From Antrihabitans stalagmiti (lineage in GTDB: Bacteria; Actinomycetota; Actinomycetes; Mycobacteriales; Mycobacteriaceae): a stretch of 64,000 bases of DNA. The position numbers were made by a program, and so were the translations under genes. The stretch's first letter is position 1, and each line of letters opens with the position of its first letter. Below are positions 1 to 64,000 of this stretch, piece by piece. Location of the stretch: the NCBI RefSeq assembly GCF_016482825.1, contig NZ_JAEMNV010000004.1, forward strand, positions 585,655 through 649,654, written 5' to 3'. The notes below the pieces were generated by a model. That model saw only the letters and a program-made list of their open reading frames with translations. It was not told the DNA's origin and did no database searches.

Positions 1-219
1 GCGGCGAGTGCGCTGAGCGCGACGTTCCGTCAGATCGGGGCTGTCATCGGAACCGCAGCACTTATTGCGATTCTCGGTTCGCCCGTATCGATCGACGACG
101 CGATGAGCCATGCGGATCGGGCGTACCTGTTCGCCGCGATCGTCGCAGTCGTGTCAGGGTCGTTGGTGTTGTCGCTACGGCCGGCAAACAAGGTGAAGGA
201 GCTGGTTCCCGCACGCTAG
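1..219 (+). CDS. MFS drug-exporter-like permease, C-terminal fragment
   Basis: The reading frame is open from the first base and ends at TAG 217-219, giving the last 72 residues of a longer protein. It contains SALSATFRQIGAVIGTA followed by two hydrophobic stretches and a basic tail. This resembles the last transmembrane helices of 14-helix DHA2-type (EmrB/QacA) exporters, where a conserved RQxGxxxGxA segment recurs. The start lies outside the window, so substrate cannot be judged. It converges on the crotonase gene with 13 nt between the stops. The family call is inferred from a short C-terminus. Confidence 0.65.
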   Translation, partial: AASALSATFRQIGAVIGTAALIAILGSPVSIDDAMSHADRAYLFAAIVAVVSGSLVLSLRPANKVKELVPAR

Positions 220-232
220 GCGCGGGCACGAG

Positions 233-1087
233 CTATCGGCCCTCGAACGTTGGCGGACGCTTCTCCGCGAACGCTCGAGGGCCTTCCTTGGCGTCCTTGG
301 ACTTGAAGACTTCGACGCCGAGGCGGGCGTCGATCTGGAAAGCCTCTTCCTCGTGCAATCCTTCGGTGTCGCGGATCGTCTTGAGGATCGCCTGGACAGC
401 GAGCGGTCCGTTCTTGGCAATCAGTTCGGCCAGTTCGAGCGCCTTCTCCAGAGCCTGACCGTCCGGTACGACGTGTCCGATCAGGCCGATCTCCTTGGCT
501 TCGGGTGCCTTGATGTGCCGGCCGGTCAGCAAAATGTCGGCCGCGATCGTGTACGGAATCTGCCGAACGAGCCGAACCGCGGATCCACCGAGTGGAAACA
601 GTCCCCATTTGGCCTCGGAGACACCGAATTTCGCACTCTCACCCGCGACTCGGATATCTGTGCCCTGCAAGATCTCGGTGCCACCTGCGATCGCCGGACC
701 CTCGACTGCTGCGATGAGCGGCTTCGTCAGCCGTCGTCCCTTCAGCAGTGCCTCGATCTTCGACATGTCCCAGCCGCCGCTCGAAAACGAGTCGCCGGGG
801 TGGGTCGACGTCATTGCTTTGAGGTCGGCGCCTGCGCAGAAGGCGCCGCCCGCGCCGGTGAGGATGGCGACGCGGATCTCCGGGTCTGCGTCGACGCGAT
901 CCCATGCGTCGCGCATGATCGCCATCATTTCTCCCGACAGCGCGTTGCGTGCCTCGGGACGATTCATCGTCACGATCAGGACGTGGCCGCGCTGTTCGAC
1001 CAGGCAGTGTGGTTGCGATGCAGGCGATGTAGAGGCTCCGGTCGAATTGTCCGGTTCGGTCGTTGTCGATGTCGAAGCGGTGGACAT
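233..1087 (-). CDS. echA19: Enoyl-CoA hydratase/crotonase, EchA19-like
   Basis: A 284-residue crotonase-fold protein expected to hydrate the steroid side-chain enoyl-CoA made by FadE26/27. Visible family elements are [14 protein letters not shown] near residue 42, the oxyanion-hole segment [11 protein letters not shown], and [10 protein letters not shown] and [12 protein letters not shown], which carry the two glutamates expected of active hydratases. ATG 1087 has GGGAG about 8 nt upstream, but the first 30 residues are Ser/Thr-rich and unconserved-looking, so a later start is possible. It is divergent from fadD19 and shares its KstR-site promoter region; the same echA19/fadD19 divergent pair is known in mycobacteria. 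The specific orthology is inferred from family and context. Confidence 0.85.
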
Positions 1088-1131
1088 GTCTGGTGCTCCC
1101 GATTCGGTGTGAGCTGGGTCTCGTTACGGTC

Positions 1132-1160
1132 TTGCCAGAAACGGTAACACGTTCTATTTT
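1132..1160 (+). promoter_or_regulatory. fadD19 promoter with KstR operator
   Basis: TTGCCA (1132-1137) and TATTTT (1155-1160) are separated by 17 nt. Between and overlapping them lies GGTAACACGTTCTA (1143-1156), matching the KstR consensus TnnAACnnGTTnnA except at the first base. Transcription would start at about 1167, which is the GTG start of fadD19, so the mRNA is probably leaderless. KstR is the TetR-family repressor of upper cholesterol catabolism in rhodococci and mycobacteria; its binding here is inferred from the motif. Confidence 0.75.
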
Positions 1161-1166
1161 TGTGAC

Positions 1167-2819
1167 GTGGCCTATAACATTGCCGACCTTGTCGAGCACG
1201 CCGTCGACCTGATGCCCGAGCGCGTTGCGCTCGCCGATGAACGACGCGAGGTGACCTATGCCCAACTGGAGGAGCGAGCTAACAGACTCGCTCATTACCT
1301 GCACGAACAAGGTGTGGAGCCCGGCGACAAGGTAGGCATCTACTCGCGGAACACGATCGAAGCCGTCGAGGCGATGGTCGCTGTGTTCAAGCTGCGCGCA
1401 GTGATGGTCAACGTCAACTACCGCTATGTCGAGAACGAGTTGCAACACATCTTCGAAAATTCGGACATGGTGGCCCTGGTGCACGAGCGCCGATACTCCG
1501 ACAAGGTCGCCGTTGTCGCGGAGAAGTGTCCGCTGCTGAACACGTTCGTCGTCGTCGAAGACGGCACCGATCTCGCCTACGCCGGAGTCGAATACGAGGA
1601 CGCGCTCAGCCAGGCCTCGCCCGAACGCGACTTCGGCGAGCGCAGCCCGGACGACCTCTACATGCTCTATACCGGCGGAACGACAGGCAATCCGAAGGGC
1701 GTCATGTGGCGTCAGGAAGACGTCTGGCGCGTACTCGGTGGTGGCATCAACTTCATCACCGGCGTGTACGTCGAGAACGAATGGGAACTCGCGAAAGCTG
1801 GCGCAGCGAATCCGCCGATGACGCGCTTTCCCATCCCGCCGATGATTCACGGCGGCGCCCAGTGGGCCACGTTCCAGAGCCTCTTCGGTGGTGGCCGCAC
1901 AGTGATGCACCCCGAGTTCGATGCACACGGTGTGTGGCAACTGATCGACAAACTCGGCATCAACCTGATGTTCATCACCGGCGATGCGATGGCGCGACCG
2001 ATGGCCGACGCGCTTATCGAGGGCAACCCGGAAACCGGTAAGCCGTACGATCTTTCATCGCTCTGGGTGATCGCCAGCAGCGCCGCGCTGTTCTCGCCGA
2101 GCCTCAAGGACAAGTTCTGCGAACTACTCCCGAACCGGATGATCACCGACTCGATCGGCAGCTCGGAGACCGGCTTCGGCGGCCTGAGCATGGTCACCAA
2201 GGGCGGTGAGCACAACGGCGGGCCCCGCGTGAAGATCGACGCGTCGACCACCGTCCTCGACCAGGCAGGCAACCCCGTCGAACCGGGCTCCGACGTGATC
2301 GGGGTGATCGCGCGCAAAGGCCACATCCCACTCGGCTACTACAAGGACGAAGCGAAGACCAAGGCGACGTTCGTCGAATACAACGGCGTCCGCTACTCGA
2401 TCCCCGGCGACTATGCGCGCGTCGAAGCGGACGGAACGGTGACGATGCTCGGCCGCGGCTCGATGTCGATCAACAGCGGCGGCGAGAAGATCTTCCCCGA
2501 GGAAGTCGAAGGCGCGCTCAAGTCGCACCCGGACGTGTTCGACACCCTTGTCGTCGGTGTGCCCGACGAGCGATTCGGTGAACGCGTCGCTGCCGTCGTC
2601 CAACTGCGCGAAGGGGTTCGGCCTCGGTTGGAAGAGCTCGTCGAGACCTGTCGCACCCAGATCGCGTCGTACAAAGTGCCGCGCAGCGTGTGGTTCGTCG
2701 ACGAGATCAAGAGATCGCCCGCGGGCAAGCCCGACTACCGCTGGGCCAAGGAACAGACCGAAGGACGGGAAGCCGACGACCACCTGCGGTCACAGACTAC
2801 GGCCGGGAGTTCGAGCTGA
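1167..2819 (+). CDS. fadD19: Steroid side-chain acyl-CoA synthetase, FadD19-like
   Basis: A 550-residue ANL-superfamily ligase. It shows the AMP-binding P-loop YTGGTTGNPKG at 168-178, the TDSIGSSETG segment, the hinge-region motif IPGDYA and the C-terminal KRSPAGKPDYRWAK with the A10 lysine. The sequence closely follows M. tuberculosis FadD19 (recalled features: NIADLxEHA, VALVHERRY, RSPAGKPDYRWAKEQTE). FadD19 activates C24-C27 steroid carboxylates with CoA and ATP so the side chain can enter beta-oxidation. The GTG at 1167 lies at the predicted transcription start with no ribosome site, as expected for leaderless translation. Its stop overlaps the next ATG by one base (TGATG). Confidence 0.9.
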   Translation: MAYNIADLVEHAVDLMPERVALADERREVTYAQLEERANRLAHYLHEQGVEPGDKVGIYSRNTIEAVEAMVAVFKLRAVMVNVNYRYVENELQHIFENSDMVALVHERRYSDKVAVVAEKCPLLNTFVVVEDGTDLAYAGVEYEDALSQASPERDFGERSPDDLYMLYTGGTTGNPKGVMWRQEDVWRVLGGGINFITGVYVENEWELAKAGAANPPMTRFPIPPMIHGGAQWATFQSLFGGGRTVMHPEFDAHGVWQLIDKLGINLMFITGDAMARPMADALIEGNPETGKPYDLSSLWVIASSAALFSPSLKDKFCELLPNRMITDSIGSSETGFGGLSMVTKGGEHNGGPRVKIDASTTVLDQAGNPVEPGSDVIGVIARKGHIPLGYYKDEAKTKATFVEYNGVRYSIPGDYARVEADGTVTMLGRGSMSINSGGEKIFPEEVEGALKSHPDVFDTLVVGVPDERFGERVAAVVQLREGVRPRLEELVETCRTQIASYKVPRSVWFVDEIKRSPAGKPDYRWAKEQTEGREADDHLRSQTTAGSSS

Positions 2820-3958
2820 TGCGGACCGAGTTGTGCGACAAGTTCGGTATCGAGTATCCGATCTTCGGCTTCACCCCGTCCGAGCACGTCGCCGCCGCGA
2901 TCAGTAGAGCGGGCGGACTCGGCGTACTCGGTTGTGTCCGATTCAACGACCCCGAAGAGTTGGAGGCCGTCCTCGTCTGGATGGACAACAACACCGACGG
3001 CAAGCCCTATGGCGTCGACATCGTGATGCCGGCAAAGGTACCGACCGAAGGTACGTCGATGGACCTCGACGCGATGATCCCCGACGAGCATCGCGCCTTC
3101 GTCGACAGGACTCTGAACGACCTCGGGGTGCCGCCGCTGGCGACCGGCGTCGAACATGCGGCAGGAGTGCTCGGCTGGCTGCACTCGGTCGCTCGCGCGC
3201 ACGTCGACGTCGCGCTGCGGCACCCGATCGCGCTCATCGCCAACGCACTCGGATCGCCGCCGAAAGATGTGATCGATCAGGCGCACGAACGTGGTGTGCC
3301 CGTGGCAGCTCTCGCCGGTGCGGTGTCACACGCTCGCCATCACGTCGAGAACGGCGTCGACATCGTGATCGCCCAGGGCTACGAGGCCGGGGGTCACACC
3401 GGTGAGATCGCGTCGATGGTGTTGGTGCCGGAGATCGTCGACGCGGTCGGGGACGACGCGCACGTGCTCGCCGCAGGCGGTATCGGCAGCGGTCGTCAGG
3501 TGGCGGCAGCGCTCGCGCTCGGCGCCCAGGGTGTGTGGATGGGCTCGTACTGGCTGACCTGCTCGGAGTACAAACTCGGCAGTGCAGCAGGCTCCGACGG
3601 GCCGTCCGTCGTACAGCGTGCACTGCTCGGGGCAACATCGGCAGACACCGTAAGGACCCGGATCTTCTCCGGCAAGCCTGCTCGATTGCTCAAGACGAAG
3701 TGGACCGATGCGTGGTCCAAACCCGATGCGCCGAGCCCACTTCCGATGCCGTTGCAAAACATCCTGGTCAGTGACGCGCATCGTCGGATTGCCGACTCGT
3801 CGGATCCGGAAGTGGTCGCGATGCCGGTCGGTCAGATCGTCGGACGGATGAACGAGATCAGGCCCGTCGCCGAGGTGATGGCAGAGCTGGTCAGCGGATT
3901 CGACAGCGCTGCAACACGAATCGCCACGGCAGCGCGAAAACCTGCGTCCACTGCATAG
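2819..3958 (+). CDS. Nitronate monooxygenase (2-nitropropane dioxygenase)-family flavoprotein
   Basis: A 379-residue TIM-barrel FMN oxidoreductase. N-terminal FGIEYPIFGF, central AQGYEAGGHTGE (family catalytic-site region) and AAGGIGSGRQVAAALALGAQGVWMGS (FMN phosphate binding) are the hallmarks of the family. ATG 2819 overlaps the fadD19 stop, so the two should be translationally coupled and share KstR control. The substrate is unknown; members of this family also occur in steroid ring catabolism loci of actinobacteria. A longer frame opens at 2690, but it would overlap fadD19 heavily and is not the likely start. The final codons GCA TAG lie in the arm of a palindrome. Confidence 0.85.
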   Translation: MRTELCDKFGIEYPIFGFTPSEHVAAAISRAGGLGVLGCVRFNDPEELEAVLVWMDNNTDGKPYGVDIVMPAKVPTEGTSMDLDAMIPDEHRAFVDRTLNDLGVPPLATGVEHAAGVLGWLHSVARAHVDVALRHPIALIANALGSPPKDVIDQAHERGVPVAALAGAVSHARHHVENGVDIVIAQGYEAGGHTGEIASMVLVPEIVDAVGDDAHVLAAGGIGSGRQVAAALALGAQGVWMGSYWLTCSEYKLGSAAGSDGPSVVQRALLGATSADTVRTRIFSGKPARLLKTKWTDAWSKPDAPSPLPMPLQNILVSDAHRRIADSSDPEVVAMPVGQIVGRMNEIRPVAEVMAELVSGFDSAATRIATAARKPASTA

Positions 3959-4001
3959 TTCTACCGGCCTCCGGCCTCGAAATCGCCTGCACAACTATGC
4001 A
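3952..4001. repeat. Palindrome family B, copy 1
   Basis: TGCATAGTT (3952-3960) is inverted as AACTATGCA (3993-4001), with an inner CCGGCCTCCGGCCTCG segment between. The right arm read on the minus strand, TGCATAGTTGTGCAGGC, closely matches the arm of the hairpin at 4651-4710 (TGCATAGCTGTTCAGGC), so the two are one family. The TAG stop of the upstream flavoprotein gene (3956-3958) is inside the left arm. It may act as a terminator or a REP-like element. Confidence 0.7.
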
Positions 4002-4080
4002 TTCGGGAGTTTATCGACAGGCAAGCTGTTTCCGCAGGTCGCCGAGGCTGAGCCGGATGGTCGCTGTCGCACAGTAGTCG

Positions 4081-4675
4081 GATGAGATCGAAACCGTGGT
4101 TCGGCACGGCCGCTGGATCCGGGTGTTTCGCGGTGTCTATCGCGACCAGGACCAGCAACCGACGCCCATGTTGTCGCTTGAAGCCGCGCGTCTGTCTATG
4201 GGTGCCAGCTCCGTGACCGCCTGCCGCAACACTGCCGCGCAGATTCACGGGATTTCGGTAGTCGACGACGACACAGTCCACCTGCTCACTCGCGACGCGC
4301 GGATGACGCGCCGGCAATCGGGCCTGATCGTCCATCGCGACGAGTTCGACGACTGCGACCTCGTCCAGATCGGCAACGCCACAGCGACCACGTAACTGCG
4401 AACAGCGGTAGACACTGCAATGCTTTGGCCATTCCGGATCTGGCTCTGCGGCGACGTCACACGCGCGCCGAACTGGCGAAAGAATTCGAATCACACGCCG
4501 GTAAGCGTGGCTGCCGGCAGGTCGCCGAGTTGTTGCAGTACGCGGATATGCAGGCTGAGTCCGCAATGGAGTCGCGAACCCGTCTGCGATGCATCGACGC
4601 CGGTGTCGTCCGCAGACTCGACCTCGGTTGGCAGATGTTTTATGCAGCGATCGAGTGCATAGCTGTTCAGGCAAA
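4081..4675 (+). pseudogene. Decayed AbiEi-like/DUF559-type protein gene
   Basis: Two frames together recall a roughly 280-320-residue actinobacterial family (AbiEi-like N-terminus, DUF559-like nuclease C-terminus). The first frame reads EIETVVRHGRWIRVFRGVY and continues to QIGNATATT, then meets TAA at 4393-4395. The same frame continues as LRTAVDTAMLWPF, so the TAA looks like a nonsense mutation. From about 4425 the match moves to another frame (AIPDLALRRRHTRAELAKEF, then ESAMESRTRLRCIDAG and RRLDLGW) and stops at AAIEC, where intact relatives would continue into the nuclease core. The N-terminus is also missing, since an in-frame TAG lies at 4075. It is an inactive remnant between two steroid operons. 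The family call rests on recalled motifs only. Confidence 0.6.
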
Positions 4676-4710
4676 TTCCGCCCGCGGAACCTGAACAGCT
4701 ATGCACTCGA
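4651..4710. terminator. Palindrome family B, copy 2; bidirectional hairpin
   Basis: A perfect 21-bp inverted repeat: the arm beginning TCGAGTGCATAGCTGTTC at 4651-4671 is inverted at 4690-4710, with TTCCG/CGGAA pairing inside the loop. It lies between the decayed gene on + and fadE27 on -, and the fadE27 stop (GCATAG on the minus strand, 4699-4701) is in the right arm. There is no clear U-tract, which is common for actinobacterial terminators. It could equally be a REP-type element; see copy 1. Confidence 0.75.
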
Positions 4711-5820
4711 CGTTGTCATGAGGTGGCGCCCGAGCCGCCGCAGCTGATCCGTCGCCGAGCCGAGTGCGAACTCGTTGTGCTTTGCGGCGAGGAAGTAGCG
4801 GTGCACCGGATGATCGCGGTCGAGGCCTACGCCGCCGTGCACGTGGATGACCGTATGCGCTACGCGATGGCCGGCATCGGCGGCCCAGAACTTCGCGGTC
4901 CTGATCGACGCCTCGGTTGCCGATCCGTCGTCGAGTTGCCACGCCGCTTGTGTGACCGCTAGCCGCACGCCCTTCACATCGATGTAGGCATCGGAAAGGC
5001 GTTGTGCGACAGCCTGAAAGCTGCCGATCGGGCGATCGAACTGGGTGCGCTCACGGGCGTAGTCGCTCACCATTTCCAGCGCTCGCTCCAGCGTGCCCAG
5101 CTGTAGTGCGCTGATACCGACGGCTGCTCGGGTCAGCAGCCAGTCGATGATCTCGGGTCCGCGTTCTTCGGTGCCGACAAGATCGGAGGCAGCGACGCGT
5201 ACGTCGTCCAACTCGACGATCGCTTCGGCACTCAGATCAACGACCTGCTGGCGGGTGATCGTCACACCGGGCGCCGCCGGATCGATGAGAAACACAGCTG
5301 TCCCGTTGGGGGTCGACGCGGGAATGAGCAGGCGAGCGGCCAATGTCGCCACGGGCACAGTCGTCTTCGTTCCCGATAGCACCCAGCCTGCACCGTCCGG
5401 CTCTGCTCGAGTTGCCGGTCGCGCAGGCTCGTCGTTGTATTCCTCGGCCAGAGCAACGGTCAGAATCGTCTCGCCCAGTGCGGCTTTGCGTGCCAAGTCG
5501 CACTGCTCAGCGGAGCCGAATTGGGCGAGTGCGCTTGCCGCGAGCGTGATCGATGGCAGGTAGGGGACTGCCGCGAGGGTCCGCCCGAGCTCTTGCAGCA
5601 CGCTGCATTGTTCGAGGATGCCGAAGCCGCTACCGCCGACCGTCTCGGGAAGTGCCGCCGACAGCACACCGGATTCGGCGAGCGAACGCCAGGTGACGTC
5701 GTCGAAGCGGTCCTCGGCTCCATCGAGCGCGCGTAGTCGATCCGACGTAACGAGCTTCTCCGTGATGCTGCGGGTGAGCTGTCCGAGGTCGTCCTGTGCC
5801 TCGGTGCGAGTGAAATCCAT
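4699..5820 (-). CDS. fadE27: Acyl-CoA dehydrogenase, FadE27/ChsE5-like subunit
   Basis: A 373-residue acyl-CoA dehydrogenase. Visible are MDFTRTEAQDDLGQLTRSI (N-terminal helical domain), the mid-domain flavin region, YARERTQFDRPIGSFQAV (conserved FAD-contact Arg region) and a C-terminal HVHGGVGLDRDHPVHRYFLAAK. It lies 28 nt downstream of fadE26 on the same strand. In M. tuberculosis FadE26 and FadE27 form the alpha2beta2 dehydrogenase ChsE4-ChsE5, which oxidises the cholesterol side chain as C27/C24 CoA thioesters, and FadE27 is the partner subunit. That pairing is inferred from order and sequence. The last codons (AGT GCA TAG) are in a palindrome arm. Confidence 0.85.
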   Translation of the reverse strand: MDFTRTEAQDDLGQLTRSITEKLVTSDRLRALDGAEDRFDDVTWRSLAESGVLSAALPETVGGSGFGILEQCSVLQELGRTLAAVPYLPSITLAASALAQFGSAEQCDLARKAALGETILTVALAEEYNDEPARPATRAEPDGAGWVLSGTKTTVPVATLAARLLIPASTPNGTAVFLIDPAAPGVTITRQQVVDLSAEAIVELDDVRVAASDLVGTEERGPEIIDWLLTRAAVGISALQLGTLERALEMVSDYARERTQFDRPIGSFQAVAQRLSDAYIDVKGVRLAVTQAAWQLDDGSATEASIRTAKFWAADAGHRVAHTVIHVHGGVGLDRDHPVHRYFLAAKHNEFALGSATDQLRRLGRHLMTTSSA

Positions 5821-5848
5821 TGTTGCCCCTATATCTACGACGAAGCCT

Positions 5849-7030
5849 TCAACGCTTCGCAGGTGGCTGGCGGAGGGCTGTCATTGCAATGATGTCGCGC
5901 TGGACCTCGTTGGTCCCGCCGCCGAACGTGAGAATCAACGCCGATCGGTGCCATCGTTCGATGCGACCGCGGATCGCGGCGCCGGGGGAGCCCTGGCGTA
6001 GATACGCGGACGCGCCGAGCACTTCCATCAACAGTCGGTAGGCCTCGGTCGCGAGTTCTGTGCCGTAGACCTTGCACGCCGACGCGTCGTACTTGTTCGG
6101 CGCAGCGCCGACCGTCCAGGCGATCTCCCAGTTCATCAGCTTGAGGTACTCGACCTTGGCGTGGACTCGGGCGAGATTGATCTGGACCCATTCGCGGTCG
6201 ATGATGCGGGAACCGTCGATGGCCTTGGTGTTCTGCGCCCACTCGAGGACCTCGGCCAGCGAGGTCTGCAGCGGGGCGGCGGAGGTGAGGGCCACACGCT
6301 CGTGGTTCAGCTGATTGGTCATCAGCGGCCAGCCGCCGTTGACCTCGCCGACCAACGCAGTGGCAGGCACTCGAACGTCCTGGTAGTAGGTGGCGCTGGT
6401 GTCTGGACCTGCCATCGTGTGGACCGGAGTCCACGAGAAGCCTTCGGCATCGGTCGGCACGATGAACATGCTGATGCCCTTGTGCTTCTTCGCGTCCTGA
6501 TCGGTCCGACAGGCCAGCCAGACGTAGTCGGCGTAGGCGATGAGGCTCGTCCACATCTTCTGGCCGTTGATGATCCAGTCGTCACCGTCGCGGACGGCCG
6601 TCGTTCGCAAGCTTGCGAGGTCGGTGCCGGCGCCGGGTTCGGAGTAGCCGATCGAGAAGTGCAGTTCACCGGCCGAGATCTTCGGCAGGAAGTAGTTCTT
6701 CTGTTCCTCGGAGCCGTAGTGCATGATCGTCGGCGCGACGGAGTTGATCGTGAGGAACGGGACTGGCGCGCCCGCGATCGCGGCCTCGTCGGTGAAGATG
6801 AGTTGGTCGATCATCGAGCGTTCCTGGCCGCCGTATTCCTTGGGCCAGCCGAGCGTGAGCCAACCGTCGTGGCCCATCTGCGCGACGATGTCGCGGTAGA
6901 CGGTGCCCGAGCCGACTTCGCCGGATTGCGAGCTGAGTGCCTCGCGGCGCTCCGGCGTGACCAATCGAGCGAAGTATTCCCGCAATTCGTCGCGCAGCTG
7001 CTGTTGCTCCGCGGTGTACGCGATTCGCAT
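5849..7030 (-). CDS. fadE26: Acyl-CoA dehydrogenase, FadE26/ChsE4-like subunit
   Basis: A 393-residue acyl-CoA dehydrogenase. Evidence includes IGYSEPGAGTDLASL and INGQKMWTSLIAYADYVWLACRTD (flavin-binding beta-domain signatures), the helical C-terminal domain, and ILTFGGGTNEVQRDIIA near the end, where family members bind FAD and substrate. It precedes fadE27 and is divergent from fdxD across a KstR site at 7077-7090. It is expected to supply the catalytic subunit of the heterotetrameric steroid-CoA dehydrogenase ChsE4-ChsE5, opening side-chain beta-oxidation. Length and order match the mycobacterial pair. I could not assign the catalytic glutamate with certainty by eye. Confidence 0.88.
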   Translation of the reverse strand: MRIAYTAEQQQLRDELREYFARLVTPERREALSSQSGEVGSGTVYRDIVAQMGHDGWLTLGWPKEYGGQERSMIDQLIFTDEAAIAGAPVPFLTINSVAPTIMHYGSEEQKNYFLPKISAGELHFSIGYSEPGAGTDLASLRTTAVRDGDDWIINGQKMWTSLIAYADYVWLACRTDQDAKKHKGISMFIVPTDAEGFSWTPVHTMAGPDTSATYYQDVRVPATALVGEVNGGWPLMTNQLNHERVALTSAAPLQTSLAEVLEWAQNTKAIDGSRIIDREWVQINLARVHAKVEYLKLMNWEIAWTVGAAPNKYDASACKVYGTELATEAYRLLMEVLGASAYLRQGSPGAAIRGRIERWHRSALILTFGGGTNEVQRDIIAMTALRQPPAKR

Positions 7031-7064
7031 GTCTCTTTGCCTCTCATCCCACTTGTTCGAATCA

Positions 7065-7094
7065 TTGCACAGGAGGTGGAACAGGTTCTAGTGT
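7065..7094 (+). promoter_or_regulatory. KstR operator in the fadE26-fdxD divergent region
   Basis: TGGAACAGGTTCTA (7077-7090) matches TnnAACnnGTTnnA at every fixed position. For the + strand, TTGCAC (7065-7070) and TAGTGT (7089-7094) are 18 nt apart, which would place the operator in the spacer and over the -10 of the fdxD promoter. No equally good -35/-10 pair was seen for fadE26, but a repressor bound here would be close enough to affect both directions. Confidence 0.7.
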
Positions 7095-7173
7095 TGAACC
7101 TCGAAGGCGAGTAACCGCAGCCCGGTTTCGACGCCCTTCGTCATCGCTTTCCGATTCGCTGAGGGGTGCTGTC

Positions 7174-7365
7174 ATGGAGATCAAGGTCGACTTCGATCAA
7201 TGCGAGGCGAACGGCATTTGCGTTGGAATCGCGCCCGATATCTTCGATCTCGACGATAACGACGAGCTTCAGGTGGCTAGTGGACCTGTGCCTGCCGGTC
7301 GTGAAGAAGATGTCCGCGATGCGATAGCGCAGTGCCCGAAGGTCGCGTTGCGCGAGCAGCCATGA
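7174..7365 (+). CDS. fdxD: 3Fe-4S ferredoxin, FdxD-like
   Basis: A 63-residue acidic ferredoxin. The cysteines are arranged as CEANGIC then a distant CP (AIAQCPKVAL), which is the three-cysteine pattern of single-cluster 3Fe-4S ferredoxins such as those serving actinobacterial P450s. ATG 7174 has GAGGGG upstream. It lies between fadE26 and hsd4A, as fdxD (Rv3503c) does in M. tuberculosis, and just ahead of hsd4A on the same strand. It is probably an electron carrier for a steroid-oxidising enzyme such as a P450; the partner is not in the window. Confidence 0.85.
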   Translation: MEIKVDFDQCEANGICVGIAPDIFDLDDNDELQVASGPVPAGREEDVRDAIAQCPKVALREQP

Positions 7366-7372
7366 CCCATGG

Positions 7373-7401
7373 TTGCTCGGAACGAGAACACGTTCTAAAG
7401 T
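7373..7401 (+). promoter_or_regulatory. hsd4A promoter with KstR operator
   Basis: TTGCTC (7373-7378) and TAAAGT (7396-7401) have a 17-nt spacer. GAGAACACGTTCTA (7384-7397), one base off TnnAACnnGTTnnA, fills the spacer and overlaps the -10. Transcription would begin at about 7408-7409, on the GTG of hsd4A, again predicting a leaderless transcript and direct occlusion of RNA polymerase by KstR. Confidence 0.75.
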
Positions 7402-7408
7402 TCGGCGT

Positions 7409-8329
7409 GTGAGCGAATCGGAAGTGAGTCTCGAAGGCCTGGTGGCGATCGTGACCGGAGCGGGTGCGGGTCTCGGACGTTCGGAGGCGATCGCACTTGC
7501 GCGTGCAGGTGCCGCGGTGGTGATCAACGACCTCGGACCAAGCGACGCGGTCGACGACACCCTCGATCAGTTACGGGCGGTGGGGGCGGACACGGCATTC
7601 GTCGGTGGTGACGTCGGCGAGCGGGTGACGGCCGATGCCTTGATGTCCACCGCGCAGGATCGGTTCGGCAGCGTCGACATCGTCGTCAACAACGCGGGTG
7701 TCGTGCGTGATCGGATGTTGTTCAACATGTCCGACGACGACTGGGATCTTGTTCTCAAGGTGCACCTGCGTGGCCACTTTCTGCTGAGTCGCAATGCTGC
7801 TCAGTACTGGCGCGCGAAGTCGAAGGATGCCGGAGCGCCGATCTACGGACGTCTGGTCAACACCTCGTCCGAAGCGGGTCTACTCGGTCCGGAGGGTCAG
7901 GCGAACTACGGTGCGGCCAAGGCAGGCATCACAGCATTGACCCTTTCTGCTGCCCGCGGATTGTCGCGGTACGGGGTCCGAGCGAATGCGATCTGCCCTC
8001 GAGCTCGGACCTCGATGACCGAAGGCGTATTCGGTGCGGCACCCGACGACGGTGACGATCCGCTATCGCCCGAACATGTCGCGGAACTCGTCGCCTATCT
8101 GGCATCGCCGGCCGCAGCCGCGATCAGTGGGCAGGTGTTCGTTGTGTACGGGCCGATGGTTGCGCTGATGGCTGCTCCGACCGTCGAGCAACGCTTCGAT
8201 GCGGTCGGGTCGGCGTGGTCGGCGGGCGAACTTGCAGGCGGCCTCGGTGACTACTTTGCCGATCGGGACGCAACGCTGACCTTCTCGGCGTCGCAGGCGC
8301 TGCGACTGGAGCCGAAGATTAAGGTCTGA
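7409..8329 (+). CDS. hsd4A: Short-chain dehydrogenase, Hsd4A-like
   Basis: A 306-residue SDR. It has the cofactor loop TGAGAGLG at 16-23, VNNAGVVRDRM, a catalytic serine region NTSSEAG and YGAAKAG carrying the Tyr-x3-Lys pair. The C-terminal extension past residue 250 is longer than in simple SDRs and matches Hsd4A (Rv3502c), which oxidises hydroxyacyl-CoA in sterol side-chain degradation and has 17-beta-hydroxysteroid activity. GTG 7409 is chosen because it sits at the predicted transcription start; the upstream in-frame start at 7373 would lie inside the promoter. It precedes the mce4 operon, as in related genomes. Confidence 0.87.
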   Translation: MSESEVSLEGLVAIVTGAGAGLGRSEAIALARAGAAVVINDLGPSDAVDDTLDQLRAVGADTAFVGGDVGERVTADALMSTAQDRFGSVDIVVNNAGVVRDRMLFNMSDDDWDLVLKVHLRGHFLLSRNAAQYWRAKSKDAGAPIYGRLVNTSSEAGLLGPEGQANYGAAKAGITALTLSAARGLSRYGVRANAICPRARTSMTEGVFGAAPDDGDDPLSPEHVAELVAYLASPAAAAISGQVFVVYGPMVALMAAPTVEQRFDAVGSAWSAGELAGGLGDYFADRDATLTFSASQALRLEPKIKV

Positions 8330-8676
8330 ATCCGGCCCATTTCCTCGGCTGGGGGGTCAAGATGGGCTGAGGGGCGCGCAGAGGGGCTAGGCGCAAGTGG
8401 GAACTTAGGTGCAACGTGTTTCAATATACGGTGTAAATCTGGACACGGCGATCTCTCTGTACCCATTGCTCGTCGCCTGGATTTCTTCCCGAGCGCGGCA
8501 AGGGCGCGTGGTCTCGGTTTGGTCGCGGCCCGAGGTCACCAGCCGGTTGGGACGCAGGAATCGATGCAGCAATTGTGTTGCAGCGCAGTACTGTTCAGTC
8601 GAAGTCGGAGATCGCCGATCGGTATGGCGGTCTTCGTGCGGGGTGAGGTGTGAACGGACTCGGGACTGTGGAAGTA

Positions 8677-8693
8677 TTCGGCAGTTCGCCGAA
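8677..8693. promoter_or_regulatory. Inverted repeat upstream of the mce4 promoter
   Basis: TTCGGC-AGTTC-GCCGAA is a perfect 6-bp inverted repeat with a 5-nt centre, about 55 bp upstream of the KstR site. It could be an operator for a second regulator or a small transcript hairpin. Only the symmetry supports it. Confidence 0.35.
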
Positions 8694-8739
8694 CCGAGTG
8701 TGTATATATTGCAAGTAAGCGTCGATGCTGGTCAGGGCT

Positions 8740-8768
8740 TTGACACGTGAACACGTTCTAGTTACGCT
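8740..8768 (+). promoter_or_regulatory. mce4 operon promoter with KstR operator
   Basis: TTGACA (8740-8745, consensus) and TACGCT (8763-8768) are 17 nt apart. GTGAACACGTTCTA (8747-8760), one base off the KstR consensus, occupies the spacer. This places the whole yrbE4-mce4-mam4 operon under KstR, as described for rhodococcal and mycobacterial mce4. Confidence 0.78.
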
Positions 8769-8791
8769 AACCCGAGTTCGGGACGACAGGA

Positions 8792-9574
8792 GTGAGTCGA
8801 GGTGCTGTGTTGAACGACCTCCTTACTGTGCCCTTGCGCGCCGTCGGCGGATTCTTCGAACTTGTTGCCAATACGGCCCGTGCGTCTGTTCGTCGGCCGT
8901 TTCAAACTCGCGAATTCATCGACCAGTCCTGGTTCATCGCCAGGGTGTCGATCATTCCGACGATCCTGGTTGCAGTCCCTTTCACCGTGCTCGTCAGCTT
9001 CACGATCAACATTCTGCTGCGCGAGATCGGCGCCGCCGACCTCAGTGGCGCCGGCGCTGCCCTCGGCTCGATCACACAGGTCGGACCGATCGTCACCGTG
9101 CTGATCGTCGCGGGTGCGGGCGCTACCGCTGTCTGTGCCGACCTCGCCGCCCGCACGATCCGCGAAGAGATCGACGCGATGCGCGTACTCGGCATCGATC
9201 CCATTCAGCGCCTCGTTGTGCCGCGAGTGCTTGCGTCGACGTTCGTCGCCCTGCTCCTCAACGGTCTGGTCTGCACGATCGGCATCCTTGGCGGCTTCCT
9301 CTTCTCCGTATTTCTGCAGGACGTCAATCCCGGCGCCTTCGTCAACGGGATCACGCTGCTCACCGGGTTCGGCGAACTGATCATTTCTCAAGTCAAGGCG
9401 GGACTGTTCGGCATGATCGCCGGGCTGATGGCGTGTTACCTCGGACTCGGCGTCAAAGGTGGACCCAAGAGCGTCGGCGACGCGGTCAACCAGACAGTCG
9501 TGTTCGCGTTTATGGCGTTGTTCGTCGTCAACGTTGTCGTCACCGCCGTCGGCATCAAATTGACGGCGGGCTGA
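8792..9574 (+). CDS. yrbE4A: Mce4 permease YrbE4A (SupA)
   Basis: A 260-residue MlaE-family integral membrane protein and one of the two permeases of the Mce4 ABC-type sterol importer. It shows LREIGAADLSGAGAALG, the MlaE-type cytoplasmic helix EEIDAMRVLGIDPIQRLVVPRVLA, and about five hydrophobic helices. GTG 8792 gives 260 residues; a TTG at 8810 would give 254, closer to the mycobacterial length, so the exact start is open. The ATPase MceG that energises the system is not in the window. First gene of a tightly packed operon. Confidence 0.92.
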   Translation: MSRGAVLNDLLTVPLRAVGGFFELVANTARASVRRPFQTREFIDQSWFIARVSIIPTILVAVPFTVLVSFTINILLREIGAADLSGAGAALGSITQVGPIVTVLIVAGAGATAVCADLAARTIREEIDAMRVLGIDPIQRLVVPRVLASTFVALLLNGLVCTIGILGGFLFSVFLQDVNPGAFVNGITLLTGFGELIISQVKAGLFGMIAGLMACYLGLGVKGGPKSVGDAVNQTVVFAFMALFVVNVVVTAVGIKLTAG

Positions 9575-9575
9575 C

Positions 9576-10430
9576 ATGGCCGTAGTTGTTCTCTCCCAGC
9601 GGTTTCCGCGGACGAAGATCCGCGCGAAACGCGCATCGAAATCGTTGGATTCACTCGGCGAACACGCGATCTTCTACGGCAAGGCCATTGCCTACGCACC
9701 GATGGCGCTCACCCATTATCGCCGCGAAACGATCCGCCTGATCGCCGAGATCAGCATGGGCAGCGGCGCACTGGCCGTCATCGGCGGCACCGTAGTGATC
9801 GTCGGATTCCTGACGCTGTTTGCGGGCGGAACAATTGCGGTGCAGGGCTACAGCTCGCTCGGCAATATCGGCGTCGAAGCTCTGACGGGCTTCTTCGCGG
9901 CCTTCATCAACGTCCGAATCGCAGCCCCCGTCATCGCGGGCATCGGCTTGGCAGCCACGATCGGGGCGGGATCCACCGCGCAACTCGGCGCCATGCGGGT
10001 CTCCGAGGAGATCGACGCGCTCGAGGTGATGGCCGTGCCGTCGATCCCGTATCTCGTCAGCACCCGGGTGATGGCCGGAATGATTGCGATCATCCCGCTG
10101 TATTCACTGGCGGTCATCGCGTCGTTCCTCGCGAGCAGGTTCGCGACTGTCTTCATCTACGGGCAGTCGCCGGGTGTGTACGACCACTACTTCTCGACGT
10201 TCCTGATACCGACCGACATTCTGTGGTCGTTCGCGCAAGCCATCGTGATGGCCATTGCCGTGATGATGATCCACACCTACTACGGCTACAACGCATCGGG
10301 CGGTCCGGTCGGCGTCGGCGTGGCGGTCGGCAACGCCGTCAGAACGTCGCTGATTGCGGTCGTCACCGTCACCCTGCTCATCTCGCTCGCCATTTACGGT
10401 TCCTCCGGCAATTTCAACCTGTCGGGTTAG
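9576..10430 (+). CDS. yrbE4B: Mce4 permease YrbE4B (SupB)
   Basis: A 284-residue MlaE-family permease, partner of YrbE4A. The segment STAQLGAMRVSEEIDALEVMAVPSIPYLV-type loop is the conserved MlaE helix (residues about 135-165), flanked by hydrophobic helices such as GALAVIGGTVVIVGFLTLF. ATG 9576 is one base after the yrbE4A stop. Together the pair should form the inner-membrane channel of the cholesterol importer. Confidence 0.92.
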   Translation: MAVVVLSQRFPRTKIRAKRASKSLDSLGEHAIFYGKAIAYAPMALTHYRRETIRLIAEISMGSGALAVIGGTVVIVGFLTLFAGGTIAVQGYSSLGNIGVEALTGFFAAFINVRIAAPVIAGIGLAATIGAGSTAQLGAMRVSEEIDALEVMAVPSIPYLVSTRVMAGMIAIIPLYSLAVIASFLASRFATVFIYGQSPGVYDHYFSTFLIPTDILWSFAQAIVMAIAVMMIHTYYGYNASGGPVGVGVAVGNAVRTSLIAVVTVTLLISLAIYGSSGNFNLSG

Positions 10431-11606
10431 GTGATGGCGATGCTGGAATCGGGATGGTTCAAGAAGCTTGTCGGGTTCGGCATGGTCGCCGCACTCGCGG
10501 TGATCGTCGTCGTCTCCATGGTGATGTTCGCGGGCGGATTCACCGAAACCGTTCCCGTCAAGGTCACCGCACCACGCTCCGGGTTGGTCATGGATCCCGA
10601 TGCCAAGGTCAAGATGCGCGGCGTCGAAGTCGGTCGGGTCGCCTCGATCGATCTGACCGCCGACGGCTCCGAGCTGACGCTCGACATCAGGCCGGACATG
10701 CTGAAGATGATCCCGTCGAATGCGACGGTCGATATCAAATCGACAACTGTGTTCGGCGCGAAGTACGTCAACTTCGTTGTGCCACAGGATCCGTCGTCGA
10801 CGCCATTGAAGGCGGGCACTACCATCGCCGCGGATTCGGTGACCGTCGAGTTCAACACGCTGTTCCAGCACCTGTCCGATGTGCTGCGCACCCTCGAGCC
10901 GGAGAAGCTCAACGCAACCCTCGGCGCGTTGGCGACTGCTCTGCAGGGGCGCGGTGAAAAGGTCGGTGAGCTGCTCGCGCAGACGGATTCGTATCTGAAG
11001 AAGATGAATCCGAGTTTGCCTGCGCTGCAACGAGATTTCGCAGCGGCGGCCGAGGTCACCAATCTCTACGCGGACGTTTCGCCCGAACTGCTGAAGACCC
11101 TCTCCAACGTCACCGGTACCAGCGACACCATCGTCGCCGAGGAGCGCAACCTGGATTCGTTGCTGCTCAGCGTGATCGGACTGTCGGATACGGCGAACGG
11201 GGTGCTGACCGAGAACGAGGCGAGCCTGGTATCCGCGCTCGATCTGCTGCGACCGACCACCGGACTGTTGGAGATGTACGCGCCCGTGCTCAACTGCCTG
11301 ATCGTCGGAATCAGCGACGCCCTGCCGTTGGCCGAAGCTGTGTTCGGCGGCAATCAAGAAGGCATCGCACTGAATTCGAGCTTCATGTACGGCGTGGACC
11401 CCTACGTCTACCCGCGTGATCTCCCCGTGGTGAACGCGACCGGCGGACCGAATTGTTACGGACTGCCGCACCCCGTGCCCGGCGAACACGCGCCCTACGT
11501 CGTCCTCGATACGGGCGAGACCCCATACGTGCCAAACAGTCAACTGACGGTCAACGCGCCCAAAGTGTTTCAGATTCTCTTCGGTGGAATGCCGGGGGTG
11601 AACTGA
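10431..11606 (+). CDS. mce4A: Mce4A substrate-binding/tunnel subunit
   Basis: A 391-residue MlaD/Mce-domain protein with one N-terminal anchor helix (about 12-34). The Mce domain follows, with VTAPRSGLVMDPDAKVKMRGVEVG, then a long helical region and a C-terminal domain. Mce proteins assemble into a hexameric tunnel across the periplasm that carries sterol from the mycomembrane to YrbE4AB. GTG 10431 follows the yrbE4B stop directly; ATG 10434 and 10440 are close alternatives. Confidence 0.92.
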   Translation: MMAMLESGWFKKLVGFGMVAALAVIVVVSMVMFAGGFTETVPVKVTAPRSGLVMDPDAKVKMRGVEVGRVASIDLTADGSELTLDIRPDMLKMIPSNATVDIKSTTVFGAKYVNFVVPQDPSSTPLKAGTTIAADSVTVEFNTLFQHLSDVLRTLEPEKLNATLGALATALQGRGEKVGELLAQTDSYLKKMNPSLPALQRDFAAAAEVTNLYADVSPELLKTLSNVTGTSDTIVAEERNLDSLLLSVIGLSDTANGVLTENEASLVSALDLLRPTTGLLEMYAPVLNCLIVGISDALPLAEAVFGGNQEGIALNSSFMYGVDPYVYPRDLPVVNATGGPNCYGLPHPVPGEHAPYVVLDTGETPYVPNSQLTVNAPKVFQILFGGMPGVN

Positions 11607-12649
11607 TGAAAGGTAGGAGAAGGCGCGGCCAGCGGGCGACCACTGTCAAACTCACCATCTTCGCTGTAGTGATGGCACTCATCTTCGCCGGTCTCGCAAT
11701 CGTTTTCAGCCAGGTCAGGTTCGCGAGTACCAAGGACTATCACGCGACTTTCGTCAACGCGTCGGGTCTCGGGTCGGGTGACAAGGTCCGGATCGCAGGT
11801 GTGCCTGTCGGCTCGGTGAGCAGCGTCGAGGTCGGGCGGGACAACCTTGCTCACGTCGAATTCGACGTCGAATCGAAGTACCCGCTGCTGCGCAGCACCA
11901 AAGCGACCGTGCGATACGAGAACCTCGTCGGCGATCGTTATCTCGAACTGCTCGACGCGCCGGGATCCGGGGAGGAACTGCCGGAGGGCGCGACGATTCC
12001 GAAGGAGCAGACGGCACCCGCTCTCGACCTCGACATGCTGCTCGGTGGTTTCAAACCGCTACTGCGCGCACTGGATCCCGATCAGGTCAACGACCTGACA
12101 GCCGCGCTGATTCAGGTGTTCCAGGGTCAGGGGCAGACGCTTGTCGCACTGCTCGGTGGGGCCGGATCGTTCACCAAAACGCTTGCCGACCGCGACGATT
12201 TGATCGGCAGCGTGATCACCAACCTCAACGTCGTGTTGAAGACGATCGACGATCGAGGGGACCAATTCTCGACGACGATCGACAAACTGCAGCAGCTCAT
12301 CAGTGGGCTGGCACAGGATCGTGAACCGATCGGCGACGCCATACCTCGAATCGCAGGTGCAACAGGTGATCTCGCCGAGTTGCTCGAAGCGGCACGACCC
12401 GATCTGCAAGCCACTATCGAGCAGACGGGACGCACAGCGAATCAGCTCGACCTAGGTCGCGACGACATTCAGTGGGTGCTCGAACGACTCCCCGACACCT
12501 ATCGGAAGTTGATCCGGCTCGGCACCTACGGCTCGTTCCTGCAGCTCTACGTGTGCTCGACGAAGCTGAAAGTCACCGGACCCGACGGTAAGGACCTCGT
12601 CATCAACCTGCCAGACGGTCAGACGAACGGTAGGTGTGCGCCATCGTGA
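11606..12649 (+). CDS. mce4B: Mce4B subunit
   Basis: A 347-residue Mce-family protein. A basic N-terminus (MKGRRRRGQR) precedes an anchor helix, and the Mce domain contains ASGLGSGDKVRIAGVPVGSV. Coiled-coil-like sequence occupies the middle. ATG 11606 overlaps the mce4A stop (TGATG), indicating coupled translation. One of six non-identical subunits of the Mce4 tunnel. Confidence 0.92.
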   Translation: MKGRRRRGQRATTVKLTIFAVVMALIFAGLAIVFSQVRFASTKDYHATFVNASGLGSGDKVRIAGVPVGSVSSVEVGRDNLAHVEFDVESKYPLLRSTKATVRYENLVGDRYLELLDAPGSGEELPEGATIPKEQTAPALDLDMLLGGFKPLLRALDPDQVNDLTAALIQVFQGQGQTLVALLGGAGSFTKTLADRDDLIGSVITNLNVVLKTIDDRGDQFSTTIDKLQQLISGLAQDREPIGDAIPRIAGATGDLAELLEAARPDLQATIEQTGRTANQLDLGRDDIQWVLERLPDTYRKLIRLGTYGSFLQLYVCSTKLKVTGPDGKDLVINLPDGQTNGRCAPS

Positions 12650-13704
12650 ACGAGCAACCCTCGCGCCTCGTGCAGAGCGGGATCGTCGGCATAGTCGTCG
12701 GTCTCGCGATCGTCGTTGCAACGCTGCAGTACGAGAAACTGCCGTTCATCCACTCCGGAATCGCCTACACCGCGAACTTCGCCGATGCCGGCGGTCTGGT
12801 CACAGGTGATCAGGTGGAAGTTGCAGGCGTGAACGTCGGCAAGGTGGAGAACATCGAACTCGACGGCACCGCGGTGCTCGTCGAATTCACCGTCTCGGAA
12901 GGCATCGAGCTGGGCGATCGGACGACGGCGGCAATCAAGACCAACACCGTGCTCGGCCGAAAATCGTTGTTCGTGACGCCGGACGGTTCCGGTGCGATCG
13001 ACGCGGACGACACGATTCCGCTCGACCGGACGACGTCGCCGTACTCGCTCAACGACGCCCTCGGCGATCTCAGCAACACGATTCGCGATCTCGACACCGA
13101 TCAGCTCAACACCACACTCGACACCCTCACCGCGGCGTTCAAGGACACCCCGGCGCCGCTGCGCGAAGCGCTCGACGGTGTCACGCGGCTTTCGCAGAGC
13201 ATCAACGCGCGCGACGAGAGCCTGCGCGAACTGCTCACCAAGGCGAAGGGCGTCACACAGGTACTCGCCGACCGTGGCGAGCAGGTCAACGCGTTGCTCG
13301 TCGACGGCAATCAACTGCTCGGCGAGCTCGACTTGCGTCGCACTGCGATCAGCGAACTGATCACCAACATTTCGGCCGTCTCGCAACAGCTGTCGGGCCT
13401 GGTCGCGGACAACGAAGCGCAGATGAAGCCGACTCTCGACAAGCTGAATTCGGTTCTCGCATTGCTGCAGCAGAACAAGGACAACCTCGCGCAAGCACTC
13501 GAGGGGCTCGGTCCCTATGCGCTCGCGCTCGGTGAGCAGGTCGGCAGCGGTCCGTACTTCCAGGCCTACGTGTCCAACTTCGGATCGGGCGAAGTGATTC
13601 GCACGATGGTCGACGCGTTGGTGTGGCCGCAACATCTGCCCGACGACCTGCGCGCGTACTTCGATCCGTTGCCGTCCATCGAGCTGAGGGATCCGAACCG
13701 ATGA
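12646..13704 (+). CDS. mce4C: Mce4C subunit
   Basis: A 352-residue Mce protein with N-terminal anchor (LVQSGIVGIVVGLAIVVATL) and Mce domain (FADAGGLVTGDQVEVAGVNVGKV). Regular heptad-like helical sequence follows from about residue 140. GTG 12646 overlaps the mce4B stop (GTGA) and gives the expected family length; the GTG four codons upstream is less likely. Confidence 0.92.
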   Translation: MNEQPSRLVQSGIVGIVVGLAIVVATLQYEKLPFIHSGIAYTANFADAGGLVTGDQVEVAGVNVGKVENIELDGTAVLVEFTVSEGIELGDRTTAAIKTNTVLGRKSLFVTPDGSGAIDADDTIPLDRTTSPYSLNDALGDLSNTIRDLDTDQLNTTLDTLTAAFKDTPAPLREALDGVTRLSQSINARDESLRELLTKAKGVTQVLADRGEQVNALLVDGNQLLGELDLRRTAISELITNISAVSQQLSGLVADNEAQMKPTLDKLNSVLALLQQNKDNLAQALEGLGPYALALGEQVGSGPYFQAYVSNFGSGEVIRTMVDALVWPQHLPDDLRAYFDPLPSIELRDPNR

Positions 13705-14966
13705 CCACGACAGCTACGCGACCCAATCGCAAGTGGCTCATCGCCACTGCTGCGGCATTGGTACTTGCCCTCGTTGCCGTCGTCGCCTACGTCTACCTGA
13801 CCCGCGTGAGCAAGACCAGGATCGTTGCGTACTTCCCGTCCACGACGGGCCTGTACGCGGGTGACGATGTACGAGTTCTCGGCGTGAACGTCGGAAAGAT
13901 CGACTCGATCGAGCCGGGCGCCGACTCCGCGAAGGTGACGATGTCGGTCGACTCTGCCGTCGAGATACCGGCCGACGCTCGTGCCGTCATCATAGCGGCG
14001 TCGCTGGTTTCGGCCAGGTTCGTCCAGCTGACGCCCGTGTACGACGGTGGTCCGGCCATGGCGGACGACGGGGTCATACCGCTGGATCGCGTTGCCGTAC
14101 CGGTCGAATGGGACGACATCAAAGCCGAACTGACCAAACTGTCCACAGCTTTGGGCCCGGTAGAAAACGACGAACAGGGCTCGTTCGGCCGCTTCGTGAA
14201 CACAGCGGCGGACAACTTGGACGGCAACGGCCAGAAGTTGCGGGAGACGCTGCACGAGTTGTCGGACACGATCAGGATCCTGTCGGACGGCCGGACCGAC
14301 CTCTTCGCCACCGTTCGCAATCTGCAGGCGTTCGTATCCGCGCTGTCCAACAGCAATGTGGAGATCGTGCAGTTCGGCAATCGGCTCGCCTCGGTGTCCG
14401 ACGTGCTTGCGTCGAGTTCGGATGCACTCGGAACTGCCTTGAGCGATCTCGATGTGGCACTCGGTGATGTGCAGCGGTTCGTCACCGACAACCGGGAATC
14501 GCTGAGCGAGAGCGTCGGCAGGCTCGCGGATGCAACGGCGGTGCTTGCCGAGAAGCGTCCCGAACTCGAGCAGGTCCTTCATGTCGGCCCGACGGCGCTG
14601 GCGAACTTCTATCAGATCTACAAGCCTGCGCAGGGAACACTCACCGGCGCAATCGCTTTGGGCAACTTCGCCAACCCGATCAACTTCATCTGTGGTTCCA
14701 TCCAGAGCCTCGAAGCCAACGAGTCGCAGCGGAGCGCCGACCTCTGTGCGCAGCTGCTTGCGCCGGTGATGAATACGTTGGCGCTGAATTACCCACCGCT
14801 GCTGCTGAATCCGGCGTCCGGCGTGCACGCGTTCCCGAACCAGATCGAATACAGCCCGCCGTCGCTCGAAGCGGAGATTCCCAAGCGCGGACCACCCGTC
14901 GGTCCCGTGACCGCGCCCGCGCCGCTCGACCTCGGTTCGCTGCTACTGCCCGGCGGTGGCCGGTGA
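13701..14966 (+). CDS. mce4D: Mce4D subunit
   Basis: A 421-residue Mce protein. The anchor helix (about 12-32) is followed by the Mce domain (STTGLYAGDDVRVLGVNVGKI), a helical middle, and a Pro-rich C-terminal tail (KRGPPVGPVTAPAPLDLG). ATG 13701 overlaps the mce4C stop. The disordered proline tail is typical of MceD and may contact the cell wall or a partner; that role is inference. Confidence 0.92.
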   Translation: MTTTATRPNRKWLIATAAALVLALVAVVAYVYLTRVSKTRIVAYFPSTTGLYAGDDVRVLGVNVGKIDSIEPGADSAKVTMSVDSAVEIPADARAVIIAASLVSARFVQLTPVYDGGPAMADDGVIPLDRVAVPVEWDDIKAELTKLSTALGPVENDEQGSFGRFVNTAADNLDGNGQKLRETLHELSDTIRILSDGRTDLFATVRNLQAFVSALSNSNVEIVQFGNRLASVSDVLASSSDALGTALSDLDVALGDVQRFVTDNRESLSESVGRLADATAVLAEKRPELEQVLHVGPTALANFYQIYKPAQGTLTGAIALGNFANPINFICGSIQSLEANESQRSADLCAQLLAPVMNTLALNYPPLLLNPASGVHAFPNQIEYSPPSLEAEIPKRGPPVGPVTAPAPLDLGSLLLPGGGR

Positions 14967-16186
14967 AGCGTCGTCAGCGGTTGCTCATTGCCACGGTGGC
15001 CGCCACCGTGGGTATCGGAGCGTCCGGATGCGGCTGGGAAAGTTTGAATTCGCTGCCGCTGCCCGGCGCCGAAGGAACCGGCGAGGGGTCGTACCAGGTC
15101 CGCATCCAGATGCCGAACGTCACGACGCTGTCGCCTAATTCGCCTGTGCGAGTTGACGACGTGACGGTCGGGTCCGTGCAGGACATCACGGTCGAAGGTT
15201 GGCACGCGCTGGTGACGGTGTCGATCAATCCCGGTGTCGAACTGCCCGCCAACGCCGTCGCGAAGATCGGGCAGACCAGCCTGCTCGGCTCCAACCATCT
15301 CGAACTCGCGCCCCCCACGGACGTGCGGCCCGAAGGCGTTCTGAAAGGCGGCGACGTCATACCGCTCGATCGAGCAGGGGCGTATCCGACGACGGAGCAG
15401 ACGCTGTCGTCGCTGTCGGTCGTCCTCAACGGCGGCGGATTGGCCCAGCTGCAGGACATCACACGCGAACTGAACATTGCGCTGGACGGACGCGAGGGAG
15501 CGGTGCACGATCTGCTCCCACAGATCACCGAGTTGGTGACGAAGCTCGATGCGCAAAAGGGCGAGATCGTTGCCGCGTTGTCAGGTCTCGACCGGGTGGC
15601 CGTCACCTTTGCGCAGGAGAAGGACACTCTCGCCGCAGCACTCGAACAGATTCACCCCGCGTTGCAGGTTCTCGTCGAACAGCGACCGAACCTCACGAAT
15701 GCTCTCGTCGCGCTCGGCGTATTGAGCGACACTGCAACACGGTTGATCGACAGCAGCGGGGAAGATCTCAGGGCGAATCTCAAAAGTCTTGCACCAGTGC
15801 TCAAATCGCTTGCCGACACCGGTGACGACCTTACGAATGTGCTCAGCCTGCTCATCACGTTCCCGTTCCCGATGAAAACCATGGATCACGCGATCAAGGG
15901 CGACTACGCGAACCTCATGATGATGCTCGACCTCACCGGACCGCGCCTCGACGCGAACTTCCTCACCGGCACACCTCTCGGTGGCTCGCTCGGTGGACCC
16001 GAGGGAGTCTTGGGTACGAGCGCGGGAACCGCAGCGCAACAGGGTGATCCATATGCGGATCCGCTCCGACCGATGCCACCCGCAGGTCCTGCGGCGGCGC
16101 CGACGATCCCTGGTCTCCCACCGATACCCGGGTTGCCCGCGATCCCGGGTATCACGGTTCCGTTGCCGGGGGTGCCGACACCATGA
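14963..16186 (+). CDS. mce4E: Mce4E lipoprotein subunit
   Basis: A 407-residue Mce lipoprotein. The signal sequence ends in the lipobox IGASGC with Cys23, so it should be lipidated after cleavage by signal peptidase II. The Mce domain is short (VTTLSPNSPVRVDDVTVGSV). The C-terminus is a proline/glycine-rich stretch with repeated IPGLPPIPGLPAIPG-type units, which is unusual in its regularity. GTG 14963 overlaps the mce4D stop. It corresponds to LprN of M. tuberculosis. Confidence 0.92.
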   Translation: MKRRQRLLIATVAATVGIGASGCGWESLNSLPLPGAEGTGEGSYQVRIQMPNVTTLSPNSPVRVDDVTVGSVQDITVEGWHALVTVSINPGVELPANAVAKIGQTSLLGSNHLELAPPTDVRPEGVLKGGDVIPLDRAGAYPTTEQTLSSLSVVLNGGGLAQLQDITRELNIALDGREGAVHDLLPQITELVTKLDAQKGEIVAALSGLDRVAVTFAQEKDTLAAALEQIHPALQVLVEQRPNLTNALVALGVLSDTATRLIDSSGEDLRANLKSLAPVLKSLADTGDDLTNVLSLLITFPFPMKTMDHAIKGDYANLMMMLDLTGPRLDANFLTGTPLGGSLGGPEGVLGTSAGTAAQQGDPYADPLRPMPPAGPAAAPTIPGLPPIPGLPAIPGITVPLPGVPTP

Positions 16187-17595
16187 TGCTTTCGAAATTC
16201 GTTCGCGTGCAATTGATCATCTTCTCGATACTGACCGTGATCGGCGTCGTCGCCATGGCGACGATCTACGTCAAGGCGCCCGCCATGCTCGGCATCGGAC
16301 GCTACAAGATCACCGTGCAGCTCGAGTCGACCGGCGGTCTGTACTCGCACGCCAACGTGTCCTACCGAGGCACGAATGTCGGTGAGGTAGAAGCTGTTCG
16401 GCTGACACCAACCGGTGTCGACGCGGAACTGTCGATCGGCAGCGACTACAAGATCCCCGCAGATTCGCGTGCCGTCGTCAAAAGCGTCTCGGCGGTCGGC
16501 GAGCAGTACGTCGACCTGATTCCCAATTCCGACGAGGGACCCGACTTCCGCGACGGCGACACGGTTGCGGTCAGCAATACCGCCCTCCCGCAGGACGTCG
16601 GTCCGATGCTCGATCAGATGGACCGACTGCTTCGCGGTATCGCCGATACTCGCCTGGCGACTGTCGTCGACGAGGCGTTCAAGGCGTTCAACGGCGCAGG
16701 ACCGGACCTGCAGAAGTTCCTCGACTCCGCGTACCTCTTCATCCAGGAAGCGGACGCCAATTCGGAACAGACGAAAACCCTGATCGATCAGGTCGGTCCG
16801 CTGCTCGACACCCAGGTCGACACGAGCGACGCGATCCGCAGCTGGACCCAGGATCTGATGACGTTCACCGATCAACTGCGTGCGAGTGATCCCGTTCTTC
16901 GATCGGTGATCGAACGTGGCCCCGGCGCCGCGAACGAGGCGAACCAACTGTTCCAGGACCTGCGGCCGACGCTGCCGATCTTCCTCGCCAACCTGGTGAG
17001 CGTTGGTGAGGTGAGCGCGATCTATCACTCGGGCATCGAGCAGATCCTCGTGGTTTATCCGCCGCTCATCGCCGCGCTCTACACAGCGGTGACCAGCGGG
17101 CCGCTCGACGAAGGCGCGTTGGTGGACTTCCATCTGGAACTCAACGATCCACCGGCTTGCACGACCGGCTTTCTACCGCCGGATCAGCGCCGCGCTTTCA
17201 CCGACTACAGCGTGCCGCCGACGCCGCCCGGATTGTTCTGCAAGGTAGCCCCGGAAGGTCCGGAGGCAGTCCGTGGTGCGCGCAACACCCCGTGTATGGA
17301 AGTTCCAGGCAAGCGCGCGCCGAGTCCCGAAATATGCCGCAGCGACCAGGAATACGTCCCGCTCGGCACCAACCCGGCGCTCGGACCACCGCAACCTATC
17401 GAAGGCTTTACGCCGAGCAGTTACGAGCCGGGCGCCGCCGCCCCCGGCGCGACCGCGCGGCCGTACGATCCGCAAAACGGAATCTTCATCGGTCCGGACG
17501 GCCAGACCTACCGAGAACCCGGCCTCGCGCAGGATAGTGGAGAGAAGCCATCGACCGGATGGCAAACAGTGATGACCGAGCAATTGGGATTATGA
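16183..17595 (+). CDS. mce4F: Mce4F subunit
   Basis: A 470-residue Mce protein. It has an N-terminal anchor (LIIFSILTVIGVVAMATIYV), the Mce domain (STGGLYSHANVSYRGTNVGEV), a helical region and a long Pro/Gly-rich C-terminal part after about residue 330 with several cysteines (PACTTG, LFCKV, NTPCM, EICRS) that could form disulfides outside the membrane. ATG 16183 overlaps the mce4E stop; ATG 16186 is an alternative. Confidence 0.92.
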   Translation: MMLSKFVRVQLIIFSILTVIGVVAMATIYVKAPAMLGIGRYKITVQLESTGGLYSHANVSYRGTNVGEVEAVRLTPTGVDAELSIGSDYKIPADSRAVVKSVSAVGEQYVDLIPNSDEGPDFRDGDTVAVSNTALPQDVGPMLDQMDRLLRGIADTRLATVVDEAFKAFNGAGPDLQKFLDSAYLFIQEADANSEQTKTLIDQVGPLLDTQVDTSDAIRSWTQDLMTFTDQLRASDPVLRSVIERGPGAANEANQLFQDLRPTLPIFLANLVSVGEVSAIYHSGIEQILVVYPPLIAALYTAVTSGPLDEGALVDFHLELNDPPACTTGFLPPDQRRAFTDYSVPPTPPGLFCKVAPEGPEAVRGARNTPCMEVPGKRAPSPEICRSDQEYVPLGTNPALGPPQPIEGFTPSSYEPGAAAPGATARPYDPQNGIFIGPDGQTYREPGLAQDSGEKPSTGWQTVMTEQLGL

Positions 17596-18341
17596 GTAGC
17601 GACAACGAGCAGGACGCAGAGAACAAGCCGGACGAGGCAGTAGGCGCGACCCCCCGCGGTCGCCGTCGGTCGAGTCGGCCGGCGGGCCCGCCGCCCGGTG
17701 AAGCCCACGCGACGGTGGTGAGGAAGCCGACAACGAGCAAGCCCGTCGAACTGAGCAAACCCGTTGCTGCAAAAGCTGATTCGGGTGCGAAAAGTACCCC
17801 GGCACCTGTCGTCGCCACCCCCGCCGAGGCCGAGTCGAAGCAGCCGCGGGCGAAGCGGAGCGTGCGCAGCATGGTGTTGGCGGGCGCCGCCGCACTCGTG
17901 ATCGTCGCACTCGTCGTTGCGACGGTCGTACTCGCGATCGCCAAACGCAACGACGATTCGCGGGACGCGCGTCGCGGCGAGTTCGTCAGCACGGCACGGC
18001 AAGTTGTTCTGAACATGACGAGTTTCAAGAAGGACTCGGCGAGCGACGACGTCAAGAAGCTCCTCGATCAGTCCAGCGGTGAGTTCATGCAGGACTTCGG
18101 AAGCAAGTCCGATCCGCTGGCCGACATCGTCCAACGGCTACAGATCGACGCGACGGGCGACATCATCGAATCCGCGCTCGAGAGTGACGACGGCGACACA
18201 GCTACCGTGCTGGTCGTTGCAGGCATGCAATTCACCAACGCGGGGACAACCGAACTGCAGAACCGCACGTTCCGGCTTCGTGTGACTGTGACCGACGCAG
18301 ACGGCCGAATGACAGCATCGAAAGTGGAGTTCGTCCCATGA
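17592..18341 (+). CDS. mam4A: Mce-associated membrane protein Mam4A
   Basis: A 249-residue protein: a charged, disordered N-terminus, one transmembrane helix near residues 95-118 (SMVLAGAAALVIVALVVATVVLAI), and an extracytoplasmic SnoaL-like alpha+beta domain. This is the Mam architecture found after mce genes (Rv3493c position); such proteins stabilise Mce complexes. ATG 17592 overlaps the mce4F stop (ATGA) and is preferred over the upstream in-frame ATG at 17559. Confidence 0.85.
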   Translation: MSSDNEQDAENKPDEAVGATPRGRRRSSRPAGPPPGEAHATVVRKPTTSKPVELSKPVAAKADSGAKSTPAPVVATPAEAESKQPRAKRSVRSMVLAGAAALVIVALVVATVVLAIAKRNDDSRDARRGEFVSTARQVVLNMTSFKKDSASDDVKKLLDQSSGEFMQDFGSKSDPLADIVQRLQIDATGDIIESALESDDGDTATVLVVAGMQFTNAGTTELQNRTFRLRVTVTDADGRMTASKVEFVP

Positions 18342-18844
18342 CCGGCAATGGTGCACAACGGAATTACGTCAGGATCGCGGTCGCGTCCGTTGCAGGTATT
18401 GCGATCATTGCCCTGATTGCGGCAGTCGGATTGCTCTTCATGGATCACCGAGAAGACGAGCAGGTCGAGCAGACCAGAGCCGACGCGACAACGGCGGCAC
18501 GGGAACTGGTCGTGCAGATGTTCGCCTACGACAGCGACACGGCCGACGCCAAGTTGCACGAGGCTCTCAACAGGTTGACGGGCGATTTCAAGGAGCAGTA
18601 CAAGACCGTCATCGAGACCGCGATCATCCCGGCGGTCGAAGGTAAGCAGGTCAACGTCTCGGCAACGGTCGAGGCCGCGGGTGTGACGTCAGCGGGCGAA
18701 GACGACGCTGTCGTACTCGTCTACCTCAATCAGCTCACGACAGGCCCGGAGTTTCCGAACAACCCGATCACAGCGAGCCGCCTCCGGGTCAGCCTCGACC
18801 GCTCCGACGGCGAGTGGCTGATCTCGGGACTGGAAAAGATCTAA
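18338..18844 (+). CDS. mam4B: Mce-associated membrane protein Mam4B
   Basis: A 168-residue protein with one transmembrane helix ([22 protein letters not shown], about 12-34) and an extracytoplasmic domain that parallels Mam4A ([19 protein letters not shown]). ATG 18338 overlaps the mam4A stop. Last gene of the operon. Its TAA (18842-18844) overlaps the otsA stop on the other strand, with no hairpin between. Confidence 0.85.
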
Positions 18845-20292
18845 CGCTCGTCCTCCGACATCAGCGCCGAGCCGCCGACTTCGCCGTTGCCGAGCGCGCT
18901 GAGGAACGACTTGGCCCAGCGGTCGACGTCGTGTGTCAGAACCTGGCGGCGTAGCGCTCGCATGAGGCGTCGCCGTGTCTCGCGATCCTGGTCGATCGCG
19001 GACATCATCGCGTCCTTCACGCTGTCCAGATCGTGTGGATTGCACAGGTACGCCTGGCGCAATTCGGCTGCGGCACCAGTGAACTCGCTGAGGACGAGGG
19101 CGCCGTCGAGATCGCTGTGACACGCGACGTACTCCTTGGCAACCAGGTTCATACCGTCGCGCAGCGGTGTCACCAGCATGACGTCGGCGGCGACGAAGAA
19201 GGCGATCAGTTCGTCGCGGGGGACCGGCCGATGCAGGTAGTGCACGACGGGATGGCCGACTCTGGCGTACTCGCCGTTGATCCTGCCGACCTGCTGCTCG
19301 ATGTCACCACGCATCTTGACGTAGCTGTCGACACGTTCACGGCTGGGCGTCGCCAGCTGGACGAGCGCAGTCTCCTCAGGATCGACACGTTTCTCGTCGA
19401 GCAATTCGCGCAGGGCGTTGAGTCGAACGTCGATGCCCTTCGTGTAGTCGAGTCGGTCCACGCCGAGCATGATGTGCTTCGGGCTGCCGAGATCTTTGCG
19501 AATCTGCTTGGCGCGGTCGCGAATCGACTTGCTCTTCGATGCCTCGTCGAGTTGTCCGGAATCGATCGAAATCGGGAATGCGCCCACGCGAACCGTGCGG
19601 AAACCTACTTGTACGACACCGAGTTTCGAGCGCACACCGATGCTGCCGCGCGACGTCGATTGTCCCGCAAGGCGTCTCGCCAGATACAGGAAGTTCTGCG
19701 CGCCGCCCGGCAGATGGAAGCCGATCAGGTCTGCGCCGAGGAGACCTTCGACGATCTCGGTCCGCCACGGCAGCTGCATAAATAGCTCGACCGGTGGGAA
19801 CGGAATGTGCAGGAAGAAGCCGATGGTGAGGTCGGGGCGCAGCATCCGCAGCATCTTCGGCACCAGTTGCAACTGGTAGTCCTGGATCCAGACAGTTGCA
19901 CGGTCGGCTGCGACCTTGGCGGTCGCCTCGGCAAATCGGCGATTGACCTCGACGTACGCGCTCCACCACTTGCGGTCGTACTCGGGTTTGACGATGACAT
20001 CGTGGTAAAGCGGCCACAGGGTGGCGTTCGAGAAGCCCTCGTAGTAGTCGGAGACCTCTTGCGCGCTCAACGGCACGGAATGCAGTTCGACGCCGTCCTC
20101 GATGAGCGGTTCTGGCTCGACATCGGGAACACCCGGCCACCCGACCCACGCACCCTGCGTTCCCCGGAGGATGGGCTCGAGTGCGGTGACAAGTCCACCG
20201 GGACTACGTTTCCACCGCGTACTGCCGTCAGGAAGGGTTTCGAGATCTACCGGAAGTCGGTTCGCGACAACGACAAAATCCGACCCTGTCAC
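18841..20292 (-). CDS. otsA: Trehalose-6-phosphate synthase
   Basis: A 483-residue GT20 enzyme making trehalose-6-phosphate from a nucleotide-glucose and glucose-6-phosphate. Evidence: [11 protein letters not shown] at the N-terminus, [41 protein letters not shown] (nucleotide-sugar contact) and [18 protein letters not shown] 20292 has GGGAGAA upstream. The mce4-mam4/otsA convergent arrangement matches mycobacteria. Trehalose is both stress protectant and mycolate carrier in this order. Confidence 0.95.
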
Positions 20293-20443
20293 GTTTCTCC
20301 CGTTGCTATGCGCTCTTTGTAGACGCTGTTGTACGCGCCGGTGTTCGAGACCATGTTCCCTCGAGTGTGCGCGTTATGTCGGCTATTCCCGTTACGAGCG
20401 GTGCCCAACCATGCCCTGGTCGCCGGCCGTAAGGGTTGCTCGA

Positions 20444-20611
20444 CTATTCGGTGCGACCGCTGGCGACGATTCCGAGCATCGACAGCAGCATGCGGCATTC
20501 GTCGGCGTCGGCTGCGTACGCCGCGACGACACGCTGTGCCTGACGCGCGGTCTCGTCGGCGACGGGCTCGAGATCTTCTTCGGCGATTTCGGTTGCAGTT
20601 TTGGTGGCCAT
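20444..20611 (-). CDS. Small conserved hypothetical protein (55 aa)
   Basis: A 55-residue protein, MATKTATEIAEEDLEPVADE at the N-terminus and ending MLGIVASGRTE. It has a strong ribosome site (GGGAGGAG, 6 nt before ATG 20611), which separates it from chance frames. It lies just upstream of otsA on the same strand; a small hypothetical gene of about this size is also next to otsA in M. tuberculosis (Rv3489 position, from memory). Largely helical and acidic; function unknown. The flanking 20293-20443 and 20612-20771 hold nothing else recognised. Confidence 0.65.
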   Translation of the reverse strand: MATKTATEIAEEDLEPVADETARQAQRVVAAYAADADECRMLLSMLGIVASGRTE

Positions 20612-20771
20612 CGTGGCTCCTCCCGGATAGCGGCCCGATCAGGGGCCGCAGCTTCTTTGCAGACGACTCTAGGAGAACTGGTTGCCTCGACGCCACTTGC
20701 TGCGCACTTGCATTACCGTTGCCTGCGGACTGCGCTCGCGTGCGTCCAAGATCTTTCAGGAGGGTGAGTCG

Positions 20772-21575
20772 ATGCCGACGGCGTCTGTGAACGGTATTTC
20801 GCTGAACTATCAGGTCAAGGGGACCGGGCAACTGGTCGTCCTCATCATGGGGACCGGAAGCCCTGGCCGCGTGTGGGGCCTGCATCAGGTGCCCGCGCTG
20901 GTCAGTGCCGGCTATCGCGTCTGCACGTTCGACAACCGTGGCATTGCTCCCTCGACCGAGAGCGCCAACGGCATGCAGATCAGCGACCTCGTTGCCGACA
21001 CCGCAGGCCTCATCACGCACTTGAACGAGGGGCCCGCGTTTGTCGCAGGCACCTCGATGGGTGCACGCGTCGCGCAGGAACTTGCGCTCGCGCGGCCGGA
21101 ACTGGTTCGCAAAGCGGTCTTCATGGCCGGCCACGGCAGGCTGGACCAGTTTCAGAAGACGCTTTCGCTCGGTGAGCACGAACTCGATGCGAGCGGCGTG
21201 ACACTGCCCGCGAAGTACGAAGCTGCGCTGACCGCCGTGATGAACCTCTCACCGGCAACGCTGGCGGATCCGCGGTCGGCGGCCGACTGGCTCGACCTTT
21301 TCGAGTTCACCGGCGGTGCTGTGTCGCCGGGTATTCGGGCGCAACGAAAGATGGACCACGACTTCAACCGGGTCGAGGCGTACCGAGCTATCCGAGTGCC
21401 ATGTCTGTCCATCGGCTTCGCCGACGATCGGATGATTCCGCCCTACCTGTCGCGTGAAGTCGCCGACGTCATCCCCGGTGGCGTCTACACCGAGATTCCG
21501 GACGCAGGGCATTTCGGCTACCTCGAGCAACCGGATGCTGTGAACAAAGCTCTGATCGACTACTTCGCGAGCTGA
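20772..21575 (+). CDS. Alpha/beta hydrolase
   Basis: A 267-residue alpha/beta hydrolase. The nucleophile elbow is GTSMGA (Ser near residue 97), the likely acid is in SIGFADDRMIPP and the histidine in PDAGHFGYLE. The FDNRGIAPS segment and MGTGSPGRVW oxyanion region are typical of the class. ATG 20772 has AGGAGGGTG 6 nt upstream; the longer open frame lacks a start signal. Substrate is unknown. It converges on a second hydrolase gene with 5 nt between them. Confidence 0.85.
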   Translation: MPTASVNGISLNYQVKGTGQLVVLIMGTGSPGRVWGLHQVPALVSAGYRVCTFDNRGIAPSTESANGMQISDLVADTAGLITHLNEGPAFVAGTSMGARVAQELALARPELVRKAVFMAGHGRLDQFQKTLSLGEHELDASGVTLPAKYEAALTAVMNLSPATLADPRSAADWLDLFEFTGGAVSPGIRAQRKMDHDFNRVEAYRAIRVPCLSIGFADDRMIPPYLSREVADVIPGGVYTEIPDAGHFGYLEQPDAVNKALIDYFAS

Positions 21576-21580
21576 GAGCG

Positions 21581-22384
21581 TTACTTCTGTACGGTCTTTC
21601 CCTGCAGGAAGGTCGTCACGTCGTCGACGTAGCGCTTGTTGGTGAAGGTTCCGATGTGCCCGGCCTTCGGGTAGATGATCAGTTCGGCGCCAGGGATGCC
21701 CTCGGCGGTCGCGCGGAAAAGCTCGGTCGAATACGCGAGATCGCGATCGCCGCCGATGACAAGGGTCGGCATCGAGATGTCGCCGAGGCGGTCTCCGACG
21801 TCGAACGAATCCTCGGCCTGCGCGAAATGCAGCATGTCCTGCGGATCTTCCGGGCGCAGGAACGGATCGGTCAGCCACAACACCGGCACCAGCAGAGCCT
21901 GCTCGAGCTTCGAGTCGACGGTGACGGGCGCCTGCAGATGCGCGCCGCGCTTACCCGCTGCGACGGCTTCGGTGTAATCGCGCTGCACCGCACGCGTTTT
22001 CTCACTGAGCGTGTATGCAGAGCCCGCGATCACAAGTTTGCGGACGACGTCGGGGTGGTCGACGGCAAGTTGCAGAGCAAGCGACCCACCCGATGACATG
22101 CCGAGCACGAACACGGCTTCGCCGAACTGCTTGCGGATGGCGTCGGCGTGGTCGTTGGCGATGTCGGCCATCGTCGTTCCCGCAGGCATATGCGGTGCAC
22201 GATTGACGGCGTAGACACGGAACGATCTCCCAAGGTCTTCGAGGGCCTTCAGCTCGCTACGGCGTTCCAGCCCCGTCGGATTGGCATGGTCCGGTGTGAA
22301 CCAGCGCAACACCACCAGGGCCTCGCCGGCTCCGAATGCGTAGTACGGAAGATCGTGTTCGAGCGTTCCTTCGACAATGTCCAA
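21581..22384 (-). CDS. Alpha/beta hydrolase
   Basis: A 267-residue alpha/beta hydrolase of a different subgroup from its neighbour. It shows GMSSGGSLALQLAVDHPDVVRKLV (nucleophile Ser near residue 97), VIGGDRDLAYS (acid) and YPKAGHIGTF (histidine). The start is TTG 22384 with GAGGAG about 10 nt upstream. Substrate unknown; not visibly in an operon. Confidence 0.83.
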   Translation of the reverse strand: MDIVEGTLEHDLPYYAFGAGEALVVLRWFTPDHANPTGLERRSELKALEDLGRSFRVYAVNRAPHMPAGTTMADIANDHADAIRKQFGEAVFVLGMSSGGSLALQLAVDHPDVVRKLVIAGSAYTLSEKTRAVQRDYTEAVAAGKRGAHLQAPVTVDSKLEQALLVPVLWLTDPFLRPEDPQDMLHFAQAEDSFDVGDRLGDISMPTLVIGGDRDLAYSTELFRATAEGIPGAELIIYPKAGHIGTFTNKRYVDDVTTFLQGKTVQK

Positions 22385-22515
22385 CGGGTCAGCTCCTCGC
22401 TCGGTGATGTACTGCAGATCGGCAGGTCGTCGCGGTGATCAGGGCATCCTTGCTAGGGTCGTCCGTGCGGGGTGAAAGACTCGAACAACACAGCGTTTGC
22501 AACCAATGAGGTGAG

Positions 22516-22755
22516 ATGAGCACCAATCCTTTCGATGACGAAGACGGCCGGTTCTACGTTCTGGTGAACGATGAGGACCAGCATTCCATTTGGCCGACCT
22601 TCGCAGAGGTTCCCGCTGGTTGGCGGGTTGTCTTCGGTGAGGAAAGCCGTCCGGCGTGCGTCGAGTACGTCGAGCAGAACTGGACCGACATGCGTCCGAA
22701 GAGCCTTCGCGAAGCGATGGCTGCCGACGAAGCGGCACGCGCGAAGAACGCCTGA
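22516..22755 (+). CDS. MbtH-like protein
   Basis: A 79-residue MbtH-family protein. The family signature is clear: [10 protein letters not shown] (NxExQxSxWP type) and [17 protein letters not shown] (the WTDxRPxSL tail), including the conserved tryptophans. MbtH proteins bind and activate adenylation domains of nonribosomal peptide synthetases. GAGGTGAG lies directly ahead of ATG 22516. No NRPS gene is in the window, so it is an orphan that presumably serves synthetases elsewhere in the genome. Confidence 0.93.
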
Positions 22756-22811
22756 GAGTCACGTCGAATTGCGACGCCGTCGACCTCGGTCGGCGGCGGC
22801 GTGAATCGGTT

Positions 22812-23189
22812 CTAGGAGTCGACCAGATCGGCTTCGCTGAGATCAGTCGCCGCGAGAGCCGTTTCGAGGTCGCCGTGTCGGAACACCGACACGACACGAT
22901 CGCGCGAGACGTGAAACGCGGTCGCGACCGTCGAGGTGTTTCCAGGATCCGACGCCCAAGCCGCAGTCTGCTCGACGACGACGATGCCGTCGTGGGCATA
23001 CATGCGTTGTGGTTCCAAGGTGATCCCTGCAGTGGTTGCCCAGTCCCGCAAGGCATTCAACCCCTGCGTAGCGCCCCTCGGGCCGCCGATTTCGATGTCG
23101 TCACTCGACAAATCCAGAAGTGTTTCCACGTCCGAAGAGTTGAGTGCGTCATGCCACGCCAAGACCGTCGCGATCTCCGATGTGCTCAC
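22812..23189 (-). CDS. SnoaL/NTF2-like protein
   Basis: A 125-residue cone-shaped SnoaL/NTF2-fold protein. It follows the usual pattern of an N-terminal helix (VLAWHDALNSSDVETLLDLSSDDIEIGGPRG), a central helix (GLNALRDWA) and curved sheet strands (VVVEQTAAW.., TVATAFHVSRDRVVSVFRHGD). Such proteins are isomerases, hydratases or ligand-binding proteins; nothing fixes the role here. GTG 23189 is the start. Confidence 0.75.
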   Translation of the reverse strand: MSTSEIATVLAWHDALNSSDVETLLDLSSDDIEIGGPRGATQGLNALRDWATTAGITLEPQRMYAHDGIVVVEQTAAWASDPGNTSTVATAFHVSRDRVVSVFRHGDLETALAATDLSEADLVDS

Positions 23190-23228
23190 ACTTGAAACCT
23201 ACGTGTTCGGTCGCATCCGTGCTGCCGG

Positions 23229-23234
23229 TATGAT
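23229..23234 (+). promoter_or_regulatory. Possible -10 box of the tRNA-Thr gene
   Basis: TATGAT is 14 nt upstream of the mature tRNA 5' end. A weak TTCGGT (23206-23211) lies 17 nt further up as a possible -35. Confidence 0.4.
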
Positions 23235-23248
23235 TGCAACGCTTCCCC

Positions 23249-23323
23249 GCCTCCTTAGCTCAGCGGTAGAGCACTCGCCTTGTAAGCGAGCGGTCAACGG
23301 TTCAATCCCGTTAGGAGGCTCCA
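23249..23323 (+). tRNA. tRNA-Thr (anticodon TGT)
   Basis: A full cloverleaf is visible. The acceptor GCCTCCT (23249-23255) pairs with AGGAGGC (23313-23319). The D arm is GCTC..GAGC, the anticodon stem CTCGC/GCGAG encloses CTTGTAA with anticodon TGT, and the T arm is AACGG/CCGTT around TTCAATC. The CCA end is encoded (23321-23323). Confidence 0.97.
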
Positions 23324-23588
23324 CTTCTGCATCCTGGCGTGACCGGGGTGCGACGTTTCCGCGACGAAGACCGCGAACGGGCCACCAGTGCCACATTTCG
23401 CGCCGAAACTGGACACTGACAGCCCGTTCGATGGAATCACGCCGGCGCGCGAGTCGGACCAGATCCAAAGTTTGCTGAGTATTTACTGTGTCGTCCATCT
23501 CGAGTACCTTCCGTAAAGTGCTTCGCTTGGGTAATGATTAACGCATCGGCCTCTTCGGTCGTACCAACCCAGTGAAAGGTGCTCCCTG

Positions 23589-23789
23589 ATGGTCAGTATT
23601 TCTGCAGGTGAGCAGTCGGCCACCTGGAATGTTCCGCATTTCCATCCGCGTCCGCTCCGTGCTGCCGCTCTTGCAACCCTCGGCCGACGCGGCTATCGCA
23701 CGATCGCAACTGTCACGCCCTACGTGACGGTCGTCGCAACGATTGCGACAGGATTGCTTGTTGCTGCCGGGCCGATGGCCGCTGTGTAA
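23589..23789 (+). CDS. Small hypothetical membrane protein (66 aa)
   Basis: A 66-residue protein starting MVSISAGEQSATWNVP, with one C-terminal hydrophobic stretch (TPYVTVVATIATGLLVAAG). GAAAGG lies about 9 nt ahead of ATG 23589. No family is recognised. The 265 bp between the tRNA and this gene hold no other feature I can support. Confidence 0.45.
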   Translation: MVSISAGEQSATWNVPHFHPRPLRAAALATLGRRGYRTIATVTPYVTVVATIATGLLVAAGPMAAV

Positions 23790-23882
23790 TCCGCGATACA
23801 GGTAGCCGACTACTCGTGTCCTCGTCCGCAGCCGTACCTACTTTGGAATGACACACACGCTGCGGGTTGGCAGGAGGTCGAG

Positions 23883-24041
23883 ATGATCGCCCGTTCGAAG
23901 TTTTCCGAAGCAGACGAGCGGCTGGTCAGCAACGACGTCGAGCTCGCAGAACTGCGTCGCAGTATCGAACGTGCGAACGCCGACACCCGCATGATGACCC
24001 GACTACTGGTGCGAATCCTGCGGCCTTCCGCCCGAGACTGA
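23883..24041 (+). CDS. Small hypothetical helical protein (52 aa)
   Basis: A 52-residue protein, MIARSKFSEADERLVSNDVE at the N-terminus, highly charged and helical through ELRRSIERANADTRMMTRLLVRI. A strong AGGAGG is 5 nt ahead of ATG 23883 and a hairpin follows the gene, which together favour a real short gene over a longer overlapping frame in another phase. Function unknown. Confidence 0.55.
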   Translation: MIARSKFSEADERLVSNDVELAELRRSIERANADTRMMTRLLVRILRPSARD

Positions 24042-24079
24042 ACCGGCTCTCGGATTCCAGACACCTAGGGTGGGTATTT

Positions 24080-24095
24080 GCCACCCGAGGGTGGC
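24080..24095 (+). terminator. Hairpin after the 52-aa gene
   Basis: GCCACC-CGAG-GGTGGC forms a 6-bp GC stem with a tetraloop, followed by TACTTTCCT. It is placed to end transcription of the 52-residue gene before the LemA gene. Confidence 0.45.
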
Positions 24096-24172
24096 TACTT
24101 TCCTGTGCGTCCTACCTCGACACTTGTCTGGCCGATCCAAAATGTGGCTGGTATTTGCAGGTAGGGGTAGTA

Positions 24173-24742
24173 GTGGGCGTACTCGCCGTACTCGGGCCGG
24201 TCGTGGCGATCGTCGTCGTCGCGGGACTTGTGTTCGCAGTTCGCAATGCACTGGAGCGACAACGAAACTCGGTCACGGACACGTGGTCTCAGGTCGGCGT
24301 GGCATTGCGTCGCCGGTACGGAATCGTGCCGGGTCTCGTTCGGGCGGTAGACGGGTGCGACGAAGACCGGACGCGACTTCTCGACGTGGTCGAGGCAGCC
24401 CGTGCAAGTGCCGACGCCCCGAGCGGACCCGGCGTGCAGGCCGAGATCGAAGAACGGCTGACGCTCGCCCTTCGCCACGTGATCGCGGTCGCGGAAGAAA
24501 GCCCGCAAGCCCGATCGGATCGACGTTTCGCCGAGTTGCAGACCGAACTGATCGCAACCGAAAATCGGATCGCGTATTCACGCCAGACCTTCAACAGCGC
24601 GGCCCAGGCATACAACCGTTCTATAGCGTCCACGCCGAAGAATCTGCTGGCACAGGCCTTCGGCTTCACCCGGGTCGAGCTGTTCGAGGTGCCCGATCGA
24701 GCCACGCCGAGAGCCGGGCAGCCCGAAGAGCTACATTCGTGA
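24173..24742 (+). CDS. LemA family protein
   Basis: A 189-residue LemA-type protein. It has one N-terminal transmembrane helix (VLAVLGPVVAIVVVAGLVFAV) and a helical cytoplasmic-side domain with SVTDTWSQVGVALRRRYGIVPGLVR, corresponding to the LemA motif of LkRRxDLiPnLV, and ENRIAYSRQTFNSAAQAYN, the conserved second helix. GTG 24173 is preferred because the helix then starts at once; the frame is open further upstream. LemA proteins are widespread single-pass membrane proteins of uncertain function. Confidence 0.8.
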   Translation: MGVLAVLGPVVAIVVVAGLVFAVRNALERQRNSVTDTWSQVGVALRRRYGIVPGLVRAVDGCDEDRTRLLDVVEAARASADAPSGPGVQAEIEERLTLALRHVIAVAEESPQARSDRRFAELQTELIATENRIAYSRQTFNSAAQAYNRSIASTPKNLLAQAFGFTRVELFEVPDRATPRAGQPEELHS

Positions 24743-24745
24743 ACC

Positions 24746-25447
24746 ATGAGCGACATCACGATCGAAACCCCAGCCGGCCCGATCGACGGCGTACTCGAAA
24801 TCCCGAAGGGCGCCGGACCGTGGCCGGGGGTCGTCGTCGTTCACGACATGGCGACCTACGGCAGTGACATCAAAGAGATCGCCCGCCGGATTGCCGACGC
24901 GGGTTTTCTTGCCATCGCTCCGAACCTCTACTCACGCGGCGGAGTAGTCCGGTGTGTAAAGCAGGTGATGTCGGACCTCTACGCCCACAAAGGCCGAGCG
25001 ATCGACGACCTGCAGGCGGCGAAAGACCATCTGATCGCAAGGGAGGACTGCACGGGATCGGTCGGCATCGCCGGGTTCTGCATGGGGGGCGGCTTCGCAC
25101 TTGTGATGGCATCGCAGGGATTCGACGCTTCCGCGCCGTTCTATCCGTCCCTCGCCCAGAGCTACGAGAAGGTGTTCGAAGGCGCCTGCCCTGTTGTTGC
25201 GAGTCTCGGCAGCCGTGACGTCGTGAACATCGGGGCCGGTCCCAAGATGGAAAAAGCGTTGCAGCGCAGAAACATTCCACACGATGTCAAGGTGTATCAG
25301 GGCGCGGGGCACAGTTTCGCAAACAAATACCCGGCCGCTCCGCTACTGCGCATCGTCGGCTTCGGTTACGACGACGCGGCGACCGAAGACGCGTGGCGCC
25401 GAGTTTTCGCATTCTTCGGTACCCATCTCACTGCGGATCAGACCTGA
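24746..25447 (+). CDS. Dienelactone hydrolase family protein
   Basis: A 233-residue alpha/beta hydrolase of the dienelactone hydrolase type. The nucleophile is a cysteine in GIAGFCMGGGFAL (near residue 110), with GSRDVV (acid) and GAGHSFANK (histidine) completing the triad. Natural substrates of these enzymes are lactones or esters from aromatic degradation, but no such pathway is nearby. It overlaps the convergent decapeptide-repeat gene by 10 nt at the 3' end. Confidence 0.88.
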   Translation: MSDITIETPAGPIDGVLEIPKGAGPWPGVVVVHDMATYGSDIKEIARRIADAGFLAIAPNLYSRGGVVRCVKQVMSDLYAHKGRAIDDLQAAKDHLIAREDCTGSVGIAGFCMGGGFALVMASQGFDASAPFYPSLAQSYEKVFEGACPVVASLGSRDVVNIGAGPKMEKALQRRNIPHDVKVYQGAGHSFANKYPAAPLLRIVGFGYDDAATEDAWRRVFAFFGTHLTADQT

Positions 25448-26151
25448 TCGTCGACCGCAGGGCGCCTACGCCAGCGTCCGGGTAGCCGCGCGGCGAGATC
25501 GGTGAGCGAGCCAACCGCCGACCCGAGCCGGTTCGTCGTGTCCTGCAGCAGGTCGATGCTTCGGCCGAGTTGGTCCAGATTCGGTGCCAACGACGACAGC
25601 GCAGAGGAAACTGTCGCAAGCTGATCGAGCGCACCGCCAGGGGTCACCAGCCGCTCGATAGCGCTCTCCTCAGCGACGAGAGTGTCGAGCAAGCCGCCCT
25701 CTTCGAGGAGCCGCTCGGCAATGCCGCCCTTGGCGGTCACCCGTTCCAATGGACCGTCTGGTGCAACGAGTCGGTCGATGAGCCCACCCGGCTCGAGCGC
25801 CCGATCGAGAATCCCGCCGGGTTCGAACAATCGCTCGACTGCACCGCCCTCTGCGAGCAATCTGTCGAGCGGGCCGTCGCGGACGGTCAACCGGTCGGCG
25901 ACGCCACCCCGTTGCAGAAAGCGATCGACCGGTCCGCCCGGGCGCAGGGTCTGGCCGAGTGCTCGGTCGTCTTCCAGGAGCGACGCCATCCGGCCTGCGA
26001 ATTCGAGCTGATCGGCGACCGCGGGCTTACCGAACGGTGTGGCCAGCGCCGACCGCGCGACGCCGATCGATCCCTCGGCAACCACCAACGCCGAGTCTGC
26101 CGCTGCGAGCGTCACTTTCACCGGGAAAAGCACGAACGAACCGACATCCAC
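25438..26151 (-). CDS. Decapeptide-repeat protein, function unknown
   Basis: A 237-residue protein whose middle (about 72-181) is eleven consecutive 10-residue repeats with the pattern GGxxDRLxxx; examples are GGAVERLFEP, GGILDRALEP and GGIAERLLEE. Register is kept without insertion through the whole block. The N-terminal 70 residues are hydrophobic-amphipathic (VGSFVLFPVKVTLAAADSALVV), and a helical C-terminus ends in a basic RLPGRWRRRP tail. I do not recognise a named family. It is upstream of, and divergent from, phoP. The repeat could form an extended helical or solenoid structure; that is inference. Confidence 0.75.
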   Translation of the reverse strand: MDVGSFVLFPVKVTLAAADSALVVAEGSIGVARSALATPFGKPAVADQLEFAGRMASLLEDDRALGQTLRPGGPVDRFLQRGGVADRLTVRDGPLDRLLAEGGAVERLFEPGGILDRALEPGGLIDRLVAPDGPLERVTAKGGIAERLLEEGGLLDTLVAEESAIERLVTPGGALDQLATVSSALSSLAPNLDQLGRSIDLLQDTTNRLGSAVGSLTDLAARLPGRWRRRPAVDDQV

Positions 26152-26234
26152 GCCCCAACCCTATGGGCGCCTCGGTCGATCTGCTCGGTCCGACGACCTG
26201 CATGTGAAAAGTCCCACCCGCCGCGCGACGGCAT

Positions 26235-26263
26235 TCACAGGGAATTCGCAGGAATCACCCAGG
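26235..26263 (+). promoter_or_regulatory. PhoP-box-like direct repeat upstream of phoP
   Basis: TCACAGG (26235-26241), four bases, then TCGCAGG (26246-26252): the 7-4-7 layout of the mycobacterial PhoP box (TCACAGC N4 TCACAGC). A third, weaker unit ACCCAGG follows after another four bases (26257-26263). It ends 33 nt before the phoP start, so autoregulation is likely. Confidence 0.65.
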
Positions 26264-26295
26264 TCGGGCAAAGCGATGGGGGTAAAGCTTTATGG

Positions 26296-27015
26296 GTGAC
26301 CCTTTCGACTCCAACACCGAAGAACGCCGAGGCGCGTGTGCTGGTCGTCGACGACGAACCGATGATCGTCGAGTTGCTGTCGGTGAGCTTGCGCTTCCAG
26401 GGCTTCGAGGTGTCGTCGGCGGCGAACGGTGCCGAGGGGCTCGACAAGGCACGGTCGTTTCGGCCCGACGCGATGATCCTCGACGTGATGATGCCGGGGA
26501 TGGACGGTTTCGGGCTGCTCCGCAGACTGCACGCCGACGGTATCGATGCTCCCGTCCTGTTCCTGACTGCGCGAGACGAACTCGACGACAAGATAACGGG
26601 ACTCACGCTCGGTGCCGACGACTACGTCACCAAGCCGTTCAGCCTCGAAGAAGTGGTCGCCAGGCTTCGAGTCATTCTGCGCAGAGCAGGCAAGGGCGCC
26701 GGGGAGGTGCGGTCGTCACGACTGACGTTCGCCGACATCGAACTGGACGACGACACCCACGAGGTGTGGAAAGACGGTGAGCCGGTTGCGCTCTCGCCGA
26801 CCGAATTCACCTTGCTGCGGTACTTCATGGTCAACGCCGGAACGGTGCTGAGCAAGCCGCGGATTCTGGATCACGTGTGGCGCTACGACTTCGGTGGCGA
26901 GGTCGGCGTCGTCGAGTCCTACGTCTCCTATCTGCGACGCAAGGTCGACACCGGCGATCGGCGGCTGATCCACACGCTCCGCGGTGTGGGTTATGTGATG
27001 CGCGAACCACGGTGA
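26296..27015 (+). CDS. phoP: OmpR-family response regulator PhoP
   Basis: A 239-residue response regulator. The receiver domain has acidic residues DDE at 19-21, phosphoacceptor Asp63 (ILDVMMPGMDGFG) and Lys113 (YVTKPF). The winged-helix domain has SPTEFTLLRYF and HVWRYDFGGEVGVVESYVSYLRRKVD. The sequence follows M. tuberculosis PhoP very closely, including LTFADIELDDDTHEVWK. PhoP controls lipid, pH and hypoxia responses in that genus. GTG 26296 has a G-rich site upstream and gives the family N-terminus. Stop overlaps the phoR GTG (GTGA). Confidence 0.92.
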   Translation: MTLSTPTPKNAEARVLVVDDEPMIVELLSVSLRFQGFEVSSAANGAEGLDKARSFRPDAMILDVMMPGMDGFGLLRRLHADGIDAPVLFLTARDELDDKITGLTLGADDYVTKPFSLEEVVARLRVILRRAGKGAGEVRSSRLTFADIELDDDTHEVWKDGEPVALSPTEFTLLRYFMVNAGTVLSKPRILDHVWRYDFGGEVGVVESYVSYLRRKVDTGDRRLIHTLRGVGYVMREPR

Positions 27016-28427
27016 GACGACTTGCCGGCATCCCGCTGCGCGTCACGCTGGTTGCCGCGCTGGTTGTCATGGCTGCGCTCGGGCTCGTTGCATCGGGAAT
27101 CGCCGTGACGTCGGCAATCGAGAACTCGCTGCTGCATCGGACCGATCAGCAACTGCGTGAAGCAGCCGACGGTTGGGCGAAGCCACGCATGATTCGAGCG
27201 TCCCCACCGGGTCCGCCCGGTATGCCAAGTCCAGGCCGGCCGCCGAGCCTGTTCTACGTACGGTTGCAGACCGCGGATCAGCGGGTGTTGACGATCAACG
27301 ACGGCCCGGTCGAACCCGCGTTGCCGGGTTCACCGACCCGAGTTCCGGTGACTGTCGGGTCCGTCGGCGACTCGTCGGTCCAGTGGCGAGTTCTCAGCAC
27401 CACGTCGCCGGAGGGGACAACCACCGTCGCGATCAAACTGGACGAAAATCAGGAGACCGTCGACCGGCTGATCGGGCTACAAGTAGGCATCGGCGCCGCG
27501 GTGTTGCTCCTGCTGGGGGTCGGCGCCTACTTCGTCATCCGGCGTAGTCTGCGTCCGCTCGTCGCTGTCGAGGGCACCGCCGCGGCCATCGCGGCAGGCG
27601 ACCTGCATCGTCGAGTGCCCGTGCAGGGCAACAACACCGAGGTGGATCGGCTGTCGGTTGCGCTGAACGGAATGCTGTCGCAGATTCAACACGCGTTTGC
27701 CGTCTCGGCCGCGTCCGAAGCTGCGGCGAAGCGCTCCGAGGAGAAGATGCGCAGATTCGTAGCCGACGCGAGTCACGAATTGCGGACGCCGCTGACGACG
27801 ATTCGCGGTTTCGCCGAACTGTTCCGTCAGGGCGCCGCCACCGACACAAAAATGTTGATGAATCGAATCGAGAGCGAATCCGCACGTATGGGTCTCCTCG
27901 TCGAGGATCTGCTGCTGCTCGCTCGTCTCGACGCGCAGCGCCCACTCGAGCGCAAGCCGGTCGACCTGCTGGCGTTGGCAAGTGACGCCGTCCACGATGC
28001 CAGGGCGGTCGCTCCGGAACGCACTATCGATCTGGTGGTACTCGACGGACCCGGGACGCCGGAAACCATCGGCGACTCGGCACGGCTACGGCAGGTGTTG
28101 TCGAACCTGGTGGGCAACGCGCTCACCCACACCCCGCCGGAAGCGACCGTCACCGTGCGGGTGACGACGACCGAGAACGACGCGATCCTGCAGGTCGCCG
28201 ACACCGGACGTGGTCTGCCCGATTCCGATGTCGACAAGGTTTTCGAGCGGTTCTATCGAACCGACTCGTCCCGAACCCGCGGTAGTGGCGGCACCGGCCT
28301 CGGTCTGTCGATCGTGGCCGCGCTGGTGGCGGCACACGGCGGCACTGTGCAGGTCGACAGTGTCGCGGGCAAAGGCGCGACTTTCACCGTCGCGCTGCCG
28401 CGTCAATCCGGGACGTTCCCGCCGTAG
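27012..28427 (+). CDS. phoR: Sensor histidine kinase PhoR
   Basis: A 471-residue sensor kinase. TM1 (about 10-33), an extracytoplasmic loop with a Pro-rich stretch ([16 protein letters not shown]), TM2 (about 157-177), HAMP, then HisKA with the phospho-histidine His255 in [11 protein letters not shown]. The ATPase domain has NLVGNALTH (N box), VADTGRGLP (G1) and [12 protein letters not shown] (G2). GTG 27012 overlaps the phoP stop. Partner of PhoP. The 3' end overlaps the convergent HIT gene by 25 nt, the same neighbour as in M. tuberculosis (Rv0759c). Confidence 0.92.
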
Positions 28428-28828
28428 CCCAGGTCGCGAAGGGCCGCTTTGATGGTCGCCGCTGCCTCGTCGAGCGATTCGCCCGACGCTTCGGTGTCGG
28501 CACTCGAGATGTCGAAGTTGCCCATGTCGAATGCCGGGAAGACGTGCAGATGCAGGTGCGGTACTTCGAGACCGGCAATGAGGAGACCGGCGCGGGGAGC
28601 ATCCCAGCCTTTGCGAACCGCCTGCCCGATCGTCTGGGCGATGGTCGTCAGCTGCGCGAATTCGGCGGGGGAGACGTCCTGCCACTGGTCGATCTCTTTG
28701 CGTGGCACCACAAGCGTGTGGCCGGGAGTGACCGGGGCAATCGTGAGGAATGCGACGACGTCGTCGTCTTCCCAGACGAATCGTCCAGGTATGTCGCCGG
28801 CGATGATCATGGAAAAAACGGAAGGCAT
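28403..28828 (-). CDS. HIT-family nucleotide-binding protein
   Basis: A 141-residue HIT protein. The histidine triad is [23 protein letters not shown] is the other conserved strand. HIT enzymes hydrolyse or transfer nucleotidyl groups. The start is ATG 28828 ([15 protein letters not shown]), which fits the family N-terminus; the longer frame adds 22 unconserved residues. Convergent with phoR. Confidence 0.87.
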
Positions 28829-28907
28829 GGGTTCGACCCTAGCGCTGCCAGGTAACTCACAGCCTCGACCCAGGATCGGCGAAGCTTGCAGCACAAGAGT
28901 TCACCTC

Positions 28908-30134
28908 ATGACCGAACCACTGACGCGGCCCGAGCGAGCTTCGACCCGCACGATCGGCGCCCCTATGCTCGACATCGTTGTGCCTGTGTACAACGAGGAG
29001 GCCGACCTCGAGCGGTGTGTGCGAAGGCTGCATCGGTATCTGAAGAGCGAAGTGCCGTACACGGCCCGCATCACCATTGCCGACAATGCGAGCACCGACG
29101 AGACGCTGTCCGTCGCCTATCGTGTCGCGTTGGAGTTGGACGGGGTCCGGGTGGTGCATCTGGATGCGAAAGGACGCGGTCGCGCCCTGCGGTCGGTGTG
29201 GACCGCATCGGACGCCGAGGTCGTCGCGTACATGGACGTCGACCTCTCGACCGACCTGAATGCGCTGATGCCGCTGGTTGCGCCGTTGGTATCCGGACAT
29301 TCGGATGTTGCGATCGGATCGCGGCTGAACAGGTCGGCGCGCGTCGTCCGCGGACCGAAGCGCGAGTTCATATCCCGCGGGTACAACCTCGTTCTTCGTG
29401 CGTCGTTGCACGCGAAGTTCTCCGATGCGCAGTGCGGCTTCAAGGCGATGCGGAGAACCGTTGCGCAGCAGTTGCTTCCGCTGGTCGAAGATGGCGAGTG
29501 GTTCTTCGACACCGAACTGCTCGTGCTTGCCGAACGTATCGGTCTGCGGATCCACGAGGTGCCTGTCGATTGGGTCGACGATCCGGATTCGCGCGTCGAC
29601 ATCACCGACACCATCCGCAAGGATCTGCTCGGCGTCGCTCGGTTGAGTCGGGCGCTGTTCGTTGGAACGCTTCCGGTGAACGAACTGCGCCGCAGCCTCG
29701 GTCGTGAGCCGCTGGTGCAGGGCGTGCCGAGAGGGATGGTCGGGCAGCTCGTGCGATTCGGAATCGTCGGTGTGGCAAGCACTCTCGCCTACGCGCTGCT
29801 GTACCTCCTGCTGCATCCTGCCATGGGTGCTCAGGCTGCCAATTTCACCGCATTGCTCGTGACCGCGATCGGAAACACGGCAGCCAACCGCGCGTTCACG
29901 TTCGGCGTCCGCGGGTCGGGCGGCGCAGCCAAGCAGCAGATGCAGGGCCTCGTCGTCTTCTGTCTCGCGCTCGCCCTGACGAGTGGCTCGCTGTTCGTGC
30001 TGCACCAATGGGTCCCTGCTGCAAGCAGACACGTGGACTTGGCCGTGTTGGTAGCGGCAAATCTGGCCGCGACCGTGGTGCGGTTCGTCGGGCTGCGGTG
30101 GGTGTTCCGCACGGGCGTCGAGCAGGTTCGATGA
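28908..30134 (+). CDS. GT2 glycosyltransferase fused to a GtrA-like membrane domain
   Basis: A 408-residue fusion. The first 270 residues are a dolichyl-phosphate-sugar-synthase-like GT2 domain: LDIVVPVYNEEADLERC at 21-37, the metal-binding MDVDLSTD with D110/D112, and SDAQCGFKAMRR. After about residue 280 come four transmembrane helices of a GtrA-like domain (LVRFGIVGVASTLAYALLYL and NLAATVVRFVGLRWVF). It probably makes and flips a polyprenyl-phosphate sugar. The downstream gene overlaps its stop (ATGA), so the two act together; the sugar is unknown. Confidence 0.85.
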   Translation: MTEPLTRPERASTRTIGAPMLDIVVPVYNEEADLERCVRRLHRYLKSEVPYTARITIADNASTDETLSVAYRVALELDGVRVVHLDAKGRGRALRSVWTASDAEVVAYMDVDLSTDLNALMPLVAPLVSGHSDVAIGSRLNRSARVVRGPKREFISRGYNLVLRASLHAKFSDAQCGFKAMRRTVAQQLLPLVEDGEWFFDTELLVLAERIGLRIHEVPVDWVDDPDSRVDITDTIRKDLLGVARLSRALFVGTLPVNELRRSLGREPLVQGVPRGMVGQLVRFGIVGVASTLAYALLYLLLHPAMGAQAANFTALLVTAIGNTAANRAFTFGVRGSGGAAKQQMQGLVVFCLALALTSGSLFVLHQWVPAASRHVDLAVLVAANLAATVVRFVGLRWVFRTGVEQVR

Positions 30135-32104
30135 CGACGAGCGTTGCATCTTCGCCGACGAATGTTGGAAAGCGCTGGGAGCGTTGGGCGCTCGCTGCAC
30201 TGCTGTTGGCCACCCTGATCGCCTACGTATGGGGACTCGGCGCTGCAGGCTGGGCGAACTCCTTCTATTCCGCTGCGGCGCAAGCAGGCTCGGTGTCGTG
30301 GAAAGCATTTCTGTTCGGTTCGTCGGATGCGGCGAACTCGATCACCGTCGACAAACCGCCTGCGTCGCTGTGGTTGATGGCGTTGTCGATCCGCATCTTC
30401 GGGTTGAGTAGCTGGTCGATCCTGGTGCCGCAGGCCCTTCTCGGCGTCGCCTCGGTCGCGCTGTTGTGGGCGACCGTGCGCAAGTATTTCGGCGCTGCGG
30501 CAGGCCTGCTTGCCGGGTTGGTACTTGCCGTGACGCCGGTTGCCGTGCTGATGTTCCGCTTCAACAATCCCGATGCGCTGCTGGTGTTCCTGATGATCGC
30601 AGCGGTGTGGGCATTGCTGCGTGGGGTCGAAGACGGCAGGATGCGGTGGCTCGTTGCGACGGGAGTGTTGGTCGGCCTCGGCTTTTTGACGAAGCAGTTG
30701 GCGGTGATGTTGGTGGTACCGCCACTTGCGTTGACGTACTTGCTCGCAGGGCCACCGAGGCTCGGTAAGCGGATCGTTCAATTGCTCGCTGCAGGTGCGG
30801 CTTTGGTCGCAACAGCCGGATCGTGGTTGCTGCTCGTCGAACTGTGGCCCGCCTCGTCGCGGCCGTGGATCGGTGGCTCGCAGAACAATTCGATCGTCGA
30901 GCTGACGCTCGGCTACAACGGTCTCGGCCGGATCGACGGCAACGAGCGCGGCAGCGTCGGCGGCGGCCCGGTCGGCGGCCAGTTCGCCGAAGAATTCGCC
31001 GAACACGGTGGCGGCAAGATGTGGGGATCGTCCGGGTTGACTCGGATGTTCGATCCCGCTCAGGGTGGACAGATCGCCTGGTTGCTCCCCGCCGCCCTAC
31101 TGCTACTAGTCGTGGGAATTGCACTGCGGGGCAGAGCAGCTCGGATGGATCCGCAGCGCGCGTCGTTCATCGTCTGGGGTGGCTGGCTTGTGGTGACGGG
31201 TGGTGTCTTCAGCTATATGGCAGGAATCTTCCACTCGTACTACACGGTTGCGCTTGCACCTGCGGTTGCCGCCCTGGTCGGGTCGGGAGCGGTGGTTGCC
31301 TGGCGAAGTCATGAAAAGATCTGGGTACGAACAGCTCTCGGAATCGTGGTCGTGGCTACGGCGGTCACGGCCTGGATCTTGCTCGGCCGTACCGAGGACT
31401 TCGTGCCGTGGCTGCGTTGGGCGATTGCCGCCACTGCGATTGTTGCGACCGTCGCGCTGCTGGTACCGATCGCGCTGTCACGACGTTTTGCGGTCGTAGG
31501 CGTGGTCGCAGCGTTGTTCGTCGCGCTTGCGGGTCCGGCAGCGTATGCGGCGGAGACGATATCGCGGCCGAGGGTGGGTTCGCTGGTATCCGCGGGCCCG
31601 ACACCGAGTGGGGGCGACATGTTCGGTGGCCGCCATCGTGGTCAGGGGCAGGGCGACGCGGGGCAACTCGGCGGCGGGATACCCGAATGGCTGGCCAATG
31701 CTGTCGAGGCGATGGGAGGCGGTCCTGGCGGTGGTCTGTTGAAGGGCAGCACGCCCGGCCCCGAGGTGGTCGAACTGCTTGAACGCGGAGCGGAGTCCTA
31801 CACCTGGATGGCAGCGACCATCGGTGCCAACAGTGCCGCGGGATATCAACTGGCAACGGGCTTTCCCGTCATGCCGATCGGTGGTTTCAACGGGACGGAT
31901 CCTTCGCCGACCTTGCAGCAGTTCGAGCGGGACGTGACCGACGGGAAAGTGCACTACTTCATCGCGAGCGGCATGGAGAGAATGCGTGGGTCGGGGTCCG
32001 GCGGATCGGCGCTGATCTCGGACTGGGTCGAGTCGAACTTCGCCTCGGCACAGGTGGACGGCGTGACCGTCTACGACCTGACCAAGCCCAAAGCGGGCAG
32101 CTGA
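30131..32104 (+). CDS. GT39/ArnT-like membrane glycosyltransferase
   Basis: A 657-residue polytopic membrane protein. It has the N-terminal extracytoplasmic acidic loop of GT39/83 enzymes (NSFYSAAAQAG), DKPPASLWLMALSIRIFG (the conserved DKPP motif for the lipid-sugar donor), and about ten helices. A Gly-rich linker and an extracytoplasmic C-terminal domain follow from about residue 495, with YTWMAATIGANSAAGYQLATG. The architecture matches the YkcB group, which in Bacillus pairs with a GT2/GtrA partner (YkcC). It should transfer a sugar from a polyprenyl-phosphate donor to an envelope acceptor. ATG 30131 overlaps the upstream stop. Confidence 0.85.
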   Translation: MTTSVASSPTNVGKRWERWALAALLLATLIAYVWGLGAAGWANSFYSAAAQAGSVSWKAFLFGSSDAANSITVDKPPASLWLMALSIRIFGLSSWSILVPQALLGVASVALLWATVRKYFGAAAGLLAGLVLAVTPVAVLMFRFNNPDALLVFLMIAAVWALLRGVEDGRMRWLVATGVLVGLGFLTKQLAVMLVVPPLALTYLLAGPPRLGKRIVQLLAAGAALVATAGSWLLLVELWPASSRPWIGGSQNNSIVELTLGYNGLGRIDGNERGSVGGGPVGGQFAEEFAEHGGGKMWGSSGLTRMFDPAQGGQIAWLLPAALLLLVVGIALRGRAARMDPQRASFIVWGGWLVVTGGVFSYMAGIFHSYYTVALAPAVAALVGSGAVVAWRSHEKIWVRTALGIVVVATAVTAWILLGRTEDFVPWLRWAIAATAIVATVALLVPIALSRRFAVVGVVAALFVALAGPAAYAAETISRPRVGSLVSAGPTPSGGDMFGGRHRGQGQGDAGQLGGGIPEWLANAVEAMGGGPGGGLLKGSTPGPEVVELLERGAESYTWMAATIGANSAAGYQLATGFPVMPIGGFNGTDPSPTLQQFERDVTDGKVHYFIASGMERMRGSGSGGSALISDWVESNFASAQVDGVTVYDLTKPKAGS

Positions 32105-32155
32105 CGATCCGAGCGTTTCGACGCACCGGGTGCGCGCAGATTAGGCTGACTGATC

Positions 32156-33409
32156 GTGCGCGTACTCGTCATCGGCTCCGGAGCTCGTGAACATGCCTTG
32201 GCACTTGCCCTCGGGCGCGACCCTGGTGTGTCCGAGGTCCACTGTGCACCCGGCAACGCTGGTATCGCGTCTGCTGCGACCCTGCATCAGGTGAACGCGT
32301 CGTCCGCGGAGGACGTGGTTGCGCTGGCAACGAAGATCGCTGCGGACCTCGTCGTCATCGGTCCCGAGGTTCCCCTCGTGCTCGGCGTTGCGGATGCCGT
32401 CCGTGCTGCTGGTATTGCAACCTTCGGACCATCGGCAGCGGCCGCTCGTATCGAAGGGTCGAAGGCCTTTGCCAAGGACGTGATGGCCGCGGCCGGCGTG
32501 CGGACCGCCCTCAGCGAGATCGTCGACACCCCGGCGGAGCTCGACGCTGCCCTCGACCGGTTCGGGCCGACGTGGGTCGTGAAGGACGACGGCCTCGCCG
32601 CTGGCAAGGGTGTCGTCGTCACCGCCGACCGCCGCGCCGCACGGGATCACGCCGCCGAACTCCTCGAGCGTGGGCATCCAGTACTGCTCGAATCGTTTCT
32701 GTCCGGCCCCGAGGTGTCGCTGTTCTGCCTGGTCGACGGGGAGACCGTCGTCCCGCTGCTACCCGCGCAAGACCACAAACGCGTCGGCGACGGCGATACC
32801 GGGCCCAACACCGGCGGTATGGGCGCCTACACACCCTTGCCGTGGTTGCCCGCAGCGATGGTCACTCGCATCGTCGACGAGGTCGCCCGTCCGGTCGCCT
32901 CGGAAATGGTGCGGCGCGGCTGCCCGTTCTCCGGGCTGCTCTACGCGGGTCTTGCGATCGATTCCGAAGGCCCGACGGTGATCGAATTCAATTGCCGTTT
33001 CGGCGATCCGGAAACGCAGGCCGTGCTGGCACTGCTGGAAAGTCCGCTCGGTGAGTTGCTGAAGGCGACAGCGACGGGAACGTTGGAGGCTGTCGGTCCG
33101 CTCCAGTGGCGTGCCGGCGCCGCAGTGACGGTTGTGCTTGCGGCGGAGAACTACCCGGGGCGCCCACGCTCCGGCGACGTGATCACCGGCGCCGACGGCG
33201 ACGAGGTGCTGCATGCAGGCACTGCCAAGCGGGACGACGGTGCGTTGATTTCGTCGGGTGGCCGGGTGCTCAGTGTTGTCGGTGTCGGGACCGACCTTGC
33301 AGGCGCGCGCGCGGATGCTTACGAGACGTTGGCAGCCATCAAGCTGGCGGGCGGGCATTTTCGCACCGACATCGGCTTGGCTGCCGTCGAGGGTCGCATC
33401 AGCATCTGA
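32156..33409 (+). CDS. purD: Phosphoribosylamine-glycine ligase
   Basis: A 417-residue GAR synthetase, step 2 of purine synthesis. It has [31 protein letters not shown], the ATP-grasp segment [37 protein letters not shown] and [17 protein letters not shown] (metal binding). GTG 32156 is the start. First of the purine genes in the window. Confidence 0.96.
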
Positions 33410-33474
33410 TCCGTGGCGTGGGTGGTCCATTCACGCCGTCCAGCGAGGTCAGGGTGCCCCTGACGCCGTACCTG

Positions 33475-34251
33475 CTAGCCGACCCGCATGCCGTGCAAGG
33501 CCAACCAGCGCTGCGGGTCGACGTGTTGGCCTTCCATGATCACTTCGAAGTGCAGGTGCGGCCCGGTCGAATCGCCGCGGTTGCCCATACGCGCGATCTG
33601 CATTCCGGCGGGCACCCGCTCGCCGACGGAGACGAAGAAGTCGTACAGGTGGCCGTAGACGGTGACGGCACCGTCGTCGTGGCGAATGCGCACCCACAGC
33701 CCGAATCCGGCTGCCGGACCTGCGTCGATGACGGTTCCGTTGGAGACCGAGTAGATCGGTGTGCCGATCGGTCCGGCGATGTCTATGCCTGCGTGCATGG
33801 CGCCCCAGCGCGCGCCGAATCCCGATGTGAACACCCCACGCGCAGGCAGTGTGTAGCCGCCGACGCCGGGTAGTACCGAACCGGTTCCGCCCGAACCGGA
33901 CATCCACGGCTGGTATTCGCCTGCAACCGCAGCAGCTGCTTCACGCTTGGCTCGTTCGAGCGTTGCCGCCGCTGCGATCGCAACTACCTTCTGCTCGCGG
34001 ATCCGTTCGCCCTTCGCGATCTGCTTCAGATACGACAGGTCGGAGCCCGGTGTGGATAGCAATTCGATGTCGTGATCGAGGTCGAGTGGTTCGACCTCGG
34101 CACTGCGCGCAAACACCGCTGGTGCCACATCGGGTGAGTTCGTAGTGCGCGGGGTGACGTCGAGATGGGACGTATCGGACGCGACGAATAGTGCCGCGGC
34201 AGCCAATACCACGACAAGCGCGCGGGTTCGGCCTACCAAGCCCAGCAACAA
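33475..34251 (-). CDS. M23 family metallopeptidase
   Basis: About 258 residues from the start chosen. An N-terminal transmembrane/signal segment (ALVVVLAAAALFVAS) and a helical linker (IAKGERIREQKVVAIAAAATLERAKREA) precede the M23 lysostaphin-like domain: FTSGFGARWGAMHAGIDIAG (metal ligands H and D), VRIRHDDGAVTVYGHL and STGPHLHFEV (the HxH motif). It should cleave peptidoglycan cross-bridges outside the membrane. The start is uncertain: TTG 34251 was picked because it just precedes the hydrophobic segment. The frame stays open past the divergent aminotransferase start, which argues against longer forms. Confidence 0.82.
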   Translation of the reverse strand: MLLGLVGRTRALVVVLAAAALFVASDTSHLDVTPRTTNSPDVAPAVFARSAEVEPLDLDHDIELLSTPGSDLSYLKQIAKGERIREQKVVAIAAAATLERAKREAAAAVAGEYQPWMSGSGGTGSVLPGVGGYTLPARGVFTSGFGARWGAMHAGIDIAGPIGTPIYSVSNGTVIDAGPAAGFGLWVRIRHDDGAVTVYGHLYDFFVSVGERVPAGMQIARMGNRGDSTGPHLHFEVIMEGQHVDPQRWLALHGMRVG

Positions 34252-34395
34252 TCGTCCTTCGGTCGTACGTGTTCGCGCGTCCGAGCGGCAGCAGCCGGCA
34301 CGGGCACCTGCAGCCGACCATAACAGTCGCGAAATACCCGAAGAGAGGTTCGGTCCAAGTCGATACCGGGTTGTAGTGCAACGCCAGCTAGCGTC

Positions 34396-35553
34396 GTGGA
34401 GGTGCGCTCCGAATCGCTGCGGTCCCAAGTCGAACCGTTTCACGTCATGGATGTCTTGAAGGCCGCGACCGAACGGGCTCGAACCCACGGCGATGTGCTC
34501 TCCCTTGCCGCGGGACAACCGTCGACATCGGCTCCAGCGCCGGTGTTGCGCGCGACTCGCGCAGCGTTGGACGCCGAGTTGCTCGGCTACACCGAGACAT
34601 TCGGGATCGAGCCGCTACGGTCCGCCATTGCCGCGCATCATCGTCAGGTGTCCGGCATCACCGTCGACGCCGAGGATGTCGTGGTGACAACAGGATCGTC
34701 GGGCGCATTCACGCTGATCTTCCTCGCTGCCTTCGACCTCGGTGACACCGTCGTCGTCGCCCGTCCCGGTTACCCCGCCTATCGGAATACCCTTGCCGCA
34801 CTTGGCTGTCGAGTCGTCGAACTCGACTGCGGACCCGAAGTCAGATTTCAGCCGACAGTGGCCATGCTGGAGGCGCTCCCGTCGCCGCCCGCCGGCCTGA
34901 TCGTCGCGAGTCCCGCGAATCCGACCGGCACCGTGATCGATCCGCTCGAGCTCGCTCGGATCGCCCGCTGGTGCGACGAGCACGGCACCCTGCTGATCTC
35001 CGACGAGATCTACCACGGCATCACCTACGGCGACGACGTGACGACGTCGTCGGCGTGGGAGACCTCGCGCGAATCGGTGGTTATCGGATCGGTGTCGAAG
35101 TACTTCTCGATGACCGGCTGGCGGCTCGGCTGGATGTTGGTGCCGCCCGGTCTGCGGCGTGCGTTGCAGCGGTTGGCGTCGAACATGACCGTCTGTCCGC
35201 CCGCGATATCGCAGTACGCCGCGATACCTGCCTTCACTGCAGAATCGAAGGCAGAGTTGGACTCCCACGTGCAGCGGTACAGCGTCAACCGTGAGCTCCT
35301 CCTGACCGGATTGCCTCAGCTCGGCATCACCGAACTGGCACCGGCAGACGGCGCGTTCTACGTCTACGCCCACATCGGCCATCTCACCGACGATTCGACG
35401 ACGTGGTGTCGTGACGTGCTCGCCGAAACCGGCGTTGCGCTCGCGCCCGGCGTCGACTTCGACACGGCGAGAGGTACTCGTACCGTTCGGTTTTCGTTTG
35501 CAGGCGCGACGGCGGAGATAGCGGAAGCGTTGCAGCGGTTGCAGAGCCTGTAG
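34396..35553 (+). CDS. Class I/II PLP-dependent aminotransferase
   Basis: A 385-residue fold-type I aminotransferase. Evidence: LAAGQPSTSAPAPVL, TTGSSGAFTLIFLAAFD, ASPANPTGTVI, LLISDEIYHGITYG and SVSKYFSMTGWRLGWM with the PLP-binding lysine. The C-terminal RFSFAGATAEIAEAL contains the substrate carboxylate-binding Arg region. GTG 34396 (or GTG 34402) is the start. Substrate cannot be read from sequence; aspartate/alanine-type enzymes are closest in motif. Confidence 0.87.
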   Translation: MEVRSESLRSQVEPFHVMDVLKAATERARTHGDVLSLAAGQPSTSAPAPVLRATRAALDAELLGYTETFGIEPLRSAIAAHHRQVSGITVDAEDVVVTTGSSGAFTLIFLAAFDLGDTVVVARPGYPAYRNTLAALGCRVVELDCGPEVRFQPTVAMLEALPSPPAGLIVASPANPTGTVIDPLELARIARWCDEHGTLLISDEIYHGITYGDDVTTSSAWETSRESVVIGSVSKYFSMTGWRLGWMLVPPGLRRALQRLASNMTVCPPAISQYAAIPAFTAESKAELDSHVQRYSVNRELLLTGLPQLGITELAPADGAFYVYAHIGHLTDDSTTWCRDVLAETGVALAPGVDFDTARGTRTVRFSFAGATAEIAEALQRLQSL

Positions 35554-35558
35554 AAACG

Positions 35559-35618
35559 CAGAACGCGTTCCAGTCGGCCTTGCTCATTTCGTATGGATGG
35601 AACGTGCCGTGCTGGCAC
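35559..35618. promoter_or_regulatory. Two palindromes ahead of a TetR regulator gene
   Basis: CAGAACGCGTTCCA (35559-35572) contains the perfect palindrome GAACGCGTTC and is one base off the KstR consensus. A second inverted repeat, GTGCC-GTGCT-GGCAC, is at 35604-35618, 10 nt before the TetR GTG. Either may be the regulator's own operator. Confidence 0.45.
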
Positions 35619-35627
35619 CATAGCCAG

Positions 35628-36239
35628 GTGACCACAGCGACGACACCCAAAGGCGAACGTCGTCGCCAGGCGCTGGTCGCAGCCGCTGCTGAGCTTTTGC
35701 TCGAGGGTGGTTTCGATGCGGTCAGGCACCGATCGGTAGCCACGCGCGCCGACCTCCCGCTCGCATCGACGACGTACTACTTCGCATCGCTCGAAGACCT
35801 CATCGCGCGGGCGGTGGAACACACCGGAAGCGCGGAGCTGTCGCTGATGCGCGACCGAGTCGCCGAGGTTTCCCATCGGCGCAGGGGAGCGGAGTCGACC
35901 GTCGATCTGATCGTGGACCTGCTCGTCGGCCCGGAGGGACCTGATCCGAGCGCGCGCGAACAATTGATCGTTCGCTACGAACGGTCCGTGGCGTCGGCAC
36001 GTCATCCCGAGCTGCGCGATGTTCAGGTTCGGCTGCGTGCGCAACTCGACGATCTGCTCGCCGACGTCCTTCGTCGGTCCGGCCGTGCGTGTCGTCAGGA
36101 ACAGTTGCGGCGTCTGGTCGCCATCGTCGACGGCGCTGTTGTGTGTGCATTGAGCGAACTCGACCCGGACCCCCGTGTGATGGCTCGGAGCGCGCTCCTC
36201 GAAGTGATCGATATCGTCGCGCCGCCTTTACAGCGGTAG
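35628..36239 (+). CDS. TetR-family transcriptional regulator
   Basis: A 203-residue TetR regulator. The N-terminal HTH covers about 8-53: RRQALVAAAAELLLEGGFDAVRHRSVATRADLPLASTTYYFAS, whose last part is the recognition helix. A helical ligand/dimer domain follows. GTG 35628 starts the protein just after a palindrome. It precedes purB, as a TetR-type gene (Rv0775 position) does in M. tuberculosis; its ligand is unknown. Confidence 0.85.
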   Translation: MTTATTPKGERRRQALVAAAAELLLEGGFDAVRHRSVATRADLPLASTTYYFASLEDLIARAVEHTGSAELSLMRDRVAEVSHRRRGAESTVDLIVDLLVGPEGPDPSAREQLIVRYERSVASARHPELRDVQVRLRAQLDDLLADVLRRSGRACRQEQLRRLVAIVDGAVVCALSELDPDPRVMARSALLEVIDIVAPPLQR

Positions 36240-36281
36240 AGCGCGTCGAGGGTCGGCCGCGAGTCCGTAGACTGGCCTTTC

Positions 36282-37703
36282 GTGAGCAACATCCCGAACG
36301 TCTTAGCCAACCGGTACGCCAGCCCCGAATTGGTCCGGCTGTGGTCGCCCGAATACAAAATCGTTCTGGAGCGTCGCCTCTGGCTCGAAGTTCTGCGCGC
36401 GCAGGCCGCCCTCGGCGTCGATGTGCCAGCCGACGCGATCGCGGATTACGAACGGGTGCTCGACAATGTGGACCTGTCCTCCATCGCCGCGCGCGAGCGA
36501 GTGACGCGCCACGACGTGAAGGCCAGGATCGAGGAGTTCAACGCTCTCGCCGGACACGAGCAGGTCCACAAGGGCATGACCAGCCGCGATCTGACAGAGA
36601 ACGTCGAGCAACTCCAGATTCGGCTCTCGCTCGAGCACGTCCACGCTCACGGTGTCGCCGTTGCAGCGCGTCTGGCCGAGCGTGCGGCCGAATACTCGCC
36701 GCTCGTCATGGCTGGTCGTTCGCACAACGTCGCTGCCCAGGCGACCACACTCGGTAAGCGATTCGCATCTGCTGCCGACGAATTGCTGGTCGCGTTGACG
36801 CGGTTGGAAGAGCTCATCGCGCGGTACCCGCTTCGCGGCATCAAGGGCCCGATGGGTACCTCGCAGGACATGCTCGACCTCGTCGGAGGCGACGCCGCGA
36901 AACTGGATGCGCTCGAGCAGAAGATCGCGACGCATCTCGGGTTCTCCCACGTGTTCACCAGCGTCGGGCAGGTCTATCCGCGCTCGCTCGATCATGACGT
37001 CGTTTCGGCGCTTGTTCAGGTCGCCGCGGGTCCGTCGTCGCTCGCGCACACGATTCGCCTCATGGCAGGCCACGAGCTGGTGACCGAAGGCTTCCAGCCG
37101 GGTCAGGTCGGGTCGTCGGCGATGCCGCACAAGATGAACACCCGTTCGTGCGAGCGCGTCAACGGTCTGCAGGTAATTCTGCGCGGTTACGGCTCGATGG
37201 CAGCCGAACTCGCAGGCGCGCAGTGGAACGAAGGCGATGTTTTCTGCTCGGTCGTGCGACGGGTTGCGCTACCGGACTCGTTCTTCGCGATCGACGGTTT
37301 GATGGAGACGTTCCTGACCGTCCTCGCCGAATTCGGTGCCTACCCTGCGGTGATCGCGCGCGAGCTGGACCGGTACCTGCCGTTCCTTGCGACGACCCGG
37401 ATCCTCATGGCAGCGGTCCGCACCGGAGTCGGTCGCGAGACCGCGCACGAAGTGATCAAGGAACACGCCGTCGCGGTTGCGCTTGCGATGCGTGAGCAGG
37501 GTAGGGAACCCGATCTGCTCGACAGGTTGGCAGGCGACGATCGCCTTCCGCTCGACCGTGCCGGGCTCGACGCCGCGCTTGCGGACAAGTCGGCGTTCAT
37601 CGGTGCGGCAGATGCGCAGGTCTCGGCCGTTGTCGCGGCGGTGCAGAAGCTCGCCGAGCAGTACCCGGCGGCAGCGGCATACGTGCCGAGTCCGATCCTG
37701 TAG
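36282..37703 (+). CDS. purB: Adenylosuccinate lyase
   Basis: A 473-residue lyase acting twice in purine synthesis (SAICAR to AICAR and adenylosuccinate to AMP). The fumarase/aspartase-superfamily signature GSSAMPHKMNTRSCERV is intact, with KGMTSRDLTENVEQLQ and MAGRSHNVAAQATTLGKR for substrate binding. GTG 36282 is the start. A HIT gene follows after 6 nt. Confidence 0.96.
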   Translation: MSNIPNVLANRYASPELVRLWSPEYKIVLERRLWLEVLRAQAALGVDVPADAIADYERVLDNVDLSSIAARERVTRHDVKARIEEFNALAGHEQVHKGMTSRDLTENVEQLQIRLSLEHVHAHGVAVAARLAERAAEYSPLVMAGRSHNVAAQATTLGKRFASAADELLVALTRLEELIARYPLRGIKGPMGTSQDMLDLVGGDAAKLDALEQKIATHLGFSHVFTSVGQVYPRSLDHDVVSALVQVAAGPSSLAHTIRLMAGHELVTEGFQPGQVGSSAMPHKMNTRSCERVNGLQVILRGYGSMAAELAGAQWNEGDVFCSVVRRVALPDSFFAIDGLMETFLTVLAEFGAYPAVIARELDRYLPFLATTRILMAAVRTGVGRETAHEVIKEHAVAVALAMREQGREPDLLDRLAGDDRLPLDRAGLDAALADKSAFIGAADAQVSAVVAAVQKLAEQYPAAAAYVPSPIL

Positions 37704-37709
37704 GCGATC

Positions 37710-38126
37710 GTGACCGTATTCGACGACATCCTCGCTGGTCGAGCGCCGGTGAGTCCGGTGTACGAGGACGACGACGTCTTCGCGTTTATGGACATTCGGC
37801 CGTTCACGCCCGGTCATCTGTTGGTGATCCCGAAGGTGCCCGCGCGCAGCCTCGCAGAGCTCGATCCCGCCGTCGGCGGCAAGCTGTTCCAGGTCGGGCA
37901 GCGGCTGGCGGCTGCGTTGCGGGCGAGTGAAGTCGCGTGTGATGGCGTGAACTTCTTCCTCGCCGATGGGGTTGCCGCAGGTCAAGAGGTATTTCACGTG
38001 CATCTGCACGTCATACCCCGCACCAGCGGCGACGGGTTCGGTCTGCGAGGCCGCCCGACGAGTCCGCGTCGTGCCGATCTGGACTACCTCGCCGGGTCGA
38101 TCAGTAGGGCGCTGCGCGCCTCGTGA
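37710..38126 (+). CDS. HIT-family protein
   Basis: A 138-residue HIT protein with the triad VFHVHLHVIPR and PGHLLVIPK. It follows purB by 6 nt and is probably cotranscribed; a purine-nucleotide hydrolase role would fit that context but is inference. GTG 37710 is the start. The last codons TCG TGA are in the left arm of a palindrome. Confidence 0.87.
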   Translation: MTVFDDILAGRAPVSPVYEDDDVFAFMDIRPFTPGHLLVIPKVPARSLAELDPAVGGKLFQVGQRLAAALRASEVACDGVNFFLADGVAAGQEVFHVHLHVIPRTSGDGFGLRGRPTSPRRADLDYLAGSISRALRAS

Positions 38127-38164
38127 GTCTTTTCGGACGGCCCAACCTCCAAAAGGACTCACGA
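38121..38164. repeat. Palindrome family A, copy 1
   Basis: TCGTGAGTC (38121-38129) plus TTTTCGG is inverted as CCAAAAGGACTCACGA up to 38164, an imperfect inverted repeat. Both convergent genes take their stop from it: TGA 38124-38126 on + (HIT protein) and TGA 38161-38159 on - (DUF2330 protein). Probable bidirectional terminator and member of a dispersed family (see 45961, 49859 and 55267). Confidence 0.75.
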
Positions 38165-39232
38165 CCGGTGTAGTCGGCCTGTTCGAACGATCGCGAACCC
38201 GAGAACCGCGAGACCGACCACGACGAACGCGCCGAGCGCGACCAGGAACGGTCCGCCCATGAACCCGAATATCCGCACGTCCTGCGAGACGTAGCGGTAG
38301 CGAACGTATTCGTCGTCGGTCGCCGCGTTCGAGAACTCGAAATCGGAGCTGATCTGCTTCGGATTACCGATGAACGTCGACAGCCGTGTCAGATACGCGC
38401 CTGACCCGACGAGTTCGGCGAGCTCGGGGTCGCTTGCGCCGTCGATTCGGCCGGCGAACTCGGTGTCGACGATCTGGGTGTCCGCGTCTGCGTCGCTGCG
38501 TCGCTGACGGTGCTCGGAAAGTGTGTAGACGGTGATGTCCTGAGATCGGTCTGCCGCGACGGACATTCGCATCGGATAGACCATGCGCGACGACGGAAAC
38601 GTCAAGGTGACGGGGTCGAGGCCACCGGCGAGGGGGACGTCGCTCGTGAGCCGCATCGCGACGAAAGCCCAGCCCTCCTCGAGGTACGGCGCCAGCGAGG
38701 CCGTCACCTCGGGCTTCATCGTGTAACCGTTCGTGGCGAGCCAGGTCTGTAGGCCGGGCAAGTCGCCGCCCGAGAGCGTCGTCGCTTCGAGCGGGCCGAG
38801 TCGGACCTGCGTGAGGACCGTGGGTCCGCCGCTTGGTGCGCCCGCGGTGGCGGTGTCGTATTCGCCACTCCCGCCGCTTGTTTCGCGACTTTCCCACCAC
38901 TGCAACTCGGTTCGGATGCGCGGGGCCGTCAATTCTTCCAATTCGTCGAACGTCGACGCCTTTCCGGCGGTCACCTCGGCGGGTGCCGGCGTCGGGATGA
39001 CGAGGGCGGCGTTGTCGCCGCTCGATTGCAGTGTCAACCGCATGACGATCGTCTCGATCGAACCGTCCCAATGCACAAGTGCTGCTTCGCCGTTCACAGC
39101 CGCGGCGGGGTCGGTGCTCACTACGCCGCCGCAGGCACACGCCGACGCCGGTGCAGCGGTGGTGGCAACGAAGCCCGCGAGAAGAAGGGCTAGGACGGTT
39201 GCAGGTCGACCGAGCAGGGCGTGGACGCGCAT
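38159..39232 (-). CDS. DUF2330 family exported membrane-anchored protein
   Basis: A 357-residue protein. A signal peptide (LLGRPATVLALLLAGFVATTAAPASA) precedes CACGGVV, the cysteine motif at the mature N-terminus typical of DUF2330. The extracytoplasmic region has VIPTPAPAEV and several tryptophan-rich segments, and a single C-terminal transmembrane helix (FLVALGAFVVVGLAVLGFAIV) anchors it with a short basic tail. Function unknown. ATG 39232 is the start. Confidence 0.8.
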   Translation of the reverse strand: MRVHALLGRPATVLALLLAGFVATTAAPASACACGGVVSTDPAAAVNGEAALVHWDGSIETIVMRLTLQSSGDNAALVIPTPAPAEVTAGKASTFDELEELTAPRIRTELQWWESRETSGGSGEYDTATAGAPSGGPTVLTQVRLGPLEATTLSGGDLPGLQTWLATNGYTMKPEVTASLAPYLEEGWAFVAMRLTSDVPLAGGLDPVTLTFPSSRMVYPMRMSVAADRSQDITVYTLSEHRQRRSDADADTQIVDTEFAGRIDGASDPELAELVGSGAYLTRLSTFIGNPKQISSDFEFSNAATDDEYVRYRYVSQDVRIFGFMGGPFLVALGAFVVVGLAVLGFAIVRTGRLHRS

Positions 39233-39364
39233 GGGACGACATTAGCGATCGCGGGCCTCGTCGACGGACGAGAAAGTGGTACGGATTCCGACAACACCGT
39301 GTCGAAGACCGGTGAAGTTCTCACTAATCACCGCGGACGCACGTGATGCCGATAGGGTGCCTTC

Positions 39365-40249
39365 GTGCGCCCATCATTGTCTTCGTACAAGTACCTCTCT
39401 CGTGGGAAGGTCCGCGAGCTCTACGCCATCGACGACGACTACATGTTGCTCGTCGCGACAGATCGCATTTCTGCCTACGACCATGTCTTGACAACGCCGA
39501 TTCCCGACAAGGGACGCGTGCTGACCGCGATGAGTTTCTTCTTCTTCGATCTGCTCGGTGCGGCGAATCATCTCGCGGGCGATCCGGAGGATCAGCGCAT
39601 CCCGGCCGAACTCGTCGGTCAGGCCATGGTGGTCAAGCGGCTGAAGATGATCGAGATCGAATGCGTCGCCCGCGGCTATCTGGTCGGGTCCGGCTTGGTC
39701 GACTACCAGAAGACGGGTGGCGTGTGCGGGATCCCGCTGCCGAAGGGCTTGGTCGAGGGCAGCAAACTCGACGACCCCATTTTCACACCGGCCACCAAGG
39801 CCGACATCGGTCAGCACGACATGAACATCGATTTCCAGACCGTGATCGACCAACTCGGCCCGGAGCTGGCGTTCAAACTGCGTGAAGACACTCTGGACAT
39901 CTACTTCCGCGCGTCGAACTACGCGGAGGGCAGGGGATTGATCCTTGCAGACACGAAGTTCGAGTTCGGCCTCGACAAGAACAACAACCTGATCCTCGCC
40001 GACGAGGTTCTCACGCCCGATTCGTCGCGTTACTGGCCTGCCGACGGCTACGCGGAGGGCAAAGGGCAGGCCAGCTTCGACAAGCAGTTCGTGCGCAATT
40101 GGTTGACCGGTCCCGATTCCGGCTGGGATCGCTCCTCGGACGAACCGCCACCGCCGCTTCCCGACGACATCGTCGCGGCTACGCGCACCCGCTACATCGA
40201 GGCTTACGAGCGGATCTCCGGACTCTCGTTCGCCGACTGGGTGCACTGA
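39365..40249 (+). CDS. purC: Phosphoribosylaminoimidazole-succinocarboxamide synthase
   Basis: A 294-residue SAICAR synthase. Evidence: [41 protein letters not shown] (ATP/substrate site) and [13 protein letters not shown], ending [18 protein letters not shown] 39365 begins the usual N-terminus. It is followed closely by an oligopeptidase gene, the same neighbour as in M. tuberculosis. Confidence 0.96.
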
Positions 40250-40272
40250 GGTCGTCCGCTACGGTTGACGCC

Positions 40273-42420
40273 ATGTCCGCAGATGCTTCACAAGGAGAAT
40301 TCGCTCTCGACCCGCCGATCGCCAAGAAGGTGCCCAAGGAGCGCGTCCATCACGGCGACGTGTTCGTCGACGAGTACGAGTGGCTGCGCGAGAAGGAGAA
40401 CGCCGAGGTAGTCGCCTATCTCGAGGCCGAGAATGCGTACACCGATCAGGAAACGCGGCAGCTGCAACCGCTGCGCGACGCCATCTTCGGTGAGATCAAG
40501 TCGCGCACCCAGGAGACCGACCTGTCGGTGCCGACGCGGATGGGCGATTTCTGGTACTACTCGCGTAGCTTCGCGGGCAAGCAGTACGGCGTGCATTGCC
40601 GGTGCCCGATCTCCGGTCCGGACGACTGGACGCCACCGCAGCTGACGGCCTCGGTGGCTGTGCCGAACGAGCAGGTCCTGCTCGACAGCAATGTCCTCGC
40701 GGAGGGCCACGAGTTCTTTGCGTTGGGTGCGTTCTCGATCAGCCATGACGGCACGCTGCTGGCCTACTCGTTCGACATCGTCGGCGACGAGCGATACACC
40801 CTGCGTTTCCTTGACCTCACCACAGGGGAGTTGCTGCCCGACGAGGTGAGTGGTGTTGCGCCGGGTGCGACGTGGTCGCTCGATCGAGCGCACGTCTTCT
40901 ACATGACCGTCGACGATGCGTGGCGTCCCGACACGGTGTGGCGGCACAAGCTCGGCACCGAAAAAGCCAGCGACGTCAAGGTGTTTCACGAGCCGGACGA
41001 GCGCTTCTGGGTCGGTATCGGATCGACCCGCAGCGAGAAGTATCTGATGATCTGGGTGGGATCGAAGATCACGACGGAGGGGTGGGTGCTCGAATCCGCC
41101 GATCCCGAAGGCGAATTCACCGTCATCATGCCGCGTCGCGAGGGTGTCGAGTACAGCGTCGAGCATGCGGTCGTCGGAGGTCGGGATCGATTCCTGATCC
41201 TGCACAACGATGTCGTCGACGGCGTCAAAGCCGAGAACTTCGTCTTGGTCGAAGCGCCCGTCGACGACGTGGCGAACACGACGATGTTGATCTCTCATCG
41301 TGACGACGTCAGGCTCGAAGAAGTCGACGCGTTCGAGGGACACCTCGTTCTGAGCTACCGCAGGGAAGCGCTTACCCGGCTTGCCATTTGGCCGCTGACC
41401 ACCGACGGCTACGGCGAGCGGCGCGAGCTGGAGTTCCCGCTCGAGCTGTACTCGGTCGGGCTGTCCAGCAATCCGGAATGGGTACAGCCGACCCTGCGCA
41501 TCGGATTGACGTCGTTCATCACGCCGACGCAGGTGTTCGATTACACCCTCGCGACGGGTGAGCTGGTGTTGCTCAAGGAACAGCCGGTGCTCGGTGAGTT
41601 CGACAGGAACGACTATGAGCAGCATCGTGATTGGGCGACGGCTGCCGACGGGACGAAGATCCCCATCTCGCTTGTCGCACGCAAGGGCATCGTAGGTTCG
41701 GGTGTGGCGCCACTGTTGTTGGGCGGCTACGGCTCCTACGAGGCAAGTCAGGACCCAGGCTTTTCGGTGGCGCGATTGTCGCTGCTCGACCGGGGCATGG
41801 TGATTGCGATCGCCCATGTTCGTGGCGGCGGCGAGATGGGTCGACTCTGGTACGAGAACGGCAAGAAGCTCACCAAGCGTAATACGTTCACCGACTTCGT
41901 CGATTGCGCACAGCATCTCGTCGACTCCGGCGCTACGACGCCGGACCGTATGGTTGCGACCGGTGGCAGTGCAGGCGGACTGCTGATGGGTGCCATCACC
42001 AACCTCGCACCCGAGTTGTTCGCCGGTGTCCTCGCCAACGTGCCGTTCGTGGATCCGCTGACGTCGATCCTCGATCCGTCGTTGCCGCTGACCGTCATCG
42101 AATGGGACGAATGGGGAAACCCGTTGGCGGACAAAGAGGTCTACGACTACATGAAGTCCTACAGCCCATACGAAAATGTGGAAGCCAAGGACTATCCCGC
42201 GATTCTGGCGATCACCAGCATCAACGACACCCGGGTGCTCTACGTCGAGCCTGCCAAGTGGGTCGCCAAGCTGCGCGCAACCAAGACCGGAGATTCGCCA
42301 CTGCTGCTGAAGACCGAGATGACGGCCGGGCACGGGGGCGTCAGCGGTCGGTACGCGCGGTGGAAGGAAGCAGCCTTCGAGTACGCGTGGATCCTGACGA
42401 CGTCGGGTGCGGCGACGTAA
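40273..42420 (+). CDS. ptrB: Prolyl oligopeptidase-family serine peptidase (oligopeptidase B-like)
   Basis: A 715-residue S9A peptidase. An N-terminal segment and a beta-propeller (about 70-420) cap the catalytic domain. The nucleophile is in ATGGSAGGLLMGA, preceded by LGGYGSYEASQDPGFS and AIAHVRGGGEMGRLWYENGK. Asp and His appear in ITSINDTRVLYVEP and EMTAGHGGVSGR. It should cleave oligopeptides after basic residues in the cytosol. The gene is intact here; the M. tuberculosis counterpart is annotated as two pieces (ptrBa/ptrBb). Confidence 0.9.
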   Translation: MSADASQGEFALDPPIAKKVPKERVHHGDVFVDEYEWLREKENAEVVAYLEAENAYTDQETRQLQPLRDAIFGEIKSRTQETDLSVPTRMGDFWYYSRSFAGKQYGVHCRCPISGPDDWTPPQLTASVAVPNEQVLLDSNVLAEGHEFFALGAFSISHDGTLLAYSFDIVGDERYTLRFLDLTTGELLPDEVSGVAPGATWSLDRAHVFYMTVDDAWRPDTVWRHKLGTEKASDVKVFHEPDERFWVGIGSTRSEKYLMIWVGSKITTEGWVLESADPEGEFTVIMPRREGVEYSVEHAVVGGRDRFLILHNDVVDGVKAENFVLVEAPVDDVANTTMLISHRDDVRLEEVDAFEGHLVLSYRREALTRLAIWPLTTDGYGERRELEFPLELYSVGLSSNPEWVQPTLRIGLTSFITPTQVFDYTLATGELVLLKEQPVLGEFDRNDYEQHRDWATAADGTKIPISLVARKGIVGSGVAPLLLGGYGSYEASQDPGFSVARLSLLDRGMVIAIAHVRGGGEMGRLWYENGKKLTKRNTFTDFVDCAQHLVDSGATTPDRMVATGGSAGGLLMGAITNLAPELFAGVLANVPFVDPLTSILDPSLPLTVIEWDEWGNPLADKEVYDYMKSYSPYENVEAKDYPAILAITSINDTRVLYVEPAKWVAKLRATKTGDSPLLLKTEMTAGHGGVSGRYARWKEAAFEYAWILTTSGAAT

Positions 42421-42443
42421 GTTTCCGGGTTTGGTTCCGACGG

Positions 42444-43040
42444 CTACCCGGTGCGGAGGATGCCGGGTAGCCGGGCAGCGACCGCGTCGGCGGCGTCGCC
42501 TCTGAGCAAGAGTCGCACCAGCATGCTCGATCCGATGATCAGCAGCATGGTCGCCTGCGCGTCGAGCGCGGAATCCGTTGTCGCACCGTCGTTATCGAGC
42601 GTGTCGGACAGCATGTGCACAGCTGGTGAGCCGAACTGCCGCCACAGATTCGACTGTAGGTCGGGGTTGTCGCGCAAGGTCGCGAGCAGCCCGGGCAGTG
42701 CCGCTCGCACGTCGGGACGTCCGAACATGTCGAGGGTGTAGTCGAACGACTTCTCGACCCAGTCGTCGGCGCTTTGTGCCTCGGCGACGGGTACGTGGTC
42801 GGGTACCCAGCCGAAGACGGCTTCGAAGATCAGATGCGTCTTGGACGGCCAGCGCCGGTAGAGGGCGGGTTTGCCGACGTCGGCGCGTTCGGCGATGGCG
42901 ACCATGGTCGTCCGATCCCATCCGACCTCTGCCAGAAGCGTGCGGGCAGCGGCGAGAGCGGCGTCGTCGATGGCGGTGTCGCGCGGCCGTCCGGGGCGGC
43001 GGTCGCGGGGAGTGTCGTCGGGAGAAAGTGAGTCGACCAT
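42444..43040 (-). CDS. TetR-family transcriptional regulator
   Basis: A 198-residue TetR regulator. The HTH is at about 24-68 (ALAAARTLLAEVGWDRTTMVAIAERADVGKPALYRRWPSK), with the recognition helix GKPALYRRWPSK. The C-terminal ligand domain resembles the TetR_C_16-like group. It is divergent from a three-gene dehydrogenase cassette, and a strong palindrome lies between them, so it probably represses both itself and the cassette. Confidence 0.87.
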   Translation of the reverse strand: MVDSLSPDDTPRDRRPGRPRDTAIDDAALAAARTLLAEVGWDRTTMVAIAERADVGKPALYRRWPSKTHLIFEAVFGWVPDHVPVAEAQSADDWVEKSFDYTLDMFGRPDVRAALPGLLATLRDNPDLQSNLWRQFGSPAVHMLSDTLDNDGATTDSALDAQATMLLIIGSSMLVRLLLRGDAADAVAARLPGILRTG

Positions 43041-43050
43041 TGCCGAATAT

Positions 43051-43094
43051 CGTAACGCGGCGTTACGTTGAATGTATCGTTACATCGCGTTACG
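43051..43094. promoter_or_regulatory. TetR operator cluster
   Basis: CGTAACG-CGG-CGTTACG (43051-43067) is a perfect 7-3-7 palindrome. GTTAC recurs at 43079-43083 and GTTACG at 43089-43094 in one orientation. The cluster fills the gap between the TetR gene and the SDR gene it probably controls. Confidence 0.7.
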
Positions 43095-43131
43095 TTATGG
43101 TCCCGACCGCACCTCGACAGAAGAGAATTGT

Positions 43132-43914
43132 ATGTCCCAGCTGCTCGAAGGCAAGACGGTTGTCGTCTCCGGCGTCGGTACCGGACTCGGCCGCGAAATC
43201 GCTGTCGCTGCGCGCCGCGATGGTGCCAACGTCGTGCTCGGCGCCCGCACCGAAGCCAACCTGAAGGCCGTCGCCGACGAGTTGGATCCGAGCGGCACGC
43301 ATGTTCGGTACGTCGTCACCGACATCATGGATCGACAGGGCTGCGCGGGACTGATTTCCACTGCCGTCGACGAATTCGGTGGCGTGGACGCACTTTTCAA
43401 CGTTGCCGCCAAAGAAGACGTGTTCGGCGGTCTCGCCGGTGCCGACCTCGAAGGTTGGCGAGCCATGTTGGACGCCAACGTGATCGGGACGCTGCAGCTT
43501 GTTCAGGAGGCGCTGCCCGCGCTCGAAAAGGGTGGGGGATCGGTGGTGTTCATCGGTACACAATCGTCGTTTCATCCGCAGATCCCGCAGGCGGCATACG
43601 CAACATCCAAGGGCGCACTGCACGCGGCGATGTTCTCACTCGCCCGTGAGCTCGGCCCGAAGAAGATTCGCGTGAACATGGTTGTGCCGACGTGGATGTG
43701 GGGTCCCAACGTCGAGCTGTACGTGCAGATGACAGCTAAACATCGCAAGGTGCCCGAAGCGGACGTCAAGGCGAAAATCACCAAGAACATGCCGCTCGGT
43801 GAAATTCCCGAAGACGGCGACGTCGCAAACGCGGCCGTCTTCTTCGCATCCGACTACGCGCGCATGGTCACCGGTCAGACGATCTTCGTCAACGCAGGCG
43901 AGTACTTCCGCTAG
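43132..43914 (+). CDS. Short-chain dehydrogenase/reductase
   Basis: A 260-residue SDR. SGVGTGLGREIAVAARRDGANVVLGART is the cofactor-binding start, with arginine after the second strand suggesting NADP(H). FNVAAKED replaces the usual NNAG, and FIGTQSS..QAAYATSKGAL gives the Ser and Tyr-x3-Lys residues. ATG 43132 has AGAAGAGA ahead. First gene of a TetR-controlled cassette; substrate unknown. Confidence 0.88.
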   Translation: MSQLLEGKTVVVSGVGTGLGREIAVAARRDGANVVLGARTEANLKAVADELDPSGTHVRYVVTDIMDRQGCAGLISTAVDEFGGVDALFNVAAKEDVFGGLAGADLEGWRAMLDANVIGTLQLVQEALPALEKGGGSVVFIGTQSSFHPQIPQAAYATSKGALHAAMFSLARELGPKKIRVNMVVPTWMWGPNVELYVQMTAKHRKVPEADVKAKITKNMPLGEIPEDGDVANAAVFFASDYARMVTGQTIFVNAGEYFR

Positions 43915-43945
43915 ACAGAGGGCGACTCGAGAAAGGTCGATTACT

Positions 43946-45019
43946 GTGTCGCACAAAGTTATCGTGTGGGGTACCGGAGTTGTCGGCAAGCTTGTCATCC
44001 GTGAGCTGTTGGATCACCCCGAGTTCGAACTGGTCGCCGTGATCGTGCACGACCCCGCCAAGGACGACATCGATGTCGGCGAACTCGTCGGCGCCGAGCA
44101 GTGCGGACCGAGCGCAACAACCGACATCGATGCCGCGTTGGCCATCGACGCGGATGCGGTTGCGTACTTCGGTCCGACAGCCGAATATGCGGTCCAGAAC
44201 ATCGACAACATGTGTCGATCGCTGCGGTCGGGCAAGCACGTCGTATCGACCTCGATGACACCGCTCGTGTATCCCAAGCCGTGCCCGCGGGAGCTGAGGT
44301 CGGCGTTGGAGCAAGCTTGTCTAGACAGCGGAAAAGCCTGTTTCACAACAGGAATCGACCCGGGATTCGCGAACGACCTGTTCCCGATGACGCTGCTCGG
44401 CGTGTGCGGTCGGGTCGACACTGTGCGGGTTCAAGAACTGCTCGACTATGCCAACTACGCGGGTGACTACAAGGCCACGATGGGTATCGGTGCGCCTCTG
44501 GATACGCAAGCGATCCTGCAAATTCCCGAGATTCTGATCTTCGCGTGGGGCCACACGATTCCGATGATCGCCGACGCGGTCGGAGTCGAATTGGACCGCA
44601 TCGACACCGTCTACGAAAAATGGCCTGCGACAGAGGCGATCGTCTATCCATACGGGGTGATCGAGCCCGGCCAGACGGCGGCGGTGCGGTTCGAGATCCG
44701 CGGCTGGGTCGGCGCCGAGGCGAAGATCGTGATCGAACACGTCAACCGAATCACCAATGCCGCAGCGCCACACTGGCCGCGGGCTACCTCGGTCGAGAAC
44801 GATGTTTACCGCGTGATCATCGAAGGAAGCCCGAACATCACGCAGGAGACCGCATTTCGGGGCGGTCCCGACAACGATCCGATCGCCGGCGGCTGCCTCG
44901 CGACGGGAATGCGGGCGATCAATGCGATACCCGCACTGGCCGGCCTCGCCCCGGGACTCGTTTCGGCACTGGATCTTCCGTTGATTCCCGGCCGCGGCAC
45001 CATCAGGACGCGCTTGTGA
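43946..45019 (+). CDS. Dihydrodipicolinate reductase-like NAD(P)-dependent oxidoreductase
   Basis: A 357-residue protein with Rossmann start KVIVWGTGVVGKLVIRELLDHP, the DapB-like STSMTPLVYPKP segment, and TGIDPGFANDLFPMTLLG. This family includes 2,4-diaminopentanoate dehydrogenase-type enzymes and many actinobacterial proteins of unknown substrate. GTG 43946 has GAAAGG upstream. Middle gene of the cassette; its stop overlaps the next GTG. Confidence 0.82.
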   Translation: MSHKVIVWGTGVVGKLVIRELLDHPEFELVAVIVHDPAKDDIDVGELVGAEQCGPSATTDIDAALAIDADAVAYFGPTAEYAVQNIDNMCRSLRSGKHVVSTSMTPLVYPKPCPRELRSALEQACLDSGKACFTTGIDPGFANDLFPMTLLGVCGRVDTVRVQELLDYANYAGDYKATMGIGAPLDTQAILQIPEILIFAWGHTIPMIADAVGVELDRIDTVYEKWPATEAIVYPYGVIEPGQTAAVRFEIRGWVGAEAKIVIEHVNRITNAAAPHWPRATSVENDVYRVIIEGSPNITQETAFRGGPDNDPIAGGCLATGMRAINAIPALAGLAPGLVSALDLPLIPGRGTIRTRL

Positions 45020-45966
45020 ACATTCTGTTGACCGGTGCGTTCGGAAACATCGGATCCGCGGTACTTGCGGAACTGTTGTCTCGCGGTCACCGGGTTCGGT
45101 GCTTTGCCAAGGACACTCGTGCCGACAGGAAGCGAGCCGAGGCCTTTTCGTCCGTCGACGATGTTCGATGGGCAGACATCCGTGATCCCGATGCGGTATC
45201 GGGCGCAGTGGCAGGTGTCGACGTGGTGCTGCATTTCGCCGCGATGATTCCGCCCGCCAGCGAAGCGGCACCGGCGCTCGCTCGGCAGATCAACGTCGAC
45301 GGCACCGCCAACGTCATCGCGGCGTGTCAGCGTCAGACCACGCCGCCCAGACTGATCTTCGCGTCGACCTTCGACGTCCACGGCAACACCCTCGACAAAC
45401 CGCCCCCACGGAGAGTCGACGATCCCCTGCAGGCCATCGACGCCTACAGCGGTCACAAGATCGAATGCGAAGCGCTGGTGCGGAAGTCGGGCCTCGACTG
45501 GTTCATCCCACGCTTCGTCGATGTGCCGATCATAGGGATCAGGCCCGCCGAACCGATCATGTTCGAGATCGGACTGCACAACCGAATCGAAGTCCTGCAT
45601 CCACGCGATGCTGCACTGGCCATGGCGAACGCGCTCGAGACCGACGAAGTCTGGGGCACAACGCTGTTCATCGGTGGAGGCGCGAGTTGTCAGGTCACCT
45701 ACCAGGAGTTTCTGACGCGGATTCTCGCCGCGATGGGGCTGTCACCGTTGCCTGCGAGGGCGTTCAGTGACAAGGCCTACGCGACCGATTGGGTCGACAC
45801 GGACGAGAGCCAGCGACTGTTGAACTATCAGCGCTACGACTTCGACGCGATCACGGCCGACATCGCCGCGACGTTGGGGTGGAAGCGGTATCTGATGCCG
45901 GTCGCCCGCCCGCTGGCGCGTCGCTCGATGTTGAAAATGTCTCCCTATTGGCCTTCGGCCTCGTGA
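45016..45966 (+). CDS. NAD(P)-dependent epimerase/dehydratase family protein
   Basis: A 316-residue extended SDR. NILLTGAFGNIGSAVLAELLSRGH is the cofactor loop, VLHFAAMIPPAS the conserved strand, and FASTFDVHG with YSGHKIECEALVRKSG carry the Ser and Tyr-x3-Lys. GTG 45016 overlaps the upstream stop. The C-terminal end (WPSAS, TCG TGA) is inside a palindrome arm. Substrate unknown. Confidence 0.85.
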   Translation: MNILLTGAFGNIGSAVLAELLSRGHRVRCFAKDTRADRKRAEAFSSVDDVRWADIRDPDAVSGAVAGVDVVLHFAAMIPPASEAAPALARQINVDGTANVIAACQRQTTPPRLIFASTFDVHGNTLDKPPPRRVDDPLQAIDAYSGHKIECEALVRKSGLDWFIPRFVDVPIIGIRPAEPIMFEIGLHNRIEVLHPRDAALAMANALETDEVWGTTLFIGGGASCQVTYQEFLTRILAAMGLSPLPARAFSDKAYATDWVDTDESQRLLNYQRYDFDAITADIAATLGWKRYLMPVARPLARRSMLKMSPYWPSAS

Positions 45967-46004
45967 GTCCTTTCGGTGGTCAGGCCCTCCGAAAGGACTC
46001 ACGA
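45961..46004. repeat. Palindrome family A, copy 2
   Basis: TCGTGAGTCCTTTCGG (45961-45976) is inverted exactly at 45989-46004. The preceding GGCCTTCGGCC is identical to that before copy 4. Again both convergent genes end in TCG TGA read from the arms: + at 45964-45966 and - at 46001-45999. Confidence 0.8.
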
Positions 46005-46703
46005 GCCGCTTGCGGCCTTCCAGATATAACGAACCTGCGGACGACCCGCCCGACCGTATTCGGTCTGCCTCTCGACGATGCTGTCGTCGGCGAGCTTTTC
46101 GAGGTACCGCCACGCCGTTACTCGCGATACCCCGACCGCCAACCCGACCTCTGCGGCACCGAGACCGTCCGCTGAATCCCGTACCGCTCGGGCGATTTCG
46201 TCCAGGGTCTGTGGTGCAACACCTTTGGGTGAGGCCGAACGTTCTTCCGGCGATCGCAGAACGCCCATCGCACGGTCGATATCGCGTTGACTGACAGCGG
46301 TTTCACCCGCAGTCAACGCTTTTCGGTACTCGACGTAGCGGTCGAGTTTGTCCCGGAACGCCGAGAACGTGAACGGCTTGAGCAGATACAGCACAACTCC
46401 GTGCGCGACCGCCGACCGCACCATCGCGAGGTCGCGTGCCGAGGTTATCGCAATGACATCGGGGCTCGGCCTGGTACCGGTAAATGCTGCAGCAACATCG
46501 AGTCCACTGATGTCGGGAAGGCCGATGTCCATAAGCACCAGATCGATCGGGGTACCGGCCGCCGCTGCGTTCGCCGCTGCTCGCATCGCATCGCGACCCG
46601 TATGGGCGACTCCCGCGACCTCGAATCCCGCGACGCGATCCACATACGTTCGGTGTGCTTCGGCGATCAAGATCTCGTCTTCGACGATGAGTACTCGAAT
46701 CAT
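45999..46703 (-). CDS. CitB/DcuR-type response regulator
   Basis: A 234-residue response regulator: receiver with VEDE at 8-10, phosphoacceptor Asp59 (LVLMDIGLPDISGLD) and Lys109 (YLLKPFTF). A C-terminal winged-helix segment follows, with LGAAEVGLAVGVSRVTAWRYLEKL, as in DcuR/CitB regulators. ATG 46703 overlaps the kinase stop (ATGA). With the divergent dctA it should control C4-dicarboxylate uptake; that assignment is from context. A much longer open frame upstream is spurious. Confidence 0.87.
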   Translation of the reverse strand: MIRVLIVEDEILIAEAHRTYVDRVAGFEVAGVAHTGRDAMRAAANAAAAGTPIDLVLMDIGLPDISGLDVAAAFTGTRPSPDVIAITSARDLAMVRSAVAHGVVLYLLKPFTFSAFRDKLDRYVEYRKALTAGETAVSQRDIDRAMGVLRSPEERSASPKGVAPQTLDEIARAVRDSADGLGAAEVGLAVGVSRVTAWRYLEKLADDSIVERQTEYGRAGRPQVRYIWKAASGS

Positions 46704-48283
46704 CGTCGGCCTCGGGTTCCCGTGCGTGGAATCGACACCACGACAGCGGCTTCGGGCTCCTGCTCGGCAACTATCGTGCCGCCATGGCGAGCGACCAACT
46801 GGCTGACCAGAGCAAGCCCCAACCCCCGGTGATCTTCCTTGGTCGAGTATCCGCGGCCGGTCGCCTTGGCGAACTGTTCGGTACTCAGGCCCGGACCACT
46901 GTCGGCGACTCTGACCACGAGTTGCGAATCTACCTCGTGGACAGTCACTTCGACCCAGGCATCGGCGGAGGAGAGGGCGGCGTCGATCGCATTGTCGGTC
47001 AGGTTGCCGATCAAGGTGACTGCCTCGGTCGTCGATAGGGGAGCAGACGACGCCAAGGCGGTCTCCTCGCTGACCGACAGTTCGACACCCCGTTCGGCGG
47101 CCTGTCCGATCTTGCCGAGCAACAGTGCTGCCAGCGCAGGCTCGTGTACCGACCCCATTAACCGGTCGATGAGGTGTTGCGACAGTGCAAGTTCCGATGT
47201 CGCGAACTGGACGGCGTCGTCGTAGCGGCCGAGTTCGACCATGGTGATGACTGTGTGTAACCGATTGGCGGACTCGTGAGCTTGAGATCGCAACGATTCG
47301 GCGAATCCGCGAACCGAGTCCAATTCGCCCATGACACTTTGCAATTCGGTGTGATCGCGGATCGTCAACACTGTCGCGACCACCCGGCCGTCGAACTCGA
47401 CAGGGTCGGTGTTCACGACGAGCACTCGGTTGGTCGTCACGTGCATCTCGTCGCGAATCGACAAAGGTGACAGGTCGCGCATGGATTCGGGCAGGTCGGT
47501 GCGGCGCACCGGACCCGCCGGCAGGTCGAGCAACCGTCGTGCCTCGTCGTTGACGACGTCGGCGACGTCGGGGGAGTCGACGCCGAACACAACAAGGCCC
47601 TCGTGAATCGAATGCAGTACGGCGTCGTTGTGCTCGTACATGGTGCGAAGTTCGTCGGGCGCCATACCGTGCGTCTGGCGTCGCAGCCGACGACTCAGCA
47701 ACCACGAACTGACAACTGCCATTGCGAGGCCTGCTGCCGTGATGCCGAGAATGATCGGCAGGCCACGCGTCACCTGCTCACCGATACGCGCCCGCGTCAC
47801 TCCCGCTGACACCAGTCCCACAATCGCGCCGCCGTCGTCGTAGACGGGCGTAACCGACCGAATGGACGGCCCGAGCGATCCCGCGTACGTCTCGGTGAAG
47901 GTTTCACCCGCGAGTGCCTGATCGATGTTGCCGGAGAAGAGTTGGCCGATCAGCTCGGGGTTCGCGTGCGTGTAGCGCGTGCGATCCGGCGCCATGACGA
48001 CGATGAAGTCCATCCCCGTCGCGAGTCGGATGCGTTCGGTCTCCGGCTGCAATATCGCGGTCGGGTCCGCCGACTGCAACGCATCCGCGGTCGAGCGTGC
48101 CTGCGCCAAACTCACGGCGATGCCAACGACCTCTTCCCGGGTTGCAGAGTCGCTGTCACGCCGTGCATCGACGATCGCGAGGACGGTACCTGCGGCGATG
48201 ACGATCGTCAGCACCAAAAGCTGCAGGACGAGGACCTGCCGCGCGAGCGAAACGCGCCCCGCCGTCACACGTCCTCGGGTCAC
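46700..48283 (-). CDS. CitA/DcuS-type sensor histidine kinase
   Basis: A 527-residue kinase. TM1 (about 15-38) and TM2 (about 170-195, LPIILGITAAGLAMAVVSSWLLS) enclose a PAS-like extracytoplasmic sensor with RYTHANPELIGQLFSG, the pattern of citrate/dicarboxylate sensors. A cytoplasmic PAS (YEHNDAVLHSIHEGLVVFG) precedes the dimerisation helix with phospho-His in LRSQAHESANRLHTV. The ATPase domain has NLTDNAIDA, VADSGPGL and HRGLGLALV. GTG 48283 has AAGGAGG 5 nt upstream, which overrides the longer frame. Confidence 0.88.
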   Translation of the reverse strand: MTRGRVTAGRVSLARQVLVLQLLVLTIVIAAGTVLAIVDARRDSDSATREEVVGIAVSLAQARSTADALQSADPTAILQPETERIRLATGMDFIVVMAPDRTRYTHANPELIGQLFSGNIDQALAGETFTETYAGSLGPSIRSVTPVYDDGGAIVGLVSAGVTRARIGEQVTRGLPIILGITAAGLAMAVVSSWLLSRRLRRQTHGMAPDELRTMYEHNDAVLHSIHEGLVVFGVDSPDVADVVNDEARRLLDLPAGPVRRTDLPESMRDLSPLSIRDEMHVTTNRVLVVNTDPVEFDGRVVATVLTIRDHTELQSVMGELDSVRGFAESLRSQAHESANRLHTVITMVELGRYDDAVQFATSELALSQHLIDRLMGSVHEPALAALLLGKIGQAAERGVELSVSEETALASSAPLSTTEAVTLIGNLTDNAIDAALSSADAWVEVTVHEVDSQLVVRVADSGPGLSTEQFAKATGRGYSTKEDHRGLGLALVSQLVARHGGTIVAEQEPEAAVVVSIPRTGTRGRR

Positions 48284-48351
48284 TCGGCCTCCTTCGACAC
48301 GCCGGTTTCGGTTTGGGCAACCGAGCCTTTGTGAACGTAATGAACGCAATC

Positions 48352-48365
48352 GTGACTCACATCAC
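48352..48365. promoter_or_regulatory. CRP/GlxR-like site 1 upstream of dctA
   Basis: GTGA-CTCACA-TCAC matches GTGA-N6-TCAC, the core of the CRP/GlxR consensus TGTGAN6TCACA. It is centred about 82 bp upstream of the dctA start. Confidence 0.55.
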
Positions 48366-48396
48366 GTCCGCAGGCCAACATTCTTACTGAGGCGAA

Positions 48397-48410
48397 GTGA
48401 TTCACCTCAC
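48397..48410. promoter_or_regulatory. CRP/GlxR-like site 2 upstream of dctA
   Basis: GTGA-TTCACC-TCAC is a second GTGA-N6-TCAC site, centred exactly 45 bp from the first. It lies about 37 bp upstream of dctA. A cAMP-responsive regulator of the GlxR type is the likely ligand, by analogy. Confidence 0.55.
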
Positions 48411-48440
48411 TTCACCACCCGACACGGGAGAGGACACCAG

Positions 48441-49844
48441 ATGACTACTCGCAATATTCGCCCTGATGACAACCCAGTAACCGAGAAGCCCAAGAAGAGG
48501 GACAAGACCCACTGGCTCTACATGGCGGTCATCGTCGCTGTGTTCGCGGGCATCCTGGTCGGCTGGCTAGCGCCCGATACCGGTAAGTCGTTCGGCGTGC
48601 TCGGCACGATGTTCATCAGCCTGATCAAGATGATGATCAGCCCGGTGATCTTCTGCACGATCGTGCTCGGCATCGGATCGGTCAAAGCCGCGGCAAGCGT
48701 CGGCAAGGTCGGTGGCCTCGCACTCGCCTACTTCATCACCATGTCGACCGCCGCACTCGGAATCGGCCTTCTGGTCGGCAACCTCCTGCAGCCAGGCAGC
48801 GGTCTCGACATCTCCGAAAATGTCGGAGCGGGCGCCGACTACGCCGAGAAGGCACACGGTGCCGGCGGAACGATGGACTTCTTCCAGAGCATCATCCCGA
48901 CGTCGCTGCTGTCCTCGCTCACGGCAGGCAGCGTGTTGCAAACCCTCTTCGTTGCCCTCCTCGTCGGCTTCGGTCTGCAGGCGATGGGCAAGGCGGGCGA
49001 GCCGATCGTTCGTGGCGTCGGGCATCTGCAGAAGCTGGTCTTCCGCATCCTGGCGATGATCCTGTGGCTCGCACCGATCGGCGCCTTCGGTGCCATCGCG
49101 AATGTGGTCGGCCAGACCGGACTCGACGCGGTCGTGCAACTCGGCACCTTGATGCTTGCGTTCTACATCACCTGTGCAATCTTCGTCTTCGGCATCCTCG
49201 GCCTGATCCTGAAGTTCGTCTCCGGCTTCTCGATCTTCCGCCTGGTTCGCTACTTGGCGAGGGAGTACCTGCTCATCGTCGCCACGTCGTCCTCCGAGTC
49301 TGCGCTGCCCCGCTTGATCGCCAAGATGGAGCACCTCGGCGTGGAGCGCACCACCGTCGGAGTTGTTGTCCCGACCGGATATTCGTTCAACCTCGACGGC
49401 ACCGCGATCTACCTCACGATGGCGTCGATCTTCATCGCCGACGCCATGGGACAGCCGCTCGCACTGAGTGAACAGCTCGGACTGCTCGCCTTTATGATCG
49501 TCGCTTCCAAGGGCGCCGCCGGCGTCAGCGGTGCAGGCCTTGCGACACTCGCCGGTGGACTGCAGAGCCACCGTCCGGAACTGCTCGACGGTGTCGGCTT
49601 GATCGTCGGAATCGACCGGTTCATGTCGGAAGCTCGTGCAGTGACCAACTTCTCGGGCAACGCAGTCGCCACGATGTTGGTCGGCACCTGGACGAAGACT
49701 ATCGACAACGACAAGGTCAAGGCAGTCTTCGACGGCAACGATCCATTCGACGAGGAGACCATGGTCGACGACCACGGTCCGGCCCCCGAAGATGACGCGA
49801 GGCCCTCGAACGAGGGACCAGCGAAAGAGAAAGCGCTGGTATAG
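48441..49844 (+). CDS. dctA: C4-dicarboxylate:cation symporter DctA
   Basis: A 467-residue DAACS-family transporter for succinate, fumarate or malate. It shows eight or so hydrophobic segments, the serine-rich re-entrant motif ATSSSESALPRL, the substrate/ion motif PTGYSFNLDGTAIYL and the second hairpin SKGAAGVSGAG. A hydrophilic acidic tail ends the protein. ATG 48441 has GGGAGAGGA upstream. Divergent from the dicarboxylate-type two-component genes, which should induce it. Confidence 0.92.
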   Translation: MTTRNIRPDDNPVTEKPKKRDKTHWLYMAVIVAVFAGILVGWLAPDTGKSFGVLGTMFISLIKMMISPVIFCTIVLGIGSVKAAASVGKVGGLALAYFITMSTAALGIGLLVGNLLQPGSGLDISENVGAGADYAEKAHGAGGTMDFFQSIIPTSLLSSLTAGSVLQTLFVALLVGFGLQAMGKAGEPIVRGVGHLQKLVFRILAMILWLAPIGAFGAIANVVGQTGLDAVVQLGTLMLAFYITCAIFVFGILGLILKFVSGFSIFRLVRYLAREYLLIVATSSSESALPRLIAKMEHLGVERTTVGVVVPTGYSFNLDGTAIYLTMASIFIADAMGQPLALSEQLGLLAFMIVASKGAAGVSGAGLATLAGGLQSHRPELLDGVGLIVGIDRFMSEARAVTNFSGNAVATMLVGTWTKTIDNDKVKAVFDGNDPFDEETMVDDHGPAPEDDARPSNEGPAKEKALV

Positions 49845-49858
49845 GGTCCCGCGCTACA

Positions 49859-49901
49859 CGTGAGTCCTTCCGGGGTGTCCAGTCCTCCGGAAGGACTCAC
49901 T
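49859..49901. repeat. Palindrome family A, copy 3
   Basis: GTGAGTCCTTCCGG (49860-49873) is inverted exactly as CCGGAAGGACTCAC (49887-49900). Compared with copies 2 and 4 the TTTCGG core is changed to TTCCGG on both arms, so the change is compensatory. It lies downstream of dctA in a tandem gene arrangement and does not supply a stop codon. Confidence 0.8.
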
Positions 49902-49980
49902 CGTGTGTACGGCCAGTTTGTCGGGCCGAGTTCATTCTCGGGGAACGACCTGTACACCTTCGGCTGCGACAGTGAAACCC

Positions 49981-50682
49981 ATGAGCGGTGAACTGATCGT
50001 TTCGATTTCCGGTATCAGGACCGAAACCCTTTCCGCCGCGACCGACTTCGCCGATGCGATGGATGGTCGCGGTGTTCGGCTTTCCCTCCTGGTCGCGCCA
50101 CGGCTGCCAGACAAGTATCGGCTCGTGCGTGACGAGCACACGCAGGAATGGTTGCGCGCCAGGCGTGATGGTGGCGACGCCATCGTCTTGCACGGCTACG
50201 ACCAGGCAGCGACGAAGCGCCGTCGAGCGGAGTTCGCGGCCCTCCCCGCACACGAGGCTCGGCTACGGCTCATCGCCGCTGACCGTGTCCTCGAAGAAAC
50301 CGGTTTGCGGACAAGAATTTTCGCTGCACCACAGTGGTCCGCATCGGACGGAGCGATGGCAGCGCTACCTGGTGCGGGTTTCCGCGTCGCTGCCGGTCTG
50401 AGTGCGATCCACGACTTGGACCGCGGCGACTCCGTGCGCGCGCGGGTTCTCGGAATCGGTGAGGGGTTCCGAGCAGAGCCGTGGTGGTGCCGAGCGTTGG
50501 TCATGGGTGCCGGCCGGATTGCGCGCAAGGAAGGCACACTCCGGCTTGCGATCTCGGCGAAGCAACTCGGCCGATCGGGGCCGCGCCAGGCATTGCTGGA
50601 CGCGGTCGATCTCGCGCTGCACCACGGCGCGAACTCCGATGTCTACCGGTCGATGTCGGAGCCGCAGTCCCGCGCTGCCTGA
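49981..50682 (+). CDS. DUF2334-type polysaccharide deacetylase-like protein
   Basis: A 233-residue protein. It fits the DUF2334 group of NodB-like fold proteins: LSLLVAPRLPDKYRLV, AIVLHGYDQ (in place of the usual metal-ligand HGxxH region) and FAAPQWSASDGAMAALPGAGF. The full set of deacetylase metal ligands is not obvious, so activity is uncertain. ATG 49981 is chosen over an earlier in-frame start because it removes an unconserved leader that overlaps the palindrome. Confidence 0.7.
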   Translation: MSGELIVSISGIRTETLSAATDFADAMDGRGVRLSLLVAPRLPDKYRLVRDEHTQEWLRARRDGGDAIVLHGYDQAATKRRRAEFAALPAHEARLRLIAADRVLEETGLRTRIFAAPQWSASDGAMAALPGAGFRVAAGLSAIHDLDRGDSVRARVLGIGEGFRAEPWWCRALVMGAGRIARKEGTLRLAISAKQLGRSGPRQALLDAVDLALHHGANSDVYRSMSEPQSRAA

Positions 50683-50689
50683 CCTGCCG

Positions 50690-51337
50690 TCAGCGCAACT
50701 GCAGTGCTTCCTCTTCCGGTAGCACCCGGAATTCCGTTCCCGCGGAGGCCAGTTCCTTCAGCCGCGCGTAGTAGATGCCGCGGCCGGCGTCGGAGACGAC
50801 CTCCTGGTGAATCGGAAATGCGAATCGTGGTGCGACAGCGCGGAGGTAGTCGACGGTCTCGCTGAGCTTCATCCATGGAGCCGCCGCGGGGAGTGCGAGG
50901 ATGTCGACCGAGACGTCCGGGACGAACAGTGAATCCCCGGGATGCAGCAGCCTGCCGGGTTCGTCCTTCGTGCCGAGCAGATAGGCGATGTTGTCGACCA
51001 ACGGGAGATCCGGATGGATGACGGCGTGAGTTCCGCCTGCCCCCGTGACCTGGATGCCGCCGACGTCGAACACGTCGCCCGCGCGCACGGCGGTCCACGC
51101 CGGACCGAACTTCGCCGCGGTCTGCGGATCGGCGTACAACTTGGCGCCGGGATTCGCCTCGACCAGCGCCGGCAGTCGATCGGCGTCGGCGTGATCGGCG
51201 TGCTGGTGGGTGATGAGGATGGCGTCGAGGCCGCCGATGCCTTCGAAACCGTGAGAAAACGATCCAGGGTCGAAGAGGATCTTCGTGTCGCTGTCTTCGA
51301 CGAGGATGCAGGAGTGCCTGAAGTGACTCATTCGCAT
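50690..51337 (-). CDS. MBL-fold metallo-hydrolase
   Basis: A 216-residue metallo-beta-lactamase-fold protein. The metal motif is LITHQHADHADADRL (HxHxDH), with HPGDSLFVPDVSVDILALP and FPIHQE completing the site. It resembles the UlaG-like group. The start is ATG 51337 or 51331; the longer frame adds 38 residues without family features. Substrate unknown. Confidence 0.85.
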   Translation of the reverse strand: MRMSHFRHSCILVEDSDTKILFDPGSFSHGFEGIGGLDAILITHQHADHADADRLPALVEANPGAKLYADPQTAAKFGPAWTAVRAGDVFDVGGIQVTGAGGTHAVIHPDLPLVDNIAYLLGTKDEPGRLLHPGDSLFVPDVSVDILALPAAAPWMKLSETVDYLRAVAPRFAFPIHQEVVSDAGRGIYYARLKELASAGTEFRVLPEEEALQLR

Positions 51338-51451
51338 ACGTACGAGTATGCGCCGGAACGTCGCTGTGGTGGACCGGTAAACTCCATGGTCGTCGAACCT
51401 TTCAAGGTTCTCCAGCGCCGAAGAACCGCAGTATCGAGCGAGGAGTTTCAC

Positions 51452-51688
51452 GTGGCCCGAGTCGTGGTCGATGTCATGCCGAAGGCTGAGATCCTGGATC
51501 CGCAGGGGCAGGCCATAGTCGGCGCACTGCCACGCCTCGGATTCGATGGTGTGTCCGACGTGCGGCAGGGCAAGCGTTTCGAACTCGAAGTCGACGACAA
51601 CGTCGACGACACCGAGTTGGAGAAGATCGCCGAATCACTGCTGTGCAACACGGTGATCGAGGACTGGAAAGTGACACGTCTGCCATGA
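51452..51688 (+). CDS. purS: FGAM synthetase subunit PurS
   Basis: A 78-residue PurS. It has [33 protein letters not shown] and a C-terminal [10 protein letters not shown], all diagnostic. PurS bridges PurQ and PurL in the three-part FGAM synthetase. GAGGAG is 7 nt ahead of GTG 51452. Its stop overlaps the purQ ATG. Confidence 0.95.
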
Positions 51689-52362
51689 CCGCCAAGATCG
51701 GTGTCATCACATTTCCGGGGACCCTGGACGACGTCGATGCAGCACGCGCTGTCACGCTCGCCGGTGCCGAACCCGTCGCACTGTGGCACGCGGACGCCGA
51801 CCTCAAGGGCGTCGACGCAGTTGTGGTGCCGGGTGGCTTCTCGTACGGCGATTACCTCCGCGCGGGAGCAATTGCACGATTCGCCCCGGTGATGGGCGAA
51901 GTGATCCGGGCGGCAGGTACGGGCCTGCCGGTGTTGGGCATCTGCAACGGCTTCCAGGTGCTCTGTGAAGCCGGATTGCTGCCAGGCGCATTGACCCGCA
52001 ACGAAGGTCTGCACTTCATCTGCCGTGACCAGTGGCTGCGCGTCGACTCGAACTCCACGGCCTGGTCGTCGCGATACGAGGTCGGTGCCGAGATCTTGGT
52101 GCCACTCAAGTCGGGCGAAGGCCGTTTCCAGGCATCCGAGCAGGTGCTCGACGAGTTGGAGGGCGAAGGTCGCGTTGTTTTCCGATACTCGGGCGACAAC
52201 CCGAACGGCTCGCAGCGTGGAATCGCCGGTATCGCCTCGGCGAACGGTCGGATCGTCGGCCTGATGCCGCATCCGGAACATGCAACCGAAGCATTGACCG
52301 GACCGAGCGACGATGGGCTCGGGTTGTTCCTTTCGGTGCTCGACTCGCTGGTGTCCGCATAA
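51685..52362 (+). CDS. purQ: FGAM synthetase glutaminase subunit PurQ
   Basis: A 225-residue class I glutamine amidotransferase. The nucleophile is Cys in [27 protein letters not shown] is the PurQ-specific segment and GLMPHPEHA carries the His/Glu pair. ATG 51685 overlaps the purS stop, giving stoichiometric expression. It supplies ammonia to PurL, whose gene is about 6 kb downstream. Confidence 0.96.
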
Positions 52363-52381
52363 CAGATGGTCGTGTCGCGGA

Positions 52382-53599
52382 TTGACTGAGTCGACTCCGC
52401 CCGCCCGCGGCTCGTTGCTTCGACGGAACGCGTCGTTCCGTTTGCTGTGGTCGTCACGGGCGACGTCGTATCTCGGTGAATCGCTCGGTCTGGTTGCGCT
52501 GCTCGTGCACCTGGAGGGCACATCGCGCGCAGCGATTGCGGCAGCAATGCTGCTTGTCGCATGCGACTTCGTGCCAGGTCTGTTCGGGCCGCTGGCGGGT
52601 GCAATCGCCGATAGGTTCGATCTGCGTCGCGTAATGATCGGATGTGAGGTCGCGCAGGCGTTGCTGACGGCGGTCATTGCCATCTGGCTGCCTGAGCTGC
52701 CGATATTGCTTCTGCTCGTCGCAATTCGAGGTTTTGCCGCACAGATCTATCTGCCCGCATCTCGTAGTGCCGTCCCAAGTCTCGTCGACGATCGAGACGT
52801 CGAGTCGGCGAATTCGACTCTCGGCGCAGGAACCTACGGACTCGAAGCAGCCGGACCACTTGTCGCTGCAGCACTCTTCGGGCTGCTCGATGTGCGCGGA
52901 CTACTGCTGATCACCGCCGCTAGTTATCTGATCGCTGCAGTCGTTCTGGTTGCACTCCCGAAACTGCCGTCCGCTCGCGTAGATATCGAGCAAGGCCTTA
53001 TCACTTCGACGCGAGCCGGGATCGGCTTCCTCTGGTCGGCACCGGCAATCCGGGTGATCGCCGTCGGCTTCTTCGCGATCGTCGCATTCAACGGCGTCGA
53101 CGATGTGGCCTTGGTGTTTCTCGCGAAAGACTCACTGCACGGCAGTGATTCGGAGGCCGCGGCACTGTACGCGGGTGTCGGCATCGGACTGGCGATCGGC
53201 TATCCGCTGTTGGCGCGCTATGCATCCCGCTTCCCCACGCTCGCTCTGTTGATCGTGGGGTTCGGCATCAGTAGCCTCGGCAATCTCGCAACCGGACTCG
53301 CCGGTGTCGTGATCACGGCGTTGCTGATTCAGATCGTTCGAGGGCTCGGGCTGACGGCATTGGATGTCGCAATCAACACCCACTTACAGCGGACCGTGCC
53401 GCGCGAGGTGCTGGGCCGGGTATTCGGCACGCTCTATGGTTTGGTCGGCGTCGCAGCAGGGCTTTCGTATCTTTTCGGCGGCATCCTGCTCCAGTTGACC
53501 GACGCTCGAACGACTTTCGTGGTCGCCGGCGTCGGTGGGCTGCTGGTGACCGTGGTGACGGCACTCGCGCTGCGACGGGTCAGTTCTTCGACATCTTGA
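52382..53599 (+). CDS. MFS transporter
   Basis: A 405-residue major facilitator of about twelve helices. LLRRNASFRLLWSSRATSYLGE, GAIADRFDLRRVMIG (loop 2-3 signature) and LQRTVPREVLGRVFGTLYG resemble the enterobactin-exporter-like/H+ antiporter-3 group. The start is TTG 52382 with no strong ribosome site, so it is tentative. Substrate unknown. The 3' end overlaps the convergent YiaA/B-like gene by 20 nt. Confidence 0.82.
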   Translation: MTESTPPARGSLLRRNASFRLLWSSRATSYLGESLGLVALLVHLEGTSRAAIAAAMLLVACDFVPGLFGPLAGAIADRFDLRRVMIGCEVAQALLTAVIAIWLPELPILLLLVAIRGFAAQIYLPASRSAVPSLVDDRDVESANSTLGAGTYGLEAAGPLVAAALFGLLDVRGLLLITAASYLIAAVVLVALPKLPSARVDIEQGLITSTRAGIGFLWSAPAIRVIAVGFFAIVAFNGVDDVALVFLAKDSLHGSDSEAAALYAGVGIGLAIGYPLLARYASRFPTLALLIVGFGISSLGNLATGLAGVVITALLIQIVRGLGLTALDVAINTHLQRTVPREVLGRVFGTLYGLVGVAAGLSYLFGGILLQLTDARTTFVVAGVGGLLVTVVTALALRRVSSSTS

Positions 53600-53864
53600 A
53601 CGGCGCATCGTGTTCGGTGATCAACCGTTCCATGCGGGCCTCGCGCAGCATCGCCTCTTCCTGCTGATCACGGACCACCTTCGCCAGCGTGAAGCAACTG
53701 GTCACGAGGAACAACGCCGTCATGATCAAGAAGCCCTTCTGCCACGGATCGATCGGCAGATAGTAGACGCCGACAAGAGTGCCGAAGAGGCTGACGCCGA
53801 ACGCGACGACTGCCTGGATATAGAACGCGGTGGTGTTGCGGGACTTCGCAGTTGGGGTTGTCAT
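53580..53864 (-). CDS. YiaA/YiaB two-helix-domain membrane protein
   Basis: A 94-residue protein with two hydrophobic helices: TTAFYIQAVVAFGVSLFGTLVGVYYLP and WQKGFLIMTALFLVTSCFTLAKVVRDQ. The YLPxxxWxKGFL..F.L..S..TLAKxxRD pattern is the YiaAB domain. A charged helical tail follows. Function unknown; probably an inner-membrane protein. Confidence 0.82.
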   Translation of the reverse strand: MTTPTAKSRNTTAFYIQAVVAFGVSLFGTLVGVYYLPIDPWQKGFLIMTALFLVTSCFTLAKVVRDQQEEAMLREARMERLITEHDAPFKMSKN

Positions 53865-53979
53865 GCCACAAAATTGTGCCGGTGGGTGCTGCTCGGCACG
53901 TGAGTACGACTACTCGAGACGGTTGGGTAGTTCCGCCGCGCGGCGCCGCGCGCCTGCGGTGCAGGCATAATCTCGGTGC

Positions 53980-55254
53980 ATGCCGCCGACAACGAACGCG
54001 ACCGCAACCCGATTGTGCACCTTCATCGACGCGTCGCCGTCACCGTTCCATGTCTGCGCGACGGTCGCCGCCCAGTTGACTGACGCCGGTTTCGTCGAGT
54101 TGGCCGAGGCGGCCGCGTGGCCTGTCTCCGAAGGCAAGTACTTCGTCGTCCGAGGCGGGTCGCTCGTTGCGTGGAGTACCGAGGGTGTCGCGCCGCTTGC
54201 TCCGTTCCGGATCGTGGGTGGCCACACGGACAGCCCGAACCTGCGCGTCAAGCAGCATCCCGATCTGACCTCGGCCGGGTGGCAGTTGGTCGGACTGGAA
54301 CCCTATGGCGGCGCGTGGCTGAACTCGTGGCTCGATCGCGACCTCGGTCTGTCGGGACGGCTCGCGGTTCGCGTTGGAAATGTTGTGCAGCAGAAGCTGG
54401 TTCGGGTCGATCGGCCGATCTTGCGGGTGCCGCAACTCGCGATCCACCTGAGCGAAGACCGCAAAGGTGTGCACCCCGATCCGCAGCGCCACGTCAACGC
54501 CGTGTGGGGAACCGGCACGTCGCCGGGCCTGATCGAGTACCTGGCCGCTGAGGTCGGCGTGGATGCGGATGCGGTCCTCGGTTGGGAGTTGATGACGCAC
54601 GACCTGGCGCCCAGTAGCGTGATCGGTGTCGAATCCGACTTGGTCAGCGCGCCGCGACTCGACAATCAGGGCACCTGCTATGCGGGGACACAAGCGTTGC
54701 TCGCCGCGGTGCAGGAGCCCGGATCGGTCGTTCCAGTGCTGGCATTGTTCGACCACGAAGAGGTCGGCAGTACCTCCGACCGTGGCGCGCAATCCGATCT
54801 GTTGAACACGGTGCTGGAGCGGGTCGTCCTTGCGGCCGGTGGCGGGCGTGAGGAGTTTCTGCGGACGATGTCGGAATCCGTCTGCGCCTCAGGCGATATG
54901 GCGCACGCGACGCATCCGAACTATCCGGATCGGCACGAGCCTGCCCATCGCATCGAGATCAACGGCGGTCCGGTTCTCAAGGTGAACCAGAATTTGCGTT
55001 ATGCGACAGACGCTTCCGGCGCGGGAGTGTTTGCCTTGGCCTGCGAGCAGGCGGGAGTTCCCTTGCAGCGCTACGTACATCGAGCAGATCTGCCGTGCGG
55101 TTCGACGATCGGTCCGATCACAGCGGCGCGCACAGGTCTGTCGACTGTCGACGTGGGTGCGGCGCAGCTCGCGATGCACTCGGCCCGTGAGCTGATGGGT
55201 GCCCACGATGTTGCCGCCTACGCGGCCGCTCTCGCAGCGTTTCTAGGGCCGTAG
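53980..55254 (+). CDS. pepC: M18 family aminopeptidase
   Basis: A 424-residue M18 metallo-aminopeptidase. [16 protein letters not shown] starts the family N-terminus, and the two-zinc site is built from [28 protein letters not shown] and [15 protein letters not shown], plus [20 protein letters not shown] near the end. It is cytosolic and removes N-terminal residues from peptides. In M. tuberculosis the corresponding pepC lies a few genes before purL, as here. Confidence 0.93.
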
Positions 55255-55266
55255 GGGCCTTCGGCC

Positions 55267-55310
55267 TCGTGAGTCCTTTCGGAGGTCCGGTCCTCCGAAA
55301 GGACTCACGA
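55267..55310. repeat. Palindrome family A, copy 4
   Basis: The most perfect copy: TCGTGAGTCCTTTCGGAGG (55267-55285) is inverted without mismatch at 55292-55310 around TCCGGT. It sits 12 nt after the pepC stop and ahead of the type VII-like cassette, and shares the upstream GGCCTTCGGCC with copy 2. Confidence 0.85.
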
Positions 55311-55391
55311 GCAGCGTGCTGCCTCCTGGAACCGTTTCTCGTTTTCCCGCGTCCAAGTTGAGTAGAGGACAACGGTTTACGAGGGGGAGTG

Positions 55392-56033
55392 ATGACGGAC
55401 CTGCAATTCGGGTATCGGGGGGACGATCTCGACGAGGTTGATTCGGAGGTCGGTAGCGCGCCGATCGGGTCGTCGGCGGTGCGGATCGAACTCGACGGTT
55501 CTTTGCTGCCGACCGCAGTCGAGATCAGCCGCAACTGGCACGAACTCGTGGGAGCGGCGGAGATCGGCCGCGAGATCTTCGCTGCCTACAACCAGGCCGT
55601 TGCCCAGTTTGTTGTCGACTCGCTCAGCGCAGGCAAGCTGGAGCATCGAGGAGCGATACCGCCGCGCCGGACGCAACACATGGTTTTGCTCGAGACCACA
55701 ACCTGGGACGAGTACGCGGCCGCCAGCGCCGCGATGTTCGACCACAGGTTGGTGACCGTACACGGTCACGCCACCGACCGGTGTGAACCTGCCGTAACGG
55801 TCCTCGCAGACAGAACGTCGATACTACGGATCACTGTCTGGTCGGAATGGGCGCAGACGGCAAGAGCAGGTGACATCGAGGGCGAAATCCTCTGGTGTGC
55901 AGACCAATTGCGGCAGCAGCAGCCGGTGTTCGCCGTGCGTGGCGACTACACGCCGTTCTCCGACGAAGAGCTGGCGGCTCAGCATTCCGAGCATCGCTTC
56001 GCGCTGATCCGAAGCAGGTCGACCAATGGCTGA
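55392..56033 (+). CDS. Hypothetical protein of a type VII-linked cassette (YbaB-like segment)
   Basis: A 212-residue protein, not assigned to a family. Residues about 28-75 (SSAVRIELDGSLLPTAVEISRNW, then AAEIGREIFAAYNQAVAQFV) resemble the YbaB/EbfC-like proteins that actinobacteria encode beside WXG100 genes. The rest is an alpha+beta domain with several Trp residues (TTTWDEY, TVWSEW). GAGGGGGAG precedes ATG 55392. It overlaps the next gene by 8 nt, so it belongs to the same operon. Confidence 0.65.
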   Translation: MTDLQFGYRGDDLDEVDSEVGSAPIGSSAVRIELDGSLLPTAVEISRNWHELVGAAEIGREIFAAYNQAVAQFVVDSLSAGKLEHRGAIPPRRTQHMVLLETTTWDEYAAASAAMFDHRLVTVHGHATDRCEPAVTVLADRTSILRITVWSEWAQTARAGDIEGEILWCADQLRQQQPVFAVRGDYTPFSDEELAAQHSEHRFALIRSRSTNG

Positions 56034-56343
56034 GCCACCCAGCGGAGACCAGGTCAGCGCCGCACTCGAACGGATGCGGCATGTCGCGAGTGCGTGGCGA
56101 CAGGTTGCGGGCGCACTTGCCGAGGCTGGCGCAATGACCGACGACACAGAGCTCACTCGACTGGAGGCGGGACTCTTTCAAGTTGCCTTCGACAAATACG
56201 CCGTTGCGCCAGGGTTTTTCCGTGACCGGCTTGCGGAAGGCACCGCCGTCATGGGCCAGATAGCTGCGACGCTCTCCGACAACGCAAACGCGTACGCAAT
56301 CGAAGAGGCGCTGCTGTTGCACGAACTAAACAGGATGTGGTGA
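56026..56343 (+). CDS. EspC-like small helical protein (probable type VII secretion target)
   Basis: A 105-residue all-helical protein. The layout of two long helices with a central turn (ERMRHVASAWRQVAGALAEAG, then FGxxx-type GLFQVAFDKYAVAPGFFRDRL and a third helix ending NAYAIEEALLLHEL) resembles the ESX-associated EspC/WXG100-like group. A YAIEE segment near the end resembles the YxxxD/E secretion signal. Recognition is by pattern only. Coupled to both neighbours. Confidence 0.6.
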   Translation: MAEPPSGDQVSAALERMRHVASAWRQVAGALAEAGAMTDDTELTRLEAGLFQVAFDKYAVAPGFFRDRLAEGTAVMGQIAATLSDNANAYAIEEALLLHELNRMW

Positions 56344-56346
56344 GTC

Positions 56347-57225
56347 ATGGGTACCCGCGAGGAATTGATCGCAGCGATCGAATCCATCAACGCAGATACC
56401 GAGAACATTCGGAAGATGCCCGACGATGTGCAGGACAAGTTCGAAGAGGTGATCTCTGCAATCCGATGGGGCGGAGGTCTCATCGGCCTGCCATTCGGCG
56501 GCATCTTCGGCGCTGCTGCCGGCCTCGCGGCAGCCAACGAGATCGCGGATGCGCTGTGGGAGCGTCGAGACAAGATTCACGAAGTGCTGTCGCAGGTAAC
56601 GGAAAAACTCGGGGAGATTGCCGAAGGCATCCTCGCTCCGGTCACCTTCGTAGACAAGGCTGTAGTTTGGCGTGATATCAGCGCGAAAGCCGCTGAGGCG
56701 TACAACTTTCAGACCCTTACATCTTTGCGCTCCGATTGGTCAGGTATCGCGGCCGATCGATACTTCGACGCGGCGTCGCGGCAAGAGAAGGCACTGAACG
56801 CGGTACCGGCCTTGGCGACGTCTGTTGCGAAATCTCTCGAGAATCTTGCTTCCGGGATACTCGCGTTCTATTCGACTCTGGCAACAGACTTGTCAAAGCT
56901 GATCACGAATGTCTCGACGAGTCTCGCCGCGATCGTCGGGAAGGGTCCCGCTGCGGTGACGGAGGCTGACGAGATTGTGCGTCTGGTCGGGCTCATAAAG
57001 GACGCAGCGGTCGATGCGGCCGCTTCGATCCTGAAATTGGCTCAAGAGGAAATGATTGTTGGCAACGAACTCGGTTCCGCGGTGGGATCGAATATCGGGT
57101 TGGGCTACCAGTGGCCGCCCGCCGTCGCGCCCGGCGCAGCCTACGACGATGCGTCAGTTGCCGATGGCTCCAACGAATGGTCGATCAATACCGATATCCG
57201 GTTGTCCGAAAGGACGCCGCGATGA
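56347..57225 (+). CDS. WXG100-like large protein, probable type VII substrate
   Basis: A 292-residue helical protein. After a helical start with a hydrophobic glycine-rich patch (GGGLIGLPFGGIFGAAAGLAAA, about 40-62), residues about 123-150 contain LRSDWSGIAADRYFDAA: a Trp-x-Gly turn between helices, the hallmark of WXG100 proteins. The tail is Pro/Ala-rich and acidic. It is much longer than a standard WXG100 (100 aa), as in PPE/EspB-like or toxin-carrying substrates, but no toxin domain is recognised. ATG 56347 follows the previous stop by 3 nt; its stop overlaps the next ATG. Confidence 0.65.
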   Translation: MGTREELIAAIESINADTENIRKMPDDVQDKFEEVISAIRWGGGLIGLPFGGIFGAAAGLAAANEIADALWERRDKIHEVLSQVTEKLGEIAEGILAPVTFVDKAVVWRDISAKAAEAYNFQTLTSLRSDWSGIAADRYFDAASRQEKALNAVPALATSVAKSLENLASGILAFYSTLATDLSKLITNVSTSLAAIVGKGPAAVTEADEIVRLVGLIKDAAVDAAASILKLAQEEMIVGNELGSAVGSNIGLGYQWPPAVAPGAAYDDASVADGSNEWSINTDIRLSERTPR

Positions 57226-57752
57226 AGCGAACTTCGCAGCTATTTGTGGGCGTTGCGATTGTCGCGGTGATTTTCTCCGTAATTGTGGCGTGGGCTGTCT
57301 GGGCCGTTCTATCGATCGAGAGGATCGAGTCTCCACCCAAATCGCCGCATGGGGAACGAGAACTGTGCGCCGCAGTTTCCGACTTTTTGGCAGACGGACG
57401 CGGCAGCGGGCCGACGAGAATCTCCACAGTCAGAGATGGCGACGAACCGATCGGAAGGTCGGGATCTTGCTACTTCATAAACGACCGCGAGGCATACGCG
57501 TCTGTGCAACTGCACAGCGTGTTCGATCCCGCGGATCGGGTGTTCCCCCCGCCAGGTGAGGAAACGGTGCTCGGCAGTTCCAAGCCGGTCACCCTCGACC
57601 TTCGCTTCGGTGGGGTCAATCTCGCCACAGTGCTCGGCCCGTGGGAAGCGTCGTTCAAGATCGATGAGGAGGCAGGTATCGACATGACCCGTGAGCGGAT
57701 CGAAGAGGCCGCCGAGCTGCTGATTCAGCTCACAGAAGACCTGCATGAATAG
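57222..57752 (+). CDS. Single-pass membrane protein of the type VII-linked cassette
   Basis: A 176-residue protein. One N-terminal helix (LFVGVAIVAVIFSVIVAWAVWAVL) anchors an extracytoplasmic domain with two cysteines (RELCAAV and SGSCYFI) that could pair, ending in RIEEAAELLIQLTEDLHE. The next reading frame encodes a paralogue. Its position after the WXG100-like gene would suit an immunity or accessory role, but nothing proves that. ATG 57222 overlaps the upstream stop. Confidence 0.65.
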   Translation: MKRTSQLFVGVAIVAVIFSVIVAWAVWAVLSIERIESPPKSPHGERELCAAVSDFLADGRGSGPTRISTVRDGDEPIGRSGSCYFINDREAYASVQLHSVFDPADRVFPPPGEETVLGSSKPVTLDLRFGGVNLATVLGPWEASFKIDEEAGIDMTRERIEEAAELLIQLTEDLHE

Positions 57753-58330
57753 CGCAGGGATGCCTCGAACGCCGACCAAGAGATTTCCTGTGGGACTCGT
57801 TGTGCTCGTTGCGCTCGGCACAGCGATCATGGTCACCTTGGTCGGTTGGTCCGTCTGGGTGGTCACCAGTTTGAAGGACCCATTCGTACCCGCGCCGCGG
57901 TCATCGAAAATCGTTCGCGACCTGTGCAATCCACTGCTCGCGTACTTGGAGGATGTGAGGGCCGACGACCTACCGTTGGTCAGGGTGGAGGTCAGCAAAT
58001 ACGACGACAAAAGGTTTGAACGATCGCGTCGATGCACGCGCTGGCTGTCTGTTCATGGCCGGAAGTGAGCAGATCGGAAGCATGTCTGTATACAGTTCGC
58101 CGCCGGCGTTCGAGGATCGGAGGTGGCCGCCAATCGGGGACGAGGTGTTCGGCAGTTACTCCCCGATGATCACGATCGACCGACATCGGGGCTACTCGCT
58201 CGAGACCGTGCGTGACTCGTGGGACGTCGACATCACGATTTTTCCTGAAGCGGGAATCGACACCACACCGGAACGAATGGACGAAGTAGCCGAACTCCTG
58301 ATTCAGCTGACCGAGGACCTCCGCGAATAG
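57745..58330 (+). pseudogene. Frameshifted paralogue of the preceding membrane protein
   Basis: Two overlapping frames encode the two halves of one protein. 57745-58068 gives the anchor helix (VGLVVLVALGTAIMVTLVGWSVWVV) and RDLCNPLLAYLEDVR. 58016-58330, in the +1 frame, continues with DARAGCLFMAG and ends RMDEVAELLIQLTEDLRE, matching the end of the upstream protein. The switch lies near GACAAAAGG (about 58005-58015), a place where one extra base would explain it. It could be a real mutation, a sequencing error or, less likely, programmed frameshifting. Confidence 0.7.
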
Positions 58331-58474
58331 TGCACTGGTGGCGGGCGTCACGCCTGTGCACTGGCGAAGCATGAGGTGTCGTGGTACCCGTCTAGACTCG
58401 ATGCAGGCTTCTCACCGCGGCGACGCCTTTTCGCCCCGCATCGCCAGCTCAGGTCGAAAGGACACCCCACCTCC

Positions 58475-60769
<2,295 letters not shown>

Positions 60770-60785
60770 GAGCGGGGAGTACGAC

Positions 60786-62492
60786 TTGAGCCGATCGTCG
60801 CTGACGCTCGCAGCGCAGCGGGCTTGGCGAGTGATCGACCTGAACTTCGTCGGTCTCGCGGTGGCTGGGCTGTTCTTCGCGTGGTCGGTCACCCCGTCGT
60901 TGCTACCGCGAGACTGGATGTTCCAAGGTCTGATCAGTGGGATCAACGCCGCGATGGGCTACGGCTTCGGCTGTGTTCTGCAATGGCTCTTCCGCAGCCT
61001 CGTGTTGCCGAAATTACGGATTTCCGATCCGCCGCAATGGGTTTCGAACTCTGTCCGGTTAGCGGTCGTCGTCACAGTTGTGGCCGGTTCTGCTTACATG
61101 CTGATTCAGGCGGCGCATTGGCAGCGTGAACTCACCGCACTTATGGGTATGGAAGGCACAACCACACCGGCCTATCTGCGGACCGGTGCGCTGAGTTTCG
61201 CGGTGGCCGCCGCCGTTGTCGCGGCGTTTCGCACCGTGCGTGAAATGGTCCGCTGGATGGCGAAAGTGCTGAACCGTTGGGTTCGGATCCCGCGGGCGCT
61301 CGCCCCGACGGCCGGGTTTGTCATCATGGTCTTCCTTACGGTCACATTGATCAACGGTGTCCTGTCCACCGCGCTGTTCGCGGTGGCGAACTCGGCCTTC
61401 AGCGTTCGCAACGACCTGACCTCACCTGCCGCGGTGCAGCCGGATCTTCCCGAACGGTCGGGTAGCCCGGCCTCGCTGGCGAAATGGGAGACGCTCGGTT
61501 CGGAGGGACGATGGTTCGTCTCGCAGGGACTCGACGCCGCACAGCTCGGATTGTTGACCGGTCGCGTTGCGCAAGAACCGATTCGGGTTTACGCCGGATT
61601 GGAGTCGGCGCAGAATCCCGAAGCGCAAGCCGAGTTGGCCGTCGCGGAATTGGAACGAACAGGTGCCTTCGATCGGGCTGTGCTCGTAGTCGTGACCACC
61701 ACCGGAACGGGCTGGGTGAACACGAACTCGGCTTCGGCCATCGAGCTGATGTACGGCGGAAATTCGGCGATCGTGGCGACGCAATACTCGTATTTGCCTA
61801 GTGTGCTGTCGTTTCTCGCCGACCGCACCAAGGTCGCCGACGCGGGCAAGCTGTTGTTCGACAAGGTGCACGAGCACTGGGCCGCCCGGCCGGAGGGGCA
61901 ACGACCGAAGCTGTACGTCTACGGCGAGAGCCTCGGGTCGCAGGGTTCGGAAGCGGCATTCGACGGTATCGCCGATTTGCGGACCAAGGTCGACGGTGCG
62001 CTCTGGGTCGGCCCGCCCAACTCGAATCGCATTTGGCGCCAATTTGTTTCGCGACGTGATCCCGGGTCCCCGGAAACCGAGCCCGTGTACGCCGACGGTT
62101 TGGTCGTGCGGTTCGCGGGCGATGCCGGTGACCTCGCGCACCCTGCTGGTCCCTGGCTCACCCCCCGCGTTGCCTATCTGCAGCACGCATCGGACCCGAT
62201 CGTGTGGTGGTCGCCCGACCTGCTCTTCGAACGACCGGACTGGCTCAGCGAGGACCGCGGTTCGGACGTCTCACCCGACATGACGTGGCGTCCGTTCGTC
62301 ACGTTCTGGCAGGTCGCCGCTGACCTCACGAATGCGCAAGGCGTCTCCGACGGGCACGGTCACAACTACGGGACCCTGGTCCTCGATGCGTGGGCGGCTG
62401 TCGCGACGCCGCCGGATTGGTCGGCGCAACGAATGGAGCAGATCCGGGCAATCCTGGTCATGCTCGCCGACCGAGAGCAGGACGTGAAGTGA
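60786..62492 (+). CDS. Membrane alpha/beta-hydrolase (Abhydrolase_9 type)
   Basis: A 568-residue protein. The first 230 residues have several transmembrane helices (VGLAVAGLFFAWSVTPSLLPRDW, LAVVVTVVAGSAYMLI, GFVIMVFLTVTLINGVL). The C-terminal half is an alpha/beta-hydrolase with nucleophile GESLGSQGSEAAF, preceded by VVTTTGTGWVN and YGGNSAIVATQYSYLPS. This two-part architecture is a known actinobacterial family of unknown substrate. TTG 60786 is the start. Coupled to the CPBP gene by a GTGA overlap. Confidence 0.85.
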   Translation: MSRSSLTLAAQRAWRVIDLNFVGLAVAGLFFAWSVTPSLLPRDWMFQGLISGINAAMGYGFGCVLQWLFRSLVLPKLRISDPPQWVSNSVRLAVVVTVVAGSAYMLIQAAHWQRELTALMGMEGTTTPAYLRTGALSFAVAAAVVAAFRTVREMVRWMAKVLNRWVRIPRALAPTAGFVIMVFLTVTLINGVLSTALFAVANSAFSVRNDLTSPAAVQPDLPERSGSPASLAKWETLGSEGRWFVSQGLDAAQLGLLTGRVAQEPIRVYAGLESAQNPEAQAELAVAELERTGAFDRAVLVVVTTTGTGWVNTNSASAIELMYGGNSAIVATQYSYLPSVLSFLADRTKVADAGKLLFDKVHEHWAARPEGQRPKLYVYGESLGSQGSEAAFDGIADLRTKVDGALWVGPPNSNRIWRQFVSRRDPGSPETEPVYADGLVVRFAGDAGDLAHPAGPWLTPRVAYLQHASDPIVWWSPDLLFERPDWLSEDRGSDVSPDMTWRPFVTFWQVAADLTNAQGVSDGHGHNYGTLVLDAWAAVATPPDWSAQRMEQIRAILVMLADREQDVK

Positions 62493-63136
62493 GCCGCGAT
62501 CGCGCGCAGGCGCTTGTCGCAGTGGCAACTGCGTTGACGTGGAGCAACCTGATGCTGCCACGTCTCGGACTAGGAAATCGCGGACGGACGGCAGCGAATG
62601 CGGTGTTTGCCACTGCCTTCGATCGAACGATCCACGCAACCAACCCAGACCTTGCCCCTGTGCCATGGACCTCACGCGAGGGGACCGCACTCGGTGTCGC
62701 GGTCGCCGCCGTTCCCGTCGCCGGGTACGGCGTGATCGCGTCGGTTCCAACGCTGCGGGAGGCGGTCGCCGGGCATGCCGGCGAACATCGGACTCCGCTC
62801 GAATTCGCAGAATGGATCGGGCTGCACATCCCGGTCGGCACCGTGTACGCGGAGGAAGCAATCTTCCGCGGAACGTTGGATCCGTTGTTGGAAAGCGTAT
62901 TCGGAGTAGAAATCGGCAGTACGGTAGCAGCGCTCACCTTCGGGCTGTGGCACATTCATCCAGCACGTGCGGCTGGTGACAACGTCGCGGCGACCGTCGT
63001 AGCCACTGCCGTTGCGGGTTACGGTTTCGGGTTTCTGCGTCGCCGTGGCGGCAGCCTTGCCGCGCCGGCGTTTGTACATCTGGCGATAAACGTCGTCGGT
63101 GCCCTCACGACGCGCCTCGGTTCGGACGCGAGATGA
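62489..63136 (+). CDS. CPBP-family intramembrane metalloprotease
   Basis: A 215-residue CPBP (CAAX protease/bacteriocin-processing) protein. The three motifs are present: EEAIFRG (EExxxR), FGLWHIHP (FxxxH) and HLAINVVGA (HxxxN-like). Helices lie between them. GTG 62489 overlaps the upstream stop, and its own stop overlaps the next ATG. It may process a membrane protein; target unknown. Confidence 0.87.
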   Translation: MSRDRAQALVAVATALTWSNLMLPRLGLGNRGRTAANAVFATAFDRTIHATNPDLAPVPWTSREGTALGVAVAAVPVAGYGVIASVPTLREAVAGHAGEHRTPLEFAEWIGLHIPVGTVYAEEAIFRGTLDPLLESVFGVEIGSTVAALTFGLWHIHPARAAGDNVAATVVATAVAGYGFGFLRRRGGSLAAPAFVHLAINVVGALTTRLGSDAR

Positions 63137-63525
63137 AGCCAGCGATACCCGACCTGCGCACCAGCCTGCTTACCGTCGCCGCCTGGTTGCACGACGAGAC
63201 ACTGCCCAAGCCCCCGCGTGCCGACCTCGCGACGGCGGTTCGAGTGTCGGCACGAGCGCTTGCCAAGGATGCACCTGGGTCGTCGGTCGAGGTGCGGATT
63301 CCGCCTTTTGTTGCGGTGCAATGTATTACCGGTCCCCGGCACACCCGTGGCACCCCACCCAACGTGGTCGAGACGGACCCGCGGACCTGGCTGCTTCTTG
63401 TTGCAGGCCTGCTGGACTTCGGTACCGCGCTCGATTCCGGCGCGCTCACCGCGTCGGGTGGGCGCGCAGCCGAGGTCGGTCAGTGGCTACCGCTTGTGCC
63501 GCTGCCACGACCGGATCAGACCTAG
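63133..63525 (+). CDS. Sterol-carrier-family (SCP2-like) protein
   Basis: A 130-residue protein of the bacterial SCP-orthologue type. It has VRVSARALAKDAPGSSVEVRIPPFVAVQCI and HTRGTPPNVVETDPRTWLLLVAG, the latter diagnostic. The same protein precedes purF in mycobacteria (Rv0807 position), but here the next gene is a permease on the other strand. Stops overlap with that gene. Confidence 0.8.
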   Translation: MKPAIPDLRTSLLTVAAWLHDETLPKPPRADLATAVRVSARALAKDAPGSSVEVRIPPFVAVQCITGPRHTRGTPPNVVETDPRTWLLLVAGLLDFGTALDSGALTASGGRAAEVGQWLPLVPLPRPDQT

Positions 63526-64000
63526 GCCGTAACGTCGGCTGCCTTGCGGTGGAAGCCTTTCCGGTCGTAGACCCGCGTTGCGACGGTACCGACGACAAGG
63601 CCGGTGATGAGGCCGAAGACCGTCATCCAGAACGCGTGCAATAGACCGGAGTCGTATCTGGCGTCGTAGTAGAGGATTGCGCGCACGCCGATGAACACCT
63701 GGTGCAGCGGTTCGAAATTGGCGAGCCAGGCGAAGAACGGCGGCTGACCTTCCAGTGGGACGGTGCCGCCCGACGAAGGCACACCCAGAATGATGAACAG
63801 AATCAAGTTGATGATGAGGCCGGCGGTACCGAACGCAGCCATGATCGAGGTCGCTGTAATGCCAACTGCCGCAATGGCAAAGGCGCCGTAGGCGAACAGC
63901 GTCGCCGGTCTGGTCACAGGCATGTCGAGGAACGTCGAAATGCCCAGATAAAGCCCGGACACAACTATGCCGACGACGATCATGATCGCCCACTTCACGA
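63522..64000 (-). CDS. YhgE/Pip (DUF3533)-type ABC permease, C-terminal part
   Basis: The frame runs off the right edge, leaving about 158 residues of a membrane protein. Several helices are visible (FAIAAVGITATSIMAAFGTAGLIINLILFIILG), with GVPSSGGTVPLEGQPPFFAWLANFEPLHQVFIGVRAILYYDA, the segment typical of YhgE/Pip or DUF3533 permeases. A basic tail ends RKGFHRKAADVTA. The gene is incomplete, so function (export, phage-infection-type protein) stays open. Confidence 0.72.
   Translation of the reverse strand, partial: VKWAIMIVVGIVVSGLYLGISTFLDMPVTRPATLFAYGAFAIAAVGITATSIMAAFGTAGLIINLILFIILGVPSSGGTVPLEGQPPFFAWLANFEPLHQVFIGVRAILYYDARYDSGLLHAFWMTVFGLITGLVVGTVATRVYDRKGFHRKAADVTA

Follow-up and report, generated by a model that had tools for sequence, protein, structure and literature searches.

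A REP-like and possibly mobile palindrome family at gene 3' ends in Antrihabitans stalagmiti

The 6.39 Mb genome of Antrihabitans stalagmiti contains 190 copies of a palindrome, referred to here as family A (at most 3 mismatches; the reversed control gave 0). We lean towards regarding it as a REP-like, non-autonomous mobile palindrome that forms hairpins and settles at gene 3' ends, its transposition being deduced from sequence comparison. This reading is based on the copy number, the conserved primary sequence, the compensatory changes in the mini-hairpins, the location at gene ends and the mostly non-shared positions. The same observations support the initial annotation, where a REP-like mobile or functional element was preferred to unrelated terminators.

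Four copies, none assigned to a strand, are found in the window, i.e. the whole stretch of 64,000 nucleotides that was analysed. The arm GTGAGTCCTTTCGG is matched 8 times in the window, in four inverted pairs (at most 2 mismatches; 0.58 matches expected), and none of 100 shuffled windows reached this number, which bears out the earlier report of four palindromes with a common arm. Far from being absent elsewhere, the arm is abundant genome-wide at the same threshold, with 447 matches versus 22 in the reversed control. Copy 1 (full element 38106..38180, right limit approximate) displays an AG edge, a left mini-hairpin (38108-38120), an imperfect right flank and an imperfect 40-nt core (38123..38162) with the unequal arms GTGAGTCTTTTCGG and GTGAGTCCTTTTGG. 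This core gives a TGA stop to the convergent genes on both sides (37710-38126 on the plus strand and 38159-39232 on the minus strand), both stopping at the TGA within GTGAG. Copy 2 (45950..46018; 40-nt core 45963..46002) is flanked by mini-hairpins at 45950-45960 and 46005-46016, and the TGA inside its core, again within GTGAG, ends both convergent genes (45016-45966, plus strand; 45999-46703, minus strand). Copy 3 has a 41-nt core (49860..49900) without typical mini-hairpins; the change from TTTCGG to TTCCGG on both of its arms, noted previously, is confirmed, and the upstream gene ends with a TAG stop 15 nt before the core. Copy 4 (55253..55324; 40-nt core with perfect arms, 55269..55308) carries mini-hairpins at 55256-55266 and 55311-55322, and its AG edge (55253-55254) is part of a TAG stop. 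The upstream sequence said to be common to copies 2 and 4 was found again as GGCCTTCGGCC, one of the left mini-hairpin types. All copies had been placed just after genes and outside of them; the latter does not quite hold for copies 1 and 2, as these overlap the last codons of the flanking genes. No family A copy was found at the four sites in the three other Antrihabitans genomes where the flanking gene was readable.

The complete A. stalagmiti element measures about 74 bp. Its central 40-nt palindrome leaves a 6-nt loop open and has a 5-bp mini-hairpin on either side. The centre reads GG-KYNNRM-CC. Among 63 sampled copies the arms are near-invariant and the loop takes 32 forms. A scan at fixed spacing, which overlooks variant forms (window copy 3 and two more among them), yielded 63 copies at 0-4 mismatches, one at 7 and none at 8-10, decayed copies being therefore scarce. 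Mini-hairpins are present on 74 of the 126 sides, and their left and right types are unlike in 32 of the 36 fully typed copies (shuffle p 0.003). In 42 copies, 89.7% of the cells are paired versus 83.2% in shuffles and 88 double-change cells are counted versus 46.1, the compensatory changes falling mainly in the mini-hairpins. The centre avoids perfect palindromy, with 7 self-complementary central pairs versus 26.2 expected. Upon folding of six sequences, the RNA hairpins were strong (z -4.4 to -11.2) and the inverted arms paired; three hairpins were obtained in 3 of the 6 copies as DNA and in 1 of the 6 as RNA, the others forming one long hairpin. No Rfam family matches the copies at the gathering score, the single match of the window being a tRNA. 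Copies 2-4 are absent from the 10 sites returned by a terminator scan of positions 44001-64000, a range outside of which copy 1 lies, and the flanks of the listed copies show no regular T run. Terminator-like ordinary hairpins with different stems were seen by eye elsewhere in the genome.

An AGG edge could be anchored on 78 of the 126 sides. GTAG occupies this edge on 16 of them (13 of 50 gene-facing sides and 3 of 28 others), and a T precedes the edge AG on 35 of the gene-facing sides and 9 of the others. MITEs such as the IS630-like, ERIC and Correia elements are bordered by a target-site duplication, usually TA. Among the 25 of 63 copies anchored on both sides, T|A occurs at the edges of 8 and just 2 show a 2-nt match, which amounts to no real target duplication; a simple TA-duplicating MITE was accordingly rejected.

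A second genome of the genus, very probably that of A. stalactiti, possesses its own palindrome subfamily (186 matches) with the centre AGTCYNNRGACT and without 5-bp mini-hairpins on any of 86 sides. No match was obtained in two other Antrihabitans genomes. The occurrence is patchy, with matches in 2 of the 4 genomes of the genus and in 9 of 301 from the family, and the core is mostly 40 nt long among the matches listed, which cover three genera. In 88 ortholog-like gene pairs a copy is found at 16 ends in each species and at 3 ends, representing two sites, in both; 13 of the 16 copy-bearing A. stalagmiti ends lack a copy in A. stalactiti. This comparison covers about 1.1 of the 6.8 Mb of A. 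stalactiti plus loci selected for holding a copy, and the sampled stretches contributed 0 of 10 shared ends, the selected loci 3 of 6. At these ends each species bears its own centre type, and at one site the flanks adjoining the palindrome look alike by eye. Homogenisation in place or reuse of a site would explain the shared sites as well as movement does.

The position of the copies relative to stop codons is precise. Only 1 of the 63 sampled copies lies in the interior of a called gene, many others overlapping last codons. Within 60 nt of a copy, 74 gene 3' ends face it and 64 of these stop at the element edge or at the TGA of GTGAG; for several gene pairs the element takes in the ends of both members. 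Convergent gaps hold 23 of the 63 copies though they represent just 195 of 1027 gaps, and divergent gaps hold 10. In the A. stalactiti-like genome, 21 of 43 copies lie between convergent and 2 between divergent genes, and 56 of 62 facing stops are located at -4 to +25 nt. Orthologous C-termini of the edge class, for the pairs readable in both species, shift by -4 to +1 residues. Such precision exceeds what insertion tolerance alone would predict.

The palindrome is also the target of an insertion sequence with the end motif CATGTAT.TAGACA, which sits at one fixed point in all 14 ends read in A. stalagmiti and, at the same point, in all 7 ends found in A. stalactiti. Its body is missing from the A. 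stalagmiti assembly. As two protein fragments gave nothing convincing in NCBIfam or Pfam, it is left without family assignment; a search for plasmid relatives gave no match. An IS21-like identity was rejected, none of the 5 loci matching PF22483 in the genome carrying the end motif. The RAYT-type transposase suggested in the initial annotation was not recovered: PF01797, which detects its family in 5 of 14 control genomes, has 0 matches in both the A. stalagmiti and A. stalactiti-like genomes. Inspection of 1.26 Mb by eye revealed no gene enclosed by a lone pair of arms, and an autonomous element with the arms as terminal repeats was discarded on this ground.

Several explanations can be weighed against these data. 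Chance GC-rich hairpins or unrelated terminators, which would accord with the unrelated-sequence hairpins also present in the genome, are refuted by the counts (8 versus 0.58 in the window, 447 versus 22 and 190 versus 0 genome-wide) and retain practically no probability. An improbable explanation is a DNA site, either cruciform or protein-bound, serving chromosome organisation or a nucleoid protein: self-complementarity on both strands and the mostly 40-nt core of the matches listed in three genera are in its favour, but neither the placement at stop codons nor the two matchless genomes of the genus would be expected of a basic chromosome function, and the centre avoids perfect palindromy. 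A bidirectional terminator or protector of mRNA 3' ends, selected copy by copy, with a trans-acting factor reading the arm and with spread or homogenisation as secondary effects, deserves more attention, though we consider it rather unlikely. The numbers of copies between convergent and between divergent genes in both species, the position of the facing stops in the A. stalactiti-like genome, the strong RNA hairpins, the near-invariant arms versus the variable loop, the few decayed copies and the two common sites all suit it. Against it stand the lack of a T tract at copies 2-4 and of an Rfam match, the ordinary terminator-like hairpins with other stems in the same genome, the 13 of 16 orthologous ends without a copy and the fact that terminators need no common primary sequence.

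The patchy occurrence, the species-specific versions and the insertion sequence at one point of the palindrome also speak for the mobile palindrome. This reading has difficulties of its own, namely that no mobilising gene was found in either genome, the two sites shared with the sister species, where each copy has the centre of its own species, the few decayed copies and a stop-codon precision sharper than insertion tolerance predicts. It would require that an enzyme other than recognisable Y1/RAYT proteins copies the element, and that it depends on the shape of the hairpin and on the conserved arm but not on the loop letters. Copies would persist where the stop codon is kept, so that they would accumulate on gene ends, become transcribed hairpins and perhaps terminate or protect the transcript; as RNA hairpins they may thereby serve the host. 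The insertion sequence would find in the palindrome a place where it can land safely. More tentatively, the family may represent a RAYT-independent class of mobile palindromes in Nocardiaceae homing to stop codons, whose mobiliser would recognise the strand with unlike mini-hairpin ends and open centre and place it at or inside last codons. If so, roughly two hundred sites per species would be equipped with one portable stop-plus-hairpin cassette, alike within the species.

Most known REP-type palindromes come from proteobacteria, and RAYT enzymes are linked to them (see also PMC3733652). Among the papers listed under the arm sequence or under REP-like repeats of Rhodococcus, Nocardia or Actinobacteria, no title or opening part of an abstract describes family A. 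A family of similar abundance in an actinobacterial genome where the search for a RAYT came up empty raises anew the question of how such repeats are moved; host genes adopt the stop codon and hairpin of the repeat, and the same repeat serves an insertion sequence in two species. Conserved-sequence hairpins repeated at many Mycobacteriales genes include the TRIT terminator. The mycobacterial CGAAA-N19-TTTCG motif is another such hairpin present at many genes, according to PMC5217627. Family A resembles both as a repeated conserved-sequence hairpin in Mycobacteriales but has the opposite polarity (TTTCGG...CCGAAA) and no T tract. The survey of REP-targeting insertion sequences (PMC1525189) lists the IS3, IS110, IS4, IS256 and IS5 families and describes the fixed landing point as their habit, which is matched here by all copy ends read. 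CGTC REPs, reported without dedicated transposase and mainly from one proteobacterial division (PMC3733652), are similar in that no dedicated transposase was found for family A, whose arm sequence is different. The termini of GTAG REPs often supply a TAG stop to flanking ORFs (same source), as do the edges of family A for neighbouring genes, yet these read GTAG on only 16 of 78 anchored sides and no RAYT was found. Actinobacteria are said to carry TnpA of subclass 1.1 only (PMC6006769). Family A differs from the REP/REPIN systems mobilised by RAYT (TnpA-REP) in its actinobacterial host, in the Y1/RAYT gene not found in A. stalagmiti and in mini-hairpins that are unlike at the two ends; it resembles them in being short, palindromic, extragenic, of high copy number, located at gene ends and targeted by an insertion sequence.

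The initial annotation had described the four inverted repeats of the window as a REP-like mobile or functional element. The recurrence on which that view was built was confirmed in the window and in the whole genome. In the window, GTGAGTCCTTTCGG (at most 2 mismatches) occurs eight times as four inverted pairs versus 0.58 expected, and none of 100 shuffles reaches eight; the corresponding cores lie at 38123-38162, 45963-46002, 49860-49900 (41 nt) and 55269-55308 (copies 1 to 4 of family A). Over the 6.39 Mb of the assembly, which has 44 contigs and holds the window at C34:585655-649654, 447 arm matches at ≤2 mismatches were obtained versus 22 for the reversed control, together with 190 full palindromes at ≤3 mismatches versus 0 in that control; exact palindromes of the first pattern number 23. 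Close study was devoted to 1.264 Mb, namely positions 1-400000 of contigs C34 and C12, 1-340000 of C41, 60 kb of C1 picked for its matches, and the window. A fixed-spacing scan of this sample with a 46-nt consensus returned 63 copies with 0-4 mismatches, a single one with 7 and none with 8-10; length and stem variants escape it, among them window copy 3, of 41 nt, and two further copies, all seen by other means. Two of the three matches kept at 11-12 mismatches are copies interrupted by an insertion sequence. No two of the 63 copies are identical and 59 distinct cores are represented. In the copies at C12:15313 and C34:365092 the upper stem is swapped for a different sequence that also pairs (TTCTTCAGG...CCTGAAGAA or the like). 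This genome also has another family of dispersed palindromes, TTCGGGTCGGTGTGC...GCACACCGACCCGAA, at C34:238745, 242710 and 284505 and at C12:76289 and 115845.

The family A consensus reads AG, mini-hairpin, TC, GTGMGTCYTTTCGGNGG-KYNNRM-CCNCCGAAARGACKCAC, GA, mini-hairpin, CT. A perfect mini-hairpin (5-bp stem, 3-nt loop) occurs on 74 of 126 sides versus 1 of 630 control windows farther out; its stems are of types GCGGC, GGCGC, GCCGC and others, both strands being altered in concert, and its loop is for the most part TNC. The 29-pair structure was evaluated on an alignment of 42 copies (40 of the 56 listed reference copies plus window copies 2 and 4). Paired cells amount to 89.7% versus a shuffled mean of 83.2, cells altered on both sides to 88 versus 46.1, and pairing falls to 43-52% when the partner is shifted by 1-3 columns. 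The number of pairs with a double change (12) is unremarkable, as 67 of 500 shuffles reach it. The arm is mostly invariant and tells little about pairing; the mini-hairpins and column pair 27/52 provide most of the support for the structure. Simple pairing has exceptions, column pairs 34/45, 23/56 and 36/43 being unpaired in 23, 11 and 10 of the 42 copies, respectively. The central dinucleotide, mostly GG or CC, is self-complementary in 7 of 63 copies versus 26.2 expected under independence, and the loop-closing pair is likewise anti-complementary (18 versus 30.6 expected). Among those of the 63 copies typable on both sides, the two mini-hairpins are of unlike types in 21 of 24 by strict typing and in 32 of 36 by looser typing (25.4 expected, shuffle p 0.003). 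The non-complementary centre and unlike mini-hairpins point away from a single long perfect palindrome. Of six copies folded as DNA, window copies 1 and 4 plus one more give three hairpins; as RNA, window copy 4 alone does so, and the rest adopt one long hairpin.

Location relative to genes was assessed in the larger sample, genes being called with a custom codon-usage script rather than a standard caller. The 63 copies occupy 23 convergent, 29 tandem and 10 divergent gaps, with one inside a called gene; the sample holds 195, 636 and 196 gaps of these types. Within 60 nt of an element there are 74 gene 3' ends that face it: the stop falls at the element edge, 12-17 nt short of the core, in 44, coincides with the TGA of GTGAG in 20 and has another position in 10. 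Comparably close facing ends are found for 73 of 74 at elements versus 17.8% for random points in element-free gaps, a contrast somewhat overstated as this null lacks the 60-nt limit. Since element-free convergent gaps are short (median 12 bp), some overlap of the element with both genes is expected. In the sister genome, very probably A. stalactiti (G001; 1.124 Mb sampled, partly selected for holding copies), 43 copies comprise 21 in convergent, 20 in tandem and 2 in divergent gaps, and 56 of 62 facing stops have positions of -4 to +25 nt relative to the core; a perfect mini-hairpin was found there on 0 of 86 sides.

Among 61 genomes (this one, three of the genus, the rest from the family and order), palindrome matches were restricted to this genome and G001. 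A looser pattern matched 9 of 301 family genomes: this one (150), G001 (186), two of one genus with arm GTGCGTCCTTTGGG (9 each) and five genomes belonging to another genus (1-2 matches each). An exact pattern, searched in the genomes of 84,980 species, a collection that may omit the window's own genome, gave 31 stretches, of which 24 belong to A. stalactiti and 5 to three Rhodococcus species; single matches in a Desulfobulbaceae bin and a Cytophagales bin were taken for chance.

The palindrome is also an insertion-sequence target. The repeat end of such a sequence occurs only near contig ends of this assembly, from which its body is absent. Two kinds of end, at 8 and 6 contig ends (C2, both ends of C3 and of C4, C5, C8, C12, both ends of C23, C34, C41, C42 and C44), adjoin in all 14 cases a family A palindrome interrupted at one fixed point, following TTTNGG. 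All 7 pattern-found ends of G001 are inserted at that point of its own palindrome subfamily; no match to the end was found in the other two genus members, G002 and G003, both also devoid of palindrome matches.

Positions were compared with A. stalactiti through 88 ortholog-like gene pairs (at least 65% identity). A copy lies at the gene end in 16 pairs here, in 16 there and in both in 3; common ends account for 0 of 10 in fetched G001 stretches and 3 of 6 in loci fetched for holding a copy. They represent two sites, C34:313269 and C41:161655/162192, and at both of these each species has a centre of its own type. At C34:313269 and its counterpart L134:6494 the copy follows the same gene and the adjoining flank is alike by eye although the centres differ, a hint of homogenisation in place. 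A small lipoprotein-like ORF lies between the two copies at C41:161655 and 162192, where A. stalactiti (L127) has a single copy, placed between the same convergent genes. At the four window sites no family A copy was found in G001, G002 or G003 wherever a flanking gene was readable; G001 has one close by, one gene off from copy 1. At the place orthologous to copy 3, G003 (L180) carries a different palindrome, TGTGCGCGG..., whose 42-nt family also occurs here at C12:6758 and 72985. On this evidence most sites are not common to both species, and a minority may represent old sites that were homogenised, or sites used repeatedly.

The 63 copies display 32 loop forms on arms within about one mismatch per copy. 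Such variable loops and near-constant arms are compatible with long persistence of a population of young copies, the model put forward for REPINs (PMC8049555), but also with selection acting on each copy. As for target duplication, a 2-nt match outside the ends was seen in 2 of the 25 copies that could be anchored at both sides. The linked RAYT-type transposase that the initial annotation proposed to look for was not found here: Y1_Tnp (PF01797) has no match in this genome, G001, G002, G003 or six of the seven other carriers. The one match (L202, G219:C21:158500-158862) is in one of two GTGCGTCC genomes, a carrier of the GTGCGTCCTTTGGG subfamily. Any mobiliser would thus be lost or other than a recognisable Y1/RAYT transposase.

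Family A works like a REP element, being a short, abundant, structured gene-end hairpin former and insertion-sequence target. Membership in a RAYT-driven REP/REPIN family is not established because the search for its defining enzyme was negative here. Both a stop codon supplied by the repeat (GTAG REPs) and the lack of a dedicated transposase (CGTC REPs) have been described before, in PMC3733652. What looks new is family A itself, together with the group that hosts it, the unlike ends of its form and how tightly it is placed.
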